From positions 186,001-250,000 of the forward strand of contig CACKFO010000001.1 in assembly GCA_902599405.1 (NCBI GenBank): a DNA stretch of 64,000 bases. Reading direction: 5' to 3'. The position numbers and the translations under genes were made by a program. This DNA comes from an uncultured Alphaproteobacteria bacterium (GTDB taxonomy: Bacteria > Pseudomonadota > Alphaproteobacteria > HIMB59). Within the stretch, counting starts at the first letter, position 1. The number at the start of each line of letters is the position of its first letter. Shown in pieces: positions 1-64,000 of this stretch. Below the pieces are notes generated by a model. It was given only the letters and a program-made list of their open reading frames with translations, was not told the origin of the DNA and did no database searches.

Positions 1-1
1 A

Positions 2-595
2 GAAGAAAAAGAATGGACCCCATTTGAAGAAATTTTAGAGACAGCAAAAAAATTTATCGATCAAGGTAAGATTAGATATCTTGGCTTATCTAATGAAACT
101 CCTTATGGCTTGTCTAATTATATCAATTTGTCTAAATATAAAAATTTACCAAGAGTCATGTCTGTTCAAAATCCATATAGTTTATTAAACAGAACTTATG
201 AAGTTGGCATGTCTGAAATATCCATTAGAGATCAGGTAGGTCTTTTAGCTTATTCCCCTTTAGCTTGCGGTGTATTAACTGGAAAATATAGAAACTCAAA
301 AAAACCTGACGGTGCTCGTTTAACAATTTGGGAGGATTGGACTAGGTACACCAATGAGAGATCAATTGTTGCTACAGAGCAATATTGTAAAATTGCAGAG
401 GATAACGGGCTTACTCCAACTGAATTGTCACTTGCATTTGTTAACCAACAAGACTTTGTCACAAGTAATATTATTGGCGCAACAAAAATGGATCAGTTAA
501 AAGAAAATATAAATTCAGTAGATATAGAATTATCAAAAGAAATTATTGATGAAATTAATGATGTACATGAAAACAATCCATCACCTGCACCGTAA
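2..595 (+). CDS. tas: Tas-like aldo/keto reductase, 5' end outside window
   Basis: NADP(H)-dependent aldo/keto reductase of the Tas type, probably cytosolic. The frame is open from base 2, so the N-terminus and the catalytic Tyr/Lys half of the barrel lie upstream of the window; 197 residues are visible. An ATG at 110 is internal and is not the start. The visible part has the family's C-terminal landmarks: GKIRYLGLSNET, QNPYSLLNR, LLAYSPLACGVLTGKY, IIGATKMDQLKENI and a terminal SPAP like the YPAP end of E. coli Tas. The substrate cannot be told from sequence. Three bases separate it from the downstream pterin dehydratase gene, so they are probably co-transcribed. Confidence 0.88.
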   Translation, partial: EEKEWTPFEEILETAKKFIDQGKIRYLGLSNETPYGLSNYINLSKYKNLPRVMSVQNPYSLLNRTYEVGMSEISIRDQVGLLAYSPLACGVLTGKYRNSKKPDGARLTIWEDWTRYTNERSIVATEQYCKIAEDNGLTPTELSLAFVNQQDFVTSNIIGATKMDQLKENINSVDIELSKEIIDEINDVHENNPSPAP

Positions 596-598
596 GCT

Positions 599-841
599 AT
601 GACTGATTGGCCAAAAGACAATAAAGGTAGATTGACAAAAACCTTTGAATTTAAAAATTATAGAAAAAGCTTTGCCTTTACTAGCCAAGTGGCGATGTTA
701 TCTGAGAAAAAAAATCATCATCCTCAAATTATTTTAGATTACGGAACTGTTACTATTTCTCTTATTTCCCACGATGTTCAAAAAGTTACCCAAAGAGACC
801 TAGATTTAGCAGAGCAAATCGATAAACTTTATCAAGAATGA
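599..841 (+). CDS. phhB: 4a-hydroxytetrahydrobiopterin (pterin-4a-carbinolamine) dehydratase
   Basis: Small cytosolic dehydratase of the PCD/DCoH family, which dehydrates 4a-hydroxytetrahydropterin. At 80 residues it is slightly shorter than the usual 95-110. The family signature is present: EKKNHHP (acid, three residues, His-His-Pro), an aromatic residue in LDYGTV, then SHDV and TQRDLDLA, giving the second His and the Asp. No phenylalanine hydroxylase gene is visible nearby, so it may instead serve molybdopterin or general pterin repair; this is inference. The stop overlaps the start of the next gene by 4 bases, suggesting translational coupling. Confidence 0.85.
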   Translation: MTDWPKDNKGRLTKTFEFKNYRKSFAFTSQVAMLSEKKNHHPQIILDYGTVTISLISHDVQKVTQRDLDLAEQIDKLYQE

Positions 842-1236
842 TTTACCTTATAGGTATTCCTGGTTTAATTCCTTTTTATCTTTGTTTTTACAACATCGAT
901 TTAATATTTCTTGATTTTGATAAAGACATGTTCGTCTATTACTCTGCAGTTATAATGTCATTTTTAGGTGCAGTATATTGGGGCGTTTATCTTCAATCAA
1001 AGAATAATATAGCTATTTTGTTTAGTGTTTGCCCTGCAGTTTATGCATTTTTGGTTTTAGCATTTGACTTAAAATTTGATGAAACTATTGGGCTTTTTAT
1101 AGCAGGTTATTTTATAGTTTTATGCTTTGATTTCTTTTTTTATTTCAAAGAAAAAATAATTAAAACTGATTATTTTATTTTAAGGTTAATACTAACAGCC
1201 GGTATTGCTCCAGCGCATATTCTATATATTTTATAA
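838..1236 (+). CDS. DUF3429 family inner-membrane protein
   Basis: A 132-residue, strongly hydrophobic protein with about four predicted transmembrane helices (near residues 2-22, 32-50, 57-77 and 84-102) and a last hydrophobic stretch at the C-terminus. The segment AVIMSFLGAVYWG is typical of DUF3429 proteins. The function is unknown. It overlaps the pterin dehydratase by 4 bases and is the last gene of the leading plus-strand run. It ends 6 bases before the convergent chrR-like gene, and no clear terminator is seen between them. Confidence 0.7.
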   Translation: MIYLIGIPGLIPFYLCFYNIDLIFLDFDKDMFVYYSAVIMSFLGAVYWGVYLQSKNNIAILFSVCPAVYAFLVLAFDLKFDETIGLFIAGYFIVLCFDFFFYFKEKIIKTDYFILRLILTAGIAPAHILYIL

Positions 1237-1242
1237 TTAAAA

Positions 1243-1857
1243 TTAGTTAGCGATTAAATTTAGTAACTTACCAAATTTACCGGAAAATTTAATTTTACCG
1301 TGAGTGTAGGCTAGTCCGATACAACCAGTTTTTGCATCACCAACAGGTGTATGATTATGATCATCACTTCTTACTTGAACAGATCCTTGTTTATAATTGC
1401 CATACTCATCACTATAAGAACCGTGTAAAACTAAAAAACTTTCATTACCTTCATGCGTGTGCTGAGGAATTTTTGCACCAGGCATTACGTGGATAAGTTC
1501 TAATTTTTCATTGTTGTCCTTAGGGAGTATAGAAGCAACCTTAACATCCTTAAAAGATTTCCACTTAATATTTTTGTTTTTTAAATGGGATCTTAAAGTA
1601 ATTGGTAATTGACTTAACAAAGGATCATGCTCCTCATCAATTTGAGGCGATGATTTTTCAATTTTTGTTTGATCTAAAACTTTATCCCATAATTCGTTAG
1701 AAAGTGGAGAGGTCTCGGCCTTATCTAAAAAATATCCACCCACCTCATTAATCGCAGAGTTTAGAGATCTATTCTCAGGGTCAACTTCAGCCAAGCACTG
1801 CTGGAAAATTAGACTTGCAGGTGAGTTAACGGGTGTACTAAGAATTTCGAATGTCAT
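1243..1857 (-). CDS. chrR: ChrR-like cupin anti-sigma factor with degenerate zinc-binding N-terminus
   Basis: Cytosolic anti-sigma factor of the ChrR family, expected to hold the adjacent RpoE-type sigma factor inactive and release it under singlet oxygen or oxidative stress. The 204-residue protein has an N-terminal part (about 1-70) and a C-terminal cupin (about 100-190) whose metal ligands are preserved: His133, His135, Glu139 and His169, within HTHEGNE and DHNHTP. The N-terminal domain of characterised ChrR binds zinc through two His and a CxxC. Here only Cys21 is seen and no HxxxCxxC, although an EVGGYFLD segment still matches what follows that motif in ChrR. It starts 4 bases after the sigma-factor stop, so the two genes form an operon. 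Confidence 0.75.
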   Translation of the reverse strand: MTFEILSTPVNSPASLIFQQCLAEVDPENRSLNSAINEVGGYFLDKAETSPLSNELWDKVLDQTKIEKSSPQIDEEHDPLLSQLPITLRSHLKNKNIKWKSFKDVKVASILPKDNNEKLELIHVMPGAKIPQHTHEGNESFLVLHGSYSDEYGNYKQGSVQVRSDDHNHTPVGDAKTGCIGLAYTHGKIKFSGKFGKLLNLIAN

Positions 1858-1861
1858 TTAT

Positions 1862-2461
1862 TTAATTAACCATACTTCCGCCGTCATTATTTAGATTAAC
1901 CATACTGCCGTCTTGTTCCAATTTGCCGCGGATCTTCTCTAATGCTAGACGAATTCTTGATTTTACAGTGCCTAATGGGATTTTGGTAATCTCAGCGATT
2001 TCACCATGTGATTTTTCTTCGAAGAAATTCATTTTTAGCAGATCTAGTTGATCTTTTGGAAGATCATCTAAATATTGTGCTACCATTTCAAATTTTTGAT
2101 CATGTTCGATATTCTCATCTGCTTTGGATTCAACGGGAGGCAAAATGGCTGTCTCAATATCCTCCAAGACCGCTTTTCTAGTTTTTCTTAAAATATCAAT
2201 TTTCTTGTTCCGAGCGATAGTATAAATCCAGGTGCTTGGTGAAGCTACAGACGGGTCATAATAATCAGCTTTAGTCCAGATAATCGTCATGGTTTCTTGA
2301 ATTATTTCCTCAGCAACAGCATCATCTGCACCTGACTTCATCAAAAAAGACTTTAGCCTTGGACCAAAATAATCAAAAATTTTTTTAAAACTCCCAATAT
2401 CCTGCCTTTCAGCAATATTTTGAAGTGCCTCCACAAAGGGATTTTTAACTTTTACCATCAA
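1862..2461 (-). CDS. rpoE: RpoE-type ECF sigma factor
   Basis: ECF sigma factor of the group paired with ChrR (RpoE of Rhodobacter). Region 2 covers about residues 22-95, with EEIIQETMTIIWTKA and STWIYTIARNKKIDILRK. Region 4 covers about 130-185, with LPKDQLDLLKMNFFEEKSHGEIAEITKIPLGTVKSRIRLA as the -35 binding helix-turn-helix. A GGCGGAGAG Shine-Dalgarno precedes the start. MMVK leaves Met1 or Met2 possible. The C-terminus carries a short tandem duplication (DGSMVNLNN then DGGSMVN) that also repeats the DNA just ahead of chrR. The anti-sigma gene follows after 4 bases. Confidence 0.88.
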   Translation of the reverse strand: MMVKVKNPFVEALQNIAERQDIGSFKKIFDYFGPRLKSFLMKSGADDAVAEEIIQETMTIIWTKADYYDPSVASPSTWIYTIARNKKIDILRKTRKAVLEDIETAILPPVESKADENIEHDQKFEMVAQYLDDLPKDQLDLLKMNFFEEKSHGEIAEITKIPLGTVKSRIRLALEKIRGKLEQDGSMVNLNNDGGSMVN

Positions 2462-2537
2462 TCTCTCCGCCTATATCTTTCCATTTATTATTTTAAAAAT
2501 CAATCTTAATTGGTATATTCTCTGACATTAAACCACC

Positions 2538-3014
2538 ATGTTTAAACAAAAATTATTATACTTAAGTTTATGCTTATCCTTTTTAATAGGTAATTTGTTT
2601 GCTACCCACTCCGTTGACTTTGAGCATGGAAAGTGGTCCTTTAAAAAAATAAACAATAAAACATGTTCAATTTTCCAAGTACCTACATCAGAAAAAGGTG
2701 ACTACACGAATAGAGGCTCAGTAATTTTTTATGTGTTTAAGGAAGGGGAAGCTGAATACGTAAGAATAGATGCTGGTTATCCTTATGACTCACAAAAATA
2801 CGTTAAAGTTACTATTGACTCAAAAAATTATCAATTTTTTGGAGAAGACGACTCTGCTTGGTCAATGGCAGATGATACTGTCATCATCGAATCTTTAAAA
2901 GCTGGCAAAAAAATGACAGTTGTTGGATATTCCAAAAGAGGCACAGAGACAACAGATATATACACACTAATAGGTTTTACTAACGCGTATAATTCTCTTC
3001 AACAAGACTGCTAA
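2538..3014 (+). CDS. IalB-like exported protein (invasion-associated locus B family)
   Basis: A 158-residue exported protein with a hydrophobic signal peptide (about residues 4-22). The mature part matches the IalB family pattern: an early W-x-n-C-x-x-F segment, a NRGSV strand, [42 protein letters not shown] and a final Cys158. The family takes its name from Bartonella but is widespread in alphaproteobacteria as a periplasmic protein of unclear role. Cys43 and Cys158 could form a disulfide. It is followed after 4 bases by argG, so the two may share a transcript without an obvious functional link. Confidence 0.7.
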
Positions 3015-3018
3015 GAAA

Positions 3019-4212
3019 ATGAAAAATAAAATTGTTTTAGCCTACTCAGGCGGTTTGGATACAAGTGTCATATTAAAATGGCTGCAAACAGAATACAACG
3101 CAGATGTAATCGCTTACGCAGCAGACCTTGGCCAAGGTGCAGAATTAACTGAAGCAAAAATTAAAGCAAAAAAACTTGGTGCAAAGAAAATATATATTGA
3201 AAATTTAAAAGAGGAATTTGTCAGAGATTATGTTTTCCCAATGTTTCGTTGTAATACAATTTATGAGGGGGAGTATCTTTTAGGCACATCAATTGCTCGA
3301 CCATTAATTGCAAAGAGACAAATTGAGATTGCAAAAAAAGAAAAAGCAAATGCTGTCTCCCATGGGGCAACAGGTAAAGGAAATGACCAAGTACGTTTTG
3401 AATTTTCTTACTATGCTTTAGAACCCAAAATAAAAGTGATTGCACCTTGGAGAGAGTGGGATTTATCATCTAGAACAAAACTGTTGGAATTTGCTGCAAA
3501 AAACAAAATCCCAATCATGAAACATAATAAAAAAGAGTCTCCATATAGTGTAGACGCTAATGTTCTGCATCGTTCAGCGGAAGGAAAAATCCTTGAGGAC
3601 CCATGGAAAAGACCACCTGAAAATGTTTTTGGAATTTCTAAAAGCCCTCAGTCAGCTCCAAATAAAGAAACAGTGATAACTATTCAATTTAAAAATGGTG
3701 ATCCCATCGCTATTAACGGAAAAAAGCTCTCGCCATTTAACCTATTAGAAAAGTTAAATAAACTAGGAGCAGCAAACGGAATAGGAAGAGTGGATATTGT
3801 AGAAAATAGATACGTTGGAATTAAATCACGCGGTGTCTATGAAACACCAGGCGGTACAATTCTTCTTAAAGCCCATCGAGCAATGGAAAGCATTACTTTG
3901 GATAGAGAGGAAGTTTTTACAAAAGACGAGCTAATGCCTAAATATGCAAGGTTAATTTACAATGGTTATTGGTTTGCACCAGAAAGAGTAATGATGCAAA
4001 AAGCAATTGATGCCACTCAGAAAAGAGTAAATGGTGAAGTGAAATTAGCCTTATACAAAGGTAATGTGATTATTATCGGGAGAAAATCCCCTAATAGTCT
4101 ATACGATGAAGATCTAGCAACATTTGAGTCGTCAAATTACGATCAGCGAGATGCAGAGGGTTTTATAAAGCTGAATGCTTTAAGACTCAAAAAAAATAAA
4201 ATTAAATTTTAA
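3019..4212 (+). CDS. argG: Argininosuccinate synthase
   Basis: Cytosolic enzyme that joins citrulline and aspartate using ATP to give argininosuccinate, the penultimate step of arginine synthesis. At 397 residues it is of normal length. The ATP-pyrophosphatase loop AYSGGLDTS is at residues 8-16. [15 protein letters not shown] carries the citrulline/aspartate-binding residues, and SIARPLIAK and [11 protein letters not shown] are family-typical. No argH is beside it. It is the last gene of a plus-strand run and converges with the TolC-like gene 14 bases later. The short gap shows no strong terminator hairpin. Confidence 0.97.
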
Positions 4213-4226
4213 ACTATAATAATGAG

Positions 4227-6632
4227 TTAACCTCTGGTTAAGAAGTAATCAGAGATTCCAAGATCCATTAAATCAGCAATCACATTAATGATTTGATCTT
4301 TATGTTCTGGGCCCACTAAAATTCTATACATTACAGGATCAGAAACTAACGTTGGTCTTACTTCAACTCGAGTCCCTAATTTCTTAGAAATATCCGCGGC
4401 GACTATTTCAGAAACATTTTCTTTTTTAAAAGCACCAACTTGGATAAAAGCAGATTGATTTGGATCATACGAAGTCATCGACTCAATTTGGCCAGTTAGG
4501 CTATCTGTAAGTGCAGAAATTACAACTTGTTGATTTGGTTTCGGCTTTGATTTGACTTTAAAACTAGAGTCAAAAATAACATCAATGGCCTCTTCAAGAT
4601 TTTCATTTTCCTTAAAATTAAGAGCAGCTATGAGTGAGTCTAGCAGCTCTTCATTTACCACTTCCTCTGTGCTGATTATTTCCTCTAATTTTTCTTCCAA
4701 TGCCTGATTTAAAGCATTCAACTGCTCTTCATTAACAGTTTCTGTTTCTATGATTTTTTCTTCAGGTATTGATTTTTGATTTTGATCATTAACATCCCAG
4801 TTTAATGTGAATGTATCTGAAATATTTGTTATATCGTTACTGGCTTCAATAGTCAGATCTAGTGAACCAGCGCTTACAGGTGGGTTACCCACAAAAGTAT
4901 ATTGCGATGGTAAGAAAATAAGCCATGATGGTAAGATATCACCATTTGCCATTTTCACACTGTATCTGGTTTTTCCGCTACCTTCTAAGTAAAAAGACTT
5001 TTCATCAAATTTAAATATGAAATCAACAAAATTATAATTAGATAAATTAATATTATCCTCTGCAATCTTTGCTGTTTGAACAAGGACAGGGTTTTGATCA
5101 TTTAAAGGAATAGCTACAAATGAATTATATTTTTTGGTCCATTGGTTTAAGTTGTCTCTTAAAGCAATCGCTAAGTCTGCATCGCTAATTTCTGATAAAT
5201 TATTAGGTGTAAAATTCATGCCCACTGATGAATATAATGTACCAAGGCTGTATTGCATTTCAGCATACGCAATATCATTTCTTAGACGAGATACTAGTAA
5301 ACTAGCTTCTTCTCTGATCAATTCTAACTCACCAAATCGAGATATTTTTTGTGCATTGGATATCAGGTCATTAATTCTTTGAGCTACATTTAAATAGTGT
5401 TTTGCATTACTGTATTCTCGTAGAGTTTGTGCGTAGTTTATATTGGCAATATGTACTTGTGATAAAACAGTCATAGAGACTGCTAAACGCTGTTCTTCTA
5501 TAAGTTTCTCATTAATTTTATTGATATCATTTATGTTACCAGCTTGGAAAATATTCAATAAATTCGCTCCAAATACAGCACCGTATTCTGTATTGTCCTT
5601 ATTTAGTAAATATTTATTAGAGTCATAAGTCCATGTTGCGTTAAATTTTAAAGAGGGAAGCAGAGACAGCATTGATGCACGAGCTTCTTGAGCAGTAACT
5701 TTTTCTTGGTATCTTACTTCGAGTAACTCTGGTCTTGAAAATAAAGCTGCTTCTTCTTGTTCTTCTAAAGTCATGTTGAGCTCTGTTAACGGTTGGTCAG
5801 TTTTAACTAAAACATACTCTTGATTTGGCAACAAGCCGAGTAATTTAGATAGCTGTGCTCGTGAGTCCATTAAGGCTCGACGCTGTGTATTTAAAATTTG
5901 TAAAACATCTAAGAGTTCTTTTTGATAAAGTAATGCATCCATTGGAGAACTGATTAGAAGCTCTTCGATGTACTCATAATCATCTAATGCCGTATTGACT
6001 CGATCCATTAAAGGATTGATTTCACTCAACAACTCATCTGCTGAAAGTGTTTTCCAATACGCATAAATAACTTCTTTAGTTAAATTGTGGATAGCTTTTC
6101 GCTCGAGCTCTTTTGAGATTAAATATTTATCTGCTTGTTGACCTGCTCTAACATAAGACAAACCAAAATCTAAAGCATTCCAAGTAAAACCTATGTCGTA
6201 ATTATTGGAAGGTGTTTGCTGCGATAGCGTATATGTCGGACTATCTGCTATTTGTTCAGCTGCCTGATTATCCTCCCCGCCCTCAGAGGCCATATTAACA
6301 CTTGTTGAAGCAGGGTGCTTTTCTAAAACTTTATATCCCGCGTTGACTGATAATTTTGGTAGCATATCGAACTTCACCACATCCATTTGACCCTGACTTA
6401 AAGCAGAGTCCATTAAGTTTAATCTTAGATCGCGATTATTTTTAATGGCAATTGCAATTGCTTGATATAGGTCAATTTCAAGAGGCGCTGCTTCCGAAGT
6501 TTCTTTTAAATATTCATAGTCCTCTTGAGAGGATAATTGGACTTGCTCTTTAATTAGTGGTTCTGGCGTTTGACTGCACGCTCCCACTAATAAGACAAGA
6601 GACATTAATATAAGAGCTTTAAATAACTTCAT
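4227..6632 (-). CDS. TolC-family outer-membrane lipoprotein with Ig-like and SPOR domains
   Basis: Outer-membrane channel-type protein, probably the outer-membrane exit of the neighbouring exporter. The frame extends to 6665, but Met at 6632 gives a classical lipoprotein signal ending LVGAC, so I chose it (801 residues; Cys19 lipidated). Order, numbered from that Met: lipid anchor, two TolC/OEP repeats (about 40-490), an Ig/cadherin-like segment (about 540-640, with LPSWLIFLPSQYTF), a Glu-rich linker, and a C-terminal SPOR domain (about 727-801, with SAFIQVGAFKKEN and RILVGP). Normal TolC proteins are about 450-500 residues and have neither addition. SPOR domains bind denuded peptidoglycan. 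The LPSW.. segment resembles the C-terminal Ig-like domain of the divergent giant protein. It is transcribed divergently from that gene, with a shared palindrome between them. Confidence 0.82.
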   Translation of the reverse strand: MKLFKALILMSLVLLVGACSQTPEPLIKEQVQLSSQEDYEYLKETSEAAPLEIDLYQAIAIAIKNNRDLRLNLMDSALSQGQMDVVKFDMLPKLSVNAGYKVLEKHPASTSVNMASEGGEDNQAAEQIADSPTYTLSQQTPSNNYDIGFTWNALDFGLSYVRAGQQADKYLISKELERKAIHNLTKEVIYAYWKTLSADELLSEINPLMDRVNTALDDYEYIEELLISSPMDALLYQKELLDVLQILNTQRRALMDSRAQLSKLLGLLPNQEYVLVKTDQPLTELNMTLEEQEEAALFSRPELLEVRYQEKVTAQEARASMLSLLPSLKFNATWTYDSNKYLLNKDNTEYGAVFGANLLNIFQAGNINDINKINEKLIEEQRLAVSMTVLSQVHIANINYAQTLREYSNAKHYLNVAQRINDLISNAQKISRFGELELIREEASLLVSRLRNDIAYAEMQYSLGTLYSSVGMNFTPNNLSEISDADLAIALRDNLNQWTKKYNSFVAIPLNDQNPVLVQTAKIAEDNINLSNYNFVDFIFKFDEKSFYLEGSGKTRYSVKMANGDILPSWLIFLPSQYTFVGNPPVSAGSLDLTIEASNDITNISDTFTLNWDVNDQNQKSIPEEKIIETETVNEEQLNALNQALEEKLEEIISTEEVVNEELLDSLIAALNFKENENLEEAIDVIFDSSFKVKSKPKPNQQVVISALTDSLTGQIESMTSYDPNQSAFIQVGAFKKENVSEIVAADISKKLGTRVEVRPTLVSDPVMYRILVGPEHKDQIINVIADLMDLGISDYFLTRG

Positions 6633-6694
6633 TATTTTCCCGCAAAAAGCATGATAAAATCTCATAATTTAAGCTTTCAGACAATATAAAAATG

Positions 6695-6707
6695 ACCCAT
6701 ATTGGGT
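6695..6707. promoter_or_regulatory. Palindromic operator candidate ACCCA-TAT-TGGGT
   Basis: Perfect 5+5 inverted repeat with a 3-base spacer in the intergenic region between the divergent TolC-like and giant surface-protein genes. Allowing one mismatch it extends to eight bases per arm (ATGACCCA / TGGGTAAT). A site with the same core and spacing lies just upstream of the winged-helix regulator gene (27179-27191), and a degenerate one precedes the orphan gene at 24519. I infer a transcription-factor site controlling both divergent genes. Confidence 0.55.
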
Positions 6708-6776
6708 AATAAATTATAAAATAACCCTGATTTTATTGTATTATCCACTAGCTATATAAGAAGAGGAAAACGGGTT

Positions 6777-9700
6777 TTGGACAAAGATAACAAAAATTAT
6801 CCACAGCTACACATTCAGTTGTTAGAGCCAAGGATTATGTTCGATGGTGCTGCGATTTATACTGCAAGCGAAGCCTTGGACATGCTTGGTGATCAACAAT
6901 CACTGCAAGTTGATGAAAAAAATCTTTCCTCAGATTTAAATCCCATCATTGAAAATTCAAACTCCAGAAAAGAAATTGTTTTTATTGATAGTGGTGTAGA
7001 CAACTATCAAACTATCGTTGATGCAATTGACTCTTCTAAATCCATTTATCTTATCGACTCTAATGAGAATGGATTTGATAAAATGCAAAATGTTCTACAA
7101 GGACAGAGTGATGTTGATGCGGTTCATATAATAGGACACGCGAGTGCAGGACAAGTAGTCTTAGGTAATTCTATTTTAAATGCTGACACAATTAATTCTT
7201 TTAGTAACACCCTGCAGTCCATTGGAAATTCTTTAACACCAGACGGTGATCTTTTATTTTATGGTTGTAACTTAGCGCAAGGGGAACAAGGAAAATTACT
7301 CATTCAACAAATTGGAAATATCACACAAGCTGATATCGCAGCATCAGATGATGTGACTGGTAAAGATGGAGACTGGTTACTGGAAGTTGAAAAAGGAATT
7401 ATTGAAGCTAAGAGTTTAGAAGTTAATCATTACGACTCCAATCTTGTAAGTCTAGCTGGAGTCTCATCAAGTAGTGGTTTTGTTGTTGAGTCGGGGACTG
7501 ATTTGAGAGCAGGTCAAAATGCTGCGAACACAGCTTCTAACGCAAGTGATCACACAGATGGATACAAACCCTATGTTGTTGCTTTAGAGAGAGAGAATTT
7601 AACGACTGGTTCTTTTGACTTTTATAAACAAAGCATTACTGGCACGGGGTTTGACGAGAGCAATAGTGGTGTAGATAATAATAATAGCCCAGACATTACC
7701 TCCAACACAACGACAGTCACTGCCTCATCATCCAACCCTTTAAACGTCTACTATATTATGGCCACTGAAAGCACAGGAAGAACAACTGTGAGATCAATCA
7801 CGTTTGACGGCGAAATTGTTGGTGTTTGGTTCAATATGGAGAATATTATTGAGTATGGGACAGTTGATAAAGACAACACCACGTACCACACAATCAACCA
7901 GCACGGAAATGGTGGTAAAAATGCTTTTAGTACGGAAGGTCTTAAAACAAATTGGGGGACCAACATAACAATAACCTCAAAACCTATCGTAAGTGGACAA
8001 TCATACAAAAATGACTGGTTCGGTGTGGATACAGACTCTAATACTTTGTATGTAGGATTTAATAATAACAGCAAACACGGTGACGTCATCAGAGTGTTTG
8101 CTAAATCAGGTAACAATGCACCGGTAGCTGTTGATGACACAGATAGTGTTAATGAAGATGCAACGGTAACTAAAACATCTTCCCAAAACGATGCCCTTAA
8201 TGATGATAGCGATGCTGATGGAGATACAATCACTGTCACTCAAATTAAACCAAGTGGAGGATCTAACTCTGCTGTTTCGTCAGGGAGCTCCTACAATAGT
8301 AGTGGTACTACAGTAACTGGCACGTACGGCCAATTAACCATCGGCGCAGATGGTTCTTATACCTATACTGCAAACCAAGCTTTAGCAGACCCATTGGATG
8401 AAGGTACTGGGGGTAATGCAAGTGATACTGCTACTGACGAATTTGTCTATACAATTTCTGATGGCAACGGCGGAACAGATACTGCAACTATCACCATTAC
8501 AATAACAGGTGTTAATGACATCCCAACTGCTGTGAATGACTTCGGGGCGGTGACTGAAGACTTGACCATTACAATAAATAATAGTGAGAGTGGAAATCTC
8601 TCCGGTTCTTATGACACTCACGATGAGCACTCAGGTGACATTTTATCAAATGATACAGACCCCGATGCCTCACCTACTCACACCATTACTGCCGTTCGAA
8701 TTGGCTCTACAGCAGGATCGGGAACAGCAGGAACAGTTGGATCTGCATTAACGGGAACTTATGGTCAGCTGACTTTAAATGCTAATGGTTCGTATTCTTA
8801 CACTGCAAATCAAGATGCAGCAGATGCATTGGATGTAGGTGATACTGTTTCTGATTATTTTAATTACACGATGGATGATGAGCATGATGATACTAGCACT
8901 GCTGTTATAAGAATTTACGTATTAGGTGCCAATGACACCCCAGTTGCTCAAAATGATGAAGGTTTAATCTCTGAAGGCAGTACTTTAACAGTTTCAAATG
9001 GCGATAATGCTAATGTTTCGGGATCTTATGATGCTACTGGTGAACACACTGGTGATGTGATGGATACAAGCTCTAGTTCTCACAGTGACTCAGATGCAGA
9101 TGCTGATGCCAGCTTGGTCGTCTCAGCAATTCGAACAGGACGAGAAAGCGCTGCGGCTGCTACGTTTGTTGATAGCAAAAGCGTGCAATCTGGAATAACA
9201 GGAGGTATAGCCTTTAATACTGATGGCACCAAAATGTTTGTGGCGAATGTCGCTAACGATGATGTCGATGAATATACACTTTCCACCGGCTTTGATGTTT
9301 CAACAGCATCTTATGACAGTAATTTTAGTGTCGCCTCACAAGATGGAGGCCCCAACGGAATAGCTTTTAATACCGACGGTACAAAGATGTTCATTGCTGG
9401 AAAACAAACTGATAGTATTTATGAATATACTTTATCAACTGGCTTTGATGTTTCAACAGCATCTTATGACAGTAGTTTTAGTATCGCCTCTCAAGAAGGC
9501 TCAGTAACAGATTTAGCATTTAACACAGACGGAACTAAAATGTTTATTGTGGGAACAGATGACGATACCGTTGACGAATACAATCTTTCTACTGGTTTTG
9601 ATGTCTCAACTGCATCTTATGTAGATGGTTTCAGTGTTCAATCCCAAGAAACTGTTCCTACTGGTTTAGAATTTAGCGCTGATGGAAAAAGAATGTTTAT

Positions 9701-12700
9701 CACAGGTAACAATGGAGATGACGTTACTGAATATAAATTAACAACAGCCTTCGATGTCTCCACAGCATCACATGTCGGGCAATTCGATGTTAGCTCTCAA
9801 GAAACACAGGCTTCCTCTATAGCCTTTAATGCTGAGGGTACTAAAATGTTTGTTCTTGGGTACAACGGTGAAGATGTTAACGAATATAATTTAACCTCAG
9901 CGTTTCGCGTCGCAAATGATACGGGTAGTGTAGGTTCTGCATTAATTGGTGCATATGGTACCTTGACTATGAGCTCTGATGGATCTTACACTTATGCAGC
10001 CAACAGTAGCATTGAAGGGCTTGATTCAGGTGAGTCAGTTTATGATTACTTTACCTATACAGTTGATGACCAATTAAATGATAATTCAACGGATACCGCA
10101 GAATTAAAAATAACTGTGCTTGGTGCTGCAAATACTAAGCCAGTTGCTCGTGATGATGTGGGTGTTATTTTAGAAGATGGCACTCTTACAGTAAATGATG
10201 GTGATAATGCCAATGAGACAAGTGACTCTGGTACCACCTACAACGCAACCGGAGAGCATTCTGGTGATGTAATCAATACTAGTTCCACTACTCACTACGA
10301 TACAGACGCAGATGGAGACACACTAATTGTTACAAAGGTAAGAACTGGAAACACTGAAGACGCAGGAACAGCAGGCACAATTGGATCTGCGTTAACAGGA
10401 ACTTATGGTCAACTTACTCTCAATGCAAATGGTTCATATACTTATGTTGCTAATCAAACAGCAGCAGATGAACTTGATGATGGTGATATTGTTTACGATT
10501 ATTTTAATTACACTGTCGATGACCAAACGGGTGCAACCAATGATGAAGACCATGGTTTAATCACTATTACAGTGATTGGTATCAATGATGCCCCTACTGC
10601 TCAAGATGATGAGGGTGTGATTGCGGAGGGCAGTACTTTAACAGTTGCTAACAGTGCAAATGCAAATGTGTCAGGTTCCTATGATGCTACGGGAGAACAC
10701 TCCGGTGATGTCATTGATACAAGTTCTAGTTCACACACAGACTCCGATGCGGATGCTTCTTCATCTCTTAGCATTACTCATATTAAATTAAGCGGTGGTT
10801 CTAATTCAACGGTTGCTTCGAGCAGCTCTTATAATAGTAATGGAACTTCTATTACAGGTACTTACGGTACGTTAACCATAGGAGCTGATGGTTCTTATAC
10901 TTATGCTGCAACCACTGATGCTACTGATGCTCTTGATACCGGTGAGGAAGGCATTGATACTTTTGTTTATACCCTTTCTGATGGCACTGACATCGCAACA
11001 GCTAATTTAACCATTAAAGTTCTTGGAGACAATGATGCACCAGTTGCAAGAGATGATTCAGGAACAATTGTTGAAGACGGCACTCTTACAGTCAGTGATG
11101 GTGCCGGCAATAGTACTATAGCTGGGGCCTCTTATGTTGATAGTATCAACCTTTACATCTTAAGCGGTTATTCAGGAGGATACCCACAAGACATAAAATT
11201 TAACAACGATGGTACAAAAATGTTTGTTGTTGGAGATAGTACCGATGACATTCGAGAATACCATCTCACTACAGGCTTCGATATTTCAACCGCTTCCTAT
11301 GATAGTTTATTTAGTGTTGCTTCCCAAGATACCAACCCAAGAGGCTTAGCATTTAACAACGATGGAACAAAAATGTTTGTAGCAGGGTGGTCGAATCAAA
11401 GAGTTTTTGAATACCATCTCACTACAGGCTTCGATATTTCTACTGCATCCTACGATAGTAATTTAAGTATTTCTTCCAATGCAGGTGGTTCAAATGGTTT
11501 AGCATTCAATTCAGATGGTACAAAAATGTTTGTTAATGCTGCAAATTCTTCTGATGAAGTTGTTGAATACACACTATCGACCGGCTTTGATGTTTCCACC
11601 GCCTCCTATGATAGTAGCTTTGTAACCCAGTCCCAAGATACTTCACCTCAAGGCCTAGCATTTAGCAACGACGGAAAAAAAATGTTTGTTGCCGGCGATA
11701 CGGGAGATGATATTAACGAATATACGCTCTCTACGGGCTTTGATGTTTCCACTGCTTCTTTTGTGGGTAGTTTTGATGTGAGTTCTCAAGGTACTACGCC
11801 TACAGGCATTACCTTTAATAATGATGGAACAAAAATGTTTATTACGGACCGGTCAGGAAGTCTTGGCACACACAGTGTGGATGAATACACACTTACTACT
11901 CCTTTTAGTTTAGTTGATGTTAGCGGTGAACACACAGGTGATGTTATTGACTCAAGTAACACCTCTACTCGCGATACTGATGTTGACGTCGAAACGTTAA
12001 CGGTAACTGCTGTTCGTCTCGGCTCTTCTGAAGGATCAGGTACAGCTGGCACTGTAGGATCTGCTCTGACAGGCACCTATGGTCAATTAACACTAAACTC
12101 GAATGGTTCTTATACTTATGTTGCTAATCAAACTGCTGCAGACAATTTAGATGCAGGCGACGTTGTAACAGACACTTTTAATTACACAGTGAGCGATGGC
12201 ACCGATACAGATACAGCGGTGATCACTATAACTGTGATTGGTATCAATGATGCCCCTTCTGCTCAAAATGATGTGGGTGTGATCGTGGAAGATGGCACTT
12301 TAACTGTTACCAATGGTTCTAACGCAACTTTAACTGGAGACTCTTATGATGCTACGGGAGAAAACTCAGGTGATTTAATTGATACTAGCTCATCAAGCCA
12401 TACTGACTCAGACCTTGATACTTCTGCATCTTTGTCAATAACTCAAATTAAAAAAGATGGTGGATCTAATTCTGCCGTAGCAGTGGGAAGTTCTTATAAT
12501 AGCAGTGGTACACAGGTCACCGGAACATATGGAACACTTACTATCGGTGCTGACGGATCATACACCTATGCTGCAACTGCCGATGCGGCTGACCCATTAG
12601 ATGTAGGAGAGAGTTATACTGATGATTTTGTTTATACCCTTTCTGATGGTACTGCCACAACAACTGCAACACTAACTATTACCATTTTGGGCGCTAATGA

Positions 12701-15700
12701 TGCCCCAGTTGCAAGAGATGACACTGGCACAATTAATGAGGGCGATACACTTACAGTTAATAATGATGATAATCCAAGCATTGTTGCTGGAGCGTCTTTT
12801 GTTGACAGTTTTGATAGCTCTTCTCAAGAAGGTACGCCAACAGGATTAGCGTTTAATAACGATGGAACCAAAATGTTTGTTGTCGGATTTAGTTCTGATG
12901 CAGTAAATGAATACACACTCTCTACAGCCTTTGATGTTTCGACTTCCTCTTTTGTTGATGCCTTTACTACCTCATCCCAAGATGGTAGAGCTACAGGAAT
13001 TGCATTTAACAATGATGGAACAAAAATGTTTCTTACTGGTTATGATGGTGATGACGTCAATGAATACACCCTTTCCACAGGTTTTGATGTTTCAACTGCA
13101 AGTTTTGTAGATAGTTTTAGTGTTAGTTCCCAAGAAGATAATCCATCAGATTTAGCATTTAACAGTGACGGCACTAAAATGTTTGTCGTTGGAATAACCG
13201 GAGATGATATTAACGAATATACTCTCTCCACTGGCTTTGATGTATCTACAGCGTCTTATGATAGTAATTTCAGTGTTGCCTCACAAGACATTGAACCTAC
13301 TGGTTTAACGTTCAGCACCGATGGCAAGAAAATGTTTGTTATTGGAAATACTGGCAATGACGTCAACGAATATACGCTCTCCACTGGCTTTGATGTGTCT
13401 ACCGCAAGCTTTGTAGATAGTTTTGATGTTTCAGGTCAAGAAGGTAATCCAAGAGCAATAGCCTTCAACAACGATGGTACAAAAATGTTTATTCTTGGCA
13501 ATGGAGGAAATGATGTAAACGAGTACACACTTACATCTCCATTTAGTTTAGTAAATATTTCAGGTGAACATTCAGGTGATGTGATTGACACAAATAGCAC
13601 AACCAACTATGACACTGACGTTGATGTAGAGACTTTAACAGTAACAGCTGTGAGAAAAGGATCTTCTGAGGGGGCTGGAGATGCTGGCACCGTCGGTTCT
13701 GCTCTCACAGGCACTTACGGTCAATTAACTTTAAACTCGAATGGTTCTTATACTTATGTTGCAAATCAAGCAGCAGCAGAAGCACTAGATGCAGGGGACG
13801 TTGTAACTGACTCTTTTAATTACACTGTTAGTGATGGCACAGATACAGATACAGCGGTGATTACCATTACTGTGATTGGTGTCAATGATGCCCCTACTGC
13901 TCAAGATGATGTTGGTGTCATAAACGAGGATGCTGAATTTTCTGTTCTCGACGGTGCTAATAAAAACGAAACAGGGGGATCTTTTAATGCATCGGGTGAA
14001 CATTCAGGTGATGTAATCAATACTACCAGCGCTAGTCATGTTGATAGTGATGCTGACGCTTCTGCTTCTTTGACAATTACATCCATTAAAAAAACTGGAG
14101 GATCAGAGTCCGCAGTAGCGATTGGTAGTTCATATAATAGTAATGGTACTCAAGTTACAGGAACCTACGGTACTCTTACAATTGGAGCTAATGGTTCATA
14201 TAATTACAGCGCTAATCTAGACGCAGCTGATGGTATTGCAGATGGTGAAAGTGTAACTGATGTTTTTGTGTATACTTTAAGTGACGGAACAGCGACAACA
14301 ACTGCTAACATTACTATCACAATTTTAGGTGCCAACGATAATCCAACAGCACAAAATGACGAAGGTGTTATTAACGAGGGCTCAACTTTAACTGTAGAAA
14401 ATAGTGATAATGCTAATGTTTCTGGCTCTTATGATGCTTCAGGAGAACATTCAGGTGATGTAATAAATACAACATCTAGTTCCCATAAGGATAGCGATCC
14501 TGATACATCAAACACCTTATCAATTACCCATATAAAATTAAGTGGAGGCTCCAACTCTACAGTTGCCTCCGGCAGTTCTTATAATAGTAGCGGAACAGCA
14601 GTTACAGGCACATACGGTACTTTGACAATTGGTGCAGATGGTTCATACAAATATGTAGCAAATTCAAACATCTCTGGGTTAGGAGATGGACAATCAGTGA
14701 CAGATACTTTTGTTTATACTATCAAGGATAACGCAAATGCCACAACTACAGCAAATATTGTAATTAAAGTTTTAGGACTAGACTCTGAGGGCTCTGGAAA
14801 TAACAACCCTGTCGCAACCAACAATACCAATTCAGTAAATGAAGACGCAACTGTATCAGCTACAGATGGTTCGACTGGAGTAACAGGAGATGTATTAACA
14901 AATGACACTGATGCTGACGGGGACACTCTTACTGTATCTGCAATTCAAAACTCTTCAGGCACATCAGGTACATTAGGCTCTGGTTTAACAGGCACGTACG
15001 GTACACTTACAATTAATGCTGACGGTTCTTATTCATATGCTGCTGATCAAAGTGCAGCAGATGATCTGGATTCTGGAGATCAAGTAACAGATGTTTTTAC
15101 TTATACCGTATCAGATGGAAATGGTGGACAAGATACTGCGACAATCACAATTACAATAACAGGTGTCAATGATGCCCCAGTCGCTGTAGATGATACTGAT
15201 GCTGTTCTCGAGGACGCTACAATAACTAAGACAGGAGCACAGGATGATGTTCTAAACGATGACTCTGATGCAGATGATAGCGCGAGTCTCTCTGTATCAA
15301 ATATATCTCATTCAAATGGTAACACGGGCTCTGTTTCCTCAGGCTCAACATACAACAGTAGTAGCACGCAAATTGTCGGCACATATGGTACGTTAAATAT
15401 TGGTGCAGATGGTTCGTATACTTATACAGCCGATCAATCTGCAGCTGATGATTTAGACGCAGGAGATGTAGTAACAGATGTCTTCACTTACACTTTGACT
15501 GATGGAACAACAAGTGACAATCAAACTGCAACATTAACTATTACTGTAACAGGTATAAATGATACACCTGTGGCTCAGGACGATGTCGGTGTAATCGCAG
15601 AAGATAGTACTTTAACAGTCACAAATGGTGCTAATGCAAACGTTTCTGGCTCTTATGATGCAACAGGAGAACATTCTGGTGATGTCATCGACACCAGTTC

Positions 15701-18700
15701 CAGCTCCCATACAGATAGCGATCCTGATGACTCAGCAACTTTATCAGTTAGTCAAATTAGAAAAGATGGGGGATCTGACTCATCAGTTTCCTCTGGAAGC
15801 TCTTATGACAGCAGTGGAACTTCTGTCACCGGTACTTATGGAACATTAACAATTGGCGCAGATGGTTCCTATACATATGTTGCGGACCAAGCTGCAGCTG
15901 ATGCCTTAGATTTAAATGATAGTGCTGATGATGTTTTTACTTATACCCTTACGGATGGAACAACTTCCACTACTGCTAATATCACTATTACGGTTAAAGG
16001 TATTAACGATGATCCTGTGGCAGTCAATGATACTGACACTGTTAGTGAGGGCGCCACCGTTACAAAGACAGGTTCTCAAGATGACGTTCTGGCTGATGAT
16101 ACTGATACAGATGAAGATGCTACTTTAACAGTTACTGCAATTCAACCAAGTGGGGGCTCTTCTTCAAATGTTTCCTCTGGAAGTACATATCAGAGCAGCG
16201 GCACGTCAGTTACAGGAACTTACGGTACTCTTACGATTGGTGCAGATGGATCTTATACTTATACAGCTGATCAAGCTGCAGCAGACGCTCTTGATGACAC
16301 AGAGACAGCAACAGATACATTTACTTATACAGTCACCGATGAAAATGGCGCTACTGCAACTGCTACTATAACAATTACAGTGAATGGCTCTAATGATGCG
16401 CCTGTCGCAAGAAATGATACGGGTACTGTTGAAGAAGACGCCACTTTGACAGTTAGTGATGGAGATAATGCTAATGCTGTAAGTGCAGCCACATACGTTG
16501 ATGCATTTGACATCAGCTCTCAAGAGTTTAACCCTCAAGGATTTACATTTAGCAATGATGGAACAAAGATGTTTCTTACTGGTAATAATGGTGATGACGT
16601 TAACGAGTACACCCTAACGACAGGATTTGATGTCTCCACCGCCTCATTCGTTGACAGTTTTGACATCAGCTCTCAAGAATTGGGTCCTCGTGATCTTGCT
16701 TTTAGTGCTGATGGAACCAAAATGTTTGTTGTGGGGGTATTAGGCGATGATGTAAATGAATATACATTATCAACAGCTTTTGACGTATCCACCTCCTCTT
16801 TTGTTGACAGTTTTGACATTAGCTCACAAGAGAACTCACCAACTGGCTTAGCGTTTAATAATGATGGAACTAAAATGTTTATTGCCGGTAATGGAGGAGA
16901 CGATGTTAATGAATACACACTTACAACTGGGTTTGATGTATCAACAGCATCCTTTGTAGATAGTTTTGATGTGTCTTCTCAAGACACTGCCCCTAACGGA
17001 CTTACATTTAATAGCGATGGAACAAAAATGTATGTTGTTGGAAATCAAGGAAATGACATTAATGAGTATGATCTGACATTAGGATTTGATGTATCCACTG
17101 CTTCTTTTGTTGGGGCTTTAGATGTGAGCTCACAAGATAGTGCCCCGAAGGCTATAAGCTTTAACCATGATGGTACTAAATTATTTGTTTTAGGGACGAC
17201 AAACAAATCAGTATTTGAGTACACATTAACAACACCTTTTAGTTTAATTAATGTTGACGCCGAGCATTCAGGTGATGTTATTGATACAAGCAATACAAGT
17301 TCTTATGACACTGACGTTGATGTAGAGACTTTAACAGTAACAGCTGTGAGAACAGGAAGTTCTGAGGGATCGGGTACTGCTGGCACTGTGGGCTCTGCTC
17401 TAACTGGGACGTACGGTCAGCTAACACTGAACGCTAATGGTTCTTACACTTATGTTGCAAATCAATCTGCTGCAGATGACCTAGATGCAGGCGACATCGT
17501 TTATGATTACTTTAACTATACAGTTAGTGATGGTGATGCAACAGACATAGCGGTTATTACGATTACAGTGGTTGGCGTGAATGATACTCCAGTCGCTGTA
17601 GACGACACAGATAGTGTTAACGAAGATGCAACTGTTACGAAAACAGGTTCACAAGATGACGCTCTTTACGATGACACCGACGCGGATGACTCAGACTCTT
17701 TGACAGTCTCAGCAATCGCACCTAGTAGTGGATCTACATCCACAGTCTCTGAGGGCAGCACTTATGCAAGTGGAGGCACAACAGTAACAGGAACTTACGG
17801 TACTTTGACTATCGGTGCTGATGGTTCTTATACATACACTGCTGATCAATCTGCAGCCGATGACTTAGACTTAAATGATACAGCAACAGATGTTTTCACT
17901 TACACAGTTTCTGATGGTGCAAATACCACTACCGCAACTATTACGATTACAGTTACGGGTATTAATGATGACCCAGTTGCTCAAAACGATGTGGGTGTGA
18001 TTTTAGAGGATAGCACTTTAACTGTCGCAAATAGCGCAAATGCTAATGTTTCAGGCTCTTATGACGCTACAGGAGAACACTCAGGTGATGTAATCGATAC
18101 TAGCTCAAGCTCTCACACAGATAGCGATCCTGATGACTCTGCTACTTTAACCGTTACTCAAATTAAAAAAGATGGGGGGTCTAACTCTGCAGTCTCCTCT
18201 GGCAGCTCTTATGATAGTAGTGGAACTTCTGTTACGGGCACTTATGGTACACTAACAATCGGTGCAGATGGCTCTTACTCCTATGCAGCCGATCAATCTG
18301 CAGCTGATGATTTGGATAAAGATGATCAAGTCACTGATGTTTTCACTTACACTCTTTCAGATGGTACAGAGACCACGACAGCAAATATTACAATTACCGT
18401 AATTGGTATTAATGATACTCCAACTGCAGTAAATGACACTGACAGTGTGACTGAAGATGAAAGAGTCACTAAGACGGCAGTTCAAGATGATGTGTTAAAG
18501 GATGACTCTGATGTAGATGACTCTGCAGTTTTAACTGTCTCCAATATTTCTCATACTAATGGCAATAGCGGAACGGTTTCCTCTTCAACAACTCATCTCA
18601 CGGGTACAACTATTGTAGGTACTTACGGTACTCTTACTATTGGATCCAACGGTTCTTATACTTATATAGCTGACCAAGATGCAGCTGATAGTATTGCGAG

Positions 18701-20321
18701 TGGTTCTAGTGAAACTGATGTATTCACATACACAGTGACTGATGAAAACGGCGCTACAGCGACAGCTACACTAACAATCACAGTTAACGGATCAGATAAC
18801 GAGGTTGTTGGTGTGAATGATACAGGCGCAGTTGATGCAGGAAGCACTCTTTCTGTGACCCCTGATAGTGCGGGTTTGCTCTCAAATGACACGGATAACG
18901 GTGTAGCCGCTCTTAGTGTTGGCGAGGCATCTGTAACGGAGATACGAACAGGAAGAGAAAACAGAAGTGGTACCAGTGGCACTGTTGGATCAACTCTGAC
19001 TGGTACATATGGTACTTTAACTCTAAATTCAGACGGTACTTATACATATGTTGCAAATACTGATGCTGCCAAAGCAATAGCACCAGCTGACACAAAAATA
19101 GACTATTTTACATACACTATTAGTGATGGAACAAGTACCGATACAGCTCAACTTGCAATTACTGTGACTGGTATCAATGAAGCACCTACTTCCACAGCGC
19201 CTCCAACAATTCGTGCTGTTGAGAACCAGCCAATAAAGTTTCAGACAAAAATCTTTTTTGATGACCCAGACCCAAAGAACAATACTTATGGACAGCTTAC
19301 ATACTCTGTTTCTGGCTTGCCATCTGGTCTGACAATAAACGACAACGGAAGAATTAATGGAAAATTGAAAGAGGGAACTTACACATTTACAGTTACAGCG
19401 ACTGATGGTGGTAATCTTTCAACCTCGCAAACATTTACTATTGTTGTAGGAAAACCTCCACTTAAGGGTGAGCCACCACCACCACCCGTCGTTCTTAATA
19501 AGAAAACTATTGAAACTGCAATTGCTAATAAAATAGTTACTTTTGAAACACCGAAGACAGACAATAGAGTTAATGATTTGGAAGTTAGAAGCTCTCTCGC
19601 ATCTATAGTGAAGGAGTACACATTTAATGGTGGAATGAAAGTGATTGATGTTGCAGTTGAGGATCTGAATATCGATCAAAGTGGTAGACCAGGAGTCAAT
19701 GAAAATACAATTTTAGGTTTTGCTATTGGAGACGATTATAGATTAAACGTAAAACAATACACAGGCACATTAGAAGATGGTTCTGAACTACCCAACTGGA
19801 TACGTGTTGATCCTGCAACAGGTCAGACAATTGTTCAGTTTCCTGAGAGCGTATATTCAGTTGATGTAAAAGTTATTGCAATTGACACTGATAATACAAC
19901 TAGAGAAATTAACGTTACCCTTGATAAAAACTCTGTTAGCCGAGACACTGCATTAAAAAGAGATTTAGAGCCTTTTATTGATCGAAGCGCCGCTTTAAAA
20001 ACAGAAGTTACAGTAGATGAGAAAGGCCAAATAATATTGGAGTCAAATGATGGATCTAGAGATGACGTACTTAATCCAAATGACTCAAGCAATGATGATA
20101 ATCAAATAGAAGACCCAAATAATCAATCCAACCTAGAAAATGCTCCTGTTATACCTGAAATTATTGAGGAAACGCCTGCTCAAGACAATCTAGCTTTAGA
20201 TAACCAAAACCCTGAACTAGAGGAAAAAGTTGTAAAGTTTGCTTCTCTTCAAGATCAAATCGATTTAGAATTTGATGAACATGAAAATTATGGTGATAAA
20301 ATCCTTAAAGTATCTGGTTAA
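6777..20321 (+). CDS. Giant LEPR-motif / DUF4347 / VCBS-repeat surface protein with beta-propeller insertions
   Basis: Predicted secreted or surface protein of 4514 residues, probably an adhesin-like fibre. TTG start, with GAGGA about ten bases upstream; no upstream in-frame ATG, and the first downstream ATG would cut the N-terminal motif. Order: LEPRIMFDGAA at 16-26 with no Sec signal; DUF4347 at about 67-216 (HIIGHAS, LLFYGCN, ASDDVTG..GDWLLE); an unrecognised beta-rich region (about 226-444); 19 VCBS/cadherin-like repeats (about 445-4135), four of them interrupted by five-repeat propeller blocks; an Ig/cadherin-like domain (AVENQPIKF..SGLPSGLTI); a proline-rich linker; a second Ig-like segment (LPNWIRVDPATG); and an acidic Asn/Asp/Glu-rich tail. 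No RTX nonapeptides or LPXTG are seen. The end overlaps the next gene. The ligand is unknown. Confidence 0.9.
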   Translation: MDKDNKNYPQLHIQLLEPRIMFDGAAIYTASEALDMLGDQQSLQVDEKNLSSDLNPIIENSNSRKEIVFIDSGVDNYQTIVDAIDSSKSIYLIDSNENGFDKMQNVLQGQSDVDAVHIIGHASAGQVVLGNSILNADTINSFSNTLQSIGNSLTPDGDLLFYGCNLAQGEQGKLLIQQIGNITQADIAASDDVTGKDGDWLLEVEKGIIEAKSLEVNHYDSNLVSLAGVSSSSGFVVESGTDLRAGQNAANTASNASDHTDGYKPYVVALERENLTTGSFDFYKQSITGTGFDESNSGVDNNNSPDITSNTTTVTASSSNPLNVYYIMATESTGRTTVRSITFDGEIVGVWFNMENIIEYGTVDKDNTTYHTINQHGNGGKNAFSTEGLKTNWGTNITITSKPIVSGQSYKNDWFGVDTDSNTLYVGFNNNSKHGDVIRVFAKSGNNAPVAVDDTDSVNEDATVTKTSSQNDALNDDSDADGDTITVTQIKPSGGSNSAVSSGSSYNSSGTTVTGTYGQLTIGADGSYTYTANQALADPLDEGTGGNASDTATDEFVYTISDGNGGTDTATITITITGVNDIPTAVNDFGAVTEDLTITINNSESGNLSGSYDTHDEHSGDILSNDTDPDASPTHTITAVRIGSTAGSGTAGTVGSALTGTYGQLTLNANGSYSYTANQDAADALDVGDTVSDYFNYTMDDEHDDTSTAVIRIYVLGANDTPVAQNDEGLISEGSTLTVSNGDNANVSGSYDATGEHTGDVMDTSSSSHSDSDADADASLVVSAIRTGRESAAAATFVDSKSVQSGITGGIAFNTDGTKMFVANVANDDVDEYTLSTGFDVSTASYDSNFSVASQDGGPNGIAFNTDGTKMFIAGKQTDSIYEYTLSTGFDVSTASYDSSFSIASQEGSVTDLAFNTDGTKMFIVGTDDDTVDEYNLSTGFDVSTASYVDGFSVQSQETVPTGLEFSADGKRMFITGNNGDDVTEYKLTTAFDVSTASHVGQFDVSSQETQASSIAFNAEGTKMFVLGYNGEDVNEYNLTSAFRVANDTGSVGSALIGAYGTLTMSSDGSYTYAANSSIEGLDSGESVYDYFTYTVDDQLNDNSTDTAELKITVLGAANTKPVARDDVGVILEDGTLTVNDGDNANETSDSGTTYNATGEHSGDVINTSSTTHYDTDADGDTLIVTKVRTGNTEDAGTAGTIGSALTGTYGQLTLNANGSYTYVANQTAADELDDGDIVYDYFNYTVDDQTGATNDEDHGLITITVIGINDAPTAQDDEGVIAEGSTLTVANSANANVSGSYDATGEHSGDVIDTSSSSHTDSDADASSSLSITHIKLSGGSNSTVASSSSYNSNGTSITGTYGTLTIGADGSYTYAATTDATDALDTGEEGIDTFVYTLSDGTDIATANLTIKVLGDNDAPVARDDSGTIVEDGTLTVSDGAGNSTIAGASYVDSINLYILSGYSGGYPQDIKFNNDGTKMFVVGDSTDDIREYHLTTGFDISTASYDSLFSVASQDTNPRGLAFNNDGTKMFVAGWSNQRVFEYHLTTGFDISTASYDSNLSISSNAGGSNGLAFNSDGTKMFVNAANSSDEVVEYTLSTGFDVSTASYDSSFVTQSQDTSPQGLAFSNDGKKMFVAGDTGDDINEYTLSTGFDVSTASFVGSFDVSSQGTTPTGITFNNDGTKMFITDRSGSLGTHSVDEYTLTTPFSLVDVSGEHTGDVIDSSNTSTRDTDVDVETLTVTAVRLGSSEGSGTAGTVGSALTGTYGQLTLNSNGSYTYVANQTAADNLDAGDVVTDTFNYTVSDGTDTDTAVITITVIGINDAPSAQNDVGVIVEDGTLTVTNGSNATLTGDSYDATGENSGDLIDTSSSSHTDSDLDTSASLSITQIKKDGGSNSAVAVGSSYNSSGTQVTGTYGTLTIGADGSYTYAATADAADPLDVGESYTDDFVYTLSDGTATTTATLTITILGANDAPVARDDTGTINEGDTLTVNNDDNPSIVAGASFVDSFDSSSQEGTPTGLAFNNDGTKMFVVGFSSDAVNEYTLSTAFDVSTSSFVDAFTTSSQDGRATGIAFNNDGTKMFLTGYDGDDVNEYTLSTGFDVSTASFVDSFSVSSQEDNPSDLAFNSDGTKMFVVGITGDDINEYTLSTGFDVSTASYDSNFSVASQDIEPTGLTFSTDGKKMFVIGNTGNDVNEYTLSTGFDVSTASFVDSFDVSGQEGNPRAIAFNNDGTKMFILGNGGNDVNEYTLTSPFSLVNISGEHSGDVIDTNSTTNYDTDVDVETLTVTAVRKGSSEGAGDAGTVGSALTGTYGQLTLNSNGSYTYVANQAAAEALDAGDVVTDSFNYTVSDGTDTDTAVITITVIGVNDAPTAQDDVGVINEDAEFSVLDGANKNETGGSFNASGEHSGDVINTTSASHVDSDADASASLTITSIKKTGGSESAVAIGSSYNSNGTQVTGTYGTLTIGANGSYNYSANLDAADGIADGESVTDVFVYTLSDGTATTTANITITILGANDNPTAQNDEGVINEGSTLTVENSDNANVSGSYDASGEHSGDVINTTSSSHKDSDPDTSNTLSITHIKLSGGSNSTVASGSSYNSSGTAVTGTYGTLTIGADGSYKYVANSNISGLGDGQSVTDTFVYTIKDNANATTTANIVIKVLGLDSEGSGNNNPVATNNTNSVNEDATVSATDGSTGVTGDVLTNDTDADGDTLTVSAIQNSSGTSGTLGSGLTGTYGTLTINADGSYSYAADQSAADDLDSGDQVTDVFTYTVSDGNGGQDTATITITITGVNDAPVAVDDTDAVLEDATITKTGAQDDVLNDDSDADDSASLSVSNISHSNGNTGSVSSGSTYNSSSTQIVGTYGTLNIGADGSYTYTADQSAADDLDAGDVVTDVFTYTLTDGTTSDNQTATLTITVTGINDTPVAQDDVGVIAEDSTLTVTNGANANVSGSYDATGEHSGDVIDTSSSSHTDSDPDDSATLSVSQIRKDGGSDSSVSSGSSYDSSGTSVTGTYGTLTIGADGSYTYVADQAAADALDLNDSADDVFTYTLTDGTTSTTANITITVKGINDDPVAVNDTDTVSEGATVTKTGSQDDVLADDTDTDEDATLTVTAIQPSGGSSSNVSSGSTYQSSGTSVTGTYGTLTIGADGSYTYTADQAAADALDDTETATDTFTYTVTDENGATATATITITVNGSNDAPVARNDTGTVEEDATLTVSDGDNANAVSAATYVDAFDISSQEFNPQGFTFSNDGTKMFLTGNNGDDVNEYTLTTGFDVSTASFVDSFDISSQELGPRDLAFSADGTKMFVVGVLGDDVNEYTLSTAFDVSTSSFVDSFDISSQENSPTGLAFNNDGTKMFIAGNGGDDVNEYTLTTGFDVSTASFVDSFDVSSQDTAPNGLTFNSDGTKMYVVGNQGNDINEYDLTLGFDVSTASFVGALDVSSQDSAPKAISFNHDGTKLFVLGTTNKSVFEYTLTTPFSLINVDAEHSGDVIDTSNTSSYDTDVDVETLTVTAVRTGSSEGSGTAGTVGSALTGTYGQLTLNANGSYTYVANQSAADDLDAGDIVYDYFNYTVSDGDATDIAVITITVVGVNDTPVAVDDTDSVNEDATVTKTGSQDDALYDDTDADDSDSLTVSAIAPSSGSTSTVSEGSTYASGGTTVTGTYGTLTIGADGSYTYTADQSAADDLDLNDTATDVFTYTVSDGANTTTATITITVTGINDDPVAQNDVGVILEDSTLTVANSANANVSGSYDATGEHSGDVIDTSSSSHTDSDPDDSATLTVTQIKKDGGSNSAVSSGSSYDSSGTSVTGTYGTLTIGADGSYSYAADQSAADDLDKDDQVTDVFTYTLSDGTETTTANITITVIGINDTPTAVNDTDSVTEDERVTKTAVQDDVLKDDSDVDDSAVLTVSNISHTNGNSGTVSSSTTHLTGTTIVGTYGTLTIGSNGSYTYIADQDAADSIASGSSETDVFTYTVTDENGATATATLTITVNGSDNEVVGVNDTGAVDAGSTLSVTPDSAGLLSNDTDNGVAALSVGEASVTEIRTGRENRSGTSGTVGSTLTGTYGTLTLNSDGTYTYVANTDAAKAIAPADTKIDYFTYTISDGTSTDTAQLAITVTGINEAPTSTAPPTIRAVENQPIKFQTKIFFDDPDPKNNTYGQLTYSVSGLPSGLTINDNGRINGKLKEGTYTFTVTATDGGNLSTSQTFTIVVGKPPLKGEPPPPPVVLNKKTIETAIANKIVTFETPKTDNRVNDLEVRSSLASIVKEYTFNGGMKVIDVAVEDLNIDQSGRPGVNENTILGFAIGDDYRLNVKQYTGTLEDGSELPNWIRVDPATGQTIVQFPESVYSVDVKVIAIDTDNTTREINVTLDKNSVSRDTALKRDLEPFIDRSAALKTEVTVDEKGQIILESNDGSRDDVLNPNDSSNDDNQIEDPNNQSNLENAPVIPEIIEETPAQDNLALDNQNPELEEKVVKFASLQDQIDLEFDEHENYGDKILKVSG
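9162..9919 (+). repeat. Beta-propeller-like repeat block 1 (five units)
   Basis: Five tandem units of about 51 codons with the signature F-N-x-DGTKMF-x(10-11)-EYxLSTGFDVSTAS, resembling YncE/Lvp-type propeller blades. This block interrupts VCBS copy 3 late in the domain, between an IRTGRESAA strand and the GSVGSALIGAYGTLT strand. Blocks 2-4 interrupt their host domains earlier. Confidence 0.75.
11130..11920 (+). repeat. Beta-propeller-like repeat block 2 (five units)
   Basis: Five units with the DGTKMF signature, opening with SYVDS and closing with TTPFSLVDV. It sits in VCBS copy 6 between the SDGAGNS segment and GEHTGDVID, exactly where uninterrupted copies have a short VSGSYDAT loop. The first unit is slightly divergent (INLYILSGYSGGYPQ), and the last has a small insertion (DRSGSLGTHS). 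Confidence 0.75.
12795..13560 (+). repeat. Beta-propeller-like repeat block 3 (five units)
   Basis: Five units of 51 codons (153 bases), the most regular of the four blocks, opening with SFVDSFDSSSQEG and closing with TSPFSLVNI. It is inserted in VCBS copy 8 at the same point as block 2, just before SGEHSGDVID. Confidence 0.78.
16491..17257 (+). repeat. Beta-propeller-like repeat block 4 (five units)
   Basis: Five units opening with TYVDAFDISSQE and closing with TTPFSLINV, inserted in VCBS copy 15 at the same loop as blocks 2 and 3 (before AEHSGDVID). The spacing of host copies (3, 6, 8, 15) is irregular, so this is not one simple higher-order tandem duplication. Confidence 0.75.
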
Positions 20322-21018
20322 GACTGCTGTCTTAATTGTTTTGATGCTCTCTTATGCTAACGCTGAGGTAAGAGAGTCAAGAGCATTAGTCGTAGCCTCG
20401 CAAGAAGCTATTCTTTCCAGTGAGCTTGCTGCTCGAATAGAAAACATTGCTGTAAAAGAAATGCAAAGATTTAAAAAAGGGGATTTGTTAATTCAGTTTG
20501 ATTGTAGTTTATATGAAGCCCAAAAGGATGTTGTTAGCGCAAACGCTAATAGTGCTTTAATAAAACTAAAAAGTGATGAACAAATGCTACAAATGAGATC
20601 AATTGGTAAATATGAATTAGAATTATCAATTTCAGAATATGAAAAAGCGAAATCAGAACTCCGTATTGCTGAATTAAATGTTGAGAGGTGTCAGATTAAA
20701 GCACCTTTTGATGGAGCGGTGGAAGAAGTTGTGGTTAACACATTTGAAACAATTCAGCCTCAAGTAGAATTAATGAAAATCATCCAAACAGAAGTTTTAG
20801 AATTAGAGATGGTAGTTTCAAGCGAATGGATTTCTTGGTTAAAAATAGGACATCCCATTAAAGTTTATATTGATGAGATACAAAAAGAATTTAATGCCAC
20901 CATTAGTGGTATCGGTGCAAATGTAGATGCAGTTAGTCAAACTATTCAACTCAAAGGCACCATCACTGACACCAGCCCTGCCCTTCTTCCAGGAATGAGT
21001 GGTCGCGTTGTATTTTGA
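20275..21018 (+). CDS. Periplasmic adaptor (membrane-fusion) subunit, HlyD/RND-MFP type
   Basis: Small periplasmic adaptor with a signal peptide (about residues 7-30, cleaved near SYANA). The order is a first lipoyl half (ESRALVVASQEAILSSELAARI..KKGDLLIQFD), a short coiled-coil hairpin, the second lipoyl half (CQIKAPFDGAVEEV) and a beta-barrel ending in LPGMSGRVVF. At about 247 residues it is short for the family (usually 350 or more). Starts at TTG 20272, ATG 20275, 20281 and 20290 are all possible; all lie inside the end of the giant gene, so translation is probably coupled to it. I infer it links inner-membrane components to the TolC-like protein. Confidence 0.8.
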   Translation: MNMKIMVIKSLKYLVKTAVLIVLMLSYANAEVRESRALVVASQEAILSSELAARIENIAVKEMQRFKKGDLLIQFDCSLYEAQKDVVSANANSALIKLKSDEQMLQMRSIGKYELELSISEYEKAKSELRIAELNVERCQIKAPFDGAVEEVVVNTFETIQPQVELMKIIQTEVLELEMVVSSEWISWLKIGHPIKVYIDEIQKEFNATISGIGANVDAVSQTIQLKGTITDTSPALLPGMSGRVVF

Positions 21019-22349
21019 GTGAAGACCAATTAAATCGATTATCTAGAATTTTTTCTTTTGAGAAAAAGTTACGTGATGCTCAATCTTTTGTTGAAATACG
21101 ATACACAGTCACCAATGAACTTAGAAGTATCGCCCCATTTATGTATGCTTTTTTTGGATCTTGGACAAAACCAAATAGCTTTAAAATTGAGGCCATTTCA
21201 GATATTGCAGTAGTTGAGCAAACATCTGCTACAACCACGCTAGCTCAAAAAATCATTCGACAAAAATTACAAGAGGGTTCTCCTGAAACCCACCCCTTTT
21301 CTTTGAGTAAAGACGCATTGGTCCCTGCTAAAGGGGAAAGCCCTTTACCTGATCAATTTTTATGGGTTCCATGCTTTTCAACACAAAAAGGACCACAGGC
21401 TGTTTTATTATTAGTAAGAGACGAAAGCTGGACGGAACAAGAAATCGAATATATTCGACATTTAAGTAATTCCGTTGGACATGCAATGGGATCACTCAAA
21501 GAGAATAACTTTTTTGAAAGTGCTGCTAAATTAATTCGCAAGACATGGTTTCAATTTTTTGTTGTAGCTGGAATAGTTGCGAGCATGTTTTATCCTGTGT
21601 CTATGTCTACAATTGGACAGGCTGAAATAGCTCCTAAAGAACCAAATATAATTAATGCACCAATAGATGGAGTTATTAAAGAGGTATATGTTGAAAATAA
21701 TGATGAAGTGAATTTAGAAACTCCTTTATTGGAATTTGAAAAAACTCAACTACAAAACGACTATGATCTAGCCTTTCAAGAATTACAGGTAATCGAAACT
21801 GAGTTACTTCAAGCCAGACAATCTTCGTTCCAAAGTAAAGAGGATAAGGCTTTGGTGAGCCAGCTCGAAAGTAAAATAAAATTAGCACAAGAAACCCTCA
21901 ATTATCAAAAAATACTATTAGACAGGTCAACAATTTACTCTCCTGCTGAGGGCGTAGCCGTTTTACAAGATAAATCGTTGATCATAGGAAAGCCTTACAA
22001 TATTGGTGAAAACATTATGGTTGTTGCTAATCCCTCATTAGTGGAGGTTAATATTTTCATGCCAGTAAAAGACTCCATTACAATTAAAAAAGATGCCAAT
22101 ATTAATGTTTTTTTGGACTCTGATCCTATGAATGTTATCAAGGCTAAAGTTACAAAATTTTCATATGAGCCTGAAATTGTAACTCAAAACCTTCTTGCTT
22201 ACCGGGTAACCGCGGAGCTAATTGATAATGATACTCCACCTAGAATAGGGCTTAGAGGCACTGCAAAGATTTTTGGTGAGGAAGTAAAATTATTTTTCTT
22301 CTTATTTCGAAAGCCAATAATTTTTGTCAGACAGACACTTGGCTTGTAA
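21015..22349 (+). CDS. GAF-like domain fused to HlyD-type membrane adaptor
   Basis: Inner-membrane adaptor of 444 residues with an unusual cytoplasmic part. About residues 1-165 look like a GAF-type sensor fold (FVEIRYTVTNELRSI.., a central QFLWVPCFSTQKGPQAVLLLV strand pair, and a final helix QEIEYIRHLSNSVGHAM). One transmembrane helix follows (about 177-195), then a HlyD core: lipoyl half (IINAPIDGVIKEVYVENNDEVN), coiled coil (about 235-305), second lipoyl half (IYSPAEGVAVL) and barrel. A hydrophobic C-terminal stretch (LFFFLFRKPIIFV) may be a second membrane segment. The start is TTG at 21015, overlapping the previous stop by 4 bases. The GAF assignment is by general pattern only. Confidence 0.7.
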   Translation: MSEDQLNRLSRIFSFEKKLRDAQSFVEIRYTVTNELRSIAPFMYAFFGSWTKPNSFKIEAISDIAVVEQTSATTTLAQKIIRQKLQEGSPETHPFSLSKDALVPAKGESPLPDQFLWVPCFSTQKGPQAVLLLVRDESWTEQEIEYIRHLSNSVGHAMGSLKENNFFESAAKLIRKTWFQFFVVAGIVASMFYPVSMSTIGQAEIAPKEPNIINAPIDGVIKEVYVENNDEVNLETPLLEFEKTQLQNDYDLAFQELQVIETELLQARQSSFQSKEDKALVSQLESKIKLAQETLNYQKILLDRSTIYSPAEGVAVLQDKSLIIGKPYNIGENIMVVANPSLVEVNIFMPVKDSITIKKDANINVFLDSDPMNVIKAKVTKFSYEPEIVTQNLLAYRVTAELIDNDTPPRIGLRGTAKIFGEEVKLFFFLFRKPIIFVRQTLGL

Positions 22350-24452
22350 ATGATTACGCCTTCAATACGACAAAACTTACAACTTCTTCAAGGTACACCT
22401 ATGGAAGATGGGTCACCATCGTGGCTACTCTACGATAATTTAAGAAATAAATATTTTACATTAGGTGTAAATGCCTTTCGTATGCTCAAACATTGGATTG
22501 CAGGTGTGGATACAAAGCAATTTATTGAACAAGCACAACAAAAAGGTTTGGATATCGAAGAGGATCAGCTAAATGACTTTATCAATTTTCTAAAAACTAA
22601 TAGTTTGATTTCTCATAACAGTTCAGAAGATGTACAGATTTTATTGCATCAACATAATGCACAAAAAAAACATTGGTTTATGAATTTAATACATAACTAT
22701 CTATTCTTTAAAATTCCCTTAATTAAACCTGACCCTTTTTTAGATAAAACATTACACATAGCAAAATTTTTTGGCCAAAGATTTTTAAGACTATTGATCT
22801 ACATTATAGGTGTTATGGGCATTTATTTTGTCATCCAGCAATGGGATGAGTTCTTAACAACATTTTTATTTTTTTTTAATTGGAACGGTTTGTTGTTTTA
22901 CGCTTTTGCTTTAGTTGGTGTGAAAGCAATTCATGAATTAGGACATGCGTACACTGCAAAAAATTTTGGTTGTAATGTCAATTCCATGGGAATAGCGTTT
23001 CTTGTTTTTTTTCCTTTTTTGTATACCGATAACACTAATGCGTGGAGGTTAAGAGATCACAAAAAAAGACTATCTATAAACTTCGCAGGTATTTCCACAG
23101 AGCTACATCTTGCCTTATTGGCTACCTTTTTATGGGGGATTACAGACCAAGGAATGTTGAAAAGTATAGCATTTTTTGTTGCAACAACTGGCTGGATTTC
23201 CTCTTTGCTTATCAATATAAGCCCTTTTATGCGATTTGACGGGTACTATGTATTTGCAGATTATTTAAAAGTTGAAAATTTACAACCTCGAGCGTTTGCG
23301 CTGGCAAAATGGAAACTTCGTCAATGGATCTTTGGGTTTAAACACAAACCACCTGAGCAAATCAACATTCAAAAACAAAACTTAATCATTGTTTATGCTT
23401 GGGCAACTTGGATATACCGTTTCTTTTTATTTTTAGGGATAGCCTTATTGGTTTATTACTTTGCATTTAAACTTTTAGGTATCTTCTTATTTGTAGTAGA
23501 GATTGTGTGGTTTATTTTACTGCCTATTTTTAGAGAAATGCGTGAATGGTGGAGATTCCGTTCTAATATTTATCTCTCCTTACAATTCGTAAGGTCGATT
23601 CTTGTACTAGGCGCTTTGGCATTTGTTATATTTTATCCTTGGAAATCTTCTCAAAAAACTCCTGCAATATATCAATCTGAAAAATTTATAGAAATCTTCC
23701 CGCCAATTAATTCACAAGTCAAAGATATTTATATAATAGAAAAACAAATTGTAAAGGAAGATCAAAAATTAATTAATTTAGACTCACCTGCTTTAAACTC
23801 TGAAATAAAAATAGCTGTTGCAGAATTAGAATTGATAGAGATAAAAATAAATAATGCTTTAGATACAGAGAGCAATAGGTCTGATTTTCTACTTTTAAAA
23901 AGTGAAAGAAATAAATTTGAAACTCAAATTAATAATTTAAATAAAATCAAATCTTCTCTTAAAATCGTGGCCCCTTTCGATGGCGAAGTGACTAATTTAG
24001 GTAATTTAAAAGAACAGCAATGGCTAAATGAAGACACGGCAATACTTAAACTAGTAAATAAAAATAATTATCAAGTAATTGCCTTTGTATCTGAAAAAAA
24101 TATTTCTTCTTTAGATACCAACAAAGAAATTTGGTTCACCCCCTACTCGACATCACAAGACAGTATCGCTGCCTACGTTAATTCAATAAGTAAATCACCG
24201 ATTAATAATTTTGATATGTACCCCATGGTCACTTCAATATTTGATGGTCCGATTGCAGCTAGTGAAAATCCTTCAGGAGGTATTCGATCTGAACAAGCAT
24301 ACTACAAAGTCACATTAGACTTAGAGGATAATGCCTCAGCTATGGATAATAAAATACTTGGCTTTGTGAATATGGGGATAGAGTCAAAAAGCTACTTCAG
24401 CCGCTTTATTGACTTTGCATCAGCCACGTTAATAAGAGAGCTAAACTTCTAA
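22350..24452 (+). CDS. PqqD-like / M50 site-2 protease / HlyD-like fusion protein
   Basis: Polytopic inner-membrane protein of 700 residues resembling the 'putative peptide zinc metalloprotease' group. Residues about 5-90 have a PqqD-like pattern (GSPSWLLYDNLRNKYFTLG, AFRMLKHWIAG), the fold used as a RiPP-leader recognition element. Several transmembrane helices then carry an M50 active site: HELGH at 195-199 (His195, Glu196, His199) and Asp297 in SPFMRFDGYY. After more helices (to about 435) a periplasmic adaptor-like part follows (about 445-690), with PPINSQVKDIYI and VAPFDGEVTNLGN as lipoyl halves flanking a coiled coil. It begins at the base after the previous stop. I infer that it recognises, processes or guides the giant protein; the catalytic residues look intact. 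Confidence 0.8.
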   Translation: MITPSIRQNLQLLQGTPMEDGSPSWLLYDNLRNKYFTLGVNAFRMLKHWIAGVDTKQFIEQAQQKGLDIEEDQLNDFINFLKTNSLISHNSSEDVQILLHQHNAQKKHWFMNLIHNYLFFKIPLIKPDPFLDKTLHIAKFFGQRFLRLLIYIIGVMGIYFVIQQWDEFLTTFLFFFNWNGLLFYAFALVGVKAIHELGHAYTAKNFGCNVNSMGIAFLVFFPFLYTDNTNAWRLRDHKKRLSINFAGISTELHLALLATFLWGITDQGMLKSIAFFVATTGWISSLLINISPFMRFDGYYVFADYLKVENLQPRAFALAKWKLRQWIFGFKHKPPEQINIQKQNLIIVYAWATWIYRFFLFLGIALLVYYFAFKLLGIFLFVVEIVWFILLPIFREMREWWRFRSNIYLSLQFVRSILVLGALAFVIFYPWKSSQKTPAIYQSEKFIEIFPPINSQVKDIYIIEKQIVKEDQKLINLDSPALNSEIKIAVAELELIEIKINNALDTESNRSDFLLLKSERNKFETQINNLNKIKSSLKIVAPFDGEVTNLGNLKEQQWLNEDTAILKLVNKNNYQVIAFVSEKNISSLDTNKEIWFTPYSTSQDSIAAYVNSISKSPINNFDMYPMVTSIFDGPIAASENPSGGIRSEQAYYKVTLDLEDNASAMDNKILGFVNMGIESKSYFSRFIDFASATLIRELNF

Positions 24453-24459
24453 ATTAGTG

Positions 24460-24472
24460 GCTCATTTTGGGT
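24460..24472. promoter_or_regulatory. Degenerate copy of the ACCCA-N3-TGGGT palindrome
   Basis: GCTCA-TTT-TGGGT, with the right arm extending to TGGGTCAT, the exact reverse complement of the left arm ATGACCCA at 6692-6699. It lies between the M50 gene stop and the orphan gene at 24519, about 47 bases ahead of it. Two mismatches in the left arm make it weaker than the sites at 6695 and 27179. Confidence 0.35.
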
Positions 24473-24518
24473 CATAAATAACAAAAAAGCTATTAAAATC
24501 AGTGTATTATGTCGTCCT

Positions 24519-25439
24519 ATGATTATTTTGCACCAGTCGATGAAAGATCAGTTTCAAAAAGAAACTGGAAAAAAAATAAGCTCTCCAAGCTCATTTTTCA
24601 AATCTAAATGGCTAGAAGAGCAAGATCAAAAGAAAACTTTTGATCACTTAAATAGCGCTGAGCTTAGTGACGTAATAAAAGAAAGACTATTTTTTAAAAG
24701 CTCTAAAGCTACTGATTATGATCGTTTCACAGAAATGCTTGATTTTAAGAGATCAAGTGACTTTAAGATCTTTGCTAAGCTGACAGCAATTATCAAGACG
24801 TATCAGAAATTAGAATTTCAAAAAATCTCACAAGAGTTAGAGGCATTAGATTGCCTGTACTCAATTCAAAATAAAAAAGTGATGAATCATCAAATGGTCA
24901 AATCACTTACCCAAAGTTTAAAACAGATAGAAAAACATTGTCAGAAGATCAAAAAAGAGATTAGCCAATCTTTAAAAAAAAGTCGCCTTAAACATGGAAT
25001 GAGCCCAAGTGAAATTATTTTAAAAGACGCAAGTGGCGCTGATATATCCTCTACAAGTATATTTGATGAATTTTCAATAATAGCTAAGGAATGCCAATAT
25101 CTTTCTGAAGCAAATAGTTCATTTGAAAATACCGAGCCTTCTTTGTTTCCAAGTTTAGAGATACAGGAAATACCTTTAGATTATTATATAGTGACACTAA
25201 AAAACTTATTTCAATGCATTGATTTGGGTCAATTTAAAATTCAGGATCAACAATCTGAATTAAAAACTTTTTGTTGGGAGGGCATACTCCAAACACCCTC
25301 AATATGTTTTACCCCTTATTCATCCTTTTTAAAGGCTTACAAAAGATGTAACGAAAAGAAAAATACTTTTTTTAGTCTGTCACAAGCAATCTCAAAAAAT
25401 GACTTTTACGAGATAAGAGATAAAATTCTAAATTTCTAA
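24519..25439 (+). CDS. Uncharacterised protein next to the export cluster
   Basis: I do not recognise this 306-residue protein. It is hydrophilic, rich in Lys, Ser and Gln, with no signal peptide or membrane helix, and its middle (about 85-160) looks helical and possibly coiled-coil. It lies on the same strand as the export genes, 66 bases after the M50 gene, and ends converging with the MFS gene (4-base overlap). The start is uncertain: ATG 24519 and ATG 24540 are in frame, neither has a good Shine-Dalgarno, and an overlapping short frame starts at 24509 and runs to an A8 tract. Co-location suggests a cytosolic accessory role in the export system, but nothing in the sequence shows that directly. 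Confidence 0.6.
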   Translation: MIILHQSMKDQFQKETGKKISSPSSFFKSKWLEEQDQKKTFDHLNSAELSDVIKERLFFKSSKATDYDRFTEMLDFKRSSDFKIFAKLTAIIKTYQKLEFQKISQELEALDCLYSIQNKKVMNHQMVKSLTQSLKQIEKHCQKIKKEISQSLKKSRLKHGMSPSEIILKDASGADISSTSIFDEFSIIAKECQYLSEANSSFENTEPSLFPSLEIQEIPLDYYIVTLKNLFQCIDLGQFKIQDQQSELKTFCWEGILQTPSICFTPYSSFLKAYKRCNEKKNTFFSLSQAISKNDFYEIRDKILNF

Positions 25440-26656
25440 TTATCCTGGTAGCTAACTTTTAACATAAGTAACATACCCGATAGAAGTAGCACTATTGAAA
25501 ATCCAAAACCGATACGTTGAGAGAATAAAAAAGTAATTGCTGCAGCACAAAGGGGTCCTAAAAAAGCTGTTGCTTTTCCTGAAAATGTGAACATACCAAA
25601 TCCTAACCCTTGCATCTCATCAGGCATGAGTTTTGCCATGACAACTCTACTAGAACTTTGTAAAGGTCCTGAAAAAAAGGTACCAATTACTGCAAGAATA
25701 ATAAATGCAGTTGGATTTGTGTTTATTGACATGGTGACGATAACAGCGGAGAGCAATGCAAGAGAAATTATTATAACTATTTTATCGTTTTTGAAAAATA
25801 TTCCAAAGAGATAGCAACCCACTGCTCCACTAACATTACACAATATCGCCACTATAATGATCTTGCTGATTGATATACCCATTACAGAAGTTCCAAAAAT
25901 TCCAATTGTTGTTGTCACAATGATTAAACCGTCCATGTAAATCATTCTTGCTATTAAATATCTACCTGTATTTGTAAGACCGTTACTCCAAATCAAATCT
26001 TTGATTGTATGAGTTGTTTTATTTGGAATATCGTGGGCCTTTTGATTGAACTTAGTAAAAAACATTAAGGGAATACAAAATATTAAAAACCATAAAGATA
26101 GTATTAAATGAGAAAAACGAATAGGGGCTTGATTATCCTTAGCCAATCCCAGGATATTTTCATCTGGAAGAATGAATAGATAAAGTATTATTATTAGGAC
26201 AAGCACCCCCCCTATATAACCTGTTCCAAAACCAACTCCAGAGCCAAAAGATAAATCTTTTGAATAACAACTTTTTAAAGTTGCGTTGTACAAACTATTT
26301 GATGCTTCATAGCTAATACTTCCTAAAAATAATAAAAAAAGACAAAATAGAACGTAATTTGAGTCTGGTAGCACAAACCAAAACGCAGCGATAGATAAAA
26401 TACAAATAATTGAAAAAAATCTTAAATAAATTACACGCCCATTATTAGTAGCATCAGATAATTTACCGATAAAGGGCATCATCAATGCGATAAGAATTCC
26501 CGACATACCAATAGTTAATTGCCATAATGCAGCTCCTGTTTGTTGATTATCAATGACGTGATTAACAAAATAACTAGAAGTTAAAGTTGTAATTATAATC
26601 ATGGGAAATACAGAATTCCCAAAATCGTAAAAAGAAAATGTTAAAAGCTTTTTCAT
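25436..26656 (-). CDS. Atg22/UMF1-like MFS transporter
   Basis: Inner-membrane transporter of 406 residues with about 12 hydrophobic segments. The N-terminus (FSFYDFGNSVFPMIIITTL) matches the Atg22-like/UMF1 branch of the major facilitator superfamily, and MPFIGKLSDATNNGR corresponds to the MFS loop 2-3 motif. Substrates of bacterial members are mostly unknown; related proteins move small metabolites such as amino acids or sugars. It is coupled to the upstream regulator gene by a 4-base overlap, so the regulator probably controls its expression. Confidence 0.8.
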   Translation of the reverse strand: MKKLLTFSFYDFGNSVFPMIIITTLTSSYFVNHVIDNQQTGAALWQLTIGMSGILIALMMPFIGKLSDATNNGRVIYLRFFSIICILSIAAFWFVLPDSNYVLFCLFLLFLGSISYEASNSLYNATLKSCYSKDLSFGSGVGFGTGYIGGVLVLIIILYLFILPDENILGLAKDNQAPIRFSHLILSLWFLIFCIPLMFFTKFNQKAHDIPNKTTHTIKDLIWSNGLTNTGRYLIARMIYMDGLIIVTTTIGIFGTSVMGISISKIIIVAILCNVSGAVGCYLFGIFFKNDKIVIIISLALLSAVIVTMSINTNPTAFIILAVIGTFFSGPLQSSSRVVMAKLMPDEMQGLGFGMFTFSGKATAFLGPLCAAAITFLFSQRIGFGFSIVLLLSGMLLMLKVSYQDN

Positions 26657-27156
26657 TTTAATTTTTTAATTTCATTTAATCCTGATACTTCTTCAACGAA
26701 TTCTACTTGATTTAGATTTGAAACTAGTCGTGCAAGTTCTTTGGAAGTAGTCTCTCCAAACCCACCCATTATTTTTGTATAATTATCTCCTAATATAATC
26801 CCGTTACTCTCATCTTTTGCTAATAATTGATAGTCGATTAATTTTTGAACACGTCTACGAATACTTTCTTTAGGTTGAGATAAAATATTTGCAATACTTA
26901 ATATTGATAGTTTTGATCCTTTGAAATATTTTTTAATTTCATCAGATGACATTTCAATTAACTCATCAAGTGATTTGGTGTCCGAGGTATTAATCTTATA
27001 TAGCCAATGAGCAGCTACAGTATTAAGGGCCATTAATTCGTCAATATTTATTCCTATATCATTTATTCTTTTGTAGTAGCTTGTAACATGCATAAGCCAT
27101 GCATAAGCCGCTTTGCTGTAATTTGATTTTTGATCAGTATCTTTTTTAGTGTTCAT
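26653..27156 (-). CDS. Winged-helix transcriptional regulator
   Basis: A cytosolic DNA-binding protein of about 167 residues. The central part (about 85-135: LSILSIANILSQPKESIRRRVQKLIDYQLL) is a clear winged helix-turn-helix of the MarR/IclR-like type, with the wing at ESNGIILGDNY. The N-terminal helical region (about 10-80) may be for dimerisation. The frame opens with TTG at 27171, but ATG at 27156 is the more natural start. A perfect ACCCA-AAA-TGGGT palindrome lies about 20 bases upstream of that ATG, a position that fits autoregulation. The same palindrome core at the giant-gene promoter region suggests the regulon reaches the export locus. Confidence 0.72.
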   Translation of the reverse strand: MNTKKDTDQKSNYSKAAYAWLMHVTSYYKRINDIGINIDELMALNTVAAHWLYKINTSDTKSLDELIEMSSDEIKKYFKGSKLSILSIANILSQPKESIRRRVQKLIDYQLLAKDESNGIILGDNYTKIMGGFGETTSKELARLVSNLNQVEFVEEVSGLNEIKKLK

Positions 27157-27178
27157 CTTGAATTTATACAATATTTAA

Positions 27179-27191
27179 ACCCAAAATGGGT
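27179..27191. promoter_or_regulatory. Palindromic operator candidate ACCCA-AAA-TGGGT
   Basis: Perfect inverted repeat (six bases per arm, AACCCA/TGGGTT) just upstream of the winged-helix regulator gene. It is the same core and spacing as the site at 6695-6707. The position fits autorepression. It also lies about 64 bases upstream of the divergent gene at 27255. Confidence 0.55.
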
Positions 27192-27254
27192 TATCAAAAA
27201 ATAAAAATTTTAGAATTATCTATTTTTTGTTGAAAATATTAATAAAATTGGAAT

Positions 27255-27599
27255 ATGCCAAAATTTATAAGTGTTGTTAAGTTTCTAGTCAAAGAGGGAG
27301 AGGTTGAAAATTTTACAGCTTCGATGAAAAAATTTGTGAACCCAGATGGTGTGATCTTTAGAAAAGTCATCAAAACAGGAGACCGTTCCTATTGCAGTGT
27401 GGTGGAGTGGATTGATGAAGATAGTTTAGCAAAAGCTCGCCAGCAGATGATCGCATACTTGGATACAGTAAGAGATTTACTTGAAGAGATTTCCCCTGAA
27501 CTAGGAGTCACTGATCCCGCATCTGGTCCAGTAATAATAGATGAGCAAGGACTCGTTACAAGTCCTGGTGGAACTATTTCAGGAAAAATTAAAACTTAA
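27255..27599 (+). CDS. Small dimeric alpha/beta-barrel-like protein (ABM-like)
   Basis: A 114-residue cytosolic protein. FISVVKFLVKEGEVENFTASMKKF and SYCSVVEWIDEDSLAKARQQM suggest the ferredoxin-like dimeric alpha/beta barrel seen in antibiotic-biosynthesis-monooxygenase and stress-response barrel proteins. The tail LGVTDPASGPVIIDE is a conserved ending I recall from alphaproteobacterial homologues. No catalytic assignment is possible. It is divergent from the winged-helix regulator, with 98 bases between the likely starts, so it could share regulation with it. Confidence 0.55.
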   Translation: MPKFISVVKFLVKEGEVENFTASMKKFVNPDGVIFRKVIKTGDRSYCSVVEWIDEDSLAKARQQMIAYLDTVRDLLEEISPELGVTDPASGPVIIDEQGLVTSPGGTISGKIKT

Positions 27600-27616
27600 T
27601 TAACTTTTACTTTTTT

Positions 27617-28525
27617 TTAAATTGATCTCGGGTCATCAAGGCCAGCATGACGATATGCCGATGTTACGGTATTTCTTAGTAGACATGCTATAGTCATCGG
27701 TCCAACCCCACCTGGTACTGGAGTGATCTTAGAGGCTTTTTCTGATGCACTTTCAAAATCAACATCACCAACTATTTTACTTCCTTCACTTCCATCCTCT
27801 TTTGTAATAGATATTCGATTGATACCAACATCAATTACAACAGCACCGTCTTTTAACCATTTTGAGTCAATCATCTCAGCTCTTCCAATGGCTGCAACAA
27901 TTATATCTGCTTGTGAACAAACTTTTTCAATGTCTTTGGTTTTAGAATGCACTACCGTAACGGTACATGACTCTTCGATTAAAAGTTGCGACATAGGTTT
28001 ACCCACTATATTTGACCTGCCAATTACTACAGCACTTTTACCTTTTAAATCTTCTACATGATCTTTCAACAATAAAAGAGAACCTAAAGGCGTGCATGGA
28101 ATAAAAGCTTTTTTTAACATATCACCCCCAATGGAAAGTCTTCCTGCATTTATAGCATGAAAACCATCAACATCCTTTTCTACAACAATTGCATCAATCA
28201 CTTTTCTCTCATCAATTTGCTTAGGCAAAGGTAATTGAACTAAAATACCATGAACCGAGCTATCATTGTTGAGCTCATCAATTAATTTCAATAATGTTTC
28301 CTGATCTGTGCTTGCTTCTAATTTGAAATCTTTAGTTTTAATATTACATTCTGCAGCCATTTTTGTCTTTTGACCTACATAAACCTTACTTGCTGGATTT
28401 TCTCCTACTAGCACCACTGCTAAACAGGGATCTACTTGTTTTTGAGAGATTAATTTGTCTGAGTCCTCTTTTACCTCAGCTCTAATTTTTGCCGCAAAAG
28501 CTTTTCCATCAATTAAATCTGCCAT
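27617..28525 (-). CDS. folD: Methylenetetrahydrofolate dehydrogenase / cyclohydrolase
   Basis: Bifunctional cytosolic enzyme interconverting 5,10-methylene-, methenyl- and 10-formyl-tetrahydrofolate. The frame extends to 28567, but an AAGGAG sits 9 bases before ATG 28525, and the upstream yggT ends at 28545, so MADLIDGKAFA is the start (302 residues). Motifs: GENPASKVYVGQKTK with the catalytic lysine region, GILVQLPLP, VIGRSNIVGKPM for NADP binding, and TPVPGGVGPMT near the C-terminus. It is probably co-transcribed with yggT. Confidence 0.96.
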   Translation of the reverse strand: MADLIDGKAFAAKIRAEVKEDSDKLISQKQVDPCLAVVLVGENPASKVYVGQKTKMAAECNIKTKDFKLEASTDQETLLKLIDELNNDSSVHGILVQLPLPKQIDERKVIDAIVVEKDVDGFHAINAGRLSIGGDMLKKAFIPCTPLGSLLLLKDHVEDLKGKSAVVIGRSNIVGKPMSQLLIEESCTVTVVHSKTKDIEKVCSQADIIVAAIGRAEMIDSKWLKDGAVVIDVGINRISITKEDGSEGSKIVGDVDFESASEKASKITPVPGGVGPMTIACLLRNTVTSAYRHAGLDDPRSI

Positions 28526-28544
28526 TATTTTATTCTCCTTATCA

Positions 28545-28829
28545 TTATCCTCTTGGCCAATACTCAATCAGTAAATCTTTAAACAAATATATAATCAGAA
28601 TTAAAAGTACCGGTGAAATATCTAAGCCACCTAGGTTTGGTAAATATTTTCTAATATAGTTTAAGGGAGGATCAGTCAGTTTTCTCAAACTTTCAAAAAC
28701 TCGCCATAAAAAAATATTTTGACTGTTTAATATATTAAAGTGAAACAACCAAGATATGACCACATAAAAAAATACTATAAGTGTGTAAAAGTCCAGAAGT
28801 CTTACCAAGAACAGTAGTAATGAATTCAC
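28545..28829 (-). CDS. YggT family membrane protein
   Basis: A 94-residue protein with two hydrophobic segments (about residues 5-30 and 67-88) around a short amphipathic middle (RVFESLRKLTDPPLNYIRKYLP). The LTDPPLNYIRKYLPNLGGLDISPVL stretch is typical of YggT/Ycf19 proteins, linked in other bacteria to osmotic tolerance and division-site membrane functions. It is 19 bases upstream of the folD start, which supports the shorter folD. Confidence 0.85.
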   Translation of the reverse strand: MNSLLLFLVRLLDFYTLIVFFYVVISWLFHFNILNSQNIFLWRVFESLRKLTDPPLNYIRKYLPNLGGLDISPVLLILIIYLFKDLLIEYWPRG

Positions 28830-28851
28830 TTTGATAAATTATAAAAAAATA

Positions 28852-29616
28852 TTATTCGCGTCTATTAAATAAGAAATTCCTACAACGCTCTGATTGGGGA
28901 TTTGTGAAAACTGTGTCAGGATGTCCTTCCTCCTCCACAAGACCGTCGTGAAGAAAAATTACATTATTTGAAACTTTTCTAGCAAACTCCATCTCATGAG
29001 TTACAACTAACATTGTTTTTCCCTGTTCAGCTAAATTACGAATAACAGATAAGACTTCGTCTACCAATTCAGGATCAAGAGATGATGTCGGTTCATCAAA
29101 TAATAATATTTCTGGAGAAATAGCGAGAGCTCTAGCTATTGCTGCTCTTTGTTGTTGCCCTCCCGATAGATGAGAAGGATATTCTTTTGCCTTATCTTCA
29201 ATCCCTACTTTTTTTAATAGAATCATTGCCTGTTCTTCAGCAACCTCTTTATCTATTCCTAAAACATTCACAGGAGCTTCTGTTATGTTATCTAAGATAT
29301 TCATGTGTGACCATAGATTGAAACTTTGAAAAACCATTCCCAATTTTTTCCTGATTAAAATAATTTTCGATTGTAAATTCTTATTAGGGTTTTTTAAATT
29401 CTCATTGCTGCAGTTGATAATTTCACCACAAACATTTACAGTCCCGCTGTCAGGTGTTTCAAGAAAATTTACACAGCGAAGCATAGTACTTTTTCCTGAA
29501 CCAGAACTTCCAATAATACTTACAACATCTCCTTTATTGGCAATAAGATTAATGCCTTTTAAAACTTTATTATCACCAAATTTTTTCTCTAACTGGTTTA
29601 GTTCAAGTATTTTCAT
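28852..29616 (-). CDS. Polar amino-acid ABC transporter ATP-binding protein
   Basis: Cytosolic ATPase (254 residues) of the HisP/GlnQ/AotP type. Walker A GSSGSGKST at about 37-45, Q-loop GMVFQSFNLW, signature LSGGQQQR, Walker B LLFDEPTSSLDPE and the His-loop VVTHEMEF are all present. It most likely powers the binding protein and two permeases at 30772-34404, which have no ATPase of their own. It is on the opposite strand, with two bactofilin genes between. The 189 bases to the first bactofilin start are very AT-rich and hold the two divergent promoters; I see no clear consensus there. Confidence 0.93.
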   Translation of the reverse strand: MKILELNQLEKKFGDNKVLKGINLIANKGDVVSIIGSSGSGKSTMLRCVNFLETPDSGTVNVCGEIINCSNENLKNPNKNLQSKIILIRKKLGMVFQSFNLWSHMNILDNITEAPVNVLGIDKEVAEEQAMILLKKVGIEDKAKEYPSHLSGGQQQRAAIARALAISPEILLFDEPTSSLDPELVDEVLSVIRNLAEQGKTMLVVTHEMEFARKVSNNVIFLHDGLVEEEGHPDTVFTNPQSERCRNFLFNRRE

Positions 29617-29805
29617 AATTTAGTAATATTTCATTTTTTTGATTTCAAAGATATTGCTAAAAAAGATTAGATTTAAAAGTTAATTTATTAATTTATATCA
29701 AATTTATAAAAATCAGATTTATTAATTCTAAAAACCTAATCAATTCAATGTTTTTAGAAAATAATTTAGATTTTATGAATATTTAGATTGTGTTAGGATA
29801 ACTTT

Positions 29806-30279
29806 ATGGACGAGAATAACACTGATATGGATGAAAATAGTACCGACTCAGTAGGTGATGAAATTCAATCTACTCCAATAGATAATGATGCTAAAGCTGT
29901 TAACATAGGTTCAGGCGTTAGAGTTGATGGACGAATAGAGGGAGCAGAAACTTCTGACATTTCTGGAACTCTTACTGGAACTCTGAAATCTTCAAATATT
30001 AACATCAATAGTAAAGGAGCTTTTAGTGGAGACATGTCAGGCCAAGAAATAACAATATCTGGGAGTGTTGATGGTGAGATAAACTCAGAGGATTATTTGA
30101 TCGTTAATAATTCTGCAAATATCAAAGGAGTAATAGAATATGCTTCATTACAAGTAAGTTATGGTGCAAGAATTCAGGGTACTTTAAGACATAGAGGTAG
30201 TGTCCAATCCTATTCACCTGTTTCTACTGATGAAGTTAAAGAAGATGAGATTAATGAAAACCAAGAGGTTGATCAATAA
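29806..30279 (+). CDS. Bactofilin family cytoskeletal protein 1
   Basis: Polymer-forming cytoskeletal protein of 157 residues. A central beta-helix core (about 38-135) shows the regular short hydrophobic repeat pattern of bactofilins (GSGVRVDGRIEGAETSDISG, ITISGSVDGEIN, YLIVNNSANIKGVIEY, LQVSYGARIQG). It is flanked by acidic disordered termini rich in Asp/Asn/Glu. Bactofilins assemble without nucleotide and scaffold cell-wall or polar machinery. It overlaps the second bactofilin by one base, so they are probably co-expressed. Confidence 0.85.
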   Translation: MDENNTDMDENSTDSVGDEIQSTPIDNDAKAVNIGSGVRVDGRIEGAETSDISGTLTGTLKSSNININSKGAFSGDMSGQEITISGSVDGEINSEDYLIVNNSANIKGVIEYASLQVSYGARIQGTLRHRGSVQSYSPVSTDEVKEDEINENQEVDQ

Positions 30280-30659
30280 TGGCGTTATTTGGCTCTAGTG
30301 AAAAAAAATCTGAAGAAAAAACAGAATTTATGTTTGATACTGAAAGCATTGTCAATCAATCAACTTTAGCAAAAGATATAAAAATAAATGGCTCTCTCGA
30401 GTCTACAGACTATATAGACTTCTCTGGACATTTAACTGGTACTTTAAAGTCAACAACCATTAACTTAAAACCAGGTTCTTATGTTAAGGGAACTATTACC
30501 GCTGATACTATTACAGTTGAGGGTGAAGTTGACGGAGACATTCAAGCTAAAGATATCTATATTAAATCAACGGCAAAAATTAAGGGAAATATTCGCTATC
30601 AAAATATTGATATTCAAAACGGCAGTATAATCAATGCAGATTTGTTCTATTCATCATAA
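30279..30659 (+). CDS. Bactofilin family cytoskeletal protein 2
   Basis: A 126-residue bactofilin with a basic/acidic N-terminal arm (SSEKKSEEKTEF) and the beta-helix core (about 25-120: DIKINGSLESTDYIDFSGHL, ITVEGEVDGDIQ, IYIKSTAKIKGNIRY). It is shorter than its neighbour and lacks the long acidic tail. The ATG shares its A with the stop of gene 1, indicating translational coupling and possibly copolymerisation. Placement between the ABC ATPase and the binding protein is probably incidental. Confidence 0.85.
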   Translation: MALFGSSEKKSEEKTEFMFDTESIVNQSTLAKDIKINGSLESTDYIDFSGHLTGTLKSTTINLKPGSYVKGTITADTITVEGEVDGDIQAKDIYIKSTAKIKGNIRYQNIDIQNGSIINADLFYSS

Positions 30660-30771
30660 TTAATCAAATATTCTAAGTGTTTTTATAAAAAGTTTATCTA
30701 TTTACTCTATTTTAGTTTATATTTCACTAAGTATTTATTCGAAGTAATAGAGGAAGAATAAGGAGAAAATT

Positions 30772-31494
30772 ATGAAAAAAATAATACTATCAGCATTTGC
30801 TGCGCTTTTTTTATTTGGTTCTGCTGTCGCAGAAACAGTAAGAATGGGCACAGAGGGTGCTTATCCTCCATATAATTTTATAAACGATAATGGCGAAGTT
30901 GATGGATTCGAAAAAGATGTAGGAGACATGCTTTGTATTCGTGCAAATCTAGATTGCGTTTGGGTTATAAACGAGTGGGACTCTATCATTCCTAATTTAG
31001 TGTCTGGTAATTACGATACAATTATTGCTGGTATGTCAATAACTGCAGAACGTGATGAGGTCATTGACTTTACACAAGATTATTTTCCACCATCTCCATC
31101 AGTATACATGGGAATGAGCGGGGCAGACATTGATGTAGATAGCGCTGTTATTGCTGCTCAAACTGCAACTATTCAGGCAGGTTATGTTGCTGAAAGTGGA
31201 GCGACTTTAGTTGAATTTGCAACAGCAGAAGAAACGATATCCGCAGTGCAAAACGGTGAAGCAGATGCTGTCTTAGCAGATGGTGATTACCTCGCATCTA
31301 TTATTGCAGAATCAAACGGTGAATTTGCAAATATAGGAGAAGTATCAATCGGCGGCGGTGTTGGAATGGGTATCCGTGAATCTGATACAGAGTTAAAAGC
31401 CAAAATGAATGCAGCTATTAGCTCAATGAAAGACGACGGATCACTAAATGCACTTATTAAAAAGTGGTTTGGTTTTGAAGCCGCAACTTTTTAA
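30772..31494 (+). CDS. Amino-acid ABC transporter substrate-binding protein
   Basis: Periplasmic solute-binding protein (240 residues, family 3) with a cleavable signal peptide ending GSAVA near residue 20. Mature features: RMGTEGAYPPYNFIN, VDGFEKDVGDMLC, WDSIIPNLVSGNYDTIIAGMSIT and ERDEVIDFTQDYF, the standard ligand-cleft segments of polar amino-acid binders (Lys/Arg/ornithine/His, or an opine-like compound). An AGGAG-type ribosome site precedes the start. A strong terminator follows immediately, typical for making more binding protein than permease from one operon. Confidence 0.92.
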   Translation: MKKIILSAFAALFLFGSAVAETVRMGTEGAYPPYNFINDNGEVDGFEKDVGDMLCIRANLDCVWVINEWDSIIPNLVSGNYDTIIAGMSITAERDEVIDFTQDYFPPSPSVYMGMSGADIDVDSAVIAAQTATIQAGYVAESGATLVEFATAEETISAVQNGEADAVLADGDYLASIIAESNGEFANIGEVSIGGGVGMGIRESDTELKAKMNAAISSMKDDGSLNALIKKWFGFEAATF

Positions 31495-31521
31495 GATTAT
31501 TTAATTTAAATTACAGAACAA

Positions 31522-31550
31522 GGGGACGGAATATCCGTCCTCTTTTTTTT
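31522..31550 (+). terminator. Rho-independent terminator after the binding-protein gene
   Basis: Nine-pair stem GGGGACGGA/TCCGTCCTC (one G-T pair) with a three-base ATA loop, followed by a run of T. It lies 28 bases after the binding-protein stop and before the oxidoreductase/permease genes, so downstream expression would need readthrough or a second promoter. Confidence 0.9.
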
Positions 31551-31605
31551 TCTTTATAATATATACTCAAGAAACATTGAAACATAATATAAAATCTGTC
31601 TCACA

Positions 31606-32700
31606 ATGATTATAGTTGGAGCAGGAATTGTAGGTGCATCTTTTGCCTACCATGCTTACAAAAATGGTGCAGATAAAATAACTGTTTTATCATCTCATTT
31701 ACCAGGTGATAGAAACCAAGCTACTTCAAATACTTGGGGTTGGGTAAATGGTTATGCCAGTAATGATAAAAGCTACGCTAATTTTCGTTTGGCTAATTTA
31801 AATTATTGGCCAAAATTAATAAATTATTTTTCAAACTTAAATTATACATCAAAAGGTGCATTTATTTGGGATCAAGAAGAGAAAGAGCTTCAAAAAACTA
31901 TAAAACAACATCAAAGTTGGGGACAGTCTGTAAAAATATCAACTAAATCTGAACTAAAAAAACATTTACCTTATTTAAATAATATTCCAACTATGGCCGG
32001 CTTTGGTGTTGATGACTTGGCCATAGATGGTGTTAGAGCAACTAGAGAACTTTTTAAAGCTAGTGGATCGAAAATAATTAAAACTGACGTAAAAGAGATA
32101 ATACGTGATAACAACAATGTTATTGGTGTCAAAACACATGATGAAATTATTCATGATAATGAGGTAATTTTAACTGCTGGACTTGGCGCTCCAAAATTAT
32201 TATCAACAATTAATATTCCTTTTGAAATGCACTCAAGTTTAGGTTTATTGGTTTATACAAAACCATTGCCCCAATTATTAAAATACCCAATTATAGGTTT
32301 TGATTTCCATGCAAGACAGGATGACAAAGGAAGATTAATAATAGGTGGAAAATTTGATGATGACTCAAGCCAAGAGGAAAATATTAAAGGTACTGCAAAA
32401 AAACTAATTCAAGACATGGCAACTAGGCTCAACTATAATGGAAATATGATTTTAGATCATTTTACACTTGGTAAACGACCTTTGCCAATTGATGGAAGAC
32501 CGAAAATTGGACGTCTCATAAATCAAAAAGGTGAAAAATTAAATGGATTATATTTAGCAGTTATGCATTCAGGTATAACTAATGCACCTTTGGCTGGTAA
32601 GTTTGGTATACATGAGATTTTATCAGGAAAAAGAAATAATTTAATAAGAGATTTTTCACCTCAAAAAACAGATACACAAGAGGAATTTCAAGATGTTTAG
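31606..32700 (+). CDS. FAD-dependent amino-acid oxidoreductase (DAO family)
   Basis: A 364-residue flavoprotein of the D-amino-acid oxidase/glycine oxidase/sarcosine oxidase superfamily. The dinucleotide-binding motif GAGIVG is at residues 5-10. ATSNTWGWVNGYASND is a substrate-domain segment, and the C-terminal FAD motif is around KRPLPIDGRPKIGRL and YLAVMHSGITNAPLAGK. The start is tight on the Rossmann fold, so no signal is present and it is cytosolic. It overlaps the first permease gene by 8 bases. That suggests it oxidises the imported amino acid or derivative; the substrate is not identifiable. Confidence 0.82.
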   Translation: MIIVGAGIVGASFAYHAYKNGADKITVLSSHLPGDRNQATSNTWGWVNGYASNDKSYANFRLANLNYWPKLINYFSNLNYTSKGAFIWDQEEKELQKTIKQHQSWGQSVKISTKSELKKHLPYLNNIPTMAGFGVDDLAIDGVRATRELFKASGSKIIKTDVKEIIRDNNNVIGVKTHDEIIHDNEVILTAGLGAPKLLSTINIPFEMHSSLGLLVYTKPLPQLLKYPIIGFDFHARQDDKGRLIIGGKFDDDSSQEENIKGTAKKLIQDMATRLNYNGNMILDHFTLGKRPLPIDGRPKIGRLINQKGEKLNGLYLAVMHSGITNAPLAGKFGIHEILSGKRNNLIRDFSPQKTDTQEEFQDV

Positions 32701-33559
32701 TTATTGTGTAGACCCTAAAACCTTAGAGGGATTAACATGGTTATCATGTTATGTCACTACAGCAAAACATATGTCATTTTATTTTTCTTTTTTAGTTGTT
32801 GTGGGTTTACTTTCTTTGGCAGCTCCATTAGCAATGGCATTTGGTTTTGCAGGCGCTACTGCTTCAAGATCTACTTTTAGAATTATTCGCTCATTAGGAA
32901 AAGGGTATCTTGCGATGATAAGAGGTATTCCAGATATTGTTTTCTTTTTATTCATTCCAATAGCACTTGATCAAGCATTTGAATATTTGCGTCATAAAGT
33001 TTTATGTTCTGATGTTACTGAGCCAATAAGGCAAGGTAATGACTTTGTCGTTTGTGAAGCTGCAAAACTTCCTTTAAATACAGCTGGCGAGTGGGTACAC
33101 GATATTTATGGATTTTCTCTAGCTTTACTTGCTTTTGGCTTTGTTTTTGGAGCTTTTGCCGGCAACGTTTTATCTGGAGCTATGTCTGCAGTTCCAAAAT
33201 CTCAAATAGAGACAGGAGAGGCTTACGGCTTTTCTCAAAGTCAAATTTTTAGAAGAATTCTCATACCACAAATGTGGATTTATGCGTTACCAGGTCTGTC
33301 CAATTTGTGGATGATTTTAATTAAAGCAACCCCACTTCTATTTCTTCTTGGCATTGAAGATATAGTCTATTGGGCTAAAGAATTAGGTGGAATTAAGACT
33401 GGTGTATATGAGTATCCTCATCCAGATTGGCGAGCTTGGTATTTTGGAGTACTTATGATTTTTTATTTATCATTAACTTATTTATCCCAATCTATATTAG
33501 ACAAAATATCAGCTCGACTTTCTAAAGGACAAGCCACTATGGCAGGTAAGGCTGGCTGA
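32693..33559 (+). CDS. Amino-acid ABC transporter permease 1
   Basis: Inner-membrane permease (288 residues) of the HisQ/HisM family with about five membrane helices (about 27-55, 66-95, 145-170, 190-215 and 245-270). The EAA loop is ETGEAYGFSQSQIFRRILIPQ. A Cys-containing periplasmic segment (about residues 100-125, CSDVTEPIRQ..CEAAKLPLN) between helices is longer than in HisQ. It ends on the same bases as the start of permease 2 (TGATG), so the pair is translationally coupled and should form the heterodimeric channel. Confidence 0.88.
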   Translation: MFSYCVDPKTLEGLTWLSCYVTTAKHMSFYFSFLVVVGLLSLAAPLAMAFGFAGATASRSTFRIIRSLGKGYLAMIRGIPDIVFFLFIPIALDQAFEYLRHKVLCSDVTEPIRQGNDFVVCEAAKLPLNTAGEWVHDIYGFSLALLAFGFVFGAFAGNVLSGAMSAVPKSQIETGEAYGFSQSQIFRRILIPQMWIYALPGLSNLWMILIKATPLLFLLGIEDIVYWAKELGGIKTGVYEYPHPDWRAWYFGVLMIFYLSLTYLSQSILDKISARLSKGQATMAGKAG

Positions 33560-34404
33560 TGTCGAGTTGTTTTCAAACACTATCAGATTACGGCCTTAGA
33601 TCTTTAGGTTATGGAGAGCGACTTTTACCAAAATCTGACATAACACTTTGTGAGCAATTTGTATTAATTGGTTCGGGAATGATTTGGAACATATACTTTG
33701 CCATTTTGGCATTACTCCTTGGATTTTTCTTTGCAACAGTTTTAGCTTTAGGCAAAAATTCAAATCTACCTCTATTTAGTGCTCCTTGTAGATTATTTAT
33801 TTTTATTTTTAGAGGCTCTCCTTTGTTCATTCAATTTTTCTTTGCATATGATTTATTTGTTCTTTTACCGAGATTAGGATTTGATATTGATCTGGGATTT
33901 CTTGTTGTTACAGTTGAAACGCGTTGGCTTACCAAAGCTTGGTTAGGTGCTTTAATTGTTTTATTTTTTAACACATCTGCTTACGCAGGAGAGATTTTTT
34001 ATGGAGCATTGCGTGCTGTCCCAAGTCAAGATTTAGAGTCAGCAGATGCGTTTGGTTTTACAGGAATTAAAAAATTCAGACGCATTATATGGCCAACTAT
34101 GCTCCGCTTGGCATGGCCCTCTTACACCAATGAAGCGATTTTTATGTTTCATGCAACAACATTGGTGTTTTTTACTGGTTTTCCAGCTTGGCAACAAAAA
34201 GGAGATGCGATTTATTATGCCAGTTATTTCGCTGATAAAACCTTTAATCCTTTTGTTCCTTATCCAATTGTTGGCTTTTACTTTATTTTGTTAACATTAT
34301 TGATAATTGTTTTATTTGGCTTAATTAATAGAAGATTGAATAAACATTTACCAACTAACGAGAGAAAAAGATTGAGGTTAAATAAGTACAATTTGATTAG
34401 ATAA
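33559..34404 (+). CDS. Amino-acid ABC transporter permease 2
   Basis: Inner-membrane permease (281 residues), partner of permease 1. It has the HisM/HisQ features FRGSPLFIQFFFAYD and the EAA loop ESADAFGFTGIKKFRRIIWP, with about five helices. A short basic C-terminal tail (NERKRLRLNKYN) is cytoplasmic. It is the last gene of the importer run and converges with the ccm cluster 16 bases later. Confidence 0.88.
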   Translation: MSSCFQTLSDYGLRSLGYGERLLPKSDITLCEQFVLIGSGMIWNIYFAILALLLGFFFATVLALGKNSNLPLFSAPCRLFIFIFRGSPLFIQFFFAYDLFVLLPRLGFDIDLGFLVVTVETRWLTKAWLGALIVLFFNTSAYAGEIFYGALRAVPSQDLESADAFGFTGIKKFRRIIWPTMLRLAWPSYTNEAIFMFHATTLVFFTGFPAWQQKGDAIYYASYFADKTFNPFVPYPIVGFYFILLTLLIIVLFGLINRRLNKHLPTNERKRLRLNKYNLIR

Positions 34405-34420
34405 CTTATTTTATATTTTA

Positions 34421-34783
34421 TTAAAATAATCTAATTTTATTTCTAATAAATATAAAAATAATTATAAGTAGAATTAAAGGCGCCCCCCAAAGTAGAATAT
34501 GATTTTTAGGTGGATTAAAAGATATTTCTTCACCATAAATTTTGATTAATTCTTGATTAATTTTCTCAATGGATATTCCAGAGCTATATTTTTTTTGGAT
34601 TTGCTCTTTTAAATTTATTGCAAACTCTGTATCAGACTCTTGAATGCTCTGACCATCGCAAACTAGACATCTGATTGTTTTGTAATAATCACTTAGTTCA
34701 TTTACACCTGCAAAGCTAATTACAGATATATGAATTATTAAAAATGGTATTATTAGCTTATAAATACTTTTCGACATCCTCAT
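34421..34783 (-). CDS. ccmH: Cytochrome c maturation protein CcmH
   Basis: Membrane-anchored periplasmic thiol oxidoreductase (120 residues) that helps reduce apocytochrome c before haem attachment. It has a signal or anchor helix at about 8-25, the redox pair Cys39 and Cys42 in RCLVCDGQSIQESD (family LRCxVCQxQsi), the conserved EEISFNPP region and a C-terminal membrane helix (about 99-115). No CcmI-like extension or separate ccmI follows. It overlaps ccmG by 26 bases if the first Met is used; Met3 is equally possible. Confidence 0.9.
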   Translation of the reverse strand: MRMSKSIYKLIIPFLIIHISVISFAGVNELSDYYKTIRCLVCDGQSIQESDTEFAINLKEQIQKKYSSGISIEKINQELIKIYGEEISFNPPKNHILLWGAPLILLIIIFIFIRNKIRLF

Positions 34784-35240
34784 AAAATAAAGGCCCTTGT
34801 ATCTTTTTTTGAGTCATTTTATTAACTATAAAAAATGTCTCTGGAACACCAATTAAACCCATCTCATAAGCTATGGTACCATCATCTCTTAAAATGTATT
34901 CAAAAGGATTTCCATGTTCATTAATCCACTCTTTAAAATTATCTTCATCGTCTCGAAAATTAATACCAATAATTGTTATACCTTTTTTTTGCATTTCCAT
35001 TAACAAAGGGTGCTCTGCTAAGCATGGCTTACACCAAGAAGCAAAAAAATTAACAATGTAAAATTCGCCTAATGTATTTTCATTAATTAAATCATTATTG
35101 TAAAAGTCTGGTGTTTCAAATATTAAATTCGATACTTCATCTCTTGAATTATTTTTGTTAGTTGATTGATTAAAGTAAAATATCACACTTACAACTAACA
35201 CTACTAATCCAACTACAGGTAATAATAGATGTCTCTTCAT
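34758..35240 (-). CDS. ccmG: Thioredoxin-like CcmG/DsbE
   Basis: Periplasmic, membrane-anchored thioredoxin-fold reductant for apocytochrome c (160 residues). An N-terminal anchor helix is at about 5-24. The active site Cys70-Lys-Pro-Cys73 lies in FFASWCKPCLAEHP, followed by GINFRDDEDNFKEW and the cis-Pro loop GVPETF. It starts inside the end of ccmF (4-base overlap). All family landmarks are intact. Confidence 0.93.
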   Translation of the reverse strand: MKRHLLLPVVGLVVLVVSVIFYFNQSTNKNNSRDEVSNLIFETPDFYNNDLINENTLGEFYIVNFFASWCKPCLAEHPLLMEMQKKGITIIGINFRDDEDNFKEWINEHGNPFEYILRDDGTIAYEMGLIGVPETFFIVNKMTQKKIQGPLFYEDVEKYL

Positions 35241-37069
35241 CGTTTTTTAACAACAGATAAAAATATAGAAAAAACAAGCATAATTGCACTTAACCATAAT
35301 AAATTTATAAATGGTTTATATACTAAATTGATCCCAACCTTATTGGTTTCAATTGTTGATATTGTTGCATAATATTGACTAAAGAGTTTATTTGTAGTAC
35401 TAACCTCATTTGTGACTTGCCCTGAGGGTTGGTAGATATTTTTTGAAGGAGAGAGCTCATTTTCTTTTTGTCCGTCAGAAATAGATAAGTCCACTGATAT
35501 TCTTTGATAATTTTGGAATTTTTCGTCATTAATATTTTTAATTATTGCAGTTTTATTATTTTGTAATTTTATTTCATTAGTGGACTCTTTTTCAAATAGT
35601 AGATTTTCTTCATAGTCAAATTGTTCAGTATATACAGCTGCGATAATAAAAAAACCAATACTTAAATGCGCCAGCCATTGAGAATAAAAACCTATATTTT
35701 TTTTAAAATTATTTTTTAAAACTAAAATACTTTTTAGAAATAATGGAACAGTAATAAATACACTAAGCGCGAAATAAAAATTATTTAAAAAATAATAGGA
35801 TACAATGCAAATCAATAGTGAAAAAATTATTATAAAAGGTATTTGTTTATCTTTTTTTTCGTGCCTTCCCCAATTAATTTGTGGTGCAAATGCCATAAAT
35901 AAAATTAATGGTGCTAGTAATAAATTAAACGCAAAATTATAATATGGTGCGCCTACTGAAACTGAAGTTTTAAGAATTATTTCGCTAAACAATGGATAAA
36001 CTGTTCCAATGAAGACAACAAGTGCAGAGCAAATAAAAAATATATTATTTAATAAAAGAAAACTCTCTCTGCTAAGTAAATTAAAAGAGTCTTCATTAAA
36101 ATTAGAGATACTTTTAATGTTTAACCTTACAGTCATAGCTAGCAAATATGCAATTATTATAATTAAAAATAATCCTCTAAGTGGATCTGTCGCAAAACTA
36201 TGAACTGATACGATTAAATTTGAACGAACTAAAAATGTCCCAAACACCGATGCAATGAAACAGTAAAGCCCTAAATTTAGGCTCCATAATTTTAATTGGT
36301 TACTTTTGATAGAAACTTGAAGGGAATGTATCAATGCGGTATTTAATAACCATGGGATTAATGAGATGTTTTCTACTGGATCCCAAAACCACCAACCTCC
36401 CCATCCTAGTTCTGAATATGCCCAGTACGAACCTAAAACTATTCCTCCAGTTAAAAAAAACCATGAAATTTTAGACCAAATCAACATTTCTTTGAATAAT
36501 TTTTCTGAAAAGTTTTTATTCACTAGCATATGTGCAGATATCACAAAGGGAACAATTAAACCAATATATCCTAGGAATAATGTTGGTGGATGAATTACAA
36601 ATAAAAAATGTTGCAAGATTGGATTCAGACCCAAACCTAAAACATTTTCATTTGCTTCTACATAAATAAATGGATTTGAGCTAATTATTACATAAAGAAT
36701 AAATAAAGTTGATATAAACAATATATTTTTATGAATCTCAACAGTTTGATTTTTATAAAGGAAAAAAACTCCAAATAAGTTAATTAAAAAAACCCATAAT
36801 AAAATTGACCCTTCATGGCTACCCCAGGCAGATGTCACTTTATAAAAAATAGGATCATCAACATAAGAATTTTCGACAACGTTTAATAAAGTGAAATCTG
36901 AAATTGAAAATGCATATACTAAAAGACCAAAGGGAATGAGGTTTATAAAATAAATTAATTTTAAAGAAGAAGTAGTTGATGGAATTACTTTCTTTAATAA
37001 ATTTATATAGAACAAGATAGTTAGCACTAATGAGATATAAATAAAGCTATTACCTAAATAAGATATCAA
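35237..37069 (-). CDS. ccmF: Haem lyase CcmF
   Basis: Polytopic inner-membrane core of the cytochrome c haem-ligation complex. At 610 residues it is a little shorter than the usual 640-660. WGSHEGS at 82-88 and the WWD domain GWGGWWFWDPVENISLIPW near residue 230 are conserved, as are HPPTLFLGY and a C-terminal periplasmic soluble loop (about 470-580) before the last helix. It directly abuts ccmE, with no intergenic base. Some divergence in the C-terminal half is normal for this family. Confidence 0.95.
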   Translation of the reverse strand: MISYLGNSFIYISLVLTILFYINLLKKVIPSTTSSLKLIYFINLIPFGLLVYAFSISDFTLLNVVENSYVDDPIFYKVTSAWGSHEGSILLWVFLINLFGVFFLYKNQTVEIHKNILFISTLFILYVIISSNPFIYVEANENVLGLGLNPILQHFLFVIHPPTLFLGYIGLIVPFVISAHMLVNKNFSEKLFKEMLIWSKISWFFLTGGIVLGSYWAYSELGWGGWWFWDPVENISLIPWLLNTALIHSLQVSIKSNQLKLWSLNLGLYCFIASVFGTFLVRSNLIVSVHSFATDPLRGLFLIIIIAYLLAMTVRLNIKSISNFNEDSFNLLSRESFLLLNNIFFICSALVVFIGTVYPLFSEIILKTSVSVGAPYYNFAFNLLLAPLILFMAFAPQINWGRHEKKDKQIPFIIIFSLLICIVSYYFLNNFYFALSVFITVPLFLKSILVLKNNFKKNIGFYSQWLAHLSIGFFIIAAVYTEQFDYEENLLFEKESTNEIKLQNNKTAIIKNINDEKFQNYQRISVDLSISDGQKENELSPSKNIYQPSGQVTNEVSTTNKLFSQYYATISTIETNKVGINLVYKPFINLLWLSAIMLVFSIFLSVVKKR

Positions 37070-37519
37070 TTAATTTCCTCTCCATTTTCCTTCTTCTTTA
37101 AGTTTGTCTATAGCGCTTTGGGGCATGTAGTTTTCATCGTGTTTGGCCAAAACTATTTCTGCAACAAAAATGTTATCTATAAATTTTCCCTCAACAATAA
37201 TACCTTTATTTTCTTCTACTAGATTTGGAAGTGTTTTAGAAAATACAACATTTACAGAATTTTGATTTTGATCAACTACTTCAAAAATCCAGTTCCCATC
37301 CAAAAATTTTAAACTATTTGTTTTAACAAGCCCCCCAACCCTTAAATACTTATTTTCTATCCCATCCATGCTTTTTAGATCAGTTGGTTCAACAAAATAT
37401 GCAATTTGATCTTTTAAAGAATAACTTATTAAAAATATAGAAGTAGAAAAGCAGGTGAATATTATTAGTAAAAAAATAAATCGCTTTCTTATTTGATTAT
37501 TTAATTTGATTATACGCAC
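37070..37519 (-). CDS. ccmE: Haem chaperone CcmE
   Basis: Periplasmic, membrane-anchored haem chaperone (149 residues) with an N-terminal helix at about 13-33 and an OB-fold. The haem-binding His127 is in LAKHDENYMP, followed by the Tyr131 ligand region. The start is GTG at 37519, inside ccmD (overlap 23 bases). An alternative start further in would remove basic residues ahead of the anchor. Confidence 0.92.
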   Translation of the reverse strand: MRIIKLNNQIRKRFIFLLIIFTCFSTSIFLISYSLKDQIAYFVEPTDLKSMDGIENKYLRVGGLVKTNSLKFLDGNWIFEVVDQNQNSVNVVFSKTLPNLVEENKGIIVEGKFIDNIFVAEIVLAKHDENYMPQSAIDKLKEEGKWRGN

Positions 37520-37628
37520 TAACCATATTAAAGACTTTTTTCTTCAGCAGCATAATTACAATCGTTGTCACAGCACAGACGACCCCGTAAAATCCATAGC
37601 AAACTAAAACGAATTCTAAACTAGTCAT
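37497..37628 (-). CDS. ccmD: Small haem-exporter protein CcmD
   Basis: A 43-residue single-helix membrane protein between ccmC and ccmE, which assists release of haem-loaded CcmE from CcmABC. My translation starts MTSLEFVLVCYGFYGVV and continues with a hydrophobic helix to residue 28 followed by LLKKKVFN, the usual basic cytoplasmic end. It overlaps ccmC by 8 bases and ccmE by 23 bases. Size, topology and position all match CcmD; sequence conservation in this family is low. Confidence 0.8.
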   Translation of the reverse strand: MTSLEFVLVCYGFYGVVCAVTTIVIMLLKKKVFNMVSAYNQIK

Positions 37629-38328
37629 TAAGTAGTATAGATCTCTCCATTTTTCTTTTTTCTATAATTATATAAAAAATGTTAGAAAACCAGAATATTG
37701 TAAGCATAAAAATACCAAAAAAACTCACTAATAATGTAATTAAATAGTCATTAGTCATACTGGGCCCTCCCATTCTTAAAACACTACTTTCTTGATGAAG
37801 AGTCGTCCACCAATCAACAGAAAATTTAACAATAGGCAGATTCACTAGTCCTATTATCGCCAAAATTGAGGCTGCAAAATCTGCTTTTTGGAAGTGCTCA
37901 AATGAATATAAAAGAAGAATGTGACCTAAGTAAATAAAAGCTAAAATTAGCATTGAAGTTAACCTCGCATCCCATACCCAATACGCTCCCCATGTCAAAT
38001 TTCCCCATATCGAACCAGTAACTAAAACTATAATGCTCATAATCAACCCTATCGGAGATAAAGATCTTGCAACTGTGAATGCCGTTGGGGATTTAAATAT
38101 TAAGCCAATGATACTGCTTATTCCCATCACTAGAAAAATCGCCAATGATAACCAAGCAGTTGGTACGTGAATAAACATTATTTTGAATGAGATACCTTGA
38201 TAATAATCATTTTCTAAAAATATGATTAGAAAAATAGAAAGACTTATTAATGCAAGTGATAATAAAATAACATATCTAGATATAGAGATCATAAAATTAG
38301 AGAGTGAATTTGGAGTTATAGCAAACAT
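37621..38328 (-). CDS. ccmC: Haem exporter CcmC
   Basis: Inner-membrane protein (235 residues, six helices) that loads haem on CcmE. The WWD motif is at about 113-120 (WGAYWVWD), with the flanking haem-ligand histidines in FIHVPTAW (His54) and TTLHQESS. VDWWTTLHQ is also family-typical. It shares one base with the ccmB stop and overlaps ccmD downstream. Confidence 0.95.
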   Translation of the reverse strand: MFAITPNSLSNFMISISRYVILLSLALISLSIFLIIFLENDYYQGISFKIMFIHVPTAWLSLAIFLVMGISSIIGLIFKSPTAFTVARSLSPIGLIMSIIVLVTGSIWGNLTWGAYWVWDARLTSMLILAFIYLGHILLLYSFEHFQKADFAASILAIIGLVNLPIVKFSVDWWTTLHQESSVLRMGGPSMTNDYLITLLVSFFGIFMLTIFWFSNIFYIIIEKRKMERSILLND

Positions 38329-38987
38329 TAGACTGATAATTTTTTTAGGGCAAAACTAGTTAGTAAAGGTGAAAAGGCCAAATTTAATAAAAAATAAGCT
38401 ACAAAAAATAAATACATTCTACCTGTATTAAAATCAATTAAATCAGTTATTGCCATAGAAAATATAAGAATAGGGACAAAAAGAGGCAACGTTAAAATAC
38501 TTGTAAGTGAGAGTCTATTATTTTTAGAGATAGTTATAGATGCAGTCATTGAAGCTATGAAAATAATACTTAAAAGTGAGAGAGCTAGAAGGACATTTAT
38601 CTTTAACAAATAAGTTAGATCAATACTTAAAATAATTAAAATTAGTGGTGAGAGTATAATGAAAAAAATGATTAAATTGAAATAGATCATCATGTTTTTA
38701 ACGAAAACAATTATTTCTAGAGAGAAAGGAGAAAGTAGATATTGATGAATTTTTGCTTCATCAAAATCTTGGCCATAAATCTTTTCAACTTTAAATATTG
38801 AGATAAAAAAAATCATTATATACAAGAAAGATAAGGGAGCATTAATTCCCATTGACTGGTGTTTTAATGATAACGCGAAAATAGCACACGAAATAATTAA
38901 TAAACAATAGAGAACAAAACTGAATACACTTCCTCTAAGCATAAGTTGAAATTCACTTAAAATTAATTTAAAAAAATTTTTTATCAT
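38328..38987 (-). CDS. ccmB: Haem exporter permease CcmB
   Basis: Membrane subunit (219 residues, about six helices) of the CcmAB ABC module that uses ATP to release holo-CcmE. Recognisable segments include KVEKIYGQDFDEAKIHQYLLSPFSLEIIV and LTSILTLPLFVPILIFS. It overlaps ccmA by 4 bases and ccmC by one, in a tightly coupled operon. Confidence 0.9.
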   Translation of the reverse strand: MIKNFFKLILSEFQLMLRGSVFSFVLYCLLIISCAIFALSLKHQSMGINAPLSFLYIMIFFISIFKVEKIYGQDFDEAKIHQYLLSPFSLEIIVFVKNMMIYFNLIIFFIILSPLILIILSIDLTYLLKINVLLALSLLSIIFIASMTASITISKNNRLSLTSILTLPLFVPILIFSMAITDLIDFNTGRMYLFFVAYFLLNLAFSPLLTSFALKKLSV

Positions 38988-39586
38988 GTTAATTGAAGCG
39001 TTTTATAATTATTTAAACTAACGTTTTGATGACTTGCTAATATAATTATTCCCTTATTTTCTAACTTTTTCTCAAATAAGCTGTTTAAATTTATTATTGT
39101 TCTATCATCTAGTCCACTAAATGGATCATCTATAATCCAAACTGGTTTATTAACTAACATAAGTAGTAACAATTGAAGTTTTTTCTTTTGACCGTATGAA
39201 AGCTGGTAAAATTTTTTATCAAGATTTAATTCCTGAAAAAAATAGTTTACACTTTTATCTTTTATAGAATTATTGAATTTTACATTGTGTATTGAAAGCC
39301 AGTATTCAATATTTTGATTTAAAGTTAGTGAGTCATGAGCAAAGTTAGTTTCACCAATATATAAAAAATGTTGAGAGGCAATATGGTTATTAATTACTAG
39401 ATTTTTATAAGTTATACTGCCATCTAATGGGTCGATAAAATTGACGATGTTAGATAGAAGGGTTGTTTTGCCCACACCATTCGCACCCTGAATGAGTAAT
39501 AGCTCCCCAGGACGTAATTTAAAATTGATATTTTTATAGATAAGAGTATTTCCTCTAGCAAAAGATAAGTTATTAACTTCTATCAT
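38984..39586 (-). CDS. ccmA: Haem exporter ATP-binding protein CcmA
   Basis: Cytosolic ATPase of CcmAB (200 residues, normal for the family). Walker A GANGVGKTT at 34-42, signature LSYGQKKKLQL (a usual variant of LSGGQ in CcmA), and Walker B IIDDPFSGLDD. It is the first gene of the ccm run. The promoter must lie in the short stretch before it, which also contains the terminator of the H1-like gene. Confidence 0.93.
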   Translation of the reverse strand: MIEVNNLSFARGNTLIYKNINFKLRPGELLLIQGANGVGKTTLLSNIVNFIDPLDGSITYKNLVINNHIASQHFLYIGETNFAHDSLTLNQNIEYWLSIHNVKFNNSIKDKSVNYFFQELNLDKKFYQLSYGQKKKLQLLLLMLVNKPVWIIDDPFSGLDDRTIINLNSLFEKKLENKGIIILASHQNVSLNNYKTLQLT

Positions 39587-39618
39587 AAAAAAAAAGCGGG
39601 TGATTATAACCCGCTTTT
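39587..39618 (-). terminator. Terminator of the H1-like gene
   Basis: Ten-pair perfect stem AAAAGCGGGT/ACCCGCTTTT with a seven-base loop (GATTATA). On the minus strand it is followed by a run of T (the A run at 39587-39595 on the plus strand). It lies between the H1-like gene and ccmA, both on the minus strand, so it separates the two transcripts. Confidence 0.88.
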
Positions 39619-39647
39619 GAAGTTTTAAATATTTAAAACTTAGAAAA

Positions 39648-39983
39648 TTATCTTCTTTTTCTTGAAGCTTTCCTCTTCTTAGGTGCTGCTTTTTTCTTGG
39701 CAGCTTTCCTTTTCTTAGGAGCTGCTTTCTTTTTCTTAGGTGCTGCTTTTTTCTTTGCAGCTTTCCTCTTCTTAGGTGCTGCTTTTTTCTTTGCAGCTTT
39801 CCTTCTTACAGCTTTTTTCTTTGTTGCTTTTTTCTTCTTAGGTGCTGCTTTCTTTTTTGCAGCTTTTCTTTTAGGTGCTGCTTTCTTTTTTGCAGCCTTC
39901 TTCTTTTTAGGTGCTACCTTTTTTGCAGCTTTCCTTTTCTTAGGAGCTGCCTTTTTCTTTGCAGCTTTTCTCTTTTTAGCCAT
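39648..39983 (-). CDS. Histone H1-like Lys/Ala/Pro-rich DNA-binding protein
   Basis: A 111-residue, extremely basic protein built almost entirely of KKAAPKKRKAAKKKAAP-type repeats, ending in KASRKRR. This is like bacterial H1-like nucleoid proteins (Hc2, BpH1, AlgP tails). It has no folded domain and probably binds DNA or RNA non-specifically. AAGGAGG sits just before the ATG, implying strong translation. The DNA is a degenerate purine/pyrimidine repeat, so its length may vary between strains. It has its own terminator and a 14-base palindrome upstream. Confidence 0.82.
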   Translation of the reverse strand: MAKKRKAAKKKAAPKKRKAAKKVAPKKKKAAKKKAAPKRKAAKKKAAPKKKKATKKKAVRRKAAKKKAAPKKRKAAKKKAAPKKKKAAPKKRKAAKKKAAPKKRKASRKRR

Positions 39984-40004
39984 TATAGCCTCCTTACTTT
40001 TTAC

Positions 40005-40018
40005 ACTTACTAGTAAGT
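40005..40018. promoter_or_regulatory. Perfect 14-base palindrome upstream of the H1-like gene
   Basis: ACTTACTAGTAAGT, centred about 28 bases upstream of the H1-like ATG. On the minus strand a TATACT resembling a -10 element overlaps its edge. A repressor or regulator site is possible; no known consensus was recognised. Confidence 0.35.
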
Positions 40019-40095
40019 ATAAAACGAATATTTAATAATATTCATTTTCTAAAAAAAAATTTAAGAAAGTATTTAATTAAGTCAACATTTTATTT

Positions 40096-42669
40096 ATGGT
40101 AACTTCTTTTCATTTAATGAATCAAATTGAAATAATTTTAGGCCCAACTAACACTGGAAAAACATTTTATGCTTTTGAACAAATGTTTTCCTTTAAAAAC
40201 GGTGTTTTTGGTTTCCCTTTAAGGCTTTTAGCAAGAGAAAATTATGATAAAGCATGTAAACTTTATCCAATAAATCAAATTGCATTAATAACTGGAGAAG
40301 AAAAAATAATCCCTTCAAATGCGAAATATTTTTTTTGTACAGTCGAATCAATGCCAGATGATTTTTTTGAATTTGTTTGCGTAGATGAAATTCAATTAGC
40401 CTCTGACTATGAAAGAGGACATATTTTTACTCAAAGACTTTTACATTCTCGTGGAGAACAAAAAACTATTTTCCTTGGTTCTCTTACCATGGAAGAGATT
40501 GTTAGAGAATTAATTCCCGAAGCAAAAATAATTTTTAAAAATAGATTTTCAGAATTAAATTTTATAGGTCATAAAAAGATTCAAAATGTAAAACCCAGAT
40601 CAGCAATTATCGCTTTTAACTTAATAGGACTTTACGAAATAGCTGAACAAATAAGAAGCTTAAAAGGAGGTGTGGCACTTGTTGCTGGCGCACTAAGTCC
40701 CAAAACAAGAAACTCTCAAGTTAAATTATACGAGGATGGGGAGGTCGATTATATTGTAGCCACTGATGCTATAGGAATGGGCTTGAATCTAGATATTAAC
40801 CAAGTCTATTTCTCTGGTCTTGAAAAGTTTGATGGAAAATATGTTCGACCTTTGAATGATATGGAAATTGGTCAAATTGCAGGAAGAGCAGGTCGCTATA
40901 CAAAATCTGGTTATTTTGGAAGCACTCTTGGTGCTAAGTTTACAAATCAAAATTCAATAGTAAATATTCAAGCAAATAAATTCGAACCTGTTAAAAAAAT
41001 ATTTTGGAGAAATCATCTTCTATCGTTTAAGTCTGAATATGAATTAGTAAACTCTCTAAAAAAGAAACCTGATAACCATCGATTAATTCTTAAAAAAGAT
41101 GCTGAGGATCAAAAATTTTTATCTAGGTTTTTAAAAGATAATAAAAAAAATTTTAAATTTAATAATCCTGAAACTTTTAAACAATTATGGGACGTTTGCC
41201 GAATACCAGATTATCAAAATATTTCAGATGAAAAACATGTCGAACTGTTAACAAAAATATTTGATGAACTCATAAAAAATCAATGGGTATTTAGTGATAA
41301 ATTTTTAGAAAAAGAAATTTCTTACTTACAGAATTACAACGGTAGTATTGACGATCTTATATACAACTTAAATGAAACAAGAACCTGGCTATACATTACT
41401 AACCAGAAACAATGGATAAGTAACTCTATTTGGGTTGAAACTGTTAAAAATATTGAAAACAAACTGTCTGAGGAGATACATTTAAGCTTAATGCAAAAAT
41501 TTGTCGATAAAAATAAAAGTGAGATGATACAAAATTTAAATATTAGTGAAAAAAATATATCTTTAACTGATAATAGATATGTTAAGATAAAAGATGAAAA
41601 AATAGGAGTTATAAAAGGTTTTAAAATTTTTTTTGATGAAAAATATAAAGATATTTTAAATAACAACTACCACAAAATAATTAAAGAACAAATTTTCCCA
41701 AATATGTCTTCTAACGTTGATAATTTTATAGCGGCACCGAATGAAAGCTTGATAATCGACTCAAAAGTAGATGAGAATGGAAATTTCCAGAATTTATATA
41801 TTAAATGGGGGGATGCAAATGTAGCAATATTTAAAAAAGGTAGTGATATTACGCATCCTATTTTAGAACCAATCTTAGATGACTTGCTAGTATCACCTGA
41901 TCATATAAAAAAAATTCAGGATAAAATTCAAAAATGGTTCGAAGATACTTACCTCTCAAAATTGGATTTATCTGACAAACTAAAAAAATTTAACACAAAA
42001 CCCGAGGAAAGAAGTTTTATTTTTAAGGTCATAGAAAGCCAATACAATCTTTATCAAATAAATATATTAGATGAATTTAAATTAATTGATGAACCACAAA
42101 GAAAAGAAATTCACTCGCTAAATTTTAGATTAGGAAAAAATGTTATATTTAATTCTGAATTAATAAGACCTGAATACATGAAGTTAAAGTTTTATTTATG
42201 GAATTTGTATTATAATGAATGTTTAAATATTGATGAATACATACCAAAAGATGGCAATGCAACACTTAATATCGAAAATAAGTTAAATGAAAAACTATTA
42301 ACTTTCTTAGGATTTATTTCTAAAAATGACTTACTAATCAGGCTTGATATTTTTAATGAATTTGAAAAACAACTATTCAAAAGAGAAAATAGAGGTCCTT
42401 TCTCACTTCCTATGGACTTATCTAATCTTTTAGGAATAAAAAAAGATAAATTAATAAGTATTTTAAAAAGCAGATCTTTTAATATTCAAGAGATAGCTGA
42501 TAATGATTTAATTATTTCTAAAAAAATTAACACTAACAAGACATTAGAGTTAAAGCAGAATAAAAACAAAAAAGTATTGAAAAAACCATCAAAAAAAGTA
42601 AAAAAGCCATCATCAAAAAAATTATTTAATAATCCTTTTGACCAATTAAAAAATATAAATGTTAAATAA
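40096..42669 (+). CDS. SUV3-like DExH RNA helicase
   Basis: An 857-residue superfamily 2 helicase related to mitochondrial Suv3, a form typical of alphaproteobacteria. Walker A GPTNTGKT is at 16-23, DEIQ at 97-100, a SAT-like GSLT follows, DAIGMGLNLD belongs to domain 2, and motif VI is GQIAGRAGRY near 260. The long C-terminal part (about 330-790) is less conserved and ends in a Lys-rich tail (KKPSKKVKKPSSKK). It is expected to act in RNA decay or remodelling. It overlaps the TerB-like gene by 11 bases. Met8 is an alternative start. Confidence 0.85.
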   Translation: MVTSFHLMNQIEIILGPTNTGKTFYAFEQMFSFKNGVFGFPLRLLARENYDKACKLYPINQIALITGEEKIIPSNAKYFFCTVESMPDDFFEFVCVDEIQLASDYERGHIFTQRLLHSRGEQKTIFLGSLTMEEIVRELIPEAKIIFKNRFSELNFIGHKKIQNVKPRSAIIAFNLIGLYEIAEQIRSLKGGVALVAGALSPKTRNSQVKLYEDGEVDYIVATDAIGMGLNLDINQVYFSGLEKFDGKYVRPLNDMEIGQIAGRAGRYTKSGYFGSTLGAKFTNQNSIVNIQANKFEPVKKIFWRNHLLSFKSEYELVNSLKKKPDNHRLILKKDAEDQKFLSRFLKDNKKNFKFNNPETFKQLWDVCRIPDYQNISDEKHVELLTKIFDELIKNQWVFSDKFLEKEISYLQNYNGSIDDLIYNLNETRTWLYITNQKQWISNSIWVETVKNIENKLSEEIHLSLMQKFVDKNKSEMIQNLNISEKNISLTDNRYVKIKDEKIGVIKGFKIFFDEKYKDILNNNYHKIIKEQIFPNMSSNVDNFIAAPNESLIIDSKVDENGNFQNLYIKWGDANVAIFKKGSDITHPILEPILDDLLVSPDHIKKIQDKIQKWFEDTYLSKLDLSDKLKKFNTKPEERSFIFKVIESQYNLYQINILDEFKLIDEPQRKEIHSLNFRLGKNVIFNSELIRPEYMKLKFYLWNLYYNECLNIDEYIPKDGNATLNIENKLNEKLLTFLGFISKNDLLIRLDIFNEFEKQLFKRENRGPFSLPMDLSNLLGIKKDKLISILKSRSFNIQEIADNDLIISKKINTNKTLELKQNKNKKVLKKPSKKVKKPSSKKLFNNPFDQLKNINVK

Positions 42670-43096
42670 ATTCTTCAAATCCTTTAATGAAAAGAAGGAT
42701 AAAAATGATGATCACTCTTTTGAGTCAGATTTATACAACCTGATCTACGAAATAATTATTGCAGATCATGAAATTTCGGAACAAGAAATTAATTTTGCCT
42801 CTGAGCTAGTAGAGTTTTATTTTAAAATACCATTTCAAAATAATAAAGAACGATTTACAAATTTAGCCAATCAACAACATTTCAACACTGACTTATCTCA
42901 GTTTTCATACAGACTAAAAAAATCACTTACTTATGAACAGAGAATGGACGTAATTTTAATTTGTTGGCAAGTTTTAATGGTTGATGGCAAAGAGGATCAG
43001 CTTGAAGTTTCTACTGCTAGAAAAATATCAACTTTACTTGGCTTAGAAGATAAAGATTTTATATTGATTAGAAATAGAGTAAAAGACAGCCTATGA
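42659..43096 (+). CDS. TerB-like protein
   Basis: A 145-residue helical cytosolic protein with the TerB pattern: [32 protein letters not shown] in the first half and [34 protein letters not shown] in the second, including the paired acidic 'ADHEISEQE' and 'VDGKEDQLE' segments. TerB was named for tellurite resistance, but single-gene versions are widespread and of unclear role. It lies between the helicase and ferredoxin genes, where other alphaproteobacteria often carry an S4-domain RNA-binding protein. It overlaps fdxA by 4 bases. Confidence 0.75.
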
Positions 43097-43425
43097 CCTA
43101 CTTAGTTAATGATAAGTGCATTAAGTGTAAATACATGGATTGTGTTGAGGTATGTCCCGTGGATTGTTTTTACGAAGGTGAAAATATGCTTGTTATTAAC
43201 CCTGATGAATGTATTGACTGCGGTGTATGTGAACCTGAATGTCCAGCTGAAGCGATTATCCCAGATGACTTGGACGATGGCACAAAATGGTTAGATGTAA
43301 ATGAAAAATATTCACAAGTCTGGCCTAATATAACTTCAAAAAAAGATGCCCCTACTGACGCAAAACAATGGGAAGGGGTAGAAAATAAATTTGAAAATCA
43401 TTTCAGTGAAAAAGGAGCTGAGTAA
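43093..43425 (+). CDS. fdxA: Seven-iron ferredoxin FdxA
   Basis: Cytosolic 110-residue ferredoxin with [3Fe-4S] and [4Fe-4S] sites. Cysteines are at 9, 12, 17, 21 and 25 in [18 protein letters not shown] and at 40, 43, 46 and 50 in [12 protein letters not shown]. The C-terminal extension ([16 protein letters not shown]) matches the FdxA family of alphaproteobacteria and Azotobacter FdI. It overlaps its neighbours by 4 bases and 1 base, placing it in the helicase-TerB-fdxA-carD operon. Its redox partner is unknown. Confidence 0.93.
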
Positions 43426-44129
43426 TGCCAGTTAAAAAAAAAACTACAACAAAAAAAATAGTAAAAAAAACTGCAAAAGTTAAGACTAAAAAAAAAGTAG
43501 AAGTTAAAAAAAAGCTACCTACCAAAAAAAAACAACCCGTAAAAAAAATAGTTAAGAAAAAAGTTGCAAAAAAAGCATTAAAAAAAGTAGTTAAAAAAAT
43601 TGTTACACCAAAAGCTCCTAAGATTAAAAAAGTAATAGTCCCTCAAGAATTTAAAGAAGGAGAAAATATTGTTTACCCAACCCACGGCGTAGGAAGAATA
43701 CTCACTATAGAAAAGTTCCAATATGATTTAGTGGAAGAACAACTGTATGTAATTCAATTTTTTCAAGACAAATTAACAATTAGAGTACCCTTTGCTAAAG
43801 CAAAATTGATTGGTTTAAGAAATATTACTAGTAAACCATCTATGACTAGAACACTTTCCGTTTTAAAGCAAAAGCCTAAAATTAAAAAGGCAATGTGGAG
43901 TAGAAGAGCTCAGGAGTATGATCAAAAGATAAATTCTGGTGACATAAAACTTCTTTCAGAGGTCGTTCGAGACCTATTTCGAAAAGATGATCAAACTGAG
44001 CAGTCTTATAGTGAGCGTCAAATGTTTCAGGTAGCTTTTGAGAGATACACTAGAGAATTTGCAATATCTTCAAGTTTAAAGTTCGAGGAAGCATCTACAA
44101 AAATATTAGAAATTTTAAATAAAAGATAA
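43425..44129 (+). CDS. CarD-family transcription regulator with Lys-rich N-terminal tail
   Basis: RNA-polymerase-binding regulator (234 residues). The CarD/RID domain begins near residue 77 (FKEGENIVYPTHGVGRI, then YVIQFFQDKLTIRVPFAKA), and the helical DNA-contacting domain follows (MWSRRAQEYDQKINSGDI, SEVVRDLFRKDDQTEQSYSERQMFQVA). Typical alphaproteobacterial CarD proteins are about 170 residues. Here the first 75 residues are an added Lys/Thr/Val repeat like histone H1 tails (KKKTTTKKIVKK and similar). The start ATG shares a base with the fdxA stop, so the tail is within the operon frame and is not a mis-called start. Confidence 0.88.
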   Translation: MPVKKKTTTKKIVKKTAKVKTKKKVEVKKKLPTKKKQPVKKIVKKKVAKKALKKVVKKIVTPKAPKIKKVIVPQEFKEGENIVYPTHGVGRILTIEKFQYDLVEEQLYVIQFFQDKLTIRVPFAKAKLIGLRNITSKPSMTRTLSVLKQKPKIKKAMWSRRAQEYDQKINSGDIKLLSEVVRDLFRKDDQTEQSYSERQMFQVAFERYTREFAISSSLKFEEASTKILEILNKR

Positions 44130-44130
44130 A

Positions 44131-44454
44131 TTAATTAGTTTCTTCTTCGTTTTTATCACTTGGGATATCAATGCTGATATCTTCTGCTAGGTTTTCAGTA
44201 TCTTCAGTTTGAGTATCAGTATCTTCTGTTTCTTCAATTAAGTCTTTTAATTCGTCGTTTTCTTTGGCAGTCTTAGTGGGTGTTGCAACACTTATTCCCG
44301 CTTTTCTACCTCTTTTAGGTTTAGCAATATTTACAGCTTCAATGGATTTACCACACTCTGGACAATTTATTACGTCCTGATAAAAATCATAATATTTTAC
44401 ACTACCACAAGGGCATGTTCTTTTGTGGCCCAAATCGATTTGATCTTCTTGCAT
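44131..44454 (-). CDS. FYDLN-acid-type zinc-ribbon protein (TIGR02300-like)
   Basis: A 107-residue protein with an N-terminal zinc-ribbon-like pair of CxC/CxxC sites ([13 protein letters not shown] and [10 protein letters not shown]), a basic linker (PKRGRKAG) and an acidic tail of Asp/Glu/Thr. This architecture matches the alphaproteobacterial TIGR02300 family, whose FYDLN segment is here YYDFYQD. The function is unknown. The gene converges with carD one base after its stop and is divergent from rpmF. Confidence 0.75.
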
Positions 44455-44518
44455 TGTGGGCAGTTTTATACATTATTATTGTAATTTATACAAATTTTTA
44501 TTATGTTATCGCTCTGTT

Positions 44519-44782
44519 ATGGCAGTTCCAAAAAGAAAAACCACACCTTCAAAAAGGAATATGAGACGCTCTCATCATAGAGCAGGAACTCAACTATTTG
44601 CAGAAGACAAAAAATCAGGTGAATTAAGAAGACCTCATCACATTGATCTCAGTACTGGTATGTACAGAGGTAAGCAAATAATTATTAAAAAAACTAAAAA
44701 AGACAAAGATGCCGAGGGTCAAGCACCTGTAAATACTGACGAAACAACTAAAACTATTGAAGCACCAGCTGCTTCTAAGTAA
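44519..44782 (+). CDS. rpmF: 50S ribosomal protein L32 with C-terminal extension
   Basis: Large-subunit ribosomal protein. The open frame begins at 44456, but [14 protein letters not shown] at 44519 is the universal L32 start, giving 87 residues. The core (MRRSHHRAG.. and [17 protein letters not shown]) ends by about residue 55. The remaining 30 residues ([20 protein letters not shown]) are an extra low-complexity tail, since L32 is usually 55-65 residues. The common partner plsX does not follow; recX converges from the other strand. Confidence 0.93.
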
Positions 44783-45271
44783 TTAATCTCTAATTACCTT
44801 ATATATTGAATTTTCTGAAAAGCTTTGCTGATAAAGCTTTTTTTTAAGTTCACTAGTTTCTAACTTCGATAGTTTCTTTCTTAAAATAAATCGTTTTAAA
44901 ATTTCTAGCTCTAAATCTGGATTTTCAGAGACTTTCTTTGAGACATATTCATCAATTAAGCTTTGTTCAAAGCCTTTTTGAAAAAGTTTATTTTTTATTT
45001 TTTTGATAGAAAATAAGGATTGCTCATAATAATGAAATACTGTCTCAATAAAGTGCCTCTCATTTATAATCTTCAATTTATCTAATTTTTGTACAATATT
45101 CTCAATAAGTTCTTGTTTAGAAATATTTTCTGAAAAAATGACCTTTTGATGTATTTTTTTATTTTTGAGTTTTTTTTCTAGTATTTCAGAAATTTTTTTT
45201 TTAGTAGCTGGATATTTACCCAAATATTTTAATGCTTCGTTATATAGGTATTCATCGGCTTTTTTTTTCAT
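44783..45271 (-). CDS. recX: RecX family regulatory protein
   Basis: Cytosolic 162-residue protein made of three-helix RecX repeats (EALKYLGKYPATKKKISEILEKKL, ERHFIETVFHYYEQSLFSIKKIKNKLFQKG, and ILKRFILRKKL..LYQQSFSENSIYKVI). RecX inhibits or modulates RecA filaments. recA is not adjacent. It is very Lys-rich, in line with the local AT bias. It converges with rpmF and is head-to-head with the tRNA gene. The 113 bases between it and the tRNA hold the tRNA promoter. Confidence 0.8.
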   Translation of the reverse strand: MKKKADEYLYNEALKYLGKYPATKKKISEILEKKLKNKKIHQKVIFSENISKQELIENIVQKLDKLKIINERHFIETVFHYYEQSLFSIKKIKNKLFQKGFEQSLIDEYVSKKVSENPDLELEILKRFILRKKLSKLETSELKKKLYQQSFSENSIYKVIRD

Positions 45272-45371
45272 AGTTTATATTTCAAGTATTCTAAAAACTT
45301 TCTTTCATATTTAATTAAAAATATATTGTATTTTCATAAAATTATTTTTCTAGATATATTTGATAATTGTT

Positions 45372-45377
45372 TATAAT
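45372..45377 (+). promoter_or_regulatory. -10 element of the tRNA-Arg gene
   Basis: A perfect TATAAT eight bases ahead of the mature tRNA start. I did not find a good -35 hexamer at the normal spacing. Confidence 0.5.
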
Positions 45378-45385
45378 CAGAGTCT

Positions 45386-45462
45386 GCGCTTGTAGCTCAG
45401 TAGGATAGAGCATCAGATTCCTAATCTGGGGGTCGCAGGTTCGATTCCTGTCAAGCGCGCCA
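45386..45462 (+). tRNA. tRNA-Arg (anticodon CCT)
   Basis: A 77-base cloverleaf. The acceptor arm GCGCTTG pairs with CAAGCGC, followed by discriminator G and an encoded CCA. The D-arm is AGCTCAGTAGGATAGAGC. The anticodon arm TCAGA-TTCCTAA-TCTGG has CCT at positions 34-36, and the T-arm is CGCAGGTTCGATTCCTGTC. It reads AGG codons. The next gene starts 41 bases after it. No integrated element or duplicated 3' end was seen beside it. Confidence 0.95.
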
Positions 45463-45503
45463 GTAACTTTGACATATTAAAAAAAAATTTTTATAAATTA
45501 CTT

Positions 45504-46466
45504 ATGGTAAAAATTTTTTTGCTATTAAATCTTTTATTTTTTGCATCTTTCTCAAATGCCCAGCTAATAAAAACAAAAGATCCTAGAGCTTTATGCTCCA
45601 ACGGTGAACAAGCAACATTTACCTTTTTTGAAGGTAATTCAAATAATTGGTTATTGTATATTCAAGGAGGAGGTGTAGCTGCAAACGAAGACCAATATAG
45701 ATCAAGAAATGACGGATTGAAATCTCCTGCAGTTTCAAATGAAAGAGGTAAAACTTTTATGGTAGAGGACTTTATTAACAACAACTATAACGTCATTTAC
45801 ATTCCTTATTGTAGCAATGACATACATCAAGGCACGCACATAAACATTATTGATGGAAAAAAAGTTTATTTTCATGGTCGATACATTATCGAGGACATTT
45901 TTAATCAGTATGATGAAAAGTTTAAAAAAGCAGATAAATTAATTTTTGCAGGCTATAGTGCTGGGTCCTTGGCTTTGGGTTTAAACGTCGATCTAATTAA
46001 AAGATATGAAAATCCATATATTATTGCTGATAGTTTTTGGTTAGACGCAGAGTCTTTAAATGTTCGCTTAGGATGGAATGATGGACCATGGCCTAAAATT
46101 GTAAAGTTTTTATATAATGACAGGGTCGAGCATTGTAAAGACTCTCATTGGGCAAATTGTCTTTCTTCAAGACCATTATTTGAAAGAAATAATTTGAATA
46201 ATGTTTTTTTTATTTGGAACATAGGTGATCCGTATATGAAAGGGAACTTGTCTAAAAATAGAAAATCTATAATTGAAGACTCAAATTTTTATAATGCTGG
46301 TTTTTCAATTAATGCTGAAGAGAGAAAGTTAAAAGGTAATGTAGAGTGGGGGCATGTGATGACCGCTACAGATCTTTATTTTAAAGATTTTGATGGTTTA
46401 TCTTTACAACAATTAATTTGGAATTGGATTAACGGCTCTGGAAAAACTATCTATATAAATAATTAG
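45504..46466 (+). CDS. Exported pectinacetylesterase-like hydrolase
   Basis: A 320-residue alpha/beta hydrolase with a signal peptide (cleavage after about residue 19, SFSNA). It fits the pectinacetylesterase/NOTUM family: WLLYIQGGGVAAN as the oxyanion strand, IPYCSNDIHQG, and nucleophile Ser152 in FAGYSAGS. Probable catalytic His is in EWGHVMTATD. Two further Cys in VEHCKDSHWANC may pair. Family enzymes remove acetyl groups from polysaccharides or, in NOTUM, a lipid from protein. The substrate here is unknown, perhaps algal acetylated polysaccharide. It converges with gcrA (4-base overlap). Confidence 0.78.
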   Translation: MVKIFLLLNLLFFASFSNAQLIKTKDPRALCSNGEQATFTFFEGNSNNWLLYIQGGGVAANEDQYRSRNDGLKSPAVSNERGKTFMVEDFINNNYNVIYIPYCSNDIHQGTHINIIDGKKVYFHGRYIIEDIFNQYDEKFKKADKLIFAGYSAGSLALGLNVDLIKRYENPYIIADSFWLDAESLNVRLGWNDGPWPKIVKFLYNDRVEHCKDSHWANCLSSRPLFERNNLNNVFFIWNIGDPYMKGNLSKNRKSIIEDSNFYNAGFSINAEERKLKGNVEWGHVMTATDLYFKDFDGLSLQQLIWNWINGSGKTIYINN

Positions 46467-46933
46467 TTTTTTTCGTGCAAAAAGTCTAAAAGTTTATCCA
46501 AATATTTTTCATCAACATTATATGCTTTTTTATAATGTTCAATACAATATGGTTTTGTTGGAATATTTTGACCACCACAATAGTGAAATCCCTCTTCAAG
46601 TGGATCTCCTATAGGCCATTGACAAGATTTAAAGTTACCTGTGCCAACAATACTCTTTTTGAAACTAAATTTTTCTCTTCTTCGAACAGGTTCTTTTTTA
46701 ATTGTATTTTGAGAAGATGAATTACTGGTTTCTCTGTACATAGTGACAGAAGAAAACTGTTGATTTTGAGTTGATTTTTTTCTGGAGTTTTGACGTCTTT
46801 CAAGACCCAGTCTAAAGGCCTTACCAATAACGGCATTTTTAGTAAATCCAAGCTGCACGCCAATCTGGCTTGTAGCAACCCCTTCGTTCCAAAGTTTTTT
46901 AAGATCTTCTACTTTCTGGTTATTCCAAGACAT
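46463..46933 (-). CDS. gcrA: GcrA cell-cycle regulator
   Basis: A 156-residue sigma70-binding transcription regulator restricted to alphaproteobacteria. The N-terminal helix-turn-helix (MSWNNQKVEDLKKLWNEG and KNAVIGKAFRLGL) covers residues 1-45. A variable basic linker follows, and the C-terminal domain has CQWPIGDP..FHYCG and YCIEHYKKAY. In Caulobacter it acts at promoters with CcrM-methylated GANTC sites. It is divergent from pgk across a 101-base region with a palindrome. Confidence 0.93.
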   Translation of the reverse strand: MSWNNQKVEDLKKLWNEGVATSQIGVQLGFTKNAVIGKAFRLGLERRQNSRKKSTQNQQFSSVTMYRETSNSSSQNTIKKEPVRRREKFSFKKSIVGTGNFKSCQWPIGDPLEEGFHYCGGQNIPTKPYCIEHYKKAYNVDEKYLDKLLDFLHEKN

Positions 46934-46978
46934 TTTTTATATACCTACTCTATTTAGTTCCTTATATGGGTAGTTTTA

Positions 46979-46992
46979 TACTATATATAGTA
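46979..46992. promoter_or_regulatory. Perfect 14-base palindrome between gcrA and pgk
   Basis: TACTATATATAGTA in the middle of the gcrA-pgk divergent region, 43 bases before the pgk ATG and 46 bases before the gcrA ATG. It may be an operator or simply overlapping -10-like sequence; no recognised consensus. Confidence 0.3.
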
Positions 46993-47034
46993 GTAGTAAT
47001 CTAGCCTAAAATGATTAAAAAAATGTGAATAAAT

Positions 47035-48201
47035 ATGAAATCTCTTAAAAATCTCAACTTTGAAAAAATCCGAAATGTAGGAGTTAGAGTCGATTTCAAT
47101 GTACCTATCGATAAAAATTTTAGAATTACAGACAAAACAAGATTAGATAGATCTAAAGAGACAATCGATTTTATTAAAAGTAAGCAATGCAATATTTTTC
47201 TTATTTCACATTTTGGAAGGCCAAAAGAAAATTTTGATGATAAATATTCTTTCTCAAAATTAATTGAACAATTTGAGGATATATTAGAGATAAATTTAAA
47301 TTTTATTAGTTACGATAGTTTTTTAAATAGTGGTCTTAATGAAATAGATGTTGATAAGCCAACTATAAGCCTTTTAGAGAATATAAGATTTTTTGAGGGA
47401 GAAATAAAAAATGATTTAAATTTTAGTAAGTCTATTACAGATAAATTAGATTTATACGTTAATGAGGCTTTTTCTGCTTCTCACCGATTTCACTCATCAG
47501 TTAATCAAATGGCTAAAAACATATTGTCAGCACCTGGATTTAATTTTGAAAGAGAAATTCTAGCAATAGATAATATAAAAAAATCTCCAAAGAAAAAATT
47601 AGCGATCATAGGCGGATCAAAAGTTTCAACTAAAATAAAAACACTTCTATCTTTAACATCCTCTTGCTCAGATATTTTTATTGGAGGGGCAATGGCTAAT
47701 AATTTTTTTAAATATAATAGTATAAATGTAAGTAATTCTTTAATTGAAGAAGGCACAGAAAGTATGATTGAAATGATTTACAATTCTGCAAAATCAGAAA
47801 ATTGTAAAATTCATCTTCCATCAGATGTTATACTTGACTCAAATGAAAATAAATTAATAGATGAGCTTCCTACAAGTTACGATTTTAAAATCTTAGATAT
47901 ATCAGTTTCTTCACATGCAGTTTTAAAAAAACTGATAGGTAACAGTGATATCGTTTTGTGGAATGGACCAATGGGAATGATCGAAGACAATAAATTTTCA
48001 AAGGGATCAGTAAATTTAGCACATCTACTTGCAAAATCTCAAGCAGATGTCGTCATAGGTGGTGGAGACACAATTTTAGCCATCAACATGGCTGAGGAAA
48101 AATTTGAAAATTTTTATTTTGTTTCAACAGCCGGCGGTGCTTTTCTTGAGGCACTCGAGAACAAAGATCTACCTGGAATTCTAGCCCTTATGGCTGATTA
48201 A
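47035..48201 (+). CDS. pgk: Phosphoglycerate kinase
   Basis: Cytosolic glycolytic/gluconeogenic enzyme converting 1,3-bisphosphoglycerate and ADP to 3-phosphoglycerate and ATP. 388 residues, normal length. Signature RVDFNVPID, substrate-binding Arg in DKTRLDRS and HFGRPK, LLENIRFFEGE, nucleotide-binding GGSKVSTKI, and the C-terminal GGGDTILAIN..STAGGAFLE with the flexible Gly-rich loop. It stands alone here without gap or fba. Its end overlaps convergent ispZ by 14 bases. Confidence 0.97.
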   Translation: MKSLKNLNFEKIRNVGVRVDFNVPIDKNFRITDKTRLDRSKETIDFIKSKQCNIFLISHFGRPKENFDDKYSFSKLIEQFEDILEINLNFISYDSFLNSGLNEIDVDKPTISLLENIRFFEGEIKNDLNFSKSITDKLDLYVNEAFSASHRFHSSVNQMAKNILSAPGFNFEREILAIDNIKKSPKKKLAIIGGSKVSTKIKTLLSLTSSCSDIFIGGAMANNFFKYNSINVSNSLIEEGTESMIEMIYNSAKSENCKIHLPSDVILDSNENKLIDELPTSYDFKILDISVSSHAVLKKLIGNSDIVLWNGPMGMIEDNKFSKGSVNLAHLLAKSQADVVIGGGDTILAINMAEEKFENFYFVSTAGGAFLEALENKDLPGILALMAD

Positions 48202-48724
48202 TAAAATGTTTTTTTAGCAATGGAATTTGAATTATTGTAAACACAATAGTAATTCCCATTATTCCAAATACTTTAAAATTTACCCAAACATCAGTTGTTT
48301 GAGTCCGCCAAACTATTTCATTTAAAACAGCTAAAAGAATAAAAAAACTTGACCACATTTTATTCATTAATCCCCAACCCTCATCAGTCAATTTTAATGA
48401 TGAGTTTAATAATAACTTTAAAACAGGTTTATTTATTAACGTACTTCCAATCAAAACTGCAGCAAAAAGAGCATTTATAATTGTTGGTTTCATTTTAAAA
48501 AAGATCTCATTTTTTAGAAAAATACTTAAACCACCAAAAACAACTAAGATAATTGTACTTACTAACATCATTGTTGAAATTTTTCTTTCTTTGAAATAGA
48601 TGGCTATAAGGGAAATAAGTGTTGCAACTATTACAGCAGCAATACTTAAATAGAGATCTTTATCTGATTTATAATAGACTGCGAAAAAAACAATTAAGGG
48701 AAAAAATTCAAAGAGTTGTTTCAT
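48188..48724 (-). CDS. ispZ: Septation protein A (IspZ/YciB family)
   Basis: A 178-residue inner-membrane protein with five or six hydrophobic helices. FEFFPLIVFFAVYYKSDKDLYLSIAAVIVATLI and LNEIVWRTQTTDVWVNFKVFG are hallmark segments of the YciB/IspZ family, linked to envelope integrity and septation. It is the last gene of the dapF-mtaB-ftsY-ispZ run, one base after the ftsY stop. Confidence 0.92.
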   Translation of the reverse strand: MKQLFEFFPLIVFFAVYYKSDKDLYLSIAAVIVATLISLIAIYFKERKISTMMLVSTIILVVFGGLSIFLKNEIFFKMKPTIINALFAAVLIGSTLINKPVLKLLLNSSLKLTDEGWGLMNKMWSSFFILLAVLNEIVWRTQTTDVWVNFKVFGIMGITIVFTIIQIPLLKKHFINQP

Positions 48725-48725
48725 T

Positions 48726-49544
48726 TTATAATAGTCTATCTAAATATCCTTCAAATTGAAACTCTCTTAAGTCATTCATGCCTTCGCCATATCCTTCAAA
48801 TACTACAGGAATATTAAAATCATTTATTATTGTTAGAAGAGCTCCATACTTGGCATTAGAATCTACCTTATTTAAAATAATACCATCTAAAGTGATATAT
48901 TCTTGAAAACCCTCTATTACATGTTTTGATGCAAGGCCAGTATTAGCATCTAATGTCAAAAAAGCCCTTATTAAATTAAATTGATCAGATTTTTTTGAAA
49001 CTATATCTGAGATTTTTTTTAGCTCAGCCATTAAGTTTTTGTTGTTATGCTGTCTCCCAGATGTATCAACAATAATAACATCACTCTCTTTCAGATTATC
49101 AATACCTTGAAAAATAACAGCAGATGGATCTTCCATATTATTACCCTTATGAATGGGTACTTCAAATTGATTTGTGAAATGTTCAAGTTGATCGATTGCG
49201 GCAGCCCTGAATGTATCTGCTGCAATTACAGCAGGCCTTAAGCCATTTTTTTGAATGAGATTTATAAATTTACCTATGAATGTTGTTTTACCCGAGCCGT
49301 TATTTCCAGCAATAATATATAAACTTTTATTTTGAGGAGAAAAACCACCAAATTGTTTTTCTTTAAATTTTGTAAGCAGTTCATTTTTAATAACTTTTTT
49401 AATATCCTCTTCTTGTGATTTATTTTCTTTTATTTTTGAAATTATTAAATCAGCAAACTTTGGTTCTACACCATTATCAAACAAAAGATCCTCTATCTCA
49501 TCTATATTTAAATTCTTTTGAAAGATTTTTTTTAAAAAAAACAT
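48726..49544 (-). CDS. ftsY: Signal recognition particle receptor FtsY (NG domain only)
   Basis: Membrane-associated SRP receptor GTPase that docks Ffh-ribosome complexes. At 272 residues it contains the N domain (about 1-65) and G domain but lacks the acidic A domain of E. coli FtsY. P-loop GNNGSGKT at 80-87, insertion-box segment DTFRAAAIDQLEHF, G3 DTSGRQHNN, G4 NKVDSNAKYG (usual TKLDGTAKGG) and closing EGYGEGMNDLREF. The altered G4/closing loop is unusual. It shares a base with the mtaB start, forming the operon dapF-mtaB-ftsY-ispZ. Confidence 0.93.
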   Translation of the reverse strand: MFFLKKIFQKNLNIDEIEDLLFDNGVEPKFADLIISKIKENKSQEEDIKKVIKNELLTKFKEKQFGGFSPQNKSLYIIAGNNGSGKTTFIGKFINLIQKNGLRPAVIAADTFRAAAIDQLEHFTNQFEVPIHKGNNMEDPSAVIFQGIDNLKESDVIIVDTSGRQHNNKNLMAELKKISDIVSKKSDQFNLIRAFLTLDANTGLASKHVIEGFQEYITLDGIILNKVDSNAKYGALLTIINDFNIPVVFEGYGEGMNDLREFQFEGYLDRLL

Positions 49545-50749
49545 TAAATCCTGATAACTTCTCCAACGGGTACACCTACTAAGGGTACTTTATGTTTGAT
49601 ATAATTTTGATCATATCCGATAGCTAATCCTGAATTAAATTCTTCAATAAGTATCTCCCTTGGAAATGAAAGTTTGGATTTTACTTTTTTTAAAATTAAT
49701 TCACCAAGATCTCTTAAAATTTTTGCTCTCTTTTTAATAATTAATTTAGAAACCTGTGGCATCCTTGATGCAGGAGTATTGTTTTTCGGAGAAAAAGGAA
49801 ATATGTGGAGGTGAGAAATTTCGTTGTCTCTTAACAGTTTGTATGTATTTTCAAACATCGTATCTGTTTCTGTAGGAAATCCTGCAATTATATCCGCACC
49901 AAATGAAATATCTTTTCTAATTTTTTTACAACGATCAACAAATTGAAATACATCTTTCGAATTATGTCTTCTTTTCATTCTTTTCAGTATCATGTCATCA
50001 CCAGACTGTATACTAAGGTGAAGATGAGGCATTACTCTTTGATCTTTCAGTACTTCATTAAAATTTTCATCAACTTCAACACAGTCTATTGAGGAGAGTC
50101 GAAGACGTTGCAATTTAGTTTTATCTAAAATATCTAAAATTAAATTGCTTATGTTATATTTGTGATCAAAATCGCTCCCATAATCTGATATATCAACACC
50201 TGTTAAAACAATTTCTTTGACACCATTTTCTACAACTCTTTCCACCTCATCAATTAAGTAAAAAGGATCAAAACTCCTATTATTACCTCTACCAAAAGGA
50301 ATAATACAAAATGTGCACCTATGATTGCATCCTTGTTGAATTACAAGGCTTTCTCTGATTTTAAGGTTTTTATTATCTAAAGATGGGCGGATATCTTGAG
50401 GAGAGTCAAATATGTCTTCTTTAAAATCTACTCCGTGTTCTTCATCTAGCAAAGATGTCCAAGTTTCTGATTTCAGTTTACTTATATTATCAATTACTTT
50501 ATCAACCTCAGTCATTGAAGAATACTTATCTGGTGATATTTGTGCAGCACAACCTGTCATTACAATTTTTCTATCGGGATATTCTTTTTTAATTCTTCTA
50601 ATAGCTTGTCTTACCTGCCTCTCAGTCTCATTTGTGACGGCACAAGAGTTTATAACAACCATATTTTCACTATTATTTACTAATAATTCTTCAATTTTTT
50701 TTCCTTCAAAGTTATTTAGTCGACATCCAAAATTAACAACTTTAGACAT
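49544..50749 (-). CDS. mtaB: tRNA t6A37 methylthiotransferase MtaB
   Basis: Radical-SAM methylthiotransferase (401 residues) converting t6A37 to ms2t6A in tRNAs reading ANN codons. The N-terminal UPF0004 cluster is Cys9, Cys36 and Cys67 (NFGCRLN, NSCAVTNE, MTGCAAQ). The radical-SAM cluster is Cys141, Cys145 and Cys148 in GCNHRCTFCIIPFGRG. The C-terminal TRAM part is short (EILIEEF..VGVPVGEVIRI). The combination and length fit MtaB better than MiaB. It sits between dapF and ftsY with overlap or abutment, an order common in alphaproteobacteria. Confidence 0.93.
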   Translation of the reverse strand: MSKVVNFGCRLNNFEGKKIEELLVNNSENMVVINSCAVTNETERQVRQAIRRIKKEYPDRKIVMTGCAAQISPDKYSSMTEVDKVIDNISKLKSETWTSLLDEEHGVDFKEDIFDSPQDIRPSLDNKNLKIRESLVIQQGCNHRCTFCIIPFGRGNNRSFDPFYLIDEVERVVENGVKEIVLTGVDISDYGSDFDHKYNISNLILDILDKTKLQRLRLSSIDCVEVDENFNEVLKDQRVMPHLHLSIQSGDDMILKRMKRRHNSKDVFQFVDRCKKIRKDISFGADIIAGFPTETDTMFENTYKLLRDNEISHLHIFPFSPKNNTPASRMPQVSKLIIKKRAKILRDLGELILKKVKSKLSFPREILIEEFNSGLAIGYDQNYIKHKVPLVGVPVGEVIRI

Positions 50750-51562
50750 TTAAATATTAATCGATGATTGATAAACTAACTCTGCAGGGCCTTGAAGGAA
50801 TACCATCTTGTCCTTGATTTCTGTTTTTAATACTGATCGTTCAGTAACTACTTTGATTTTAGAGGACACAAAGTCATTATGATTTAAAACAAAAGCAGTA
50901 GCACAAGTTCCTGAACCACATGCTAGTGTATGTCCGCCACCTCGCTCCCAAAATAATACTTTTACTTTTGATTTTTTTAATACCTCTACAAAAGTAATAT
51001 TAGCTTGATCAGGAAATAATTTATTTTTTACAAGTAAAGGCCCTAACATATTTAATTTAATTAGCTTTAAATTCTTTACTAATACAACACAATGAGGGTT
51101 TCCAATATTTGCCCCCATTATTTTTATTAACCCAGGTATCTTTATTCTTTTAATTTGAATACTTTGAGAGTCAATTTTTTTTGATAAAGGAATTTTTTTC
51201 CAATCTAAAGTTACTTCCCCAACATTGATTTTGTATTCCTTTTGAGTTTTCTTACCAAAATGTAAAAATTTATGAGTTTTAATGACTGCCTTTTTAACTT
51301 TTTTTACTTCAACTAAATATTTGTAGGCACATCGCAATCCATTCCCACAATTTTTTCCAAGTGAGCCATCTGAGTTATAAAATGTAACTTGATAATATGA
51401 ACTGATTTTTTTTAATAGAATTAATTGATCGCAACCTACCCCAAAACGCCTGTCGCAAAGTCTTTTAATAACCTTTTTTGACTTTCTAATGAAATCAACG
51501 TTTTTATCCACAATAATAAAGTCATTTCCTGCTCCTTGAGCTTTCATAAAAGGTATTTTCAT
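50750..51562 (-). CDS. dapF: Diaminopimelate epimerase
   Basis: Cytosolic racemase converting LL- to meso-diaminopimelate for lysine and peptidoglycan. The frame extends to a GTG at 51592, but Met at 51562 gives the family start MKIPFMKAQGAGNDF (270 residues). The two catalytic cysteines are in KNCGNGLRC and ACGSGTCATAF, with NIGNPHCV and the ERGGGHTLACGSG loop between. The lysine content is very high for this enzyme. It is the first gene of the minus-strand run dapF-mtaB-ftsY-ispZ and divergent from ffh. Confidence 0.95.
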   Translation of the reverse strand: MKIPFMKAQGAGNDFIIVDKNVDFIRKSKKVIKRLCDRRFGVGCDQLILLKKISSYYQVTFYNSDGSLGKNCGNGLRCAYKYLVEVKKVKKAVIKTHKFLHFGKKTQKEYKINVGEVTLDWKKIPLSKKIDSQSIQIKRIKIPGLIKIMGANIGNPHCVVLVKNLKLIKLNMLGPLLVKNKLFPDQANITFVEVLKKSKVKVLFWERGGGHTLACGSGTCATAFVLNHNDFVSSKIKVVTERSVLKTEIKDKMVFLQGPAELVYQSSINI

Positions 51563-51611
51563 AGACCAGCTATAGTGATATAAATTCCTCACTAAATAAA
51601 GGAAAAATTAG

Positions 51612-51644
51612 TCGGCCGATGAGTATCATTCGCCGATTTTTTTT
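51612..51644 (+). terminator. Terminator-like hairpin directly upstream of ffh
   Basis: Stem TCGGCCGATGA/TCATTCGCCGA (two internal mismatches, three-base loop) followed immediately by T8. It ends nine bases before the ffh ATG and is oriented with it, in a divergent region where no upstream plus-strand gene needs terminating. It may be an attenuator or leader element of ffh. Confidence 0.6.
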
Positions 51645-51653
51645 ATTTTTTAA

Positions 51654-53006
51654 ATGTTAGAAAATATAACAAATAAGATAACTGGAATTTTTCAAGGTCT
51701 CTCAAATAAAGGCGCTATCACTGAAAAAGATTTAGAGACAACCCTGCGAGAGGTCAGAGTTGCTCTGTTAGAGGCAGATGTCTCTCTTAAAGTATCTAAA
51801 GATCTTATTAAAAAAATCCAAGAAAAAGCACTTGGCCAAAAAGTAATTGAAAACGTCCAGCCAGGACAACAAATAATTAAAATAGTAAGTGATGAACTAA
51901 CAGAAATACTTGGTGTTCAAAGTAGCGAGTTAAACTTTAAAAATAAACCCTCAACTTTTTTAATGTGTGGTCTGCAGGGTGCAGGTAAAACAACATCAAT
52001 TGCAAAACTAGCTCATTACTGTCAAAATTCTCTTAATAAATCTGTAGCACTTGTGTCAACAGATTTAAGAAGACCAGCCGCTATAGACCAACTTCGTATT
52101 TTATCTCAAAAAAATAATATTCAGTTTATTGAGCCAATAAATGAAAATATAAAAGATATTGTCAATAATGCTCTTGAACAAAGTAAAAAACTTTTATCGG
52201 ATGTTTTAATTATAGATACCTCAGGTCGAATTAGTACAGATGAGGAATTACTTTTAGAACTGAAAACAATTCATGATTTGGCAAAACCACAAGAGAATTT
52301 ACTTGTTTTAGACTCAATGATGGGTCAACAAGCCCTAAGCGTTGTAGAGTCTTTTAACACCACAGCACCACTTACTGGATTTATATTAACAAGATTGGAC
52401 GCAGACCCAAGAGGAGGAGTTGCACTTTCAGCAAAATATCAAACAGGTTTGCCAATTCGTTTCTTTGGATCAGGAGAAAATATTGAAGATTTTGAAGTTT
52501 TTCACCCAGAGAGAATAGCTTCTAGAATTCTTGGTATGGGAGATGTTGTTTCATTAGTTGAAAAAGCACAAAAAGATTTTGATCAAAAAGAAATGGAAAA
52601 TCTCCAATCTCAGATGATGAGTGGGAAATTCAATATGAATGATCTTTTAAAACAGTTTTCTCAAATGAAAAAAATGGGCGGAATGTCTGGACTAATGTCA
52701 CACATGCCAGGTGTCAACAAAATTAAAAATATGATGGAGAGTGGAGATTTTGACGAAAAAGTTATTGATCATCAAATTGCAATTATTTGCTCAATGACAA
52801 GAGAAGAAAGAGTTGATCCTGATTTATTAAAAGCTTCAAGAAAAAGAAGAATAGCAACAGGGTCTGGTAGACAGGTACACGAGGTCAACAGGCTTTTAAA
52901 ACAATTTGAGCAAACTAAAAAACTTATGAAACAAGCTCAAAAACCAGGTTTTGCAAATAAAATAAAAAGTTTATTAGGCGGAAACCAAATGCCAACGATT
53001 GAATAA
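51654..53006 (+). CDS. ffh: Signal recognition particle protein Ffh
   Basis: SRP54-type GTPase (450 residues) that binds 4.5S RNA and hydrophobic signal sequences and targets ribosomes to FtsY. The N domain is at about 1-95; P-loop GLQGAGKT at 106-113; DLRRPAAIDQL, DTSGRIS and TRLDADPRGGVALS follow. The Met-rich M domain is at about 300-440, with MKKMGGMSGLMSHMPG and the RNA-binding SRKRRIATGSGRQVHEVN. No Shine-Dalgarno is visible: the 17 bases before the ATG are almost all T and A. rpsP follows after 18 bases. Confidence 0.97.
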   Translation: MLENITNKITGIFQGLSNKGAITEKDLETTLREVRVALLEADVSLKVSKDLIKKIQEKALGQKVIENVQPGQQIIKIVSDELTEILGVQSSELNFKNKPSTFLMCGLQGAGKTTSIAKLAHYCQNSLNKSVALVSTDLRRPAAIDQLRILSQKNNIQFIEPINENIKDIVNNALEQSKKLLSDVLIIDTSGRISTDEELLLELKTIHDLAKPQENLLVLDSMMGQQALSVVESFNTTAPLTGFILTRLDADPRGGVALSAKYQTGLPIRFFGSGENIEDFEVFHPERIASRILGMGDVVSLVEKAQKDFDQKEMENLQSQMMSGKFNMNDLLKQFSQMKKMGGMSGLMSHMPGVNKIKNMMESGDFDEKVIDHQIAIICSMTREERVDPDLLKASRKRRIATGSGRQVHEVNRLLKQFEQTKKLMKQAQKPGFANKIKSLLGGNQMPTIE

Positions 53007-53024
53007 ATACAGAAGGGAGAAATC

Positions 53025-53618
53025 ATGGCGACAAAAATAAGACTAGCAAGAGGAGGTTCAAAAAAAAGACCTTTCTATAGAATTGTGGTTGCAGATGAGA
53101 GAGCACCAAGAGACGGTAACTTCATTGAAAAAATAGGCAACTTCAATCCAATGGTTCCCAAGGATCATAAGGAAAGAGTAATGCTTAGCAAAGAAAGAGC
53201 TGAACATTGGCTTAAGGTTGGGGCCCTGCCAACAGAAAGAGTTCAAAAAATTCTCTCTGAATTAGGAATGATGGAAGCTCCAAAAATAACTGAGAAAACA
53301 AAAAAGCATTTACCAAAGGCAAAGGCTCAAGAAAGAGTTAAAGCAAAAGAAGAAGCAGCATCAAAAGCTTTAGAAGAGGCAAAAGCTACTGAAGAAGCAG
53401 CTAAAGCAGAGGACGAAAAACCTACTGAGGAGGCAACTACCACAGAGGAGCAACCGCCTGTTGAAGAAGCAGCAGTTGAAAAACCAGCTGAAGAGGTGAA
53501 GACAGAAGAGACTTCTGAGCCGGAGGAAAAGAAAGAAGAAGCTCCTGCAAAAGAAGAGCCCAAAGAGGAAGAGGGTTCAACTGAGGTATCAGAGGATAAA
53601 CCCGAAACTAAAGAGTAA
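53025..53618 (+). CDS. rpsP: 30S ribosomal protein S16 with long acidic tail
   Basis: Small-subunit protein S16. The conserved core ([25 protein letters not shown].. [11 protein letters not shown] and [15 protein letters not shown]) ends near residue 95. It is followed by about 100 residues of Glu/Ala/Lys/Thr-rich sequence with [20 protein letters not shown]-like runs. S16 normally has 80-165 residues, so this tail is at the long end. GGGAG precedes the ATG. It heads the conserved rpsP-rimM-trmD-rplS block. Confidence 0.96.
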
Positions 53619-53624
53619 TTACTT

Positions 53625-54122
53625 GTGACTCCCTTTGAGAAGCATTTCATACAAGTTGGTGTAATTGGCAGACCTAAAGGAACTAAGGGTCTGCTAAGGT
53701 TTCACAGTTATTTAAATGATGATCGTGATGTAAATCAATTTAAAAAATTTTATTTAGATAATGAAAAAACTATTAACTTAAAACTAGTATCTTTTGATAA
53801 AAAAAGCCCACTTATAACAATCGACGAAATAAATAATAGAACAGACATTGAAAAGTTTGTTAATAAAAAAATTTTTTTAAAAAAAGAACAACTATCACCA
53901 GTAAAAGGAAATGAATATTATTTCCACGATCTAGAGGGACTTGAGGTATTTGATAATAAAGACCAGAGAGTTGGAGAGGTTGCTTCAGTTGTAAATTTTG
54001 GTGCAGGGGATTTATTGGAAATATATTTTATTAAAAGTAAAAAAAAGGAATTTTTCAGATTTACTGAGCAAAACTTTCCATTTGTAAATATTAAAGAAAA
54101 AAAAATTATAATTAAAAATTAA
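53625..54122 (+). CDS. rimM: Ribosome maturation factor RimM
   Basis: A 165-residue 30S assembly factor that binds S19 near the 16S head. The N-terminal barrel (VGVIGRPKGTKGLLRFHSY) and C-terminal PRC-barrel (YYFHDLEGLEVFDNKDQRVGEVASVVNFGAGDLLEIYF) are both present. The start is GTG at 53625, six bases after the rpsP stop; the protein would otherwise lack its first strand. It shares a base with the trmD ATG. Confidence 0.94.
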   Translation: MTPFEKHFIQVGVIGRPKGTKGLLRFHSYLNDDRDVNQFKKFYLDNEKTINLKLVSFDKKSPLITIDEINNRTDIEKFVNKKIFLKKEQLSPVKGNEYYFHDLEGLEVFDNKDQRVGEVASVVNFGAGDLLEIYFIKSKKKEFFRFTEQNFPFVNIKEKKIIIKN

Positions 54123-54847
54123 TGTTAAAATTTAATATTCTTACTTTATTTCCGGAAGTTTTTCCTGGAATTTTACAACACGGCTTGTTGGGCAAAGCTC
54201 TGTCAAAAAATCATTTCGAAATCAATACTATCAACATAAGAGATTACAGTGATTTATCTGCGAACTCTGTCGATGATAAACCATTTAGTGGTGGCGCAGG
54301 TATGGTATTAAGACCTGATATAATTTCAAAATCTATCGAAGCAAACTTTAATAAAAATGAATTAGATAGCTGTATTAAAATATGTTTTTCTGCCAAAGGT
54401 AAAAAACTCACTCAAAAAAAATTAACTAATTATAATTTAAATAAAAATTTTATTTTACTAAATGGTAGATATGAGGGCATTGACCAAAGAGTAATTGACT
54501 ATTATGAATTTCAAGAAATTTCTGTGAGCGATGTCATATTAAACGGAGGAGAGATAGCATCATTATTATTTATTGAGGCGTTAATGAGACTCCAACCTGG
54601 TGTTCTCGGAAATAATGATACCCACACTATTGAGTCATTTCAAAATGGACTAGTTGAACATGATCAATTCACTAGACCAAACCCATGGATAACCCCTGAT
54701 CATTCAGAAATAGAAGTACCTTCTATACTCGTGAGTGGTAAACATGCTGATATAGATCTTTGGAAACACCAAAATTCGTTGGAAAATACTGAAAAAAATA
54801 GACCAGATTTATTTAAAAACTATTTAAAAAAAAACAAAAATGAGTAG
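54122..54847 (+). CDS. trmD: tRNA (guanine37-N1)-methyltransferase
   Basis: SPOUT-class methyltransferase (241 residues) making m1G37 in tRNAs that read codons starting with C, using S-adenosylmethionine. It has KPFSGGAGMVLRPDI, LLNGRYEGIDQRVIDYY and the trefoil-knot SVSDVILNGGEIASL, plus the C-terminal helical domain with EHDQFTRPNPW. It has a one-base overlap with rimM. The 50 bases to rplS contain only the rplS ribosome site. Confidence 0.96.
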   Translation: MLKFNILTLFPEVFPGILQHGLLGKALSKNHFEINTINIRDYSDLSANSVDDKPFSGGAGMVLRPDIISKSIEANFNKNELDSCIKICFSAKGKKLTQKKLTNYNLNKNFILLNGRYEGIDQRVIDYYEFQEISVSDVILNGGEIASLLFIEALMRLQPGVLGNNDTHTIESFQNGLVEHDQFTRPNPWITPDHSEIEVPSILVSGKHADIDLWKHQNSLENTEKNRPDLFKNYLKKNKNE

Positions 54848-54897
54848 AATATGCCGCTCTGATACCACCCATATTCTAATATTGGATGGAGCACACA

Positions 54898-55569
54898 ATG
54901 AATGAAATTATTAAAAATTACGAACAATCACAAATTCAGCAGATTTTAAAAAGTTCAAAGGTTTCAGACTTCGCGCCAGGTGACACTGTCAAAGTTAACG
55001 TTAAGATTAAAGAAGGAAATAAAGAGAGAGTGCAAGCATTTCAAGGTGTCTGTATTGGTAAAAAAAATAACGGCCTTAATTCTTCATTTACTGTTAGAAA
55101 AATTTCTAGTGGTGAAGGTGTTGAAAGGGTTTTTCCATTATACAGTAATGTTATCGACTCAATCGAACGTGTAAAAGTTGGAGATGTAAGAAGAGCTAAA
55201 TTATATTATCTAAGAGGTTTGTCTGGCAAAAAAGCAAGAATTGCAGAAAGAACTGACGGTCGAGCATATGATGATAACCAATTTGTATCCACAATCGAAG
55301 ATGCTGAAGAAATTTCAGAGGTTAGTACTGAAGAAAATAAATCAGATACACCTGTAACTGACGAAACACCAAAGGAAGAAGCTAAAGAGACCAAAACAGA
55401 GGAAACTTCATCTCAAGAAGCCCCTAAGTCTGAAGACAACTCTAAAGAAGAAATTAAAGAAACTAAATCAGAGGAATCATCACCACAAGAAGAACCCAAA
55501 GTTGAAGATGAGCCAAAAGAGGAAAAGCCTGTAGAGAAAAAAATAGAAGAGGCAGAAACTAAAAGCTAA
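54898..55569 (+). CDS. rplS: 50S ribosomal protein L19 with long acidic tail
   Basis: Large-subunit protein L19. The frame opens at 54886, but ATG 54898 follows GGAG at good spacing and gives the usual [10 protein letters not shown] start (223 residues). The core ([29 protein letters not shown].. [24 protein letters not shown]) ends near residue 125. The remaining 95 residues are Glu/Lys/Ser/Thr/Pro-rich ([12 protein letters not shown]-like). L19 is normally 115-150 residues. It is the last gene of the rpsP block; leuC starts 10 bases later. Confidence 0.96.
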
Positions 55570-55579
55570 AAGTATTATC

Positions 55580-56989
55580 TTGAGCAACCAAGGCCCAAAA
55601 ACACTTTTTGATAAAATCTGGTCTGAGCATCTTGTCGGTCAAAGAGAAGATGGGACTAATCTTTTATATATTGATCGTCATTTAGTTCATGAAGTAACTA
55701 GCCCTCAAGCTTTCGAAGGATTAAAACTATCCAATCGTCCCGTTCATAGACCAGAGGCTACGATAGCTGTCGCAGACCATAATGTTCCTACTATAAATAG
55801 ACAAAATATTGAAGACCCACAAAGTAAAATTCAAGTCGAAACTTTAGCAAAAAACACTAAAGAGCATGGAATTCAATATTTTGATTTAATGGACCAAAGA
55901 CAAGGTATTGTTCACATCATTGGTCCTGAGCAGGGGATTACCCAACCTGGCATGACAATTGTCTGTGGCGACAGTCACACGTCTACCCATGGAGCTTTCG
56001 GAGCTCTCGCTTTTGGTATCGGTACAAGTGAAGTTGAGCATGTTCTGGCTACGCAAACAATTGTTCAAAATCCTGCAAAAAATATGAGAATTTCGGTCAA
56101 TGGTGAACTTCCTTTTGGAGTAAATTCTAAAGATTTAATCTTGTACATAATTGGAAAAATTGGAACAGCTGGGGGAACTGGTCATGTAATTGAGTATGCT
56201 GGTTCATCTATCATGGGCCTTTCTATGGAAGGCAGAATGACTATTTGTAATATGAGCATTGAAGCTGGTGCTCGTGCTGGATTAATTAGCCCAGATCAAA
56301 CAACTTTTAATTATATAAAAGGTAGACCTTATGCCCCTGGAACTGAACACTGGGATCAAGCAGTAGAATACTGGTCATCTCTTCCCTCAGATAATGATGC
56401 AAATTACGATCATGAAATAGTTATAGATAGTTCAGAAATTGACCCAATGGTGACATGGGGAACCAGCCCTGAGGATGTTGTGTCAGTGAAAGGCACGGTG
56501 CCAAATCCAAGTAGTGCTAAAACAGAAAATAAAAAGAAAAGTATCGAAAGATCACTTGAGTATATGGGTCTTAAGCCTGGAACAAAAATTACAGACATTA
56601 AATTAGATAAAATATTCATAGGCTCTTGTACTAATGGTCGAATTGAGGATTTAAGAAAAGTTGCATCTATTGTTAAGGACAAAAAGATTGCTTCACACGT
56701 TCAAGCAATGATAGTACCAGGATCAGGCTTAGTTAAAAAACAAGCAGAAGAAGAGGGAATTGATATAATTTTAAAAGATGCTGGCTTCGAATGGAGAGAG
56801 GCTGGATGTTCAATGTGCCTTGGTATGAATCCCGATCAATTAAAACCAGGTGAAAGGTGCGCATCAACTTCCAATAGAAATTTTGAAGGTAGACAAGGCC
56901 GAGGTGGTAGAACTCATTTAATGAGTCCTGAGCTTGCTGCGGCATCTGCTATTACGGGAAACATTTCAGATATAAGAGATTTTACATAA
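55580..56989 (+). CDS. leuC: 3-isopropylmalate dehydratase large subunit
   Basis: Aconitase-family enzyme (469 residues) isomerising 2- to 3-isopropylmalate in leucine synthesis, acting with LeuD. The [4Fe-4S] cysteines are in [15 protein letters not shown] and [13 protein letters not shown]. Substrate loops [25 protein letters not shown] and [27 protein letters not shown] are intact. The start is TTG at 55580, ten bases after rplS, and no in-frame ATG lies near. leuD starts after one base. Confidence 0.97.
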
Positions 56990-56990
56990 A

Positions 56991-57599
56991 ATGGATAAGT
57001 TTCATTCTTTAAAAGGTATCGCAGCTCCTTTACCAATTGTTAATATCGATACTGATATGATTATCCCAAAGCAATTTCTCAAAACAATTAAAAGAACTGG
57101 TCTTGGTGTAAGTTTGTTTTATGAGATGAGATATGATAACGATGGAAACCTCATTAAAGATTTTGTTTTAAATACATCTCCTTTTGATCAGTCAAAAATT
57201 TTGGTTGCTGGTGATAATTTTGGTTGTGGATCAAGTAGAGAACACGCCCCTTGGTCTCTTAAAGATTTTGGAATAAGAAGCGTAATTTCAACAAGTTTTG
57301 CAGATATTTTCTATAATAATTGCTTTCAAAATGGAATTTTACCGATAGTTGTCAGCCCTGAAAACCTCGATCAATTAATGACAGCAGCTAAAAATCAAAT
57401 TGAGTTCACTATCGACCTTCCGGAGCAAATCATTAAAGCTGGCAATCATTCAATCAATTTTGAAATTGAAGAATTCAGAAAAGAAAGACTTTTGCAGGGA
57501 TTAGACGATATAGGCATTACCCTTGGTTACCAAGACAAAATTAATGCATACGAAGAGGACAAAAAAAATAAAAAACCTTGGTTATTTAAAAAAAATTAA
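56991..57599 (+). CDS. leuD: 3-isopropylmalate dehydratase small subunit
   Basis: Swivel-domain partner of LeuC (202 residues, typical length for the proteobacterial form). Conserved segments are [42 protein letters not shown] and [18 protein letters not shown]. The final residues ([12 protein letters not shown]) are a basic family-typical end. Directly abuts leuB. Confidence 0.97.
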
Positions 57600-58682
57600 A
57601 TGAGTTCTAAAATTTTAGTTTTACCTGGAGATGGCATAGGTGTGGAAGTTGCAGATCAAGCCATAAGAGTAATTGAAAAATTAAATGAGCAAGGTCTTAA
57701 TGCAAGTTATGAAAAAGATTTAGTTGGAGGCGCTTCATATGATGTTAATGGCGAACCTTTAACTAACTCTGTTTTAGAGAAAGCAAAAAATTCAGATGCT
57801 GTATTATTGGGAGCAGTTGGTGGATCAAAGTGGGATGACGTTGAAAGATCAAAAAGACCAGAAGCTGGGCTTTTAGGTTTGAGGAAAGAATTAGAACTTT
57901 TTGCAAATCTGAGACCTGCATTAGTTTTTGATGCTCTTGTTTCAGCTTCAACTTTAAAAAATGAAGTGGTAAACAATTTAGATATTATGATTGTAAGAGA
58001 ATTGACTGGTGGAGTATATTTTGGTCAACCTCGAGGAATTGAAGACACACCAAATGGTAAGAAAGCGATTGACACACAAATTTATTACGATTACGAAATC
58101 GATAGAATTGCCAGAGTTGCTTTTGATTTAGCCAGAAAAAGAAATAATAAAGTAACATCTGTTGAGAAAGCTAACGTTATGGAAACAGGTGTACTCTGGA
58201 GAGAGATTGTGAAAGAAACTCATAAAGATTTTTCAGATATTACACTAGAAAATATGTTAGCAGATAATTGTGCCATGCAACTTGTCAGAAACCCAAAACA
58301 ATTTGATGTAATAGTTACAGATAATCTTTTTGGAGATCTGCTGAGTGATTGTGCTGCTATGCTCACTGGTTCGCTTGGAATGTTACCATCGGCATCATTA
58401 GGAGAAGAAAAAAATGGCAAAAGACATGGACTTTTTGAGCCCGTTCATGGAAGTGCCCCTGATATTGCAGGTCAAGATAAAGCAAATCCAATCGCTACCA
58501 TTTTAAGTTTGTCTATGATGCTAAAATATAATCTCAATAAACCAGAGTTATCTAACAAAGTAGAAAGTGCTGTCCAAAAAATTCTTTCTGAGGGTTACAG
58601 AACTGGAGACATTTACACAAATGAAGACCAAACTCTTGTTTCCTGTTCTAAAATGGGCGATTTAATAATTGAGAGAATTTAA
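57600..58682 (+). CDS. leuB: 3-isopropylmalate dehydrogenase
   Basis: NAD-dependent oxidative decarboxylase (360 residues) forming 2-ketoisocaproate. It starts MSSKILVLPGDGIGVEV. The substrate-binding region is LGLRKELELFANLRPA, with VRELTGGVYFG, the metal-binding DNLFGDLLSDCAAML and the NAD-binding EPVHGSAPDIAGQDKANP. It abuts leuD and is followed one base later by asd, giving a leuCDB-asd operon. Confidence 0.97.
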   Translation: MSSKILVLPGDGIGVEVADQAIRVIEKLNEQGLNASYEKDLVGGASYDVNGEPLTNSVLEKAKNSDAVLLGAVGGSKWDDVERSKRPEAGLLGLRKELELFANLRPALVFDALVSASTLKNEVVNNLDIMIVRELTGGVYFGQPRGIEDTPNGKKAIDTQIYYDYEIDRIARVAFDLARKRNNKVTSVEKANVMETGVLWREIVKETHKDFSDITLENMLADNCAMQLVRNPKQFDVIVTDNLFGDLLSDCAAMLTGSLGMLPSASLGEEKNGKRHGLFEPVHGSAPDIAGQDKANPIATILSLSMMLKYNLNKPELSNKVESAVQKILSEGYRTGDIYTNEDQTLVSCSKMGDLIIERI

Positions 58683-58683
58683 G

Positions 58684-59715
58684 TTGGCTTCTTCTAAAAA
58701 ACCTAAAATTGCTGTTGTCGGAGCAACTGGAAATGTCGGTAGAGAGGTTTTAGATATTATTGATGAAAAAGAAATTCAATATTCTGATTTAATCGCTTTA
58801 GCTTCTACTCGTTCTAAAGGAAGCACAATTGATTACGGAGAAAACAAGTCTGTTGTAGTAGCAGACTTAGCTGAATATGATTTTTCTGATACTGACATAG
58901 CTATTTTTTCACCAGGTGCGAAAGTTTCAAGTGAGTTTGCTCCTAAAGCTGCTAAGCAAGGTTGTATAGTAATTGACAATACCTCTCATTTTCGAACAGA
59001 TCCAGATGTCCCATTAGTAGTCGCTGAGGTCAATCCTGAGGCGCTAAAAGACTTTAGAAAAAAAAATATCATTTCTAATCCTAATTGTTCAACTATGGGG
59101 ATGCTAGTTGCGGTTAAACCTTTGCATGATCATTTCAAAGTTAAAAGAATTGTTGTTTCAACTTATCAATCAGTATCTGGTGCAGGTAAAGAAGCCGCAG
59201 ATGAATTATTTAATCAAACTAAATCAATTTATGCAAATGAAGCAGTAGTGAAGGAAAAATTTACTAAACAAATTGCTTTTAATGTTATCCCGCATATAGA
59301 TGTTTTCCTAGAGGACGGTCAAACCAAAGAAGAGTGGAAAATGTACAATGAAACAAAAAAAATTCTTGATCAAAACATTGAACTAACTGCAACTTGTGTT
59401 CGTGTACCAGTATTTATATCTCATTCACTAGCTGTAAACATCGAGTTTGAAAAGCCTTATGATGAGGACCAAATAAGAGAAATTTTTAAGAAATCCCCTG
59501 GTCTAAAAATGATTGATTACCGTGCTGATGAGGGGTACGTAACTCCGATTGAATCTGCAGGTTTAGACCCTGTTTACGTTAGCAGAATTAGAAGAGACCC
59601 TACTATTCCAAATGGTCTTAATTTCTGGTGCGTGTCTGACAATTTAAGAAAGGGAGCTGCTTTAAACACTGTACAAATAGCAGAAATTTTGATCAAAGAT
59701 TATTTAAGCTCTTAG
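58684..59715 (+). CDS. asd: Aspartate-semialdehyde dehydrogenase
   Basis: NADPH-dependent enzyme at the branch to lysine, threonine, methionine and diaminopimelate. The frame opens at TTG 58669 inside leuB, but TTG 58684, one base after the leuB stop with GAGAG upstream, gives the usual N-terminus (343 residues). GATGNVGREVLDII is the NADP loop. The active-site cysteine is in SNPNCSTMGML, and the substrate residues are in STYQSVSGAGKEA and CVRVPVFISHS. It converges with the pdxY-like gene (23-base overlap). Confidence 0.96.
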   Translation: MASSKKPKIAVVGATGNVGREVLDIIDEKEIQYSDLIALASTRSKGSTIDYGENKSVVVADLAEYDFSDTDIAIFSPGAKVSSEFAPKAAKQGCIVIDNTSHFRTDPDVPLVVAEVNPEALKDFRKKNIISNPNCSTMGMLVAVKPLHDHFKVKRIVVSTYQSVSGAGKEAADELFNQTKSIYANEAVVKEKFTKQIAFNVIPHIDVFLEDGQTKEEWKMYNETKKILDQNIELTATCVRVPVFISHSLAVNIEFEKPYDEDQIREIFKKSPGLKMIDYRADEGYVTPIESAGLDPVYVSRIRRDPTIPNGLNFWCVSDNLRKGAALNTVQIAEILIKDYLSS

Positions 59716-60493
59716 CTTTAAATCTTTTTTTTCTTTTTTGAGAACGTATTTTATTTTTTAGCAAAATATCATAAATATCATTCGTAACATTTTCTAGTAT
59801 TTCTCTTGTTGTATTTTTTTTGTAGATATAGTGAGCATATAAAGCTGTAGATTGGTCGCCAGCTCCATGAAATCTTTCTTTAAAATTTATGTAAGGTGTT
59901 TCTATGACAAAAATTTCTCTTTTATTACAAATAATATTTAATATTTTTTTATTTTTTGGAATGCTTCTTATTAATACTTGACTATTAAACTTCCTCGTAA
60001 ACGATTTGAGGTCAGTTATGATCTCGCTAATGCTATAGTTTTTTACATCTTTATTATTTAAGTATGACCACTCAAAAAAATTTGCTGATATATATTTAAC
60101 TTTTGTTATTACTTTTTTAAAAAAATTTGCAACGTCTTTTTCTACATATAGACCTATTCCTATATCTCCCATTACAGGGTCTAAAACAATCCTATTTTGC
60201 AAATTAATAATTTTACCAATTGATTTTGAAATCTTTGAGTTGGGTGTGTAGCCAATAATTGTTAAATCATTTAAGCTTAATTTATATGTTTTCCTGACTT
60301 TATTAAAAATTACCCATGGATTTAAACTGTTGTTATTGATTTGAAGTGTGCCCTTTACAGCTTTATGAGATGTTAAAATTACAGTCGGTATCTCATAAAT
60401 GTTATAACCTTTGTCACTTAAGACTGATCGAGCGGCATGATTTCCAACTTTATCATTTAAGACAGTAGACTGAATACTAACTATATTCCTCAT
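59693..60493 (-). CDS. pdxY: PdxY-like pyridoxal kinase
   Basis: A 266-residue ribokinase-fold kinase expected to phosphorylate pyridoxal. The N-terminus SIQSTVLNDKVGNHAARSVL matches the PdxK/PdxY substrate motif SxQSxVxxGxVGNxAA. IVLDPVMGDIGIGLYV is the family DPVMGD segment, and FHGAGDQSTALYAHYI holds the catalytic Asp (usual GTGD, here GAGD). It is AT-biased and Lys-rich, with weak conservation in the middle, so substrate preference is not certain. Confidence 0.82.
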   Translation of the reverse strand: MRNIVSIQSTVLNDKVGNHAARSVLSDKGYNIYEIPTVILTSHKAVKGTLQINNNSLNPWVIFNKVRKTYKLSLNDLTIIGYTPNSKISKSIGKIINLQNRIVLDPVMGDIGIGLYVEKDVANFFKKVITKVKYISANFFEWSYLNNKDVKNYSISEIITDLKSFTRKFNSQVLIRSIPKNKKILNIICNKREIFVIETPYINFKERFHGAGDQSTALYAHYIYKKNTTREILENVTNDIYDILLKNKIRSQKRKKRFKAKSLNNL

Positions 60494-60523
60494 ATTTTTG
60501 TATCTATTTCTTCAAAGGTTGTC

Positions 60524-60537
60524 ATTGTTTCCACAAT
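60524..60537. promoter_or_regulatory. Inverted repeat in the sodB promoter region
   Basis: ATTGT-TTCC-ACAAT, a perfect 5+5 inverted repeat between a TTGTCA (60519-60524) and a TATAAA (60540-60545) that may be the -35 and -10 of sodB (15-base spacing, short). This position suits a repressor, but I recognise no known consensus. Confidence 0.3.
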
Positions 60538-60582
60538 AATATAAAAAATACGCATTAAGAATTTTAATTAAAGGAAATAAAT

Positions 60583-61176
60583 ATGACTTTTGAATTACCA
60601 AGCTTACCTTATGCAAATGATGCTTTAGCTCCATATATGTCATCAGAAACTCTTGATTTCCATCATGGCAAACATCATCAAACATATGTAACAAATTTAA
60701 ATAATCTCGTTAAAGACACTGATATGAAAGATTCTTCTCTTGAGGAAATAGTTGTAAAATCAAGTAAAGACTCATCGATGGCAGGAATTTTTAATAATGC
60801 AGGTCAACATTGGAACCATATTTTATTTTGGCAATGTATGAAACCCAATGGGGGAGGCTCTATGCCGTCCGAATTGGAGAGTAGAATTACATCAGACCTA
60901 GGAGGGATTGATCAATTCAAAGAAGCTTTTATTAAGGCAGGAACAACTCAATTTGGTTCTGGATGGGCTTGGCTTGCCATCGATAATGGTAAATTAGTGG
61001 TCACAAAGTCACCTAATGCTTCTAATCCTCTAGTTGATGGAATGAAGCCAATACTCGGATGTGACGTATGGGAACACTCTTATTATATAGATTATAGAAA
61101 CAAACGACCTGATTATTTAAAAGCTTTTTTAGATAGTTTAGTCAACTGGGAGTTTGTTGCTTCTCAATTAGATTAA
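60583..61176 (+). CDS. sodB: Superoxide dismutase (Fe-type)
   Basis: Cytosolic 197-residue Fe/Mn superoxide dismutase closely matching E. coli SodB in pattern. Metal ligands are His27 in LDFHHGKHH, the His in QHWNHILFW, and Asp and His in DVWEHSYYIDYRNKRPDY. Gln directly ahead of HWNH corresponds to the active-site Gln of Fe-SODs, so iron is the likelier metal. AAAGGAAA precedes the ATG, and a strong terminator follows. Confidence 0.95.
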   Translation: MTFELPSLPYANDALAPYMSSETLDFHHGKHHQTYVTNLNNLVKDTDMKDSSLEEIVVKSSKDSSMAGIFNNAGQHWNHILFWQCMKPNGGGSMPSELESRITSDLGGIDQFKEAFIKAGTTQFGSGWAWLAIDNGKLVVTKSPNASNPLVDGMKPILGCDVWEHSYYIDYRNKRPDYLKAFLDSLVNWEFVASQLD

Positions 61177-61181
61177 ATATC

Positions 61182-61217
61182 AGGGCTGCTTATAAAAAAG
61201 CAGCCCTATTTTTTTAT
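61182..61217 (+). terminator. Rho-independent terminator of sodB
   Basis: Nine-pair stem GGGCTGCTT/AAGCAGCCC with a six-base loop, extended by A-T, followed by ATTTTTTTATTT. It lies right after the sodB stop and separates it from convergent hsp20. Confidence 0.92.
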
Positions 61218-61667
61218 TTAAGCTGATAAAAGTTTAGAATTCGTATTAACTTTTATTTTTCTAGGTTTTTGGTGTTCAGGTATTTCTCTTTCAAGATTTA
61301 TACTTAACAGACCATTTTTTAAATCAGCCTCTATAACTTTTACAGTATCAGCTAACTCAAACTTTCTCTCAAAATTTCTGTTGGCAATTCCTCGATAAAG
61401 ATATTCTGATTTATTCATAGTTTTATCATCACCCATTTCACCTTTAACAGTCAAAAGATTACCCTCTTGGGATATATCTATTTGGTCCTCACCAAAACCG
61501 GCGATAGCCATGGTAATTTGGTAAATATTTTTATCATGTTTGACGATATTATAAGGTGGATAAGAAGCACCTTTATTGTTCGTAGAAAAGACGGTATCAA
61601 AAAGTTTATCAAACTCATCGAAGCCAACTGATGATCTCCATAGAGGAGATAAGTCAAATGTAGTCAT
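61218..61667 (-). CDS. hsp20: Small heat-shock protein (Hsp20/IbpA family)
   Basis: A 149-residue ATP-independent holdase with an alpha-crystallin domain. FDKLFDTVF and YPPYNIVKHDKNIYQITMAIAGFGEDQIDIS start the domain. NLLTVKGE and YLYRGIANRNFERKFELADTVKV and the LLSINLERE IPE segment close it, a layout typical of IbpA-type class A proteins. A perfect TAAGGAGG ribosome site precedes the ATG, and a heat-shock-type promoter lies about 100 bases upstream. Confidence 0.94.
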   Translation of the reverse strand: MTTFDLSPLWRSSVGFDEFDKLFDTVFSTNNKGASYPPYNIVKHDKNIYQITMAIAGFGEDQIDISQEGNLLTVKGEMGDDKTMNKSEYLYRGIANRNFERKFELADTVKVIEADLKNGLLSINLEREIPEHQKPRKIKVNTNSKLLSA

Positions 61668-61755
61668 AATTAACCTCCTTAAGCGTTAATTGTTAATTGC
61701 AGTTTTTAAACCTGCGTTAATAAAGAAATTCCAAATGGCAATTTCTCTTACTATT

Positions 61756-61784
61756 AATTTGGGATTTCAATTTTGAATTTCAAG
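61756..61784 (-). promoter_or_regulatory. Sigma-32 (RpoH)-type promoter of hsp20
   Basis: On the minus strand CTTGAAA (61778-61784), a 14-base spacer and CCCAAATT (61756-61763) fit the RpoH consensus CTTGAAA-N13-14-CCCCATNT with a partial -10. It would give a 5' leader of about 80 bases ahead of hsp20, long enough for an RNA thermometer. Confidence 0.6.
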
Positions 61785-61817
61785 ACTTTCAAATTGACTG
61801 TTGGATCATTTTTTTAG

Positions 61818-62804
61818 ATGATAGCTCCTTTAATGTATTCAATTGTTGCAAATAAGCCCGGTGATACAAGCGTTCTTCAAAGGAAAAGTATTGAGCTCAC
61901 TGAACTTAAATCGAATGAAATTTTGATTAAAAATAGAGCAATTGGAGTAAATTTCATCGATATTTATTTTAGAGCAGGATTATATCCTTGGCCTGTTGAC
62001 AAAGATCTTGTTTTAGGATCTGAAGGTGCAGGCGAGGTTGAAGCTATAGGCCCTAATGTTACAAAGTTTAAAATAGGGGATCGCGTAGCATATGCTCAAC
62101 CTAATAATGCATACGCAACACATAGAATGATATCAGAGGATCTCGTAGTTTCTATCCCAGATAGCATATCTTTCGATCAAGCAGCCGCATCAATTCTTAA
62201 AGGACTAACAGTAAAGTATCTTGTTTGTGACAGTTATAACTTACAAAGTAATCATGAGGTATTATTTCATGCTGCGGCTGGAGGCGTAGGATTGATCGCA
62301 GGCCAATGGATTAAAGACATTGGTGCAAAATTAATAGGAACAGCTGGTAATTCAGAAAAATGTGAGCTAGCAAAGCAAAGAGGCTTTGACGAGGTTATAA
62401 ACTACTCTGAAAAAAATTTTTTAGATGAAGTATTAAAAATCACAAATAACAAAGGCCTTGACGTGGTTTATGACAGTGTTGGTAAAGATACAATGTTTCA
62501 ATCATTTAAATGTTTAAAAAAACATGGGATGTTAGTTAGCTTTGGTCAATCATCTGGACCATATAAAGACATTCAAATGACAGATCTAGCATTTGGTTCT
62601 TTTTATTTAACTCGACCTACACTATTCCATTTTTACGCTAATAGAGAGTGGCTTGAAATTGCAAGCCATAAATTATTTGAGATGATTGTAAAAGATAAAA
62701 TTAAATTGGATAAAATTACAAAATATGATCTTGATAATGTTGCTGACGCTCACACAGATATGGAAAATAGAAAGACTTCGGGGTCTATTGTCCTAAAGAT
62801 TTAA
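61818..62804 (+). CDS. NADPH:quinone oxidoreductase (Qor-like, zinc-free MDR family)
   Basis: A 328-residue medium-chain dehydrogenase/reductase of the quinone-reductase branch. It has NFIDIYFRAGLYPWP, GSEGAGEVEAIG, the nucleotide-binding HAAAGGVGLIAGQW, and VYDSVGKDTMFQSFKCLKKHGMLVSFGQSSG. The zinc ligands of alcohol dehydrogenases are absent. Met at 61833 (MYSIVANKPG) is an alternative start that fits relatives better; neither has a good ribosome site. It probably reduces quinones one electron at a time. It converges with the aminotransferase (20-base overlap). Confidence 0.88.
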   Translation: MIAPLMYSIVANKPGDTSVLQRKSIELTELKSNEILIKNRAIGVNFIDIYFRAGLYPWPVDKDLVLGSEGAGEVEAIGPNVTKFKIGDRVAYAQPNNAYATHRMISEDLVVSIPDSISFDQAAASILKGLTVKYLVCDSYNLQSNHEVLFHAAAGGVGLIAGQWIKDIGAKLIGTAGNSEKCELAKQRGFDEVINYSEKNFLDEVLKITNNKGLDVVYDSVGKDTMFQSFKCLKKHGMLVSFGQSSGPYKDIQMTDLAFGSFYLTRPTLFHFYANREWLEIASHKLFEMIVKDKIKLDKITKYDLDNVADAHTDMENRKTSGSIVLKI

Positions 62805-64000
62805 CTTCACTAAATACTTCTTTAAGAGTTTTCTCTAGAGTATCAAATATTATACCCATCTCCTCCTCCGATGTAATAAAAGGGGGACATAACACAATTG
62901 ATGGTCCAAGAGGTCTACATATCAAACCATTTTCAATACACTTATTAGCAACACGCTCGCCAATGGATATCGAACCATCGAAGGGTAGTTTATTTTTCTT
63001 ATCTTGAACCATCTCTAAAGCACCCATAAGTCCAATGCCGCGAGACTCACCTATAAACTCTAAATCTTCAAAGTTCTTTAAACCACCCATAAAAATTGGC
63101 TCAAGGTGTCTAACATTTTCAATCATTTTCTCATTAATTATAATATCAATTGCTTCTAGCGCTAGGGCACAACCTACAGGGTGTCCACCGGCTGTGAAGC
63201 CATGAAAAAATTCCTCTGCCTCATAAGAAGCCTCCATCATTTCTTTTGTCATTTTTTCTCCCAAAATAACTGCACCAAGTGGAAAAAAACCTGATGTTAT
63301 ACATTTAGAGGCAATAATAATATCGGGATCAATATTGTATGTTTGAGATCCCCATAAGTTACCAGTTCTACCAAAACCACAAATTACCTCATCAGCAATA
63401 AATGGAATATTGTATTTTTTTAAAATTTCTTGAACTATCTCAAAATATCCTTTTGAAGGAGGTATCACACCACCTGCCCCCATAACAGGTTCTGCAAAAA
63501 AACCTGCAATGGTATCAGGTCCCTCTCTTAAAATTAAATTTTCTAAATCTTCACCCATTCTTTTGGTAAACATTTCCTCACTCTCTTTTTCTAAGCCATA
63601 TTTCCAATAATGAGGACAAGCTGAATGTAAAAAACCAGCTAAGGGTAATCCAAATTCACTATTGTATGGTTTTCCTGTCATCGAAGCAGAAACAGCCGTT
63701 ACACCATGATATGAATTTATTCGAGTAATTATTTTCCTTCGATTGGGATGCCCTTTTCTTTTATTAATAAACCATAATAATTTTACAGTAGTGTCATTAG
63801 CTTCAGATCCTGAGTTTGTAAAAAAAACTTTACCATCCGTGAAAGGAGATATTTCAATTAATTTATCTGCAAGTTCTACAGCTGGTTCAGATATTCTTCC
63901 AAAAAAGGCGTGGTAACCAGAAAATTTTTCATATTGTTTTTTTGCTGTTTCAACCATTCTGGGATGATCGAAACCAACCACAGAATTCCATAATCCTGAA
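62785..64000 (-). CDS. Class III (omega) aminotransferase, N-terminus outside window
   Basis: PLP-dependent class III aminotransferase. The frame stays open to the window edge (SGLWNSVVGFDHP before the apparent GTG at 63981), so the first 30-50 residues are missing. Visible: FTNSGSEANDTTVKL for the phosphate cup, RINSYHGVTAVSASMTG, PFIADEVICGFGRTG, the PLP lysine in ASKCITSGFFPLGAVI, and FFHGFTAGGHPVGCALALEAI. This is the beta-alanine/putrescine/omega-amino-acid:pyruvate group. The amino donor cannot be determined. Confidence 0.92.
   Translation of the reverse strand, partial: SGLWNSVVGFDHPRMVETAKKQYEKFSGYHAFFGRISEPAVELADKLIEISPFTDGKVFFTNSGSEANDTTVKLLWFINKRKGHPNRRKIITRINSYHGVTAVSASMTGKPYNSEFGLPLAGFLHSACPHYWKYGLEKESEEMFTKRMGEDLENLILREGPDTIAGFFAEPVMGAGGVIPPSKGYFEIVQEILKKYNIPFIADEVICGFGRTGNLWGSQTYNIDPDIIIASKCITSGFFPLGAVILGEKMTKEMMEASYEAEEFFHGFTAGGHPVGCALALEAIDIIINEKMIENVRHLEPIFMGGLKNFEDLEFIGESRGIGLMGALEMVQDKKNKLPFDGSISIGERVANKCIENGLICRPLGPSIVLCPPFITSEEEMGIIFDTLEKTLKEVFSEVKSLGQ

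Follow-up and report, generated by a model that had tools for sequence, protein, structure and literature searches.

A putative TolC-linked adaptor and M50 protease cassette for giant surface proteins with an N-terminal LExR-xMFD motif

Genes and features of the locus

Open reading frames and profile searches of the window (the whole analysed stretch of 64,000 nt) resolved a TolC-type lipoprotein, a giant protein of 4,514 residues and, behind it, three adaptor genes that overlap or adjoin their neighbours, and the original prediction of a TolC-type gene, a giant and HlyD, GAF-HlyD and M50-HlyD genes was thereby confirmed. The TolC/OprM-type outer-membrane factor (4227..6665, minus strand) matched the Pfam families OEP (6.5e-23) and, at its C-terminus, He_PIG (4.5e-6) and SPOR (2.2e-4), and contains a lipobox, LVGAC, recognised by eye. 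SPOR, which had been named as part of the system, was rejected as a general component, since only one of nine other TolC proteins carried it.

The giant gene (6777..20321, plus strand; ORF, Pfam and NCBIfam evidence) is transcribed divergently from the TolC-type gene, and its product, presumably the exported substrate, carries a LEPR motif, a DUF4347 domain and VCBS/cadherin-like repeats. The signal-like motif LEPRIMFDGAA occupies residues 16-26 (6822..6854, plus strand), as defined by the consensus of 42 sequences and by its association with M50 genes, and DUF4347 spans residues 67-213 (6975..7415, plus strand; Pfam 1e-45 and an alignment of 15 members). At the other end lies the tail FASLQDQI...YGDKILKV (20238..20318, plus strand), and similar tails were seen by eye at the ends of many giants when C-termini were placed side by side. 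No Sec signal was apparent by eye in the sequence, and a pattern search of the 4,514-aa protein gave 0 RTX nonapeptides and LPxTG motifs, in agreement with what had been noted.

The adaptor genes all lie on the plus strand. A small periplasmic HlyD-type adaptor (20272..21018; Pfam HlyD_D23 8.6e-15, NCBIfam RND_mfp 112 bits), with a Sec-like signal recognised by eye, shares 50 bases with the 3' end of the giant gene. It is followed by an inner-membrane adaptor (21015..22349) composed of a cytosolic GAF-fold domain (residues 1-163; the GAF fold was borne out), one TM helix and an HlyD part, and by an intramembrane metalloprotease of the M50 type that continues into a periplasmic HlyD adaptor (22350..24452; adaptor at residues 432-700) and whose zinc motif HELGH (HExxH; residues 195-199, 22932..22946, plus strand) is invariant in 17 aligned homologues. 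The adaptor halves share the MacA/EmrA/MexA periplasmic adaptor fold, and the locus holds both an HlyD-type adaptor and a TolC-type outer-membrane factor by Pfam. The next ORF (24519-25439) was rejected as part of the cassette on the basis of homologues in only 2 of 35 loci. Beyond it lies a convergent Atg22-like MFS gene (25436-26656; Pfam), the relatives of which form a cluster in 6 of 103 loci that, judging by handles or titles, all belong to the window's order.

The M50-HlyD protein

Residues H195, E196, H199 and D297 were invariant among the 17 aligned M50-HlyD homologues, all of which matched Pfam M50 at E <= 0.05, and the alignment and an AF2 model placed HExxH and the second Asp motif in membrane helices, as in M50 site-2 proteases. 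The daptide_HExxH model also matched 17 of 17 homologues, and models of the YydH/LiaK RiPP proteases 13 of 17; the window protein itself scored 130 bits against the daptide model (cut-off 300). These daptide and epipeptide (YydH/LiaK) proteases (NF041824, NF058609) likewise combine an N-terminal domain with an M50 core, whereas the cassette protein additionally carries a periplasmic HlyD adaptor and is encoded next to a giant. For the predicted PqqD part, the order of strands and helices (b-b-b-a-a-a in the AF2 model, with the domain viewed within the whole protein) fits a PqqD/RRE-like domain, but no profile confirmed it, the Pfam PqqD model giving no match among the 17 homologues; PqqD was also absent from the PDB matches to M50-HlyD. 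The Foldseek and VIA matches shown for the model concerned the adaptor half and biotinyl/lipoyl domains, which left the N-terminal and M50 parts scarcely probed by fold.

Compared with the efflux adaptors MacA, EmrA and MexA, the adaptor halves of the cassette proteins differ in their fusion to a protease or to a GAF domain, and no MacB, EmrB or RND partner was noticed on reading the locus (by inspection, without a profile search). Bacteriocin-export adaptor models scored weakly on the cassette adaptor proteins.

Co-occurrence of the motif, the M50 gene and the cassette

Across giants, the motif takes the form LE(P/S/Q)R-x-M-F-D-(A/G)-A (consensus of 42 sequences), in a region that by eye lacks a long hydrophobic anchor. 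The RTX pattern was absent from 47 of 49 motif-bearing ORF pieces (mostly pieces and not whole giants), the remaining two having 1 and 4 matches; the motif-bearing giant of genome G286 had four in a 6,371-aa frame. A short LEPR motif near the N-terminus is shared with LEPR-XLL proteins (NCBIfam NF012209), but the start of one strong match to that family (in G367) is LEPRxLLSAD-like, against LExR-xMFD-(A/G)A here. The NF012209 model scored 13.5 bits on the window giant as protein (cut-off 17) and 20.4 bits in a six-frame search, and was too noisy for use on whole genomes, exceeding its cut-off in 28 of 337. The LExR-xMFD motif was sought with a 22-residue profile built from the N-termini of the giants, in 337 alphaproteobacterial genomes (class sample) and in a phylum sample of 234 genomes. 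M50 matches occurred in 33 of 337 and 79 of 234 genomes, respectively, from which 9 weak matches (E 1.8e-7 to 5.9e-4, most on the adaptor half) and 23 matches (10 at E 1e-18 to 1e-48, 13 weaker) were excluded, as was a weak match in G053 among the close relatives.

The predicted co-occurrence of LEPR-type giants and M50 genes was recovered in both samples. In the class sample, the motif was found in 21 of 24 M50-positive genomes versus 0 of 313 others; with the 14 profile-training genomes removed, the counts were 7 of 10 (four of the seven, G104, G293, G325 and G330, being congeners of training genomes) versus 0 of 313. In the phylum sample they were 55 of 56 versus 1 of 178 at a motif threshold of E <= 0.0031, chosen after the list had been seen, and at E <= 0.05 M50-positive genomes made up 55 of the 60 motif-positive ones. 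M50 genes thus occur mostly with a motif-bearing giant. The exceptions were G171, G205, G367 and G606 (M50 without motif) and G613 (motif without an M50 match).

DUF4347, which had been proposed together with the LEPR motif as a mark of the substrate, did not survive as such. The motif lay upstream of DUF4347 in 16 of 18 loci from M50-positive genomes versus 0 of 11 from M50-negative ones, 8 of these 11 having DUF4347 beside or within RTX-rich ORFs, and the domain was therefore rejected as a marker of the system; it is the LExR-xMFD motif that marks the substrate. The close relatives G023 (93% complete), G036, G046 and G047 also carry DUF4347 without an M50 match. The domain has an invariant Cys and, in most members, a His (alignment of 15), and is best read as a cargo domain, probably not an export signal. 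Chain G of PDB 9QPE is a DUF4347 protein (match E 9.8e-5), and the article carrying this code (PMC13323088) concerns, in the portion available, type VI effector loading.

The cassette was seen in Pelagibacteraceae, Nitrospira, Azospirillum, Pectobacterium and E. coli IncF plasmids, with annotated plasmid cassettes in E. coli, Kosakonia and Azospirillum (including A. brasilense). Of 80 named loci, 76 had a called M50 ORF and 4 had none; within the 76, GAF-HlyD was present in 73, small HlyD in 56 and TolC in 44, many loci being incomplete; a motif-bearing protein lay within 27 of the 80. ORFs between 100 and 900 aa in length and no more than 6 kb from the M50 gene were clustered by blastp over 103 loci (some genomes being represented twice). 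The 14 largest clusters consisted of giant pieces, stand-alone ABC ATPases (16 loci, 220-379 aa) and single-lineage genes, with no other family recurring across lineages, and a hidden extra conserved gene was rejected on this basis. A small cluster of response-regulator-like ORFs spanned 4 loci. Together with this lack of other recurring neighbours, the association between motif and M50 gene supports the earlier proposal that the gene set and the motif-bearing giant behave as one machine, as far as genome comparison can tell.

Inner-membrane motor, alternative explanations and proposed working

On inspection, no ABC, RND or MFS motor was recognised as a part of the cassette. ORFs of at least 500 aa with an ABC signature were absent from the cassettes read, barring one 548-aa GAF-HlyD protein that fitted the crude pattern. 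An ABC exporter of HlyB/PrtD size was not found beside the cassette in the Pelagibacteraceae, Nitrospira, Azospirillum, Pectobacterium or E. coli IncF loci, and none recurs beside the M50 gene across lineages, so that a constantly linked ABC system, named beforehand as an outcome that would count against the proposal, was not observed. An ABC ATPase at 28852-29616, with similar genes at the corresponding position in 8 loci of the genus, was rejected as the motor, its best match being HisP below cut-off. We know of no precedent for motor-free translocation of a 4,500-aa chain. That the M50 protein stands in for the usual ABC transporter as translocase, as had been suggested, is at most a possibility.

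The cassette resembles type I secretion (HlyB-HlyD-TolC, exporting RTX proteins and LapA/BapA/SiiE-type adhesins) in combining a giant repeat adhesin, HlyD and TolC in one locus, and its HlyD and TolC parts are the scaffold of such a system. An ABC exporter encoded elsewhere could then drive translocation, with the M50 and GAF adaptors confined to processing or regulation. Unlinked type I parts are stated for Legionella in the accessible text of the DDxP-protein paper (PMC7730722). The window genome has two ABC_membrane genes (one below the Pfam cut-off), MsbA-like and PglK-like, all below curated cut-offs; the second-best model of the PglK-like exporter is the type I exporter LssB (211.8 bits, cut-off 693), and as the genome is 89% complete, a type I ABC gene could sit in the missing part. 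Ten relatives have ABC_membrane frames of up to 612 aa, long enough for a PrtD-type exporter, but the same small set of 1-3 such genes occurs in the six with M50 as in the four without. Type I secretion also differs in that the cassette has three adaptors (one with GAF, one with M50) yet no HlyB/PrtD-sized ABC gene in the loci read, and in that its giants bear their hallmark at the N-terminus and hardly any RTX patterns. An unlinked motor is thus considered unlikely.

M50 enzymes are site-2 proteases, and the giant might instead arrive by another route, be held at the inner membrane by its N-terminus and be freed by a GAF-gated M50 cut, which can be likened to the action of LapG on LapA. A GAF sensor fused to an adaptor would suit such regulated release; the motif region, however, has no evident long hydrophobic anchor, and the protease is itself fused to an adaptor and encoded with the TolC/adaptor set, which makes this explanation improbable. 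Still less credible, to the point of being very improbable, is that the adaptors act for some small peptide or RiPP that escaped notice, with the giant as a mere neighbour: the kinship of the M50 protein to RiPP leader proteases and the weak bacteriocin-adaptor scores speak for it, but across the phylum the motif tracks the M50 gene, and no further family recurred near the latter among the 14 largest clusters of 100-900-aa ORFs.

The cassette is instead probably a tripartite machine dedicated to exporting and processing giant, repeat-rich surface proteins with an N-terminal LExR-xMFD-(A/G)A signal, the protease being its inner-membrane part. The giant would be synthesised without a Sec signal, and its motif would be recognised at the inner membrane by M50-HlyD, most likely through the RRE-like N-terminal domain. 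RiPP leader proteases are thought to cut in or beside a leader motif, and kinship to these enzymes together with the intact catalytic residues suggests that the M50 active site would cut likewise in or beside the LExR-xMFD motif. The periplasmic adaptor, the adaptor with the cytosolic GAF sensor and the adaptor with the M50 protease, all three of HlyD type, could form a mixed ring docking on the TolC lipoprotein, as judged from the parts. The giant would then pass out, and its conserved C-terminal tail may hold it at the cell, a role that a membrane-anchor-like tail may play in the Nitrospira and Nitrosomonas types. We more tentatively propose, as a possibility on which we stop short of commitment, that the cassette represents a separate secretion class, ABC-free and TolC-dependent, in which an M50 protease, itself one of the adaptors, recognises and cleaves an N-terminal LExR-xMFD signal and a GAF sensor controls assembly; such a class would be distributed over Proteobacteria, Nitrospira and enterobacterial plasmids.

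Full-text searches (subscription papers and preprints lay outside their scope) returned no published description of the cassette. Among the papers matching LEPR-XLL terms, none dealt with export machinery as far as seen; a chicken-genome paper (PMC10700341) was one of them. In the available text of a tripartite-pump review (PMC8277102) M50 appears once, as a residue number, and LEPR was not found in that of PMC7730722.

As the set occurs in culturable bacteria, the question can be settled by gene deletion. Many bacteria have giant surface proteins that lack RTX repeats, type I secretion being the usual guess as to how these leave the cell; a short motif that predicts the protease-adaptor set genome by genome gives such giants a testable export route. 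Should export do without an ABC motor, what powers the movement of chains of 2,000-10,000 residues becomes a real question, and the cassette would, if the proposal is true, represent a means of bacterial surface building that has gone unrecognised.

Co-occurrence of the N-terminal motif and the M50-HlyD gene

A 22-residue profile, made from 31 N-terminal motifs (LE(P/S/Q)R-x-M-F-D-(A/G)-A) of the giant repeat proteins, was run on the same 337 alphaproteobacterial genomes (class sample) as the M50 search, in which 24 genomes, the window's own counted, were M50-positive (matches of E <= 2.4e-49; nine weaker matches excluded). At E <= 1.5e-4 the profile matched 21 genomes, separated by a clean gap from the following match at 0.017; all 21, spanning 15 families by family labels, belonged to the 24 M50-positive genomes, and it passed in none of the other 313. 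In the three M50-positive genomes without the motif, the M50 gene was truncated where a 5-kb contig ends (G171), the contig measured 15.7 kb (G205), or the gene was split in two pieces (G367). With the 14 M50-positive genomes that had contributed to the profile removed, the motif was found in 7 of 10 M50-positive genomes versus 0 of 313 others, four of the seven (G104, G293, G325, G330) belonging to the same genera as training genomes, whose motif they share exactly or nearly so. For the phylum sample (234 genomes, sharing with the class sample the M50-positive own genome, G102 and G136 and some negative genomes), the motif was present in 55 of 56 strong-M50 genomes (E <= 1e-90) versus 1 of 178 others at E <= 0.0031, a threshold chosen after the list was inspected; at a looser E <= 0.05, 55 of 60 motif-positive genomes were M50-strong. 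The sampled genomes share kinship, and Fisher values for the association are not true probabilities.

The original prediction, that LEPR/DUF4347 giants accompany M50-HlyD, is supported for the motif and corrected for DUF4347, the domain following it in many giants, which also occurs in M50-negative genomes without the motif; the substrate marker is the motif rather than the domain. Among 29 DUF4347 loci examined in the class sample, the motif lay upstream of the domain in 16 of 18 from M50-positive versus 0 of 11 from M50-negative genomes. The two exceptions have the motif after all: G370 in a separate frame some 2 kb upstream, and G408 on a different contig, in front of another DUF4347 giant. 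The stretches examined around the domain in the 11 M50-negative genomes contained RTX-rich ORFs (8 to 41 patterns) in eight (G263, G396, G357, G345, G194, G106, G377, G159) and no such patterns in G143, G169 and G276. Of 49 motif-bearing ORF pieces, 47 had no RTX pattern and the remaining two had 1 and 4; the G286 giant, in its longer frame of 6,371 aa, had four. Conversely, motif-bearing giants (LEKRLMLDAS) adjoin a complete cassette in L200, a Micavibrio assembly that seems to be identical with G346/L098, and DUF4347 had no match in the G346 genome. In 15 sequences of DUF4347 (window 6975-7415), a Cys after a hydrophobic strand was invariant and a His was found in most (HIxSHG ... LLYGC), a pattern resembling that of clan CD (caspase-like) peptidases.

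Among 80 close relatives, including the window's own genome (1.26 Mb, 89% complete), M50 and DUF4347 occurred together in 26 and neither in 47 (both tables combined; a weak HlyD-only match of G053 excluded). M50 was found without DUF4347 in three (G003, G015, G043; all at most 66% complete), and DUF4347 without M50 in four (G023, G036, G046, G047). Both were absent from G029, a relative 99% complete in one contig.

Distribution and arrangement of the cassette

Scanning named genomes gave at least 592 confirmed places, the best 80 of which were retained. These 80 included Pelagibacteraceae, Marinobacterium, Marinomonas, Nitrospira, Nitrosomonas, Azospirillum, Pectobacterium and others, the nearest named records being uncultured alphaproteobacterial single cells or MAGs, then Pelagibacteraceae. 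The window's genome is probably that of a HIMB59/SAR11-type alphaproteobacterium. An M50 gene was called in 76 of the best 80 loci, accompanied by GAF-HlyD in 73, small HlyD in 56 and TolC in 44. A motif-bearing protein lay within 27 of the 80, the giant or its start falling outside the stretch examined in most others. The L188 locus, cut off upstream, has on the downstream side of its M50 gene an uncut large ORF that lacks the motif and shows, by eye, a Sec-like signal. The cassette of G370 is split on a 5.9-Mb contig (C1): GAF-HlyD and M50 lie together, and TolC, small HlyD and the motif-bearing giant about 3 Mb away (near 1.63 Mb and 4.82-4.85 Mb; L099, L219, L251).

Sixty-five plasmid records matched at E <= 1e-20, among them Escherichia (18), Azospirillum (13) and Citrobacter (8). 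A plasmid of E. coli MS 115-1 carries, in this order, a giant of 4,459 aa (with LESRQLFDGAA, DUF4347 and Ig/cadherin repeats), TolC, an adaptor, an HlyD of GAF-type length and M50-HlyD. Among 5,426 complete E. coli genomes, 24 have a near-identical M50 gene, the match covering 80% or more of the gene in 22; complete cassettes on E. coli IncFIA/IncFIB plasmids (L207, L208) adjoin IS1 elements. The gene is usually annotated publicly as 'HlyD family efflux transporter periplasmic adaptor subunit', and no published account of the cassette was found in full-text literature searches.

The window's giant (6777-20321, + strand) carries, beside VCBS/cadherin units, four blocks of five repeats spaced 51-52 residues (residues about 813-1070, 1475-1730, 2026-2280 and 3258-3510; 20 pattern matches). 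The repeats, of the type FNxDGTKMFVVGxxGDDVNEYTLSTGFDVSTASF, look propeller-like by eye, and no Pfam family was named for them. The He_PIG domain of the TolC protein (4227-6665) resembles by eye the giant's C-terminal region, its last third of a kilo-residue (LPxWLxFDPxTG type), and channel and presumed cargo may share a domain; at L113, a relative ORF matched both. A few kilobases from the cassette, sigma-factor-like and cupin-type ORFs (1243-2461) look by eye like an ECF sigma/ChrR-type anti-sigma pair.

Candidate motors for export

The cassettes contain no ORF of at least 500 aa with an ABC signature, a 548-aa GAF-HlyD that matched the crude pattern being a false match. ABC ATPases of 220-379 aa occur up to 6 kb from the M50 gene in 16 of the 103 loci, 8 of these 16 from the window genus; the window's own is HisP-like. 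The window's genome has two ABC_membrane genes, of which the second falls below the Pfam cut-off; among NCBIfam models they match MsbA and PglK best, in each case under the curated cut-off, with a T1SS model as runner-up for the second. In ten relatives, of which six carry the M50 gene and four lack it, there are one to three such genes each, with open frames of at most 612 aa, long enough for a PrtD-type exporter. A dedicated T1SS ABC exporter for the cassette is unlikely; recruitment of a general ABC exporter is possible.

Proposed roles of protease, motif and tails

In the working proposal, the cassette itself would export and process the giants, with M50-HlyD as its inner-membrane part. 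The M50 core is probably an active protease, since its catalytic residues are kept in 17 of 17 aligned sequences. Profile matches relate it to the daptide and YydH/LiaK proteases of RiPP pathways; here, unlike in these, the protease is joined to a periplasmic adaptor. The joining of a RiPP-type leader-reading protease to an adaptor, together with substrates set apart as a class by their short N-terminal motif, suggests that the motif is the leader. By eye, FxxQL...LLxxL recurs in the C-terminal tails of giants from many Proteobacteria, and Nitrospira and Nitrosomonas tails have a membrane-anchor-like stretch. Such tails would, speculatively, suit export of the giant N-terminus first with its C-terminus held back, the mirror image of LapA.

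The curators of NCBIfam have noticed a related motif, as their LEPR-XLL model shows. The phylum sample also contains a divergent M50-HlyD group, with identity of about 22-30% and E values from 1e-34 to 1e-55. G367 (C79 and C161; L249, L248) encodes a divergent 813-aa M50-HlyD with HlyD neighbours and, on a different contig, a LEPR-XLL-type start (KLEPRLLLSADPV). The existence of this group, and the presence of both features in G367, hint that LEPR-XLL giants may be served by a sister system.
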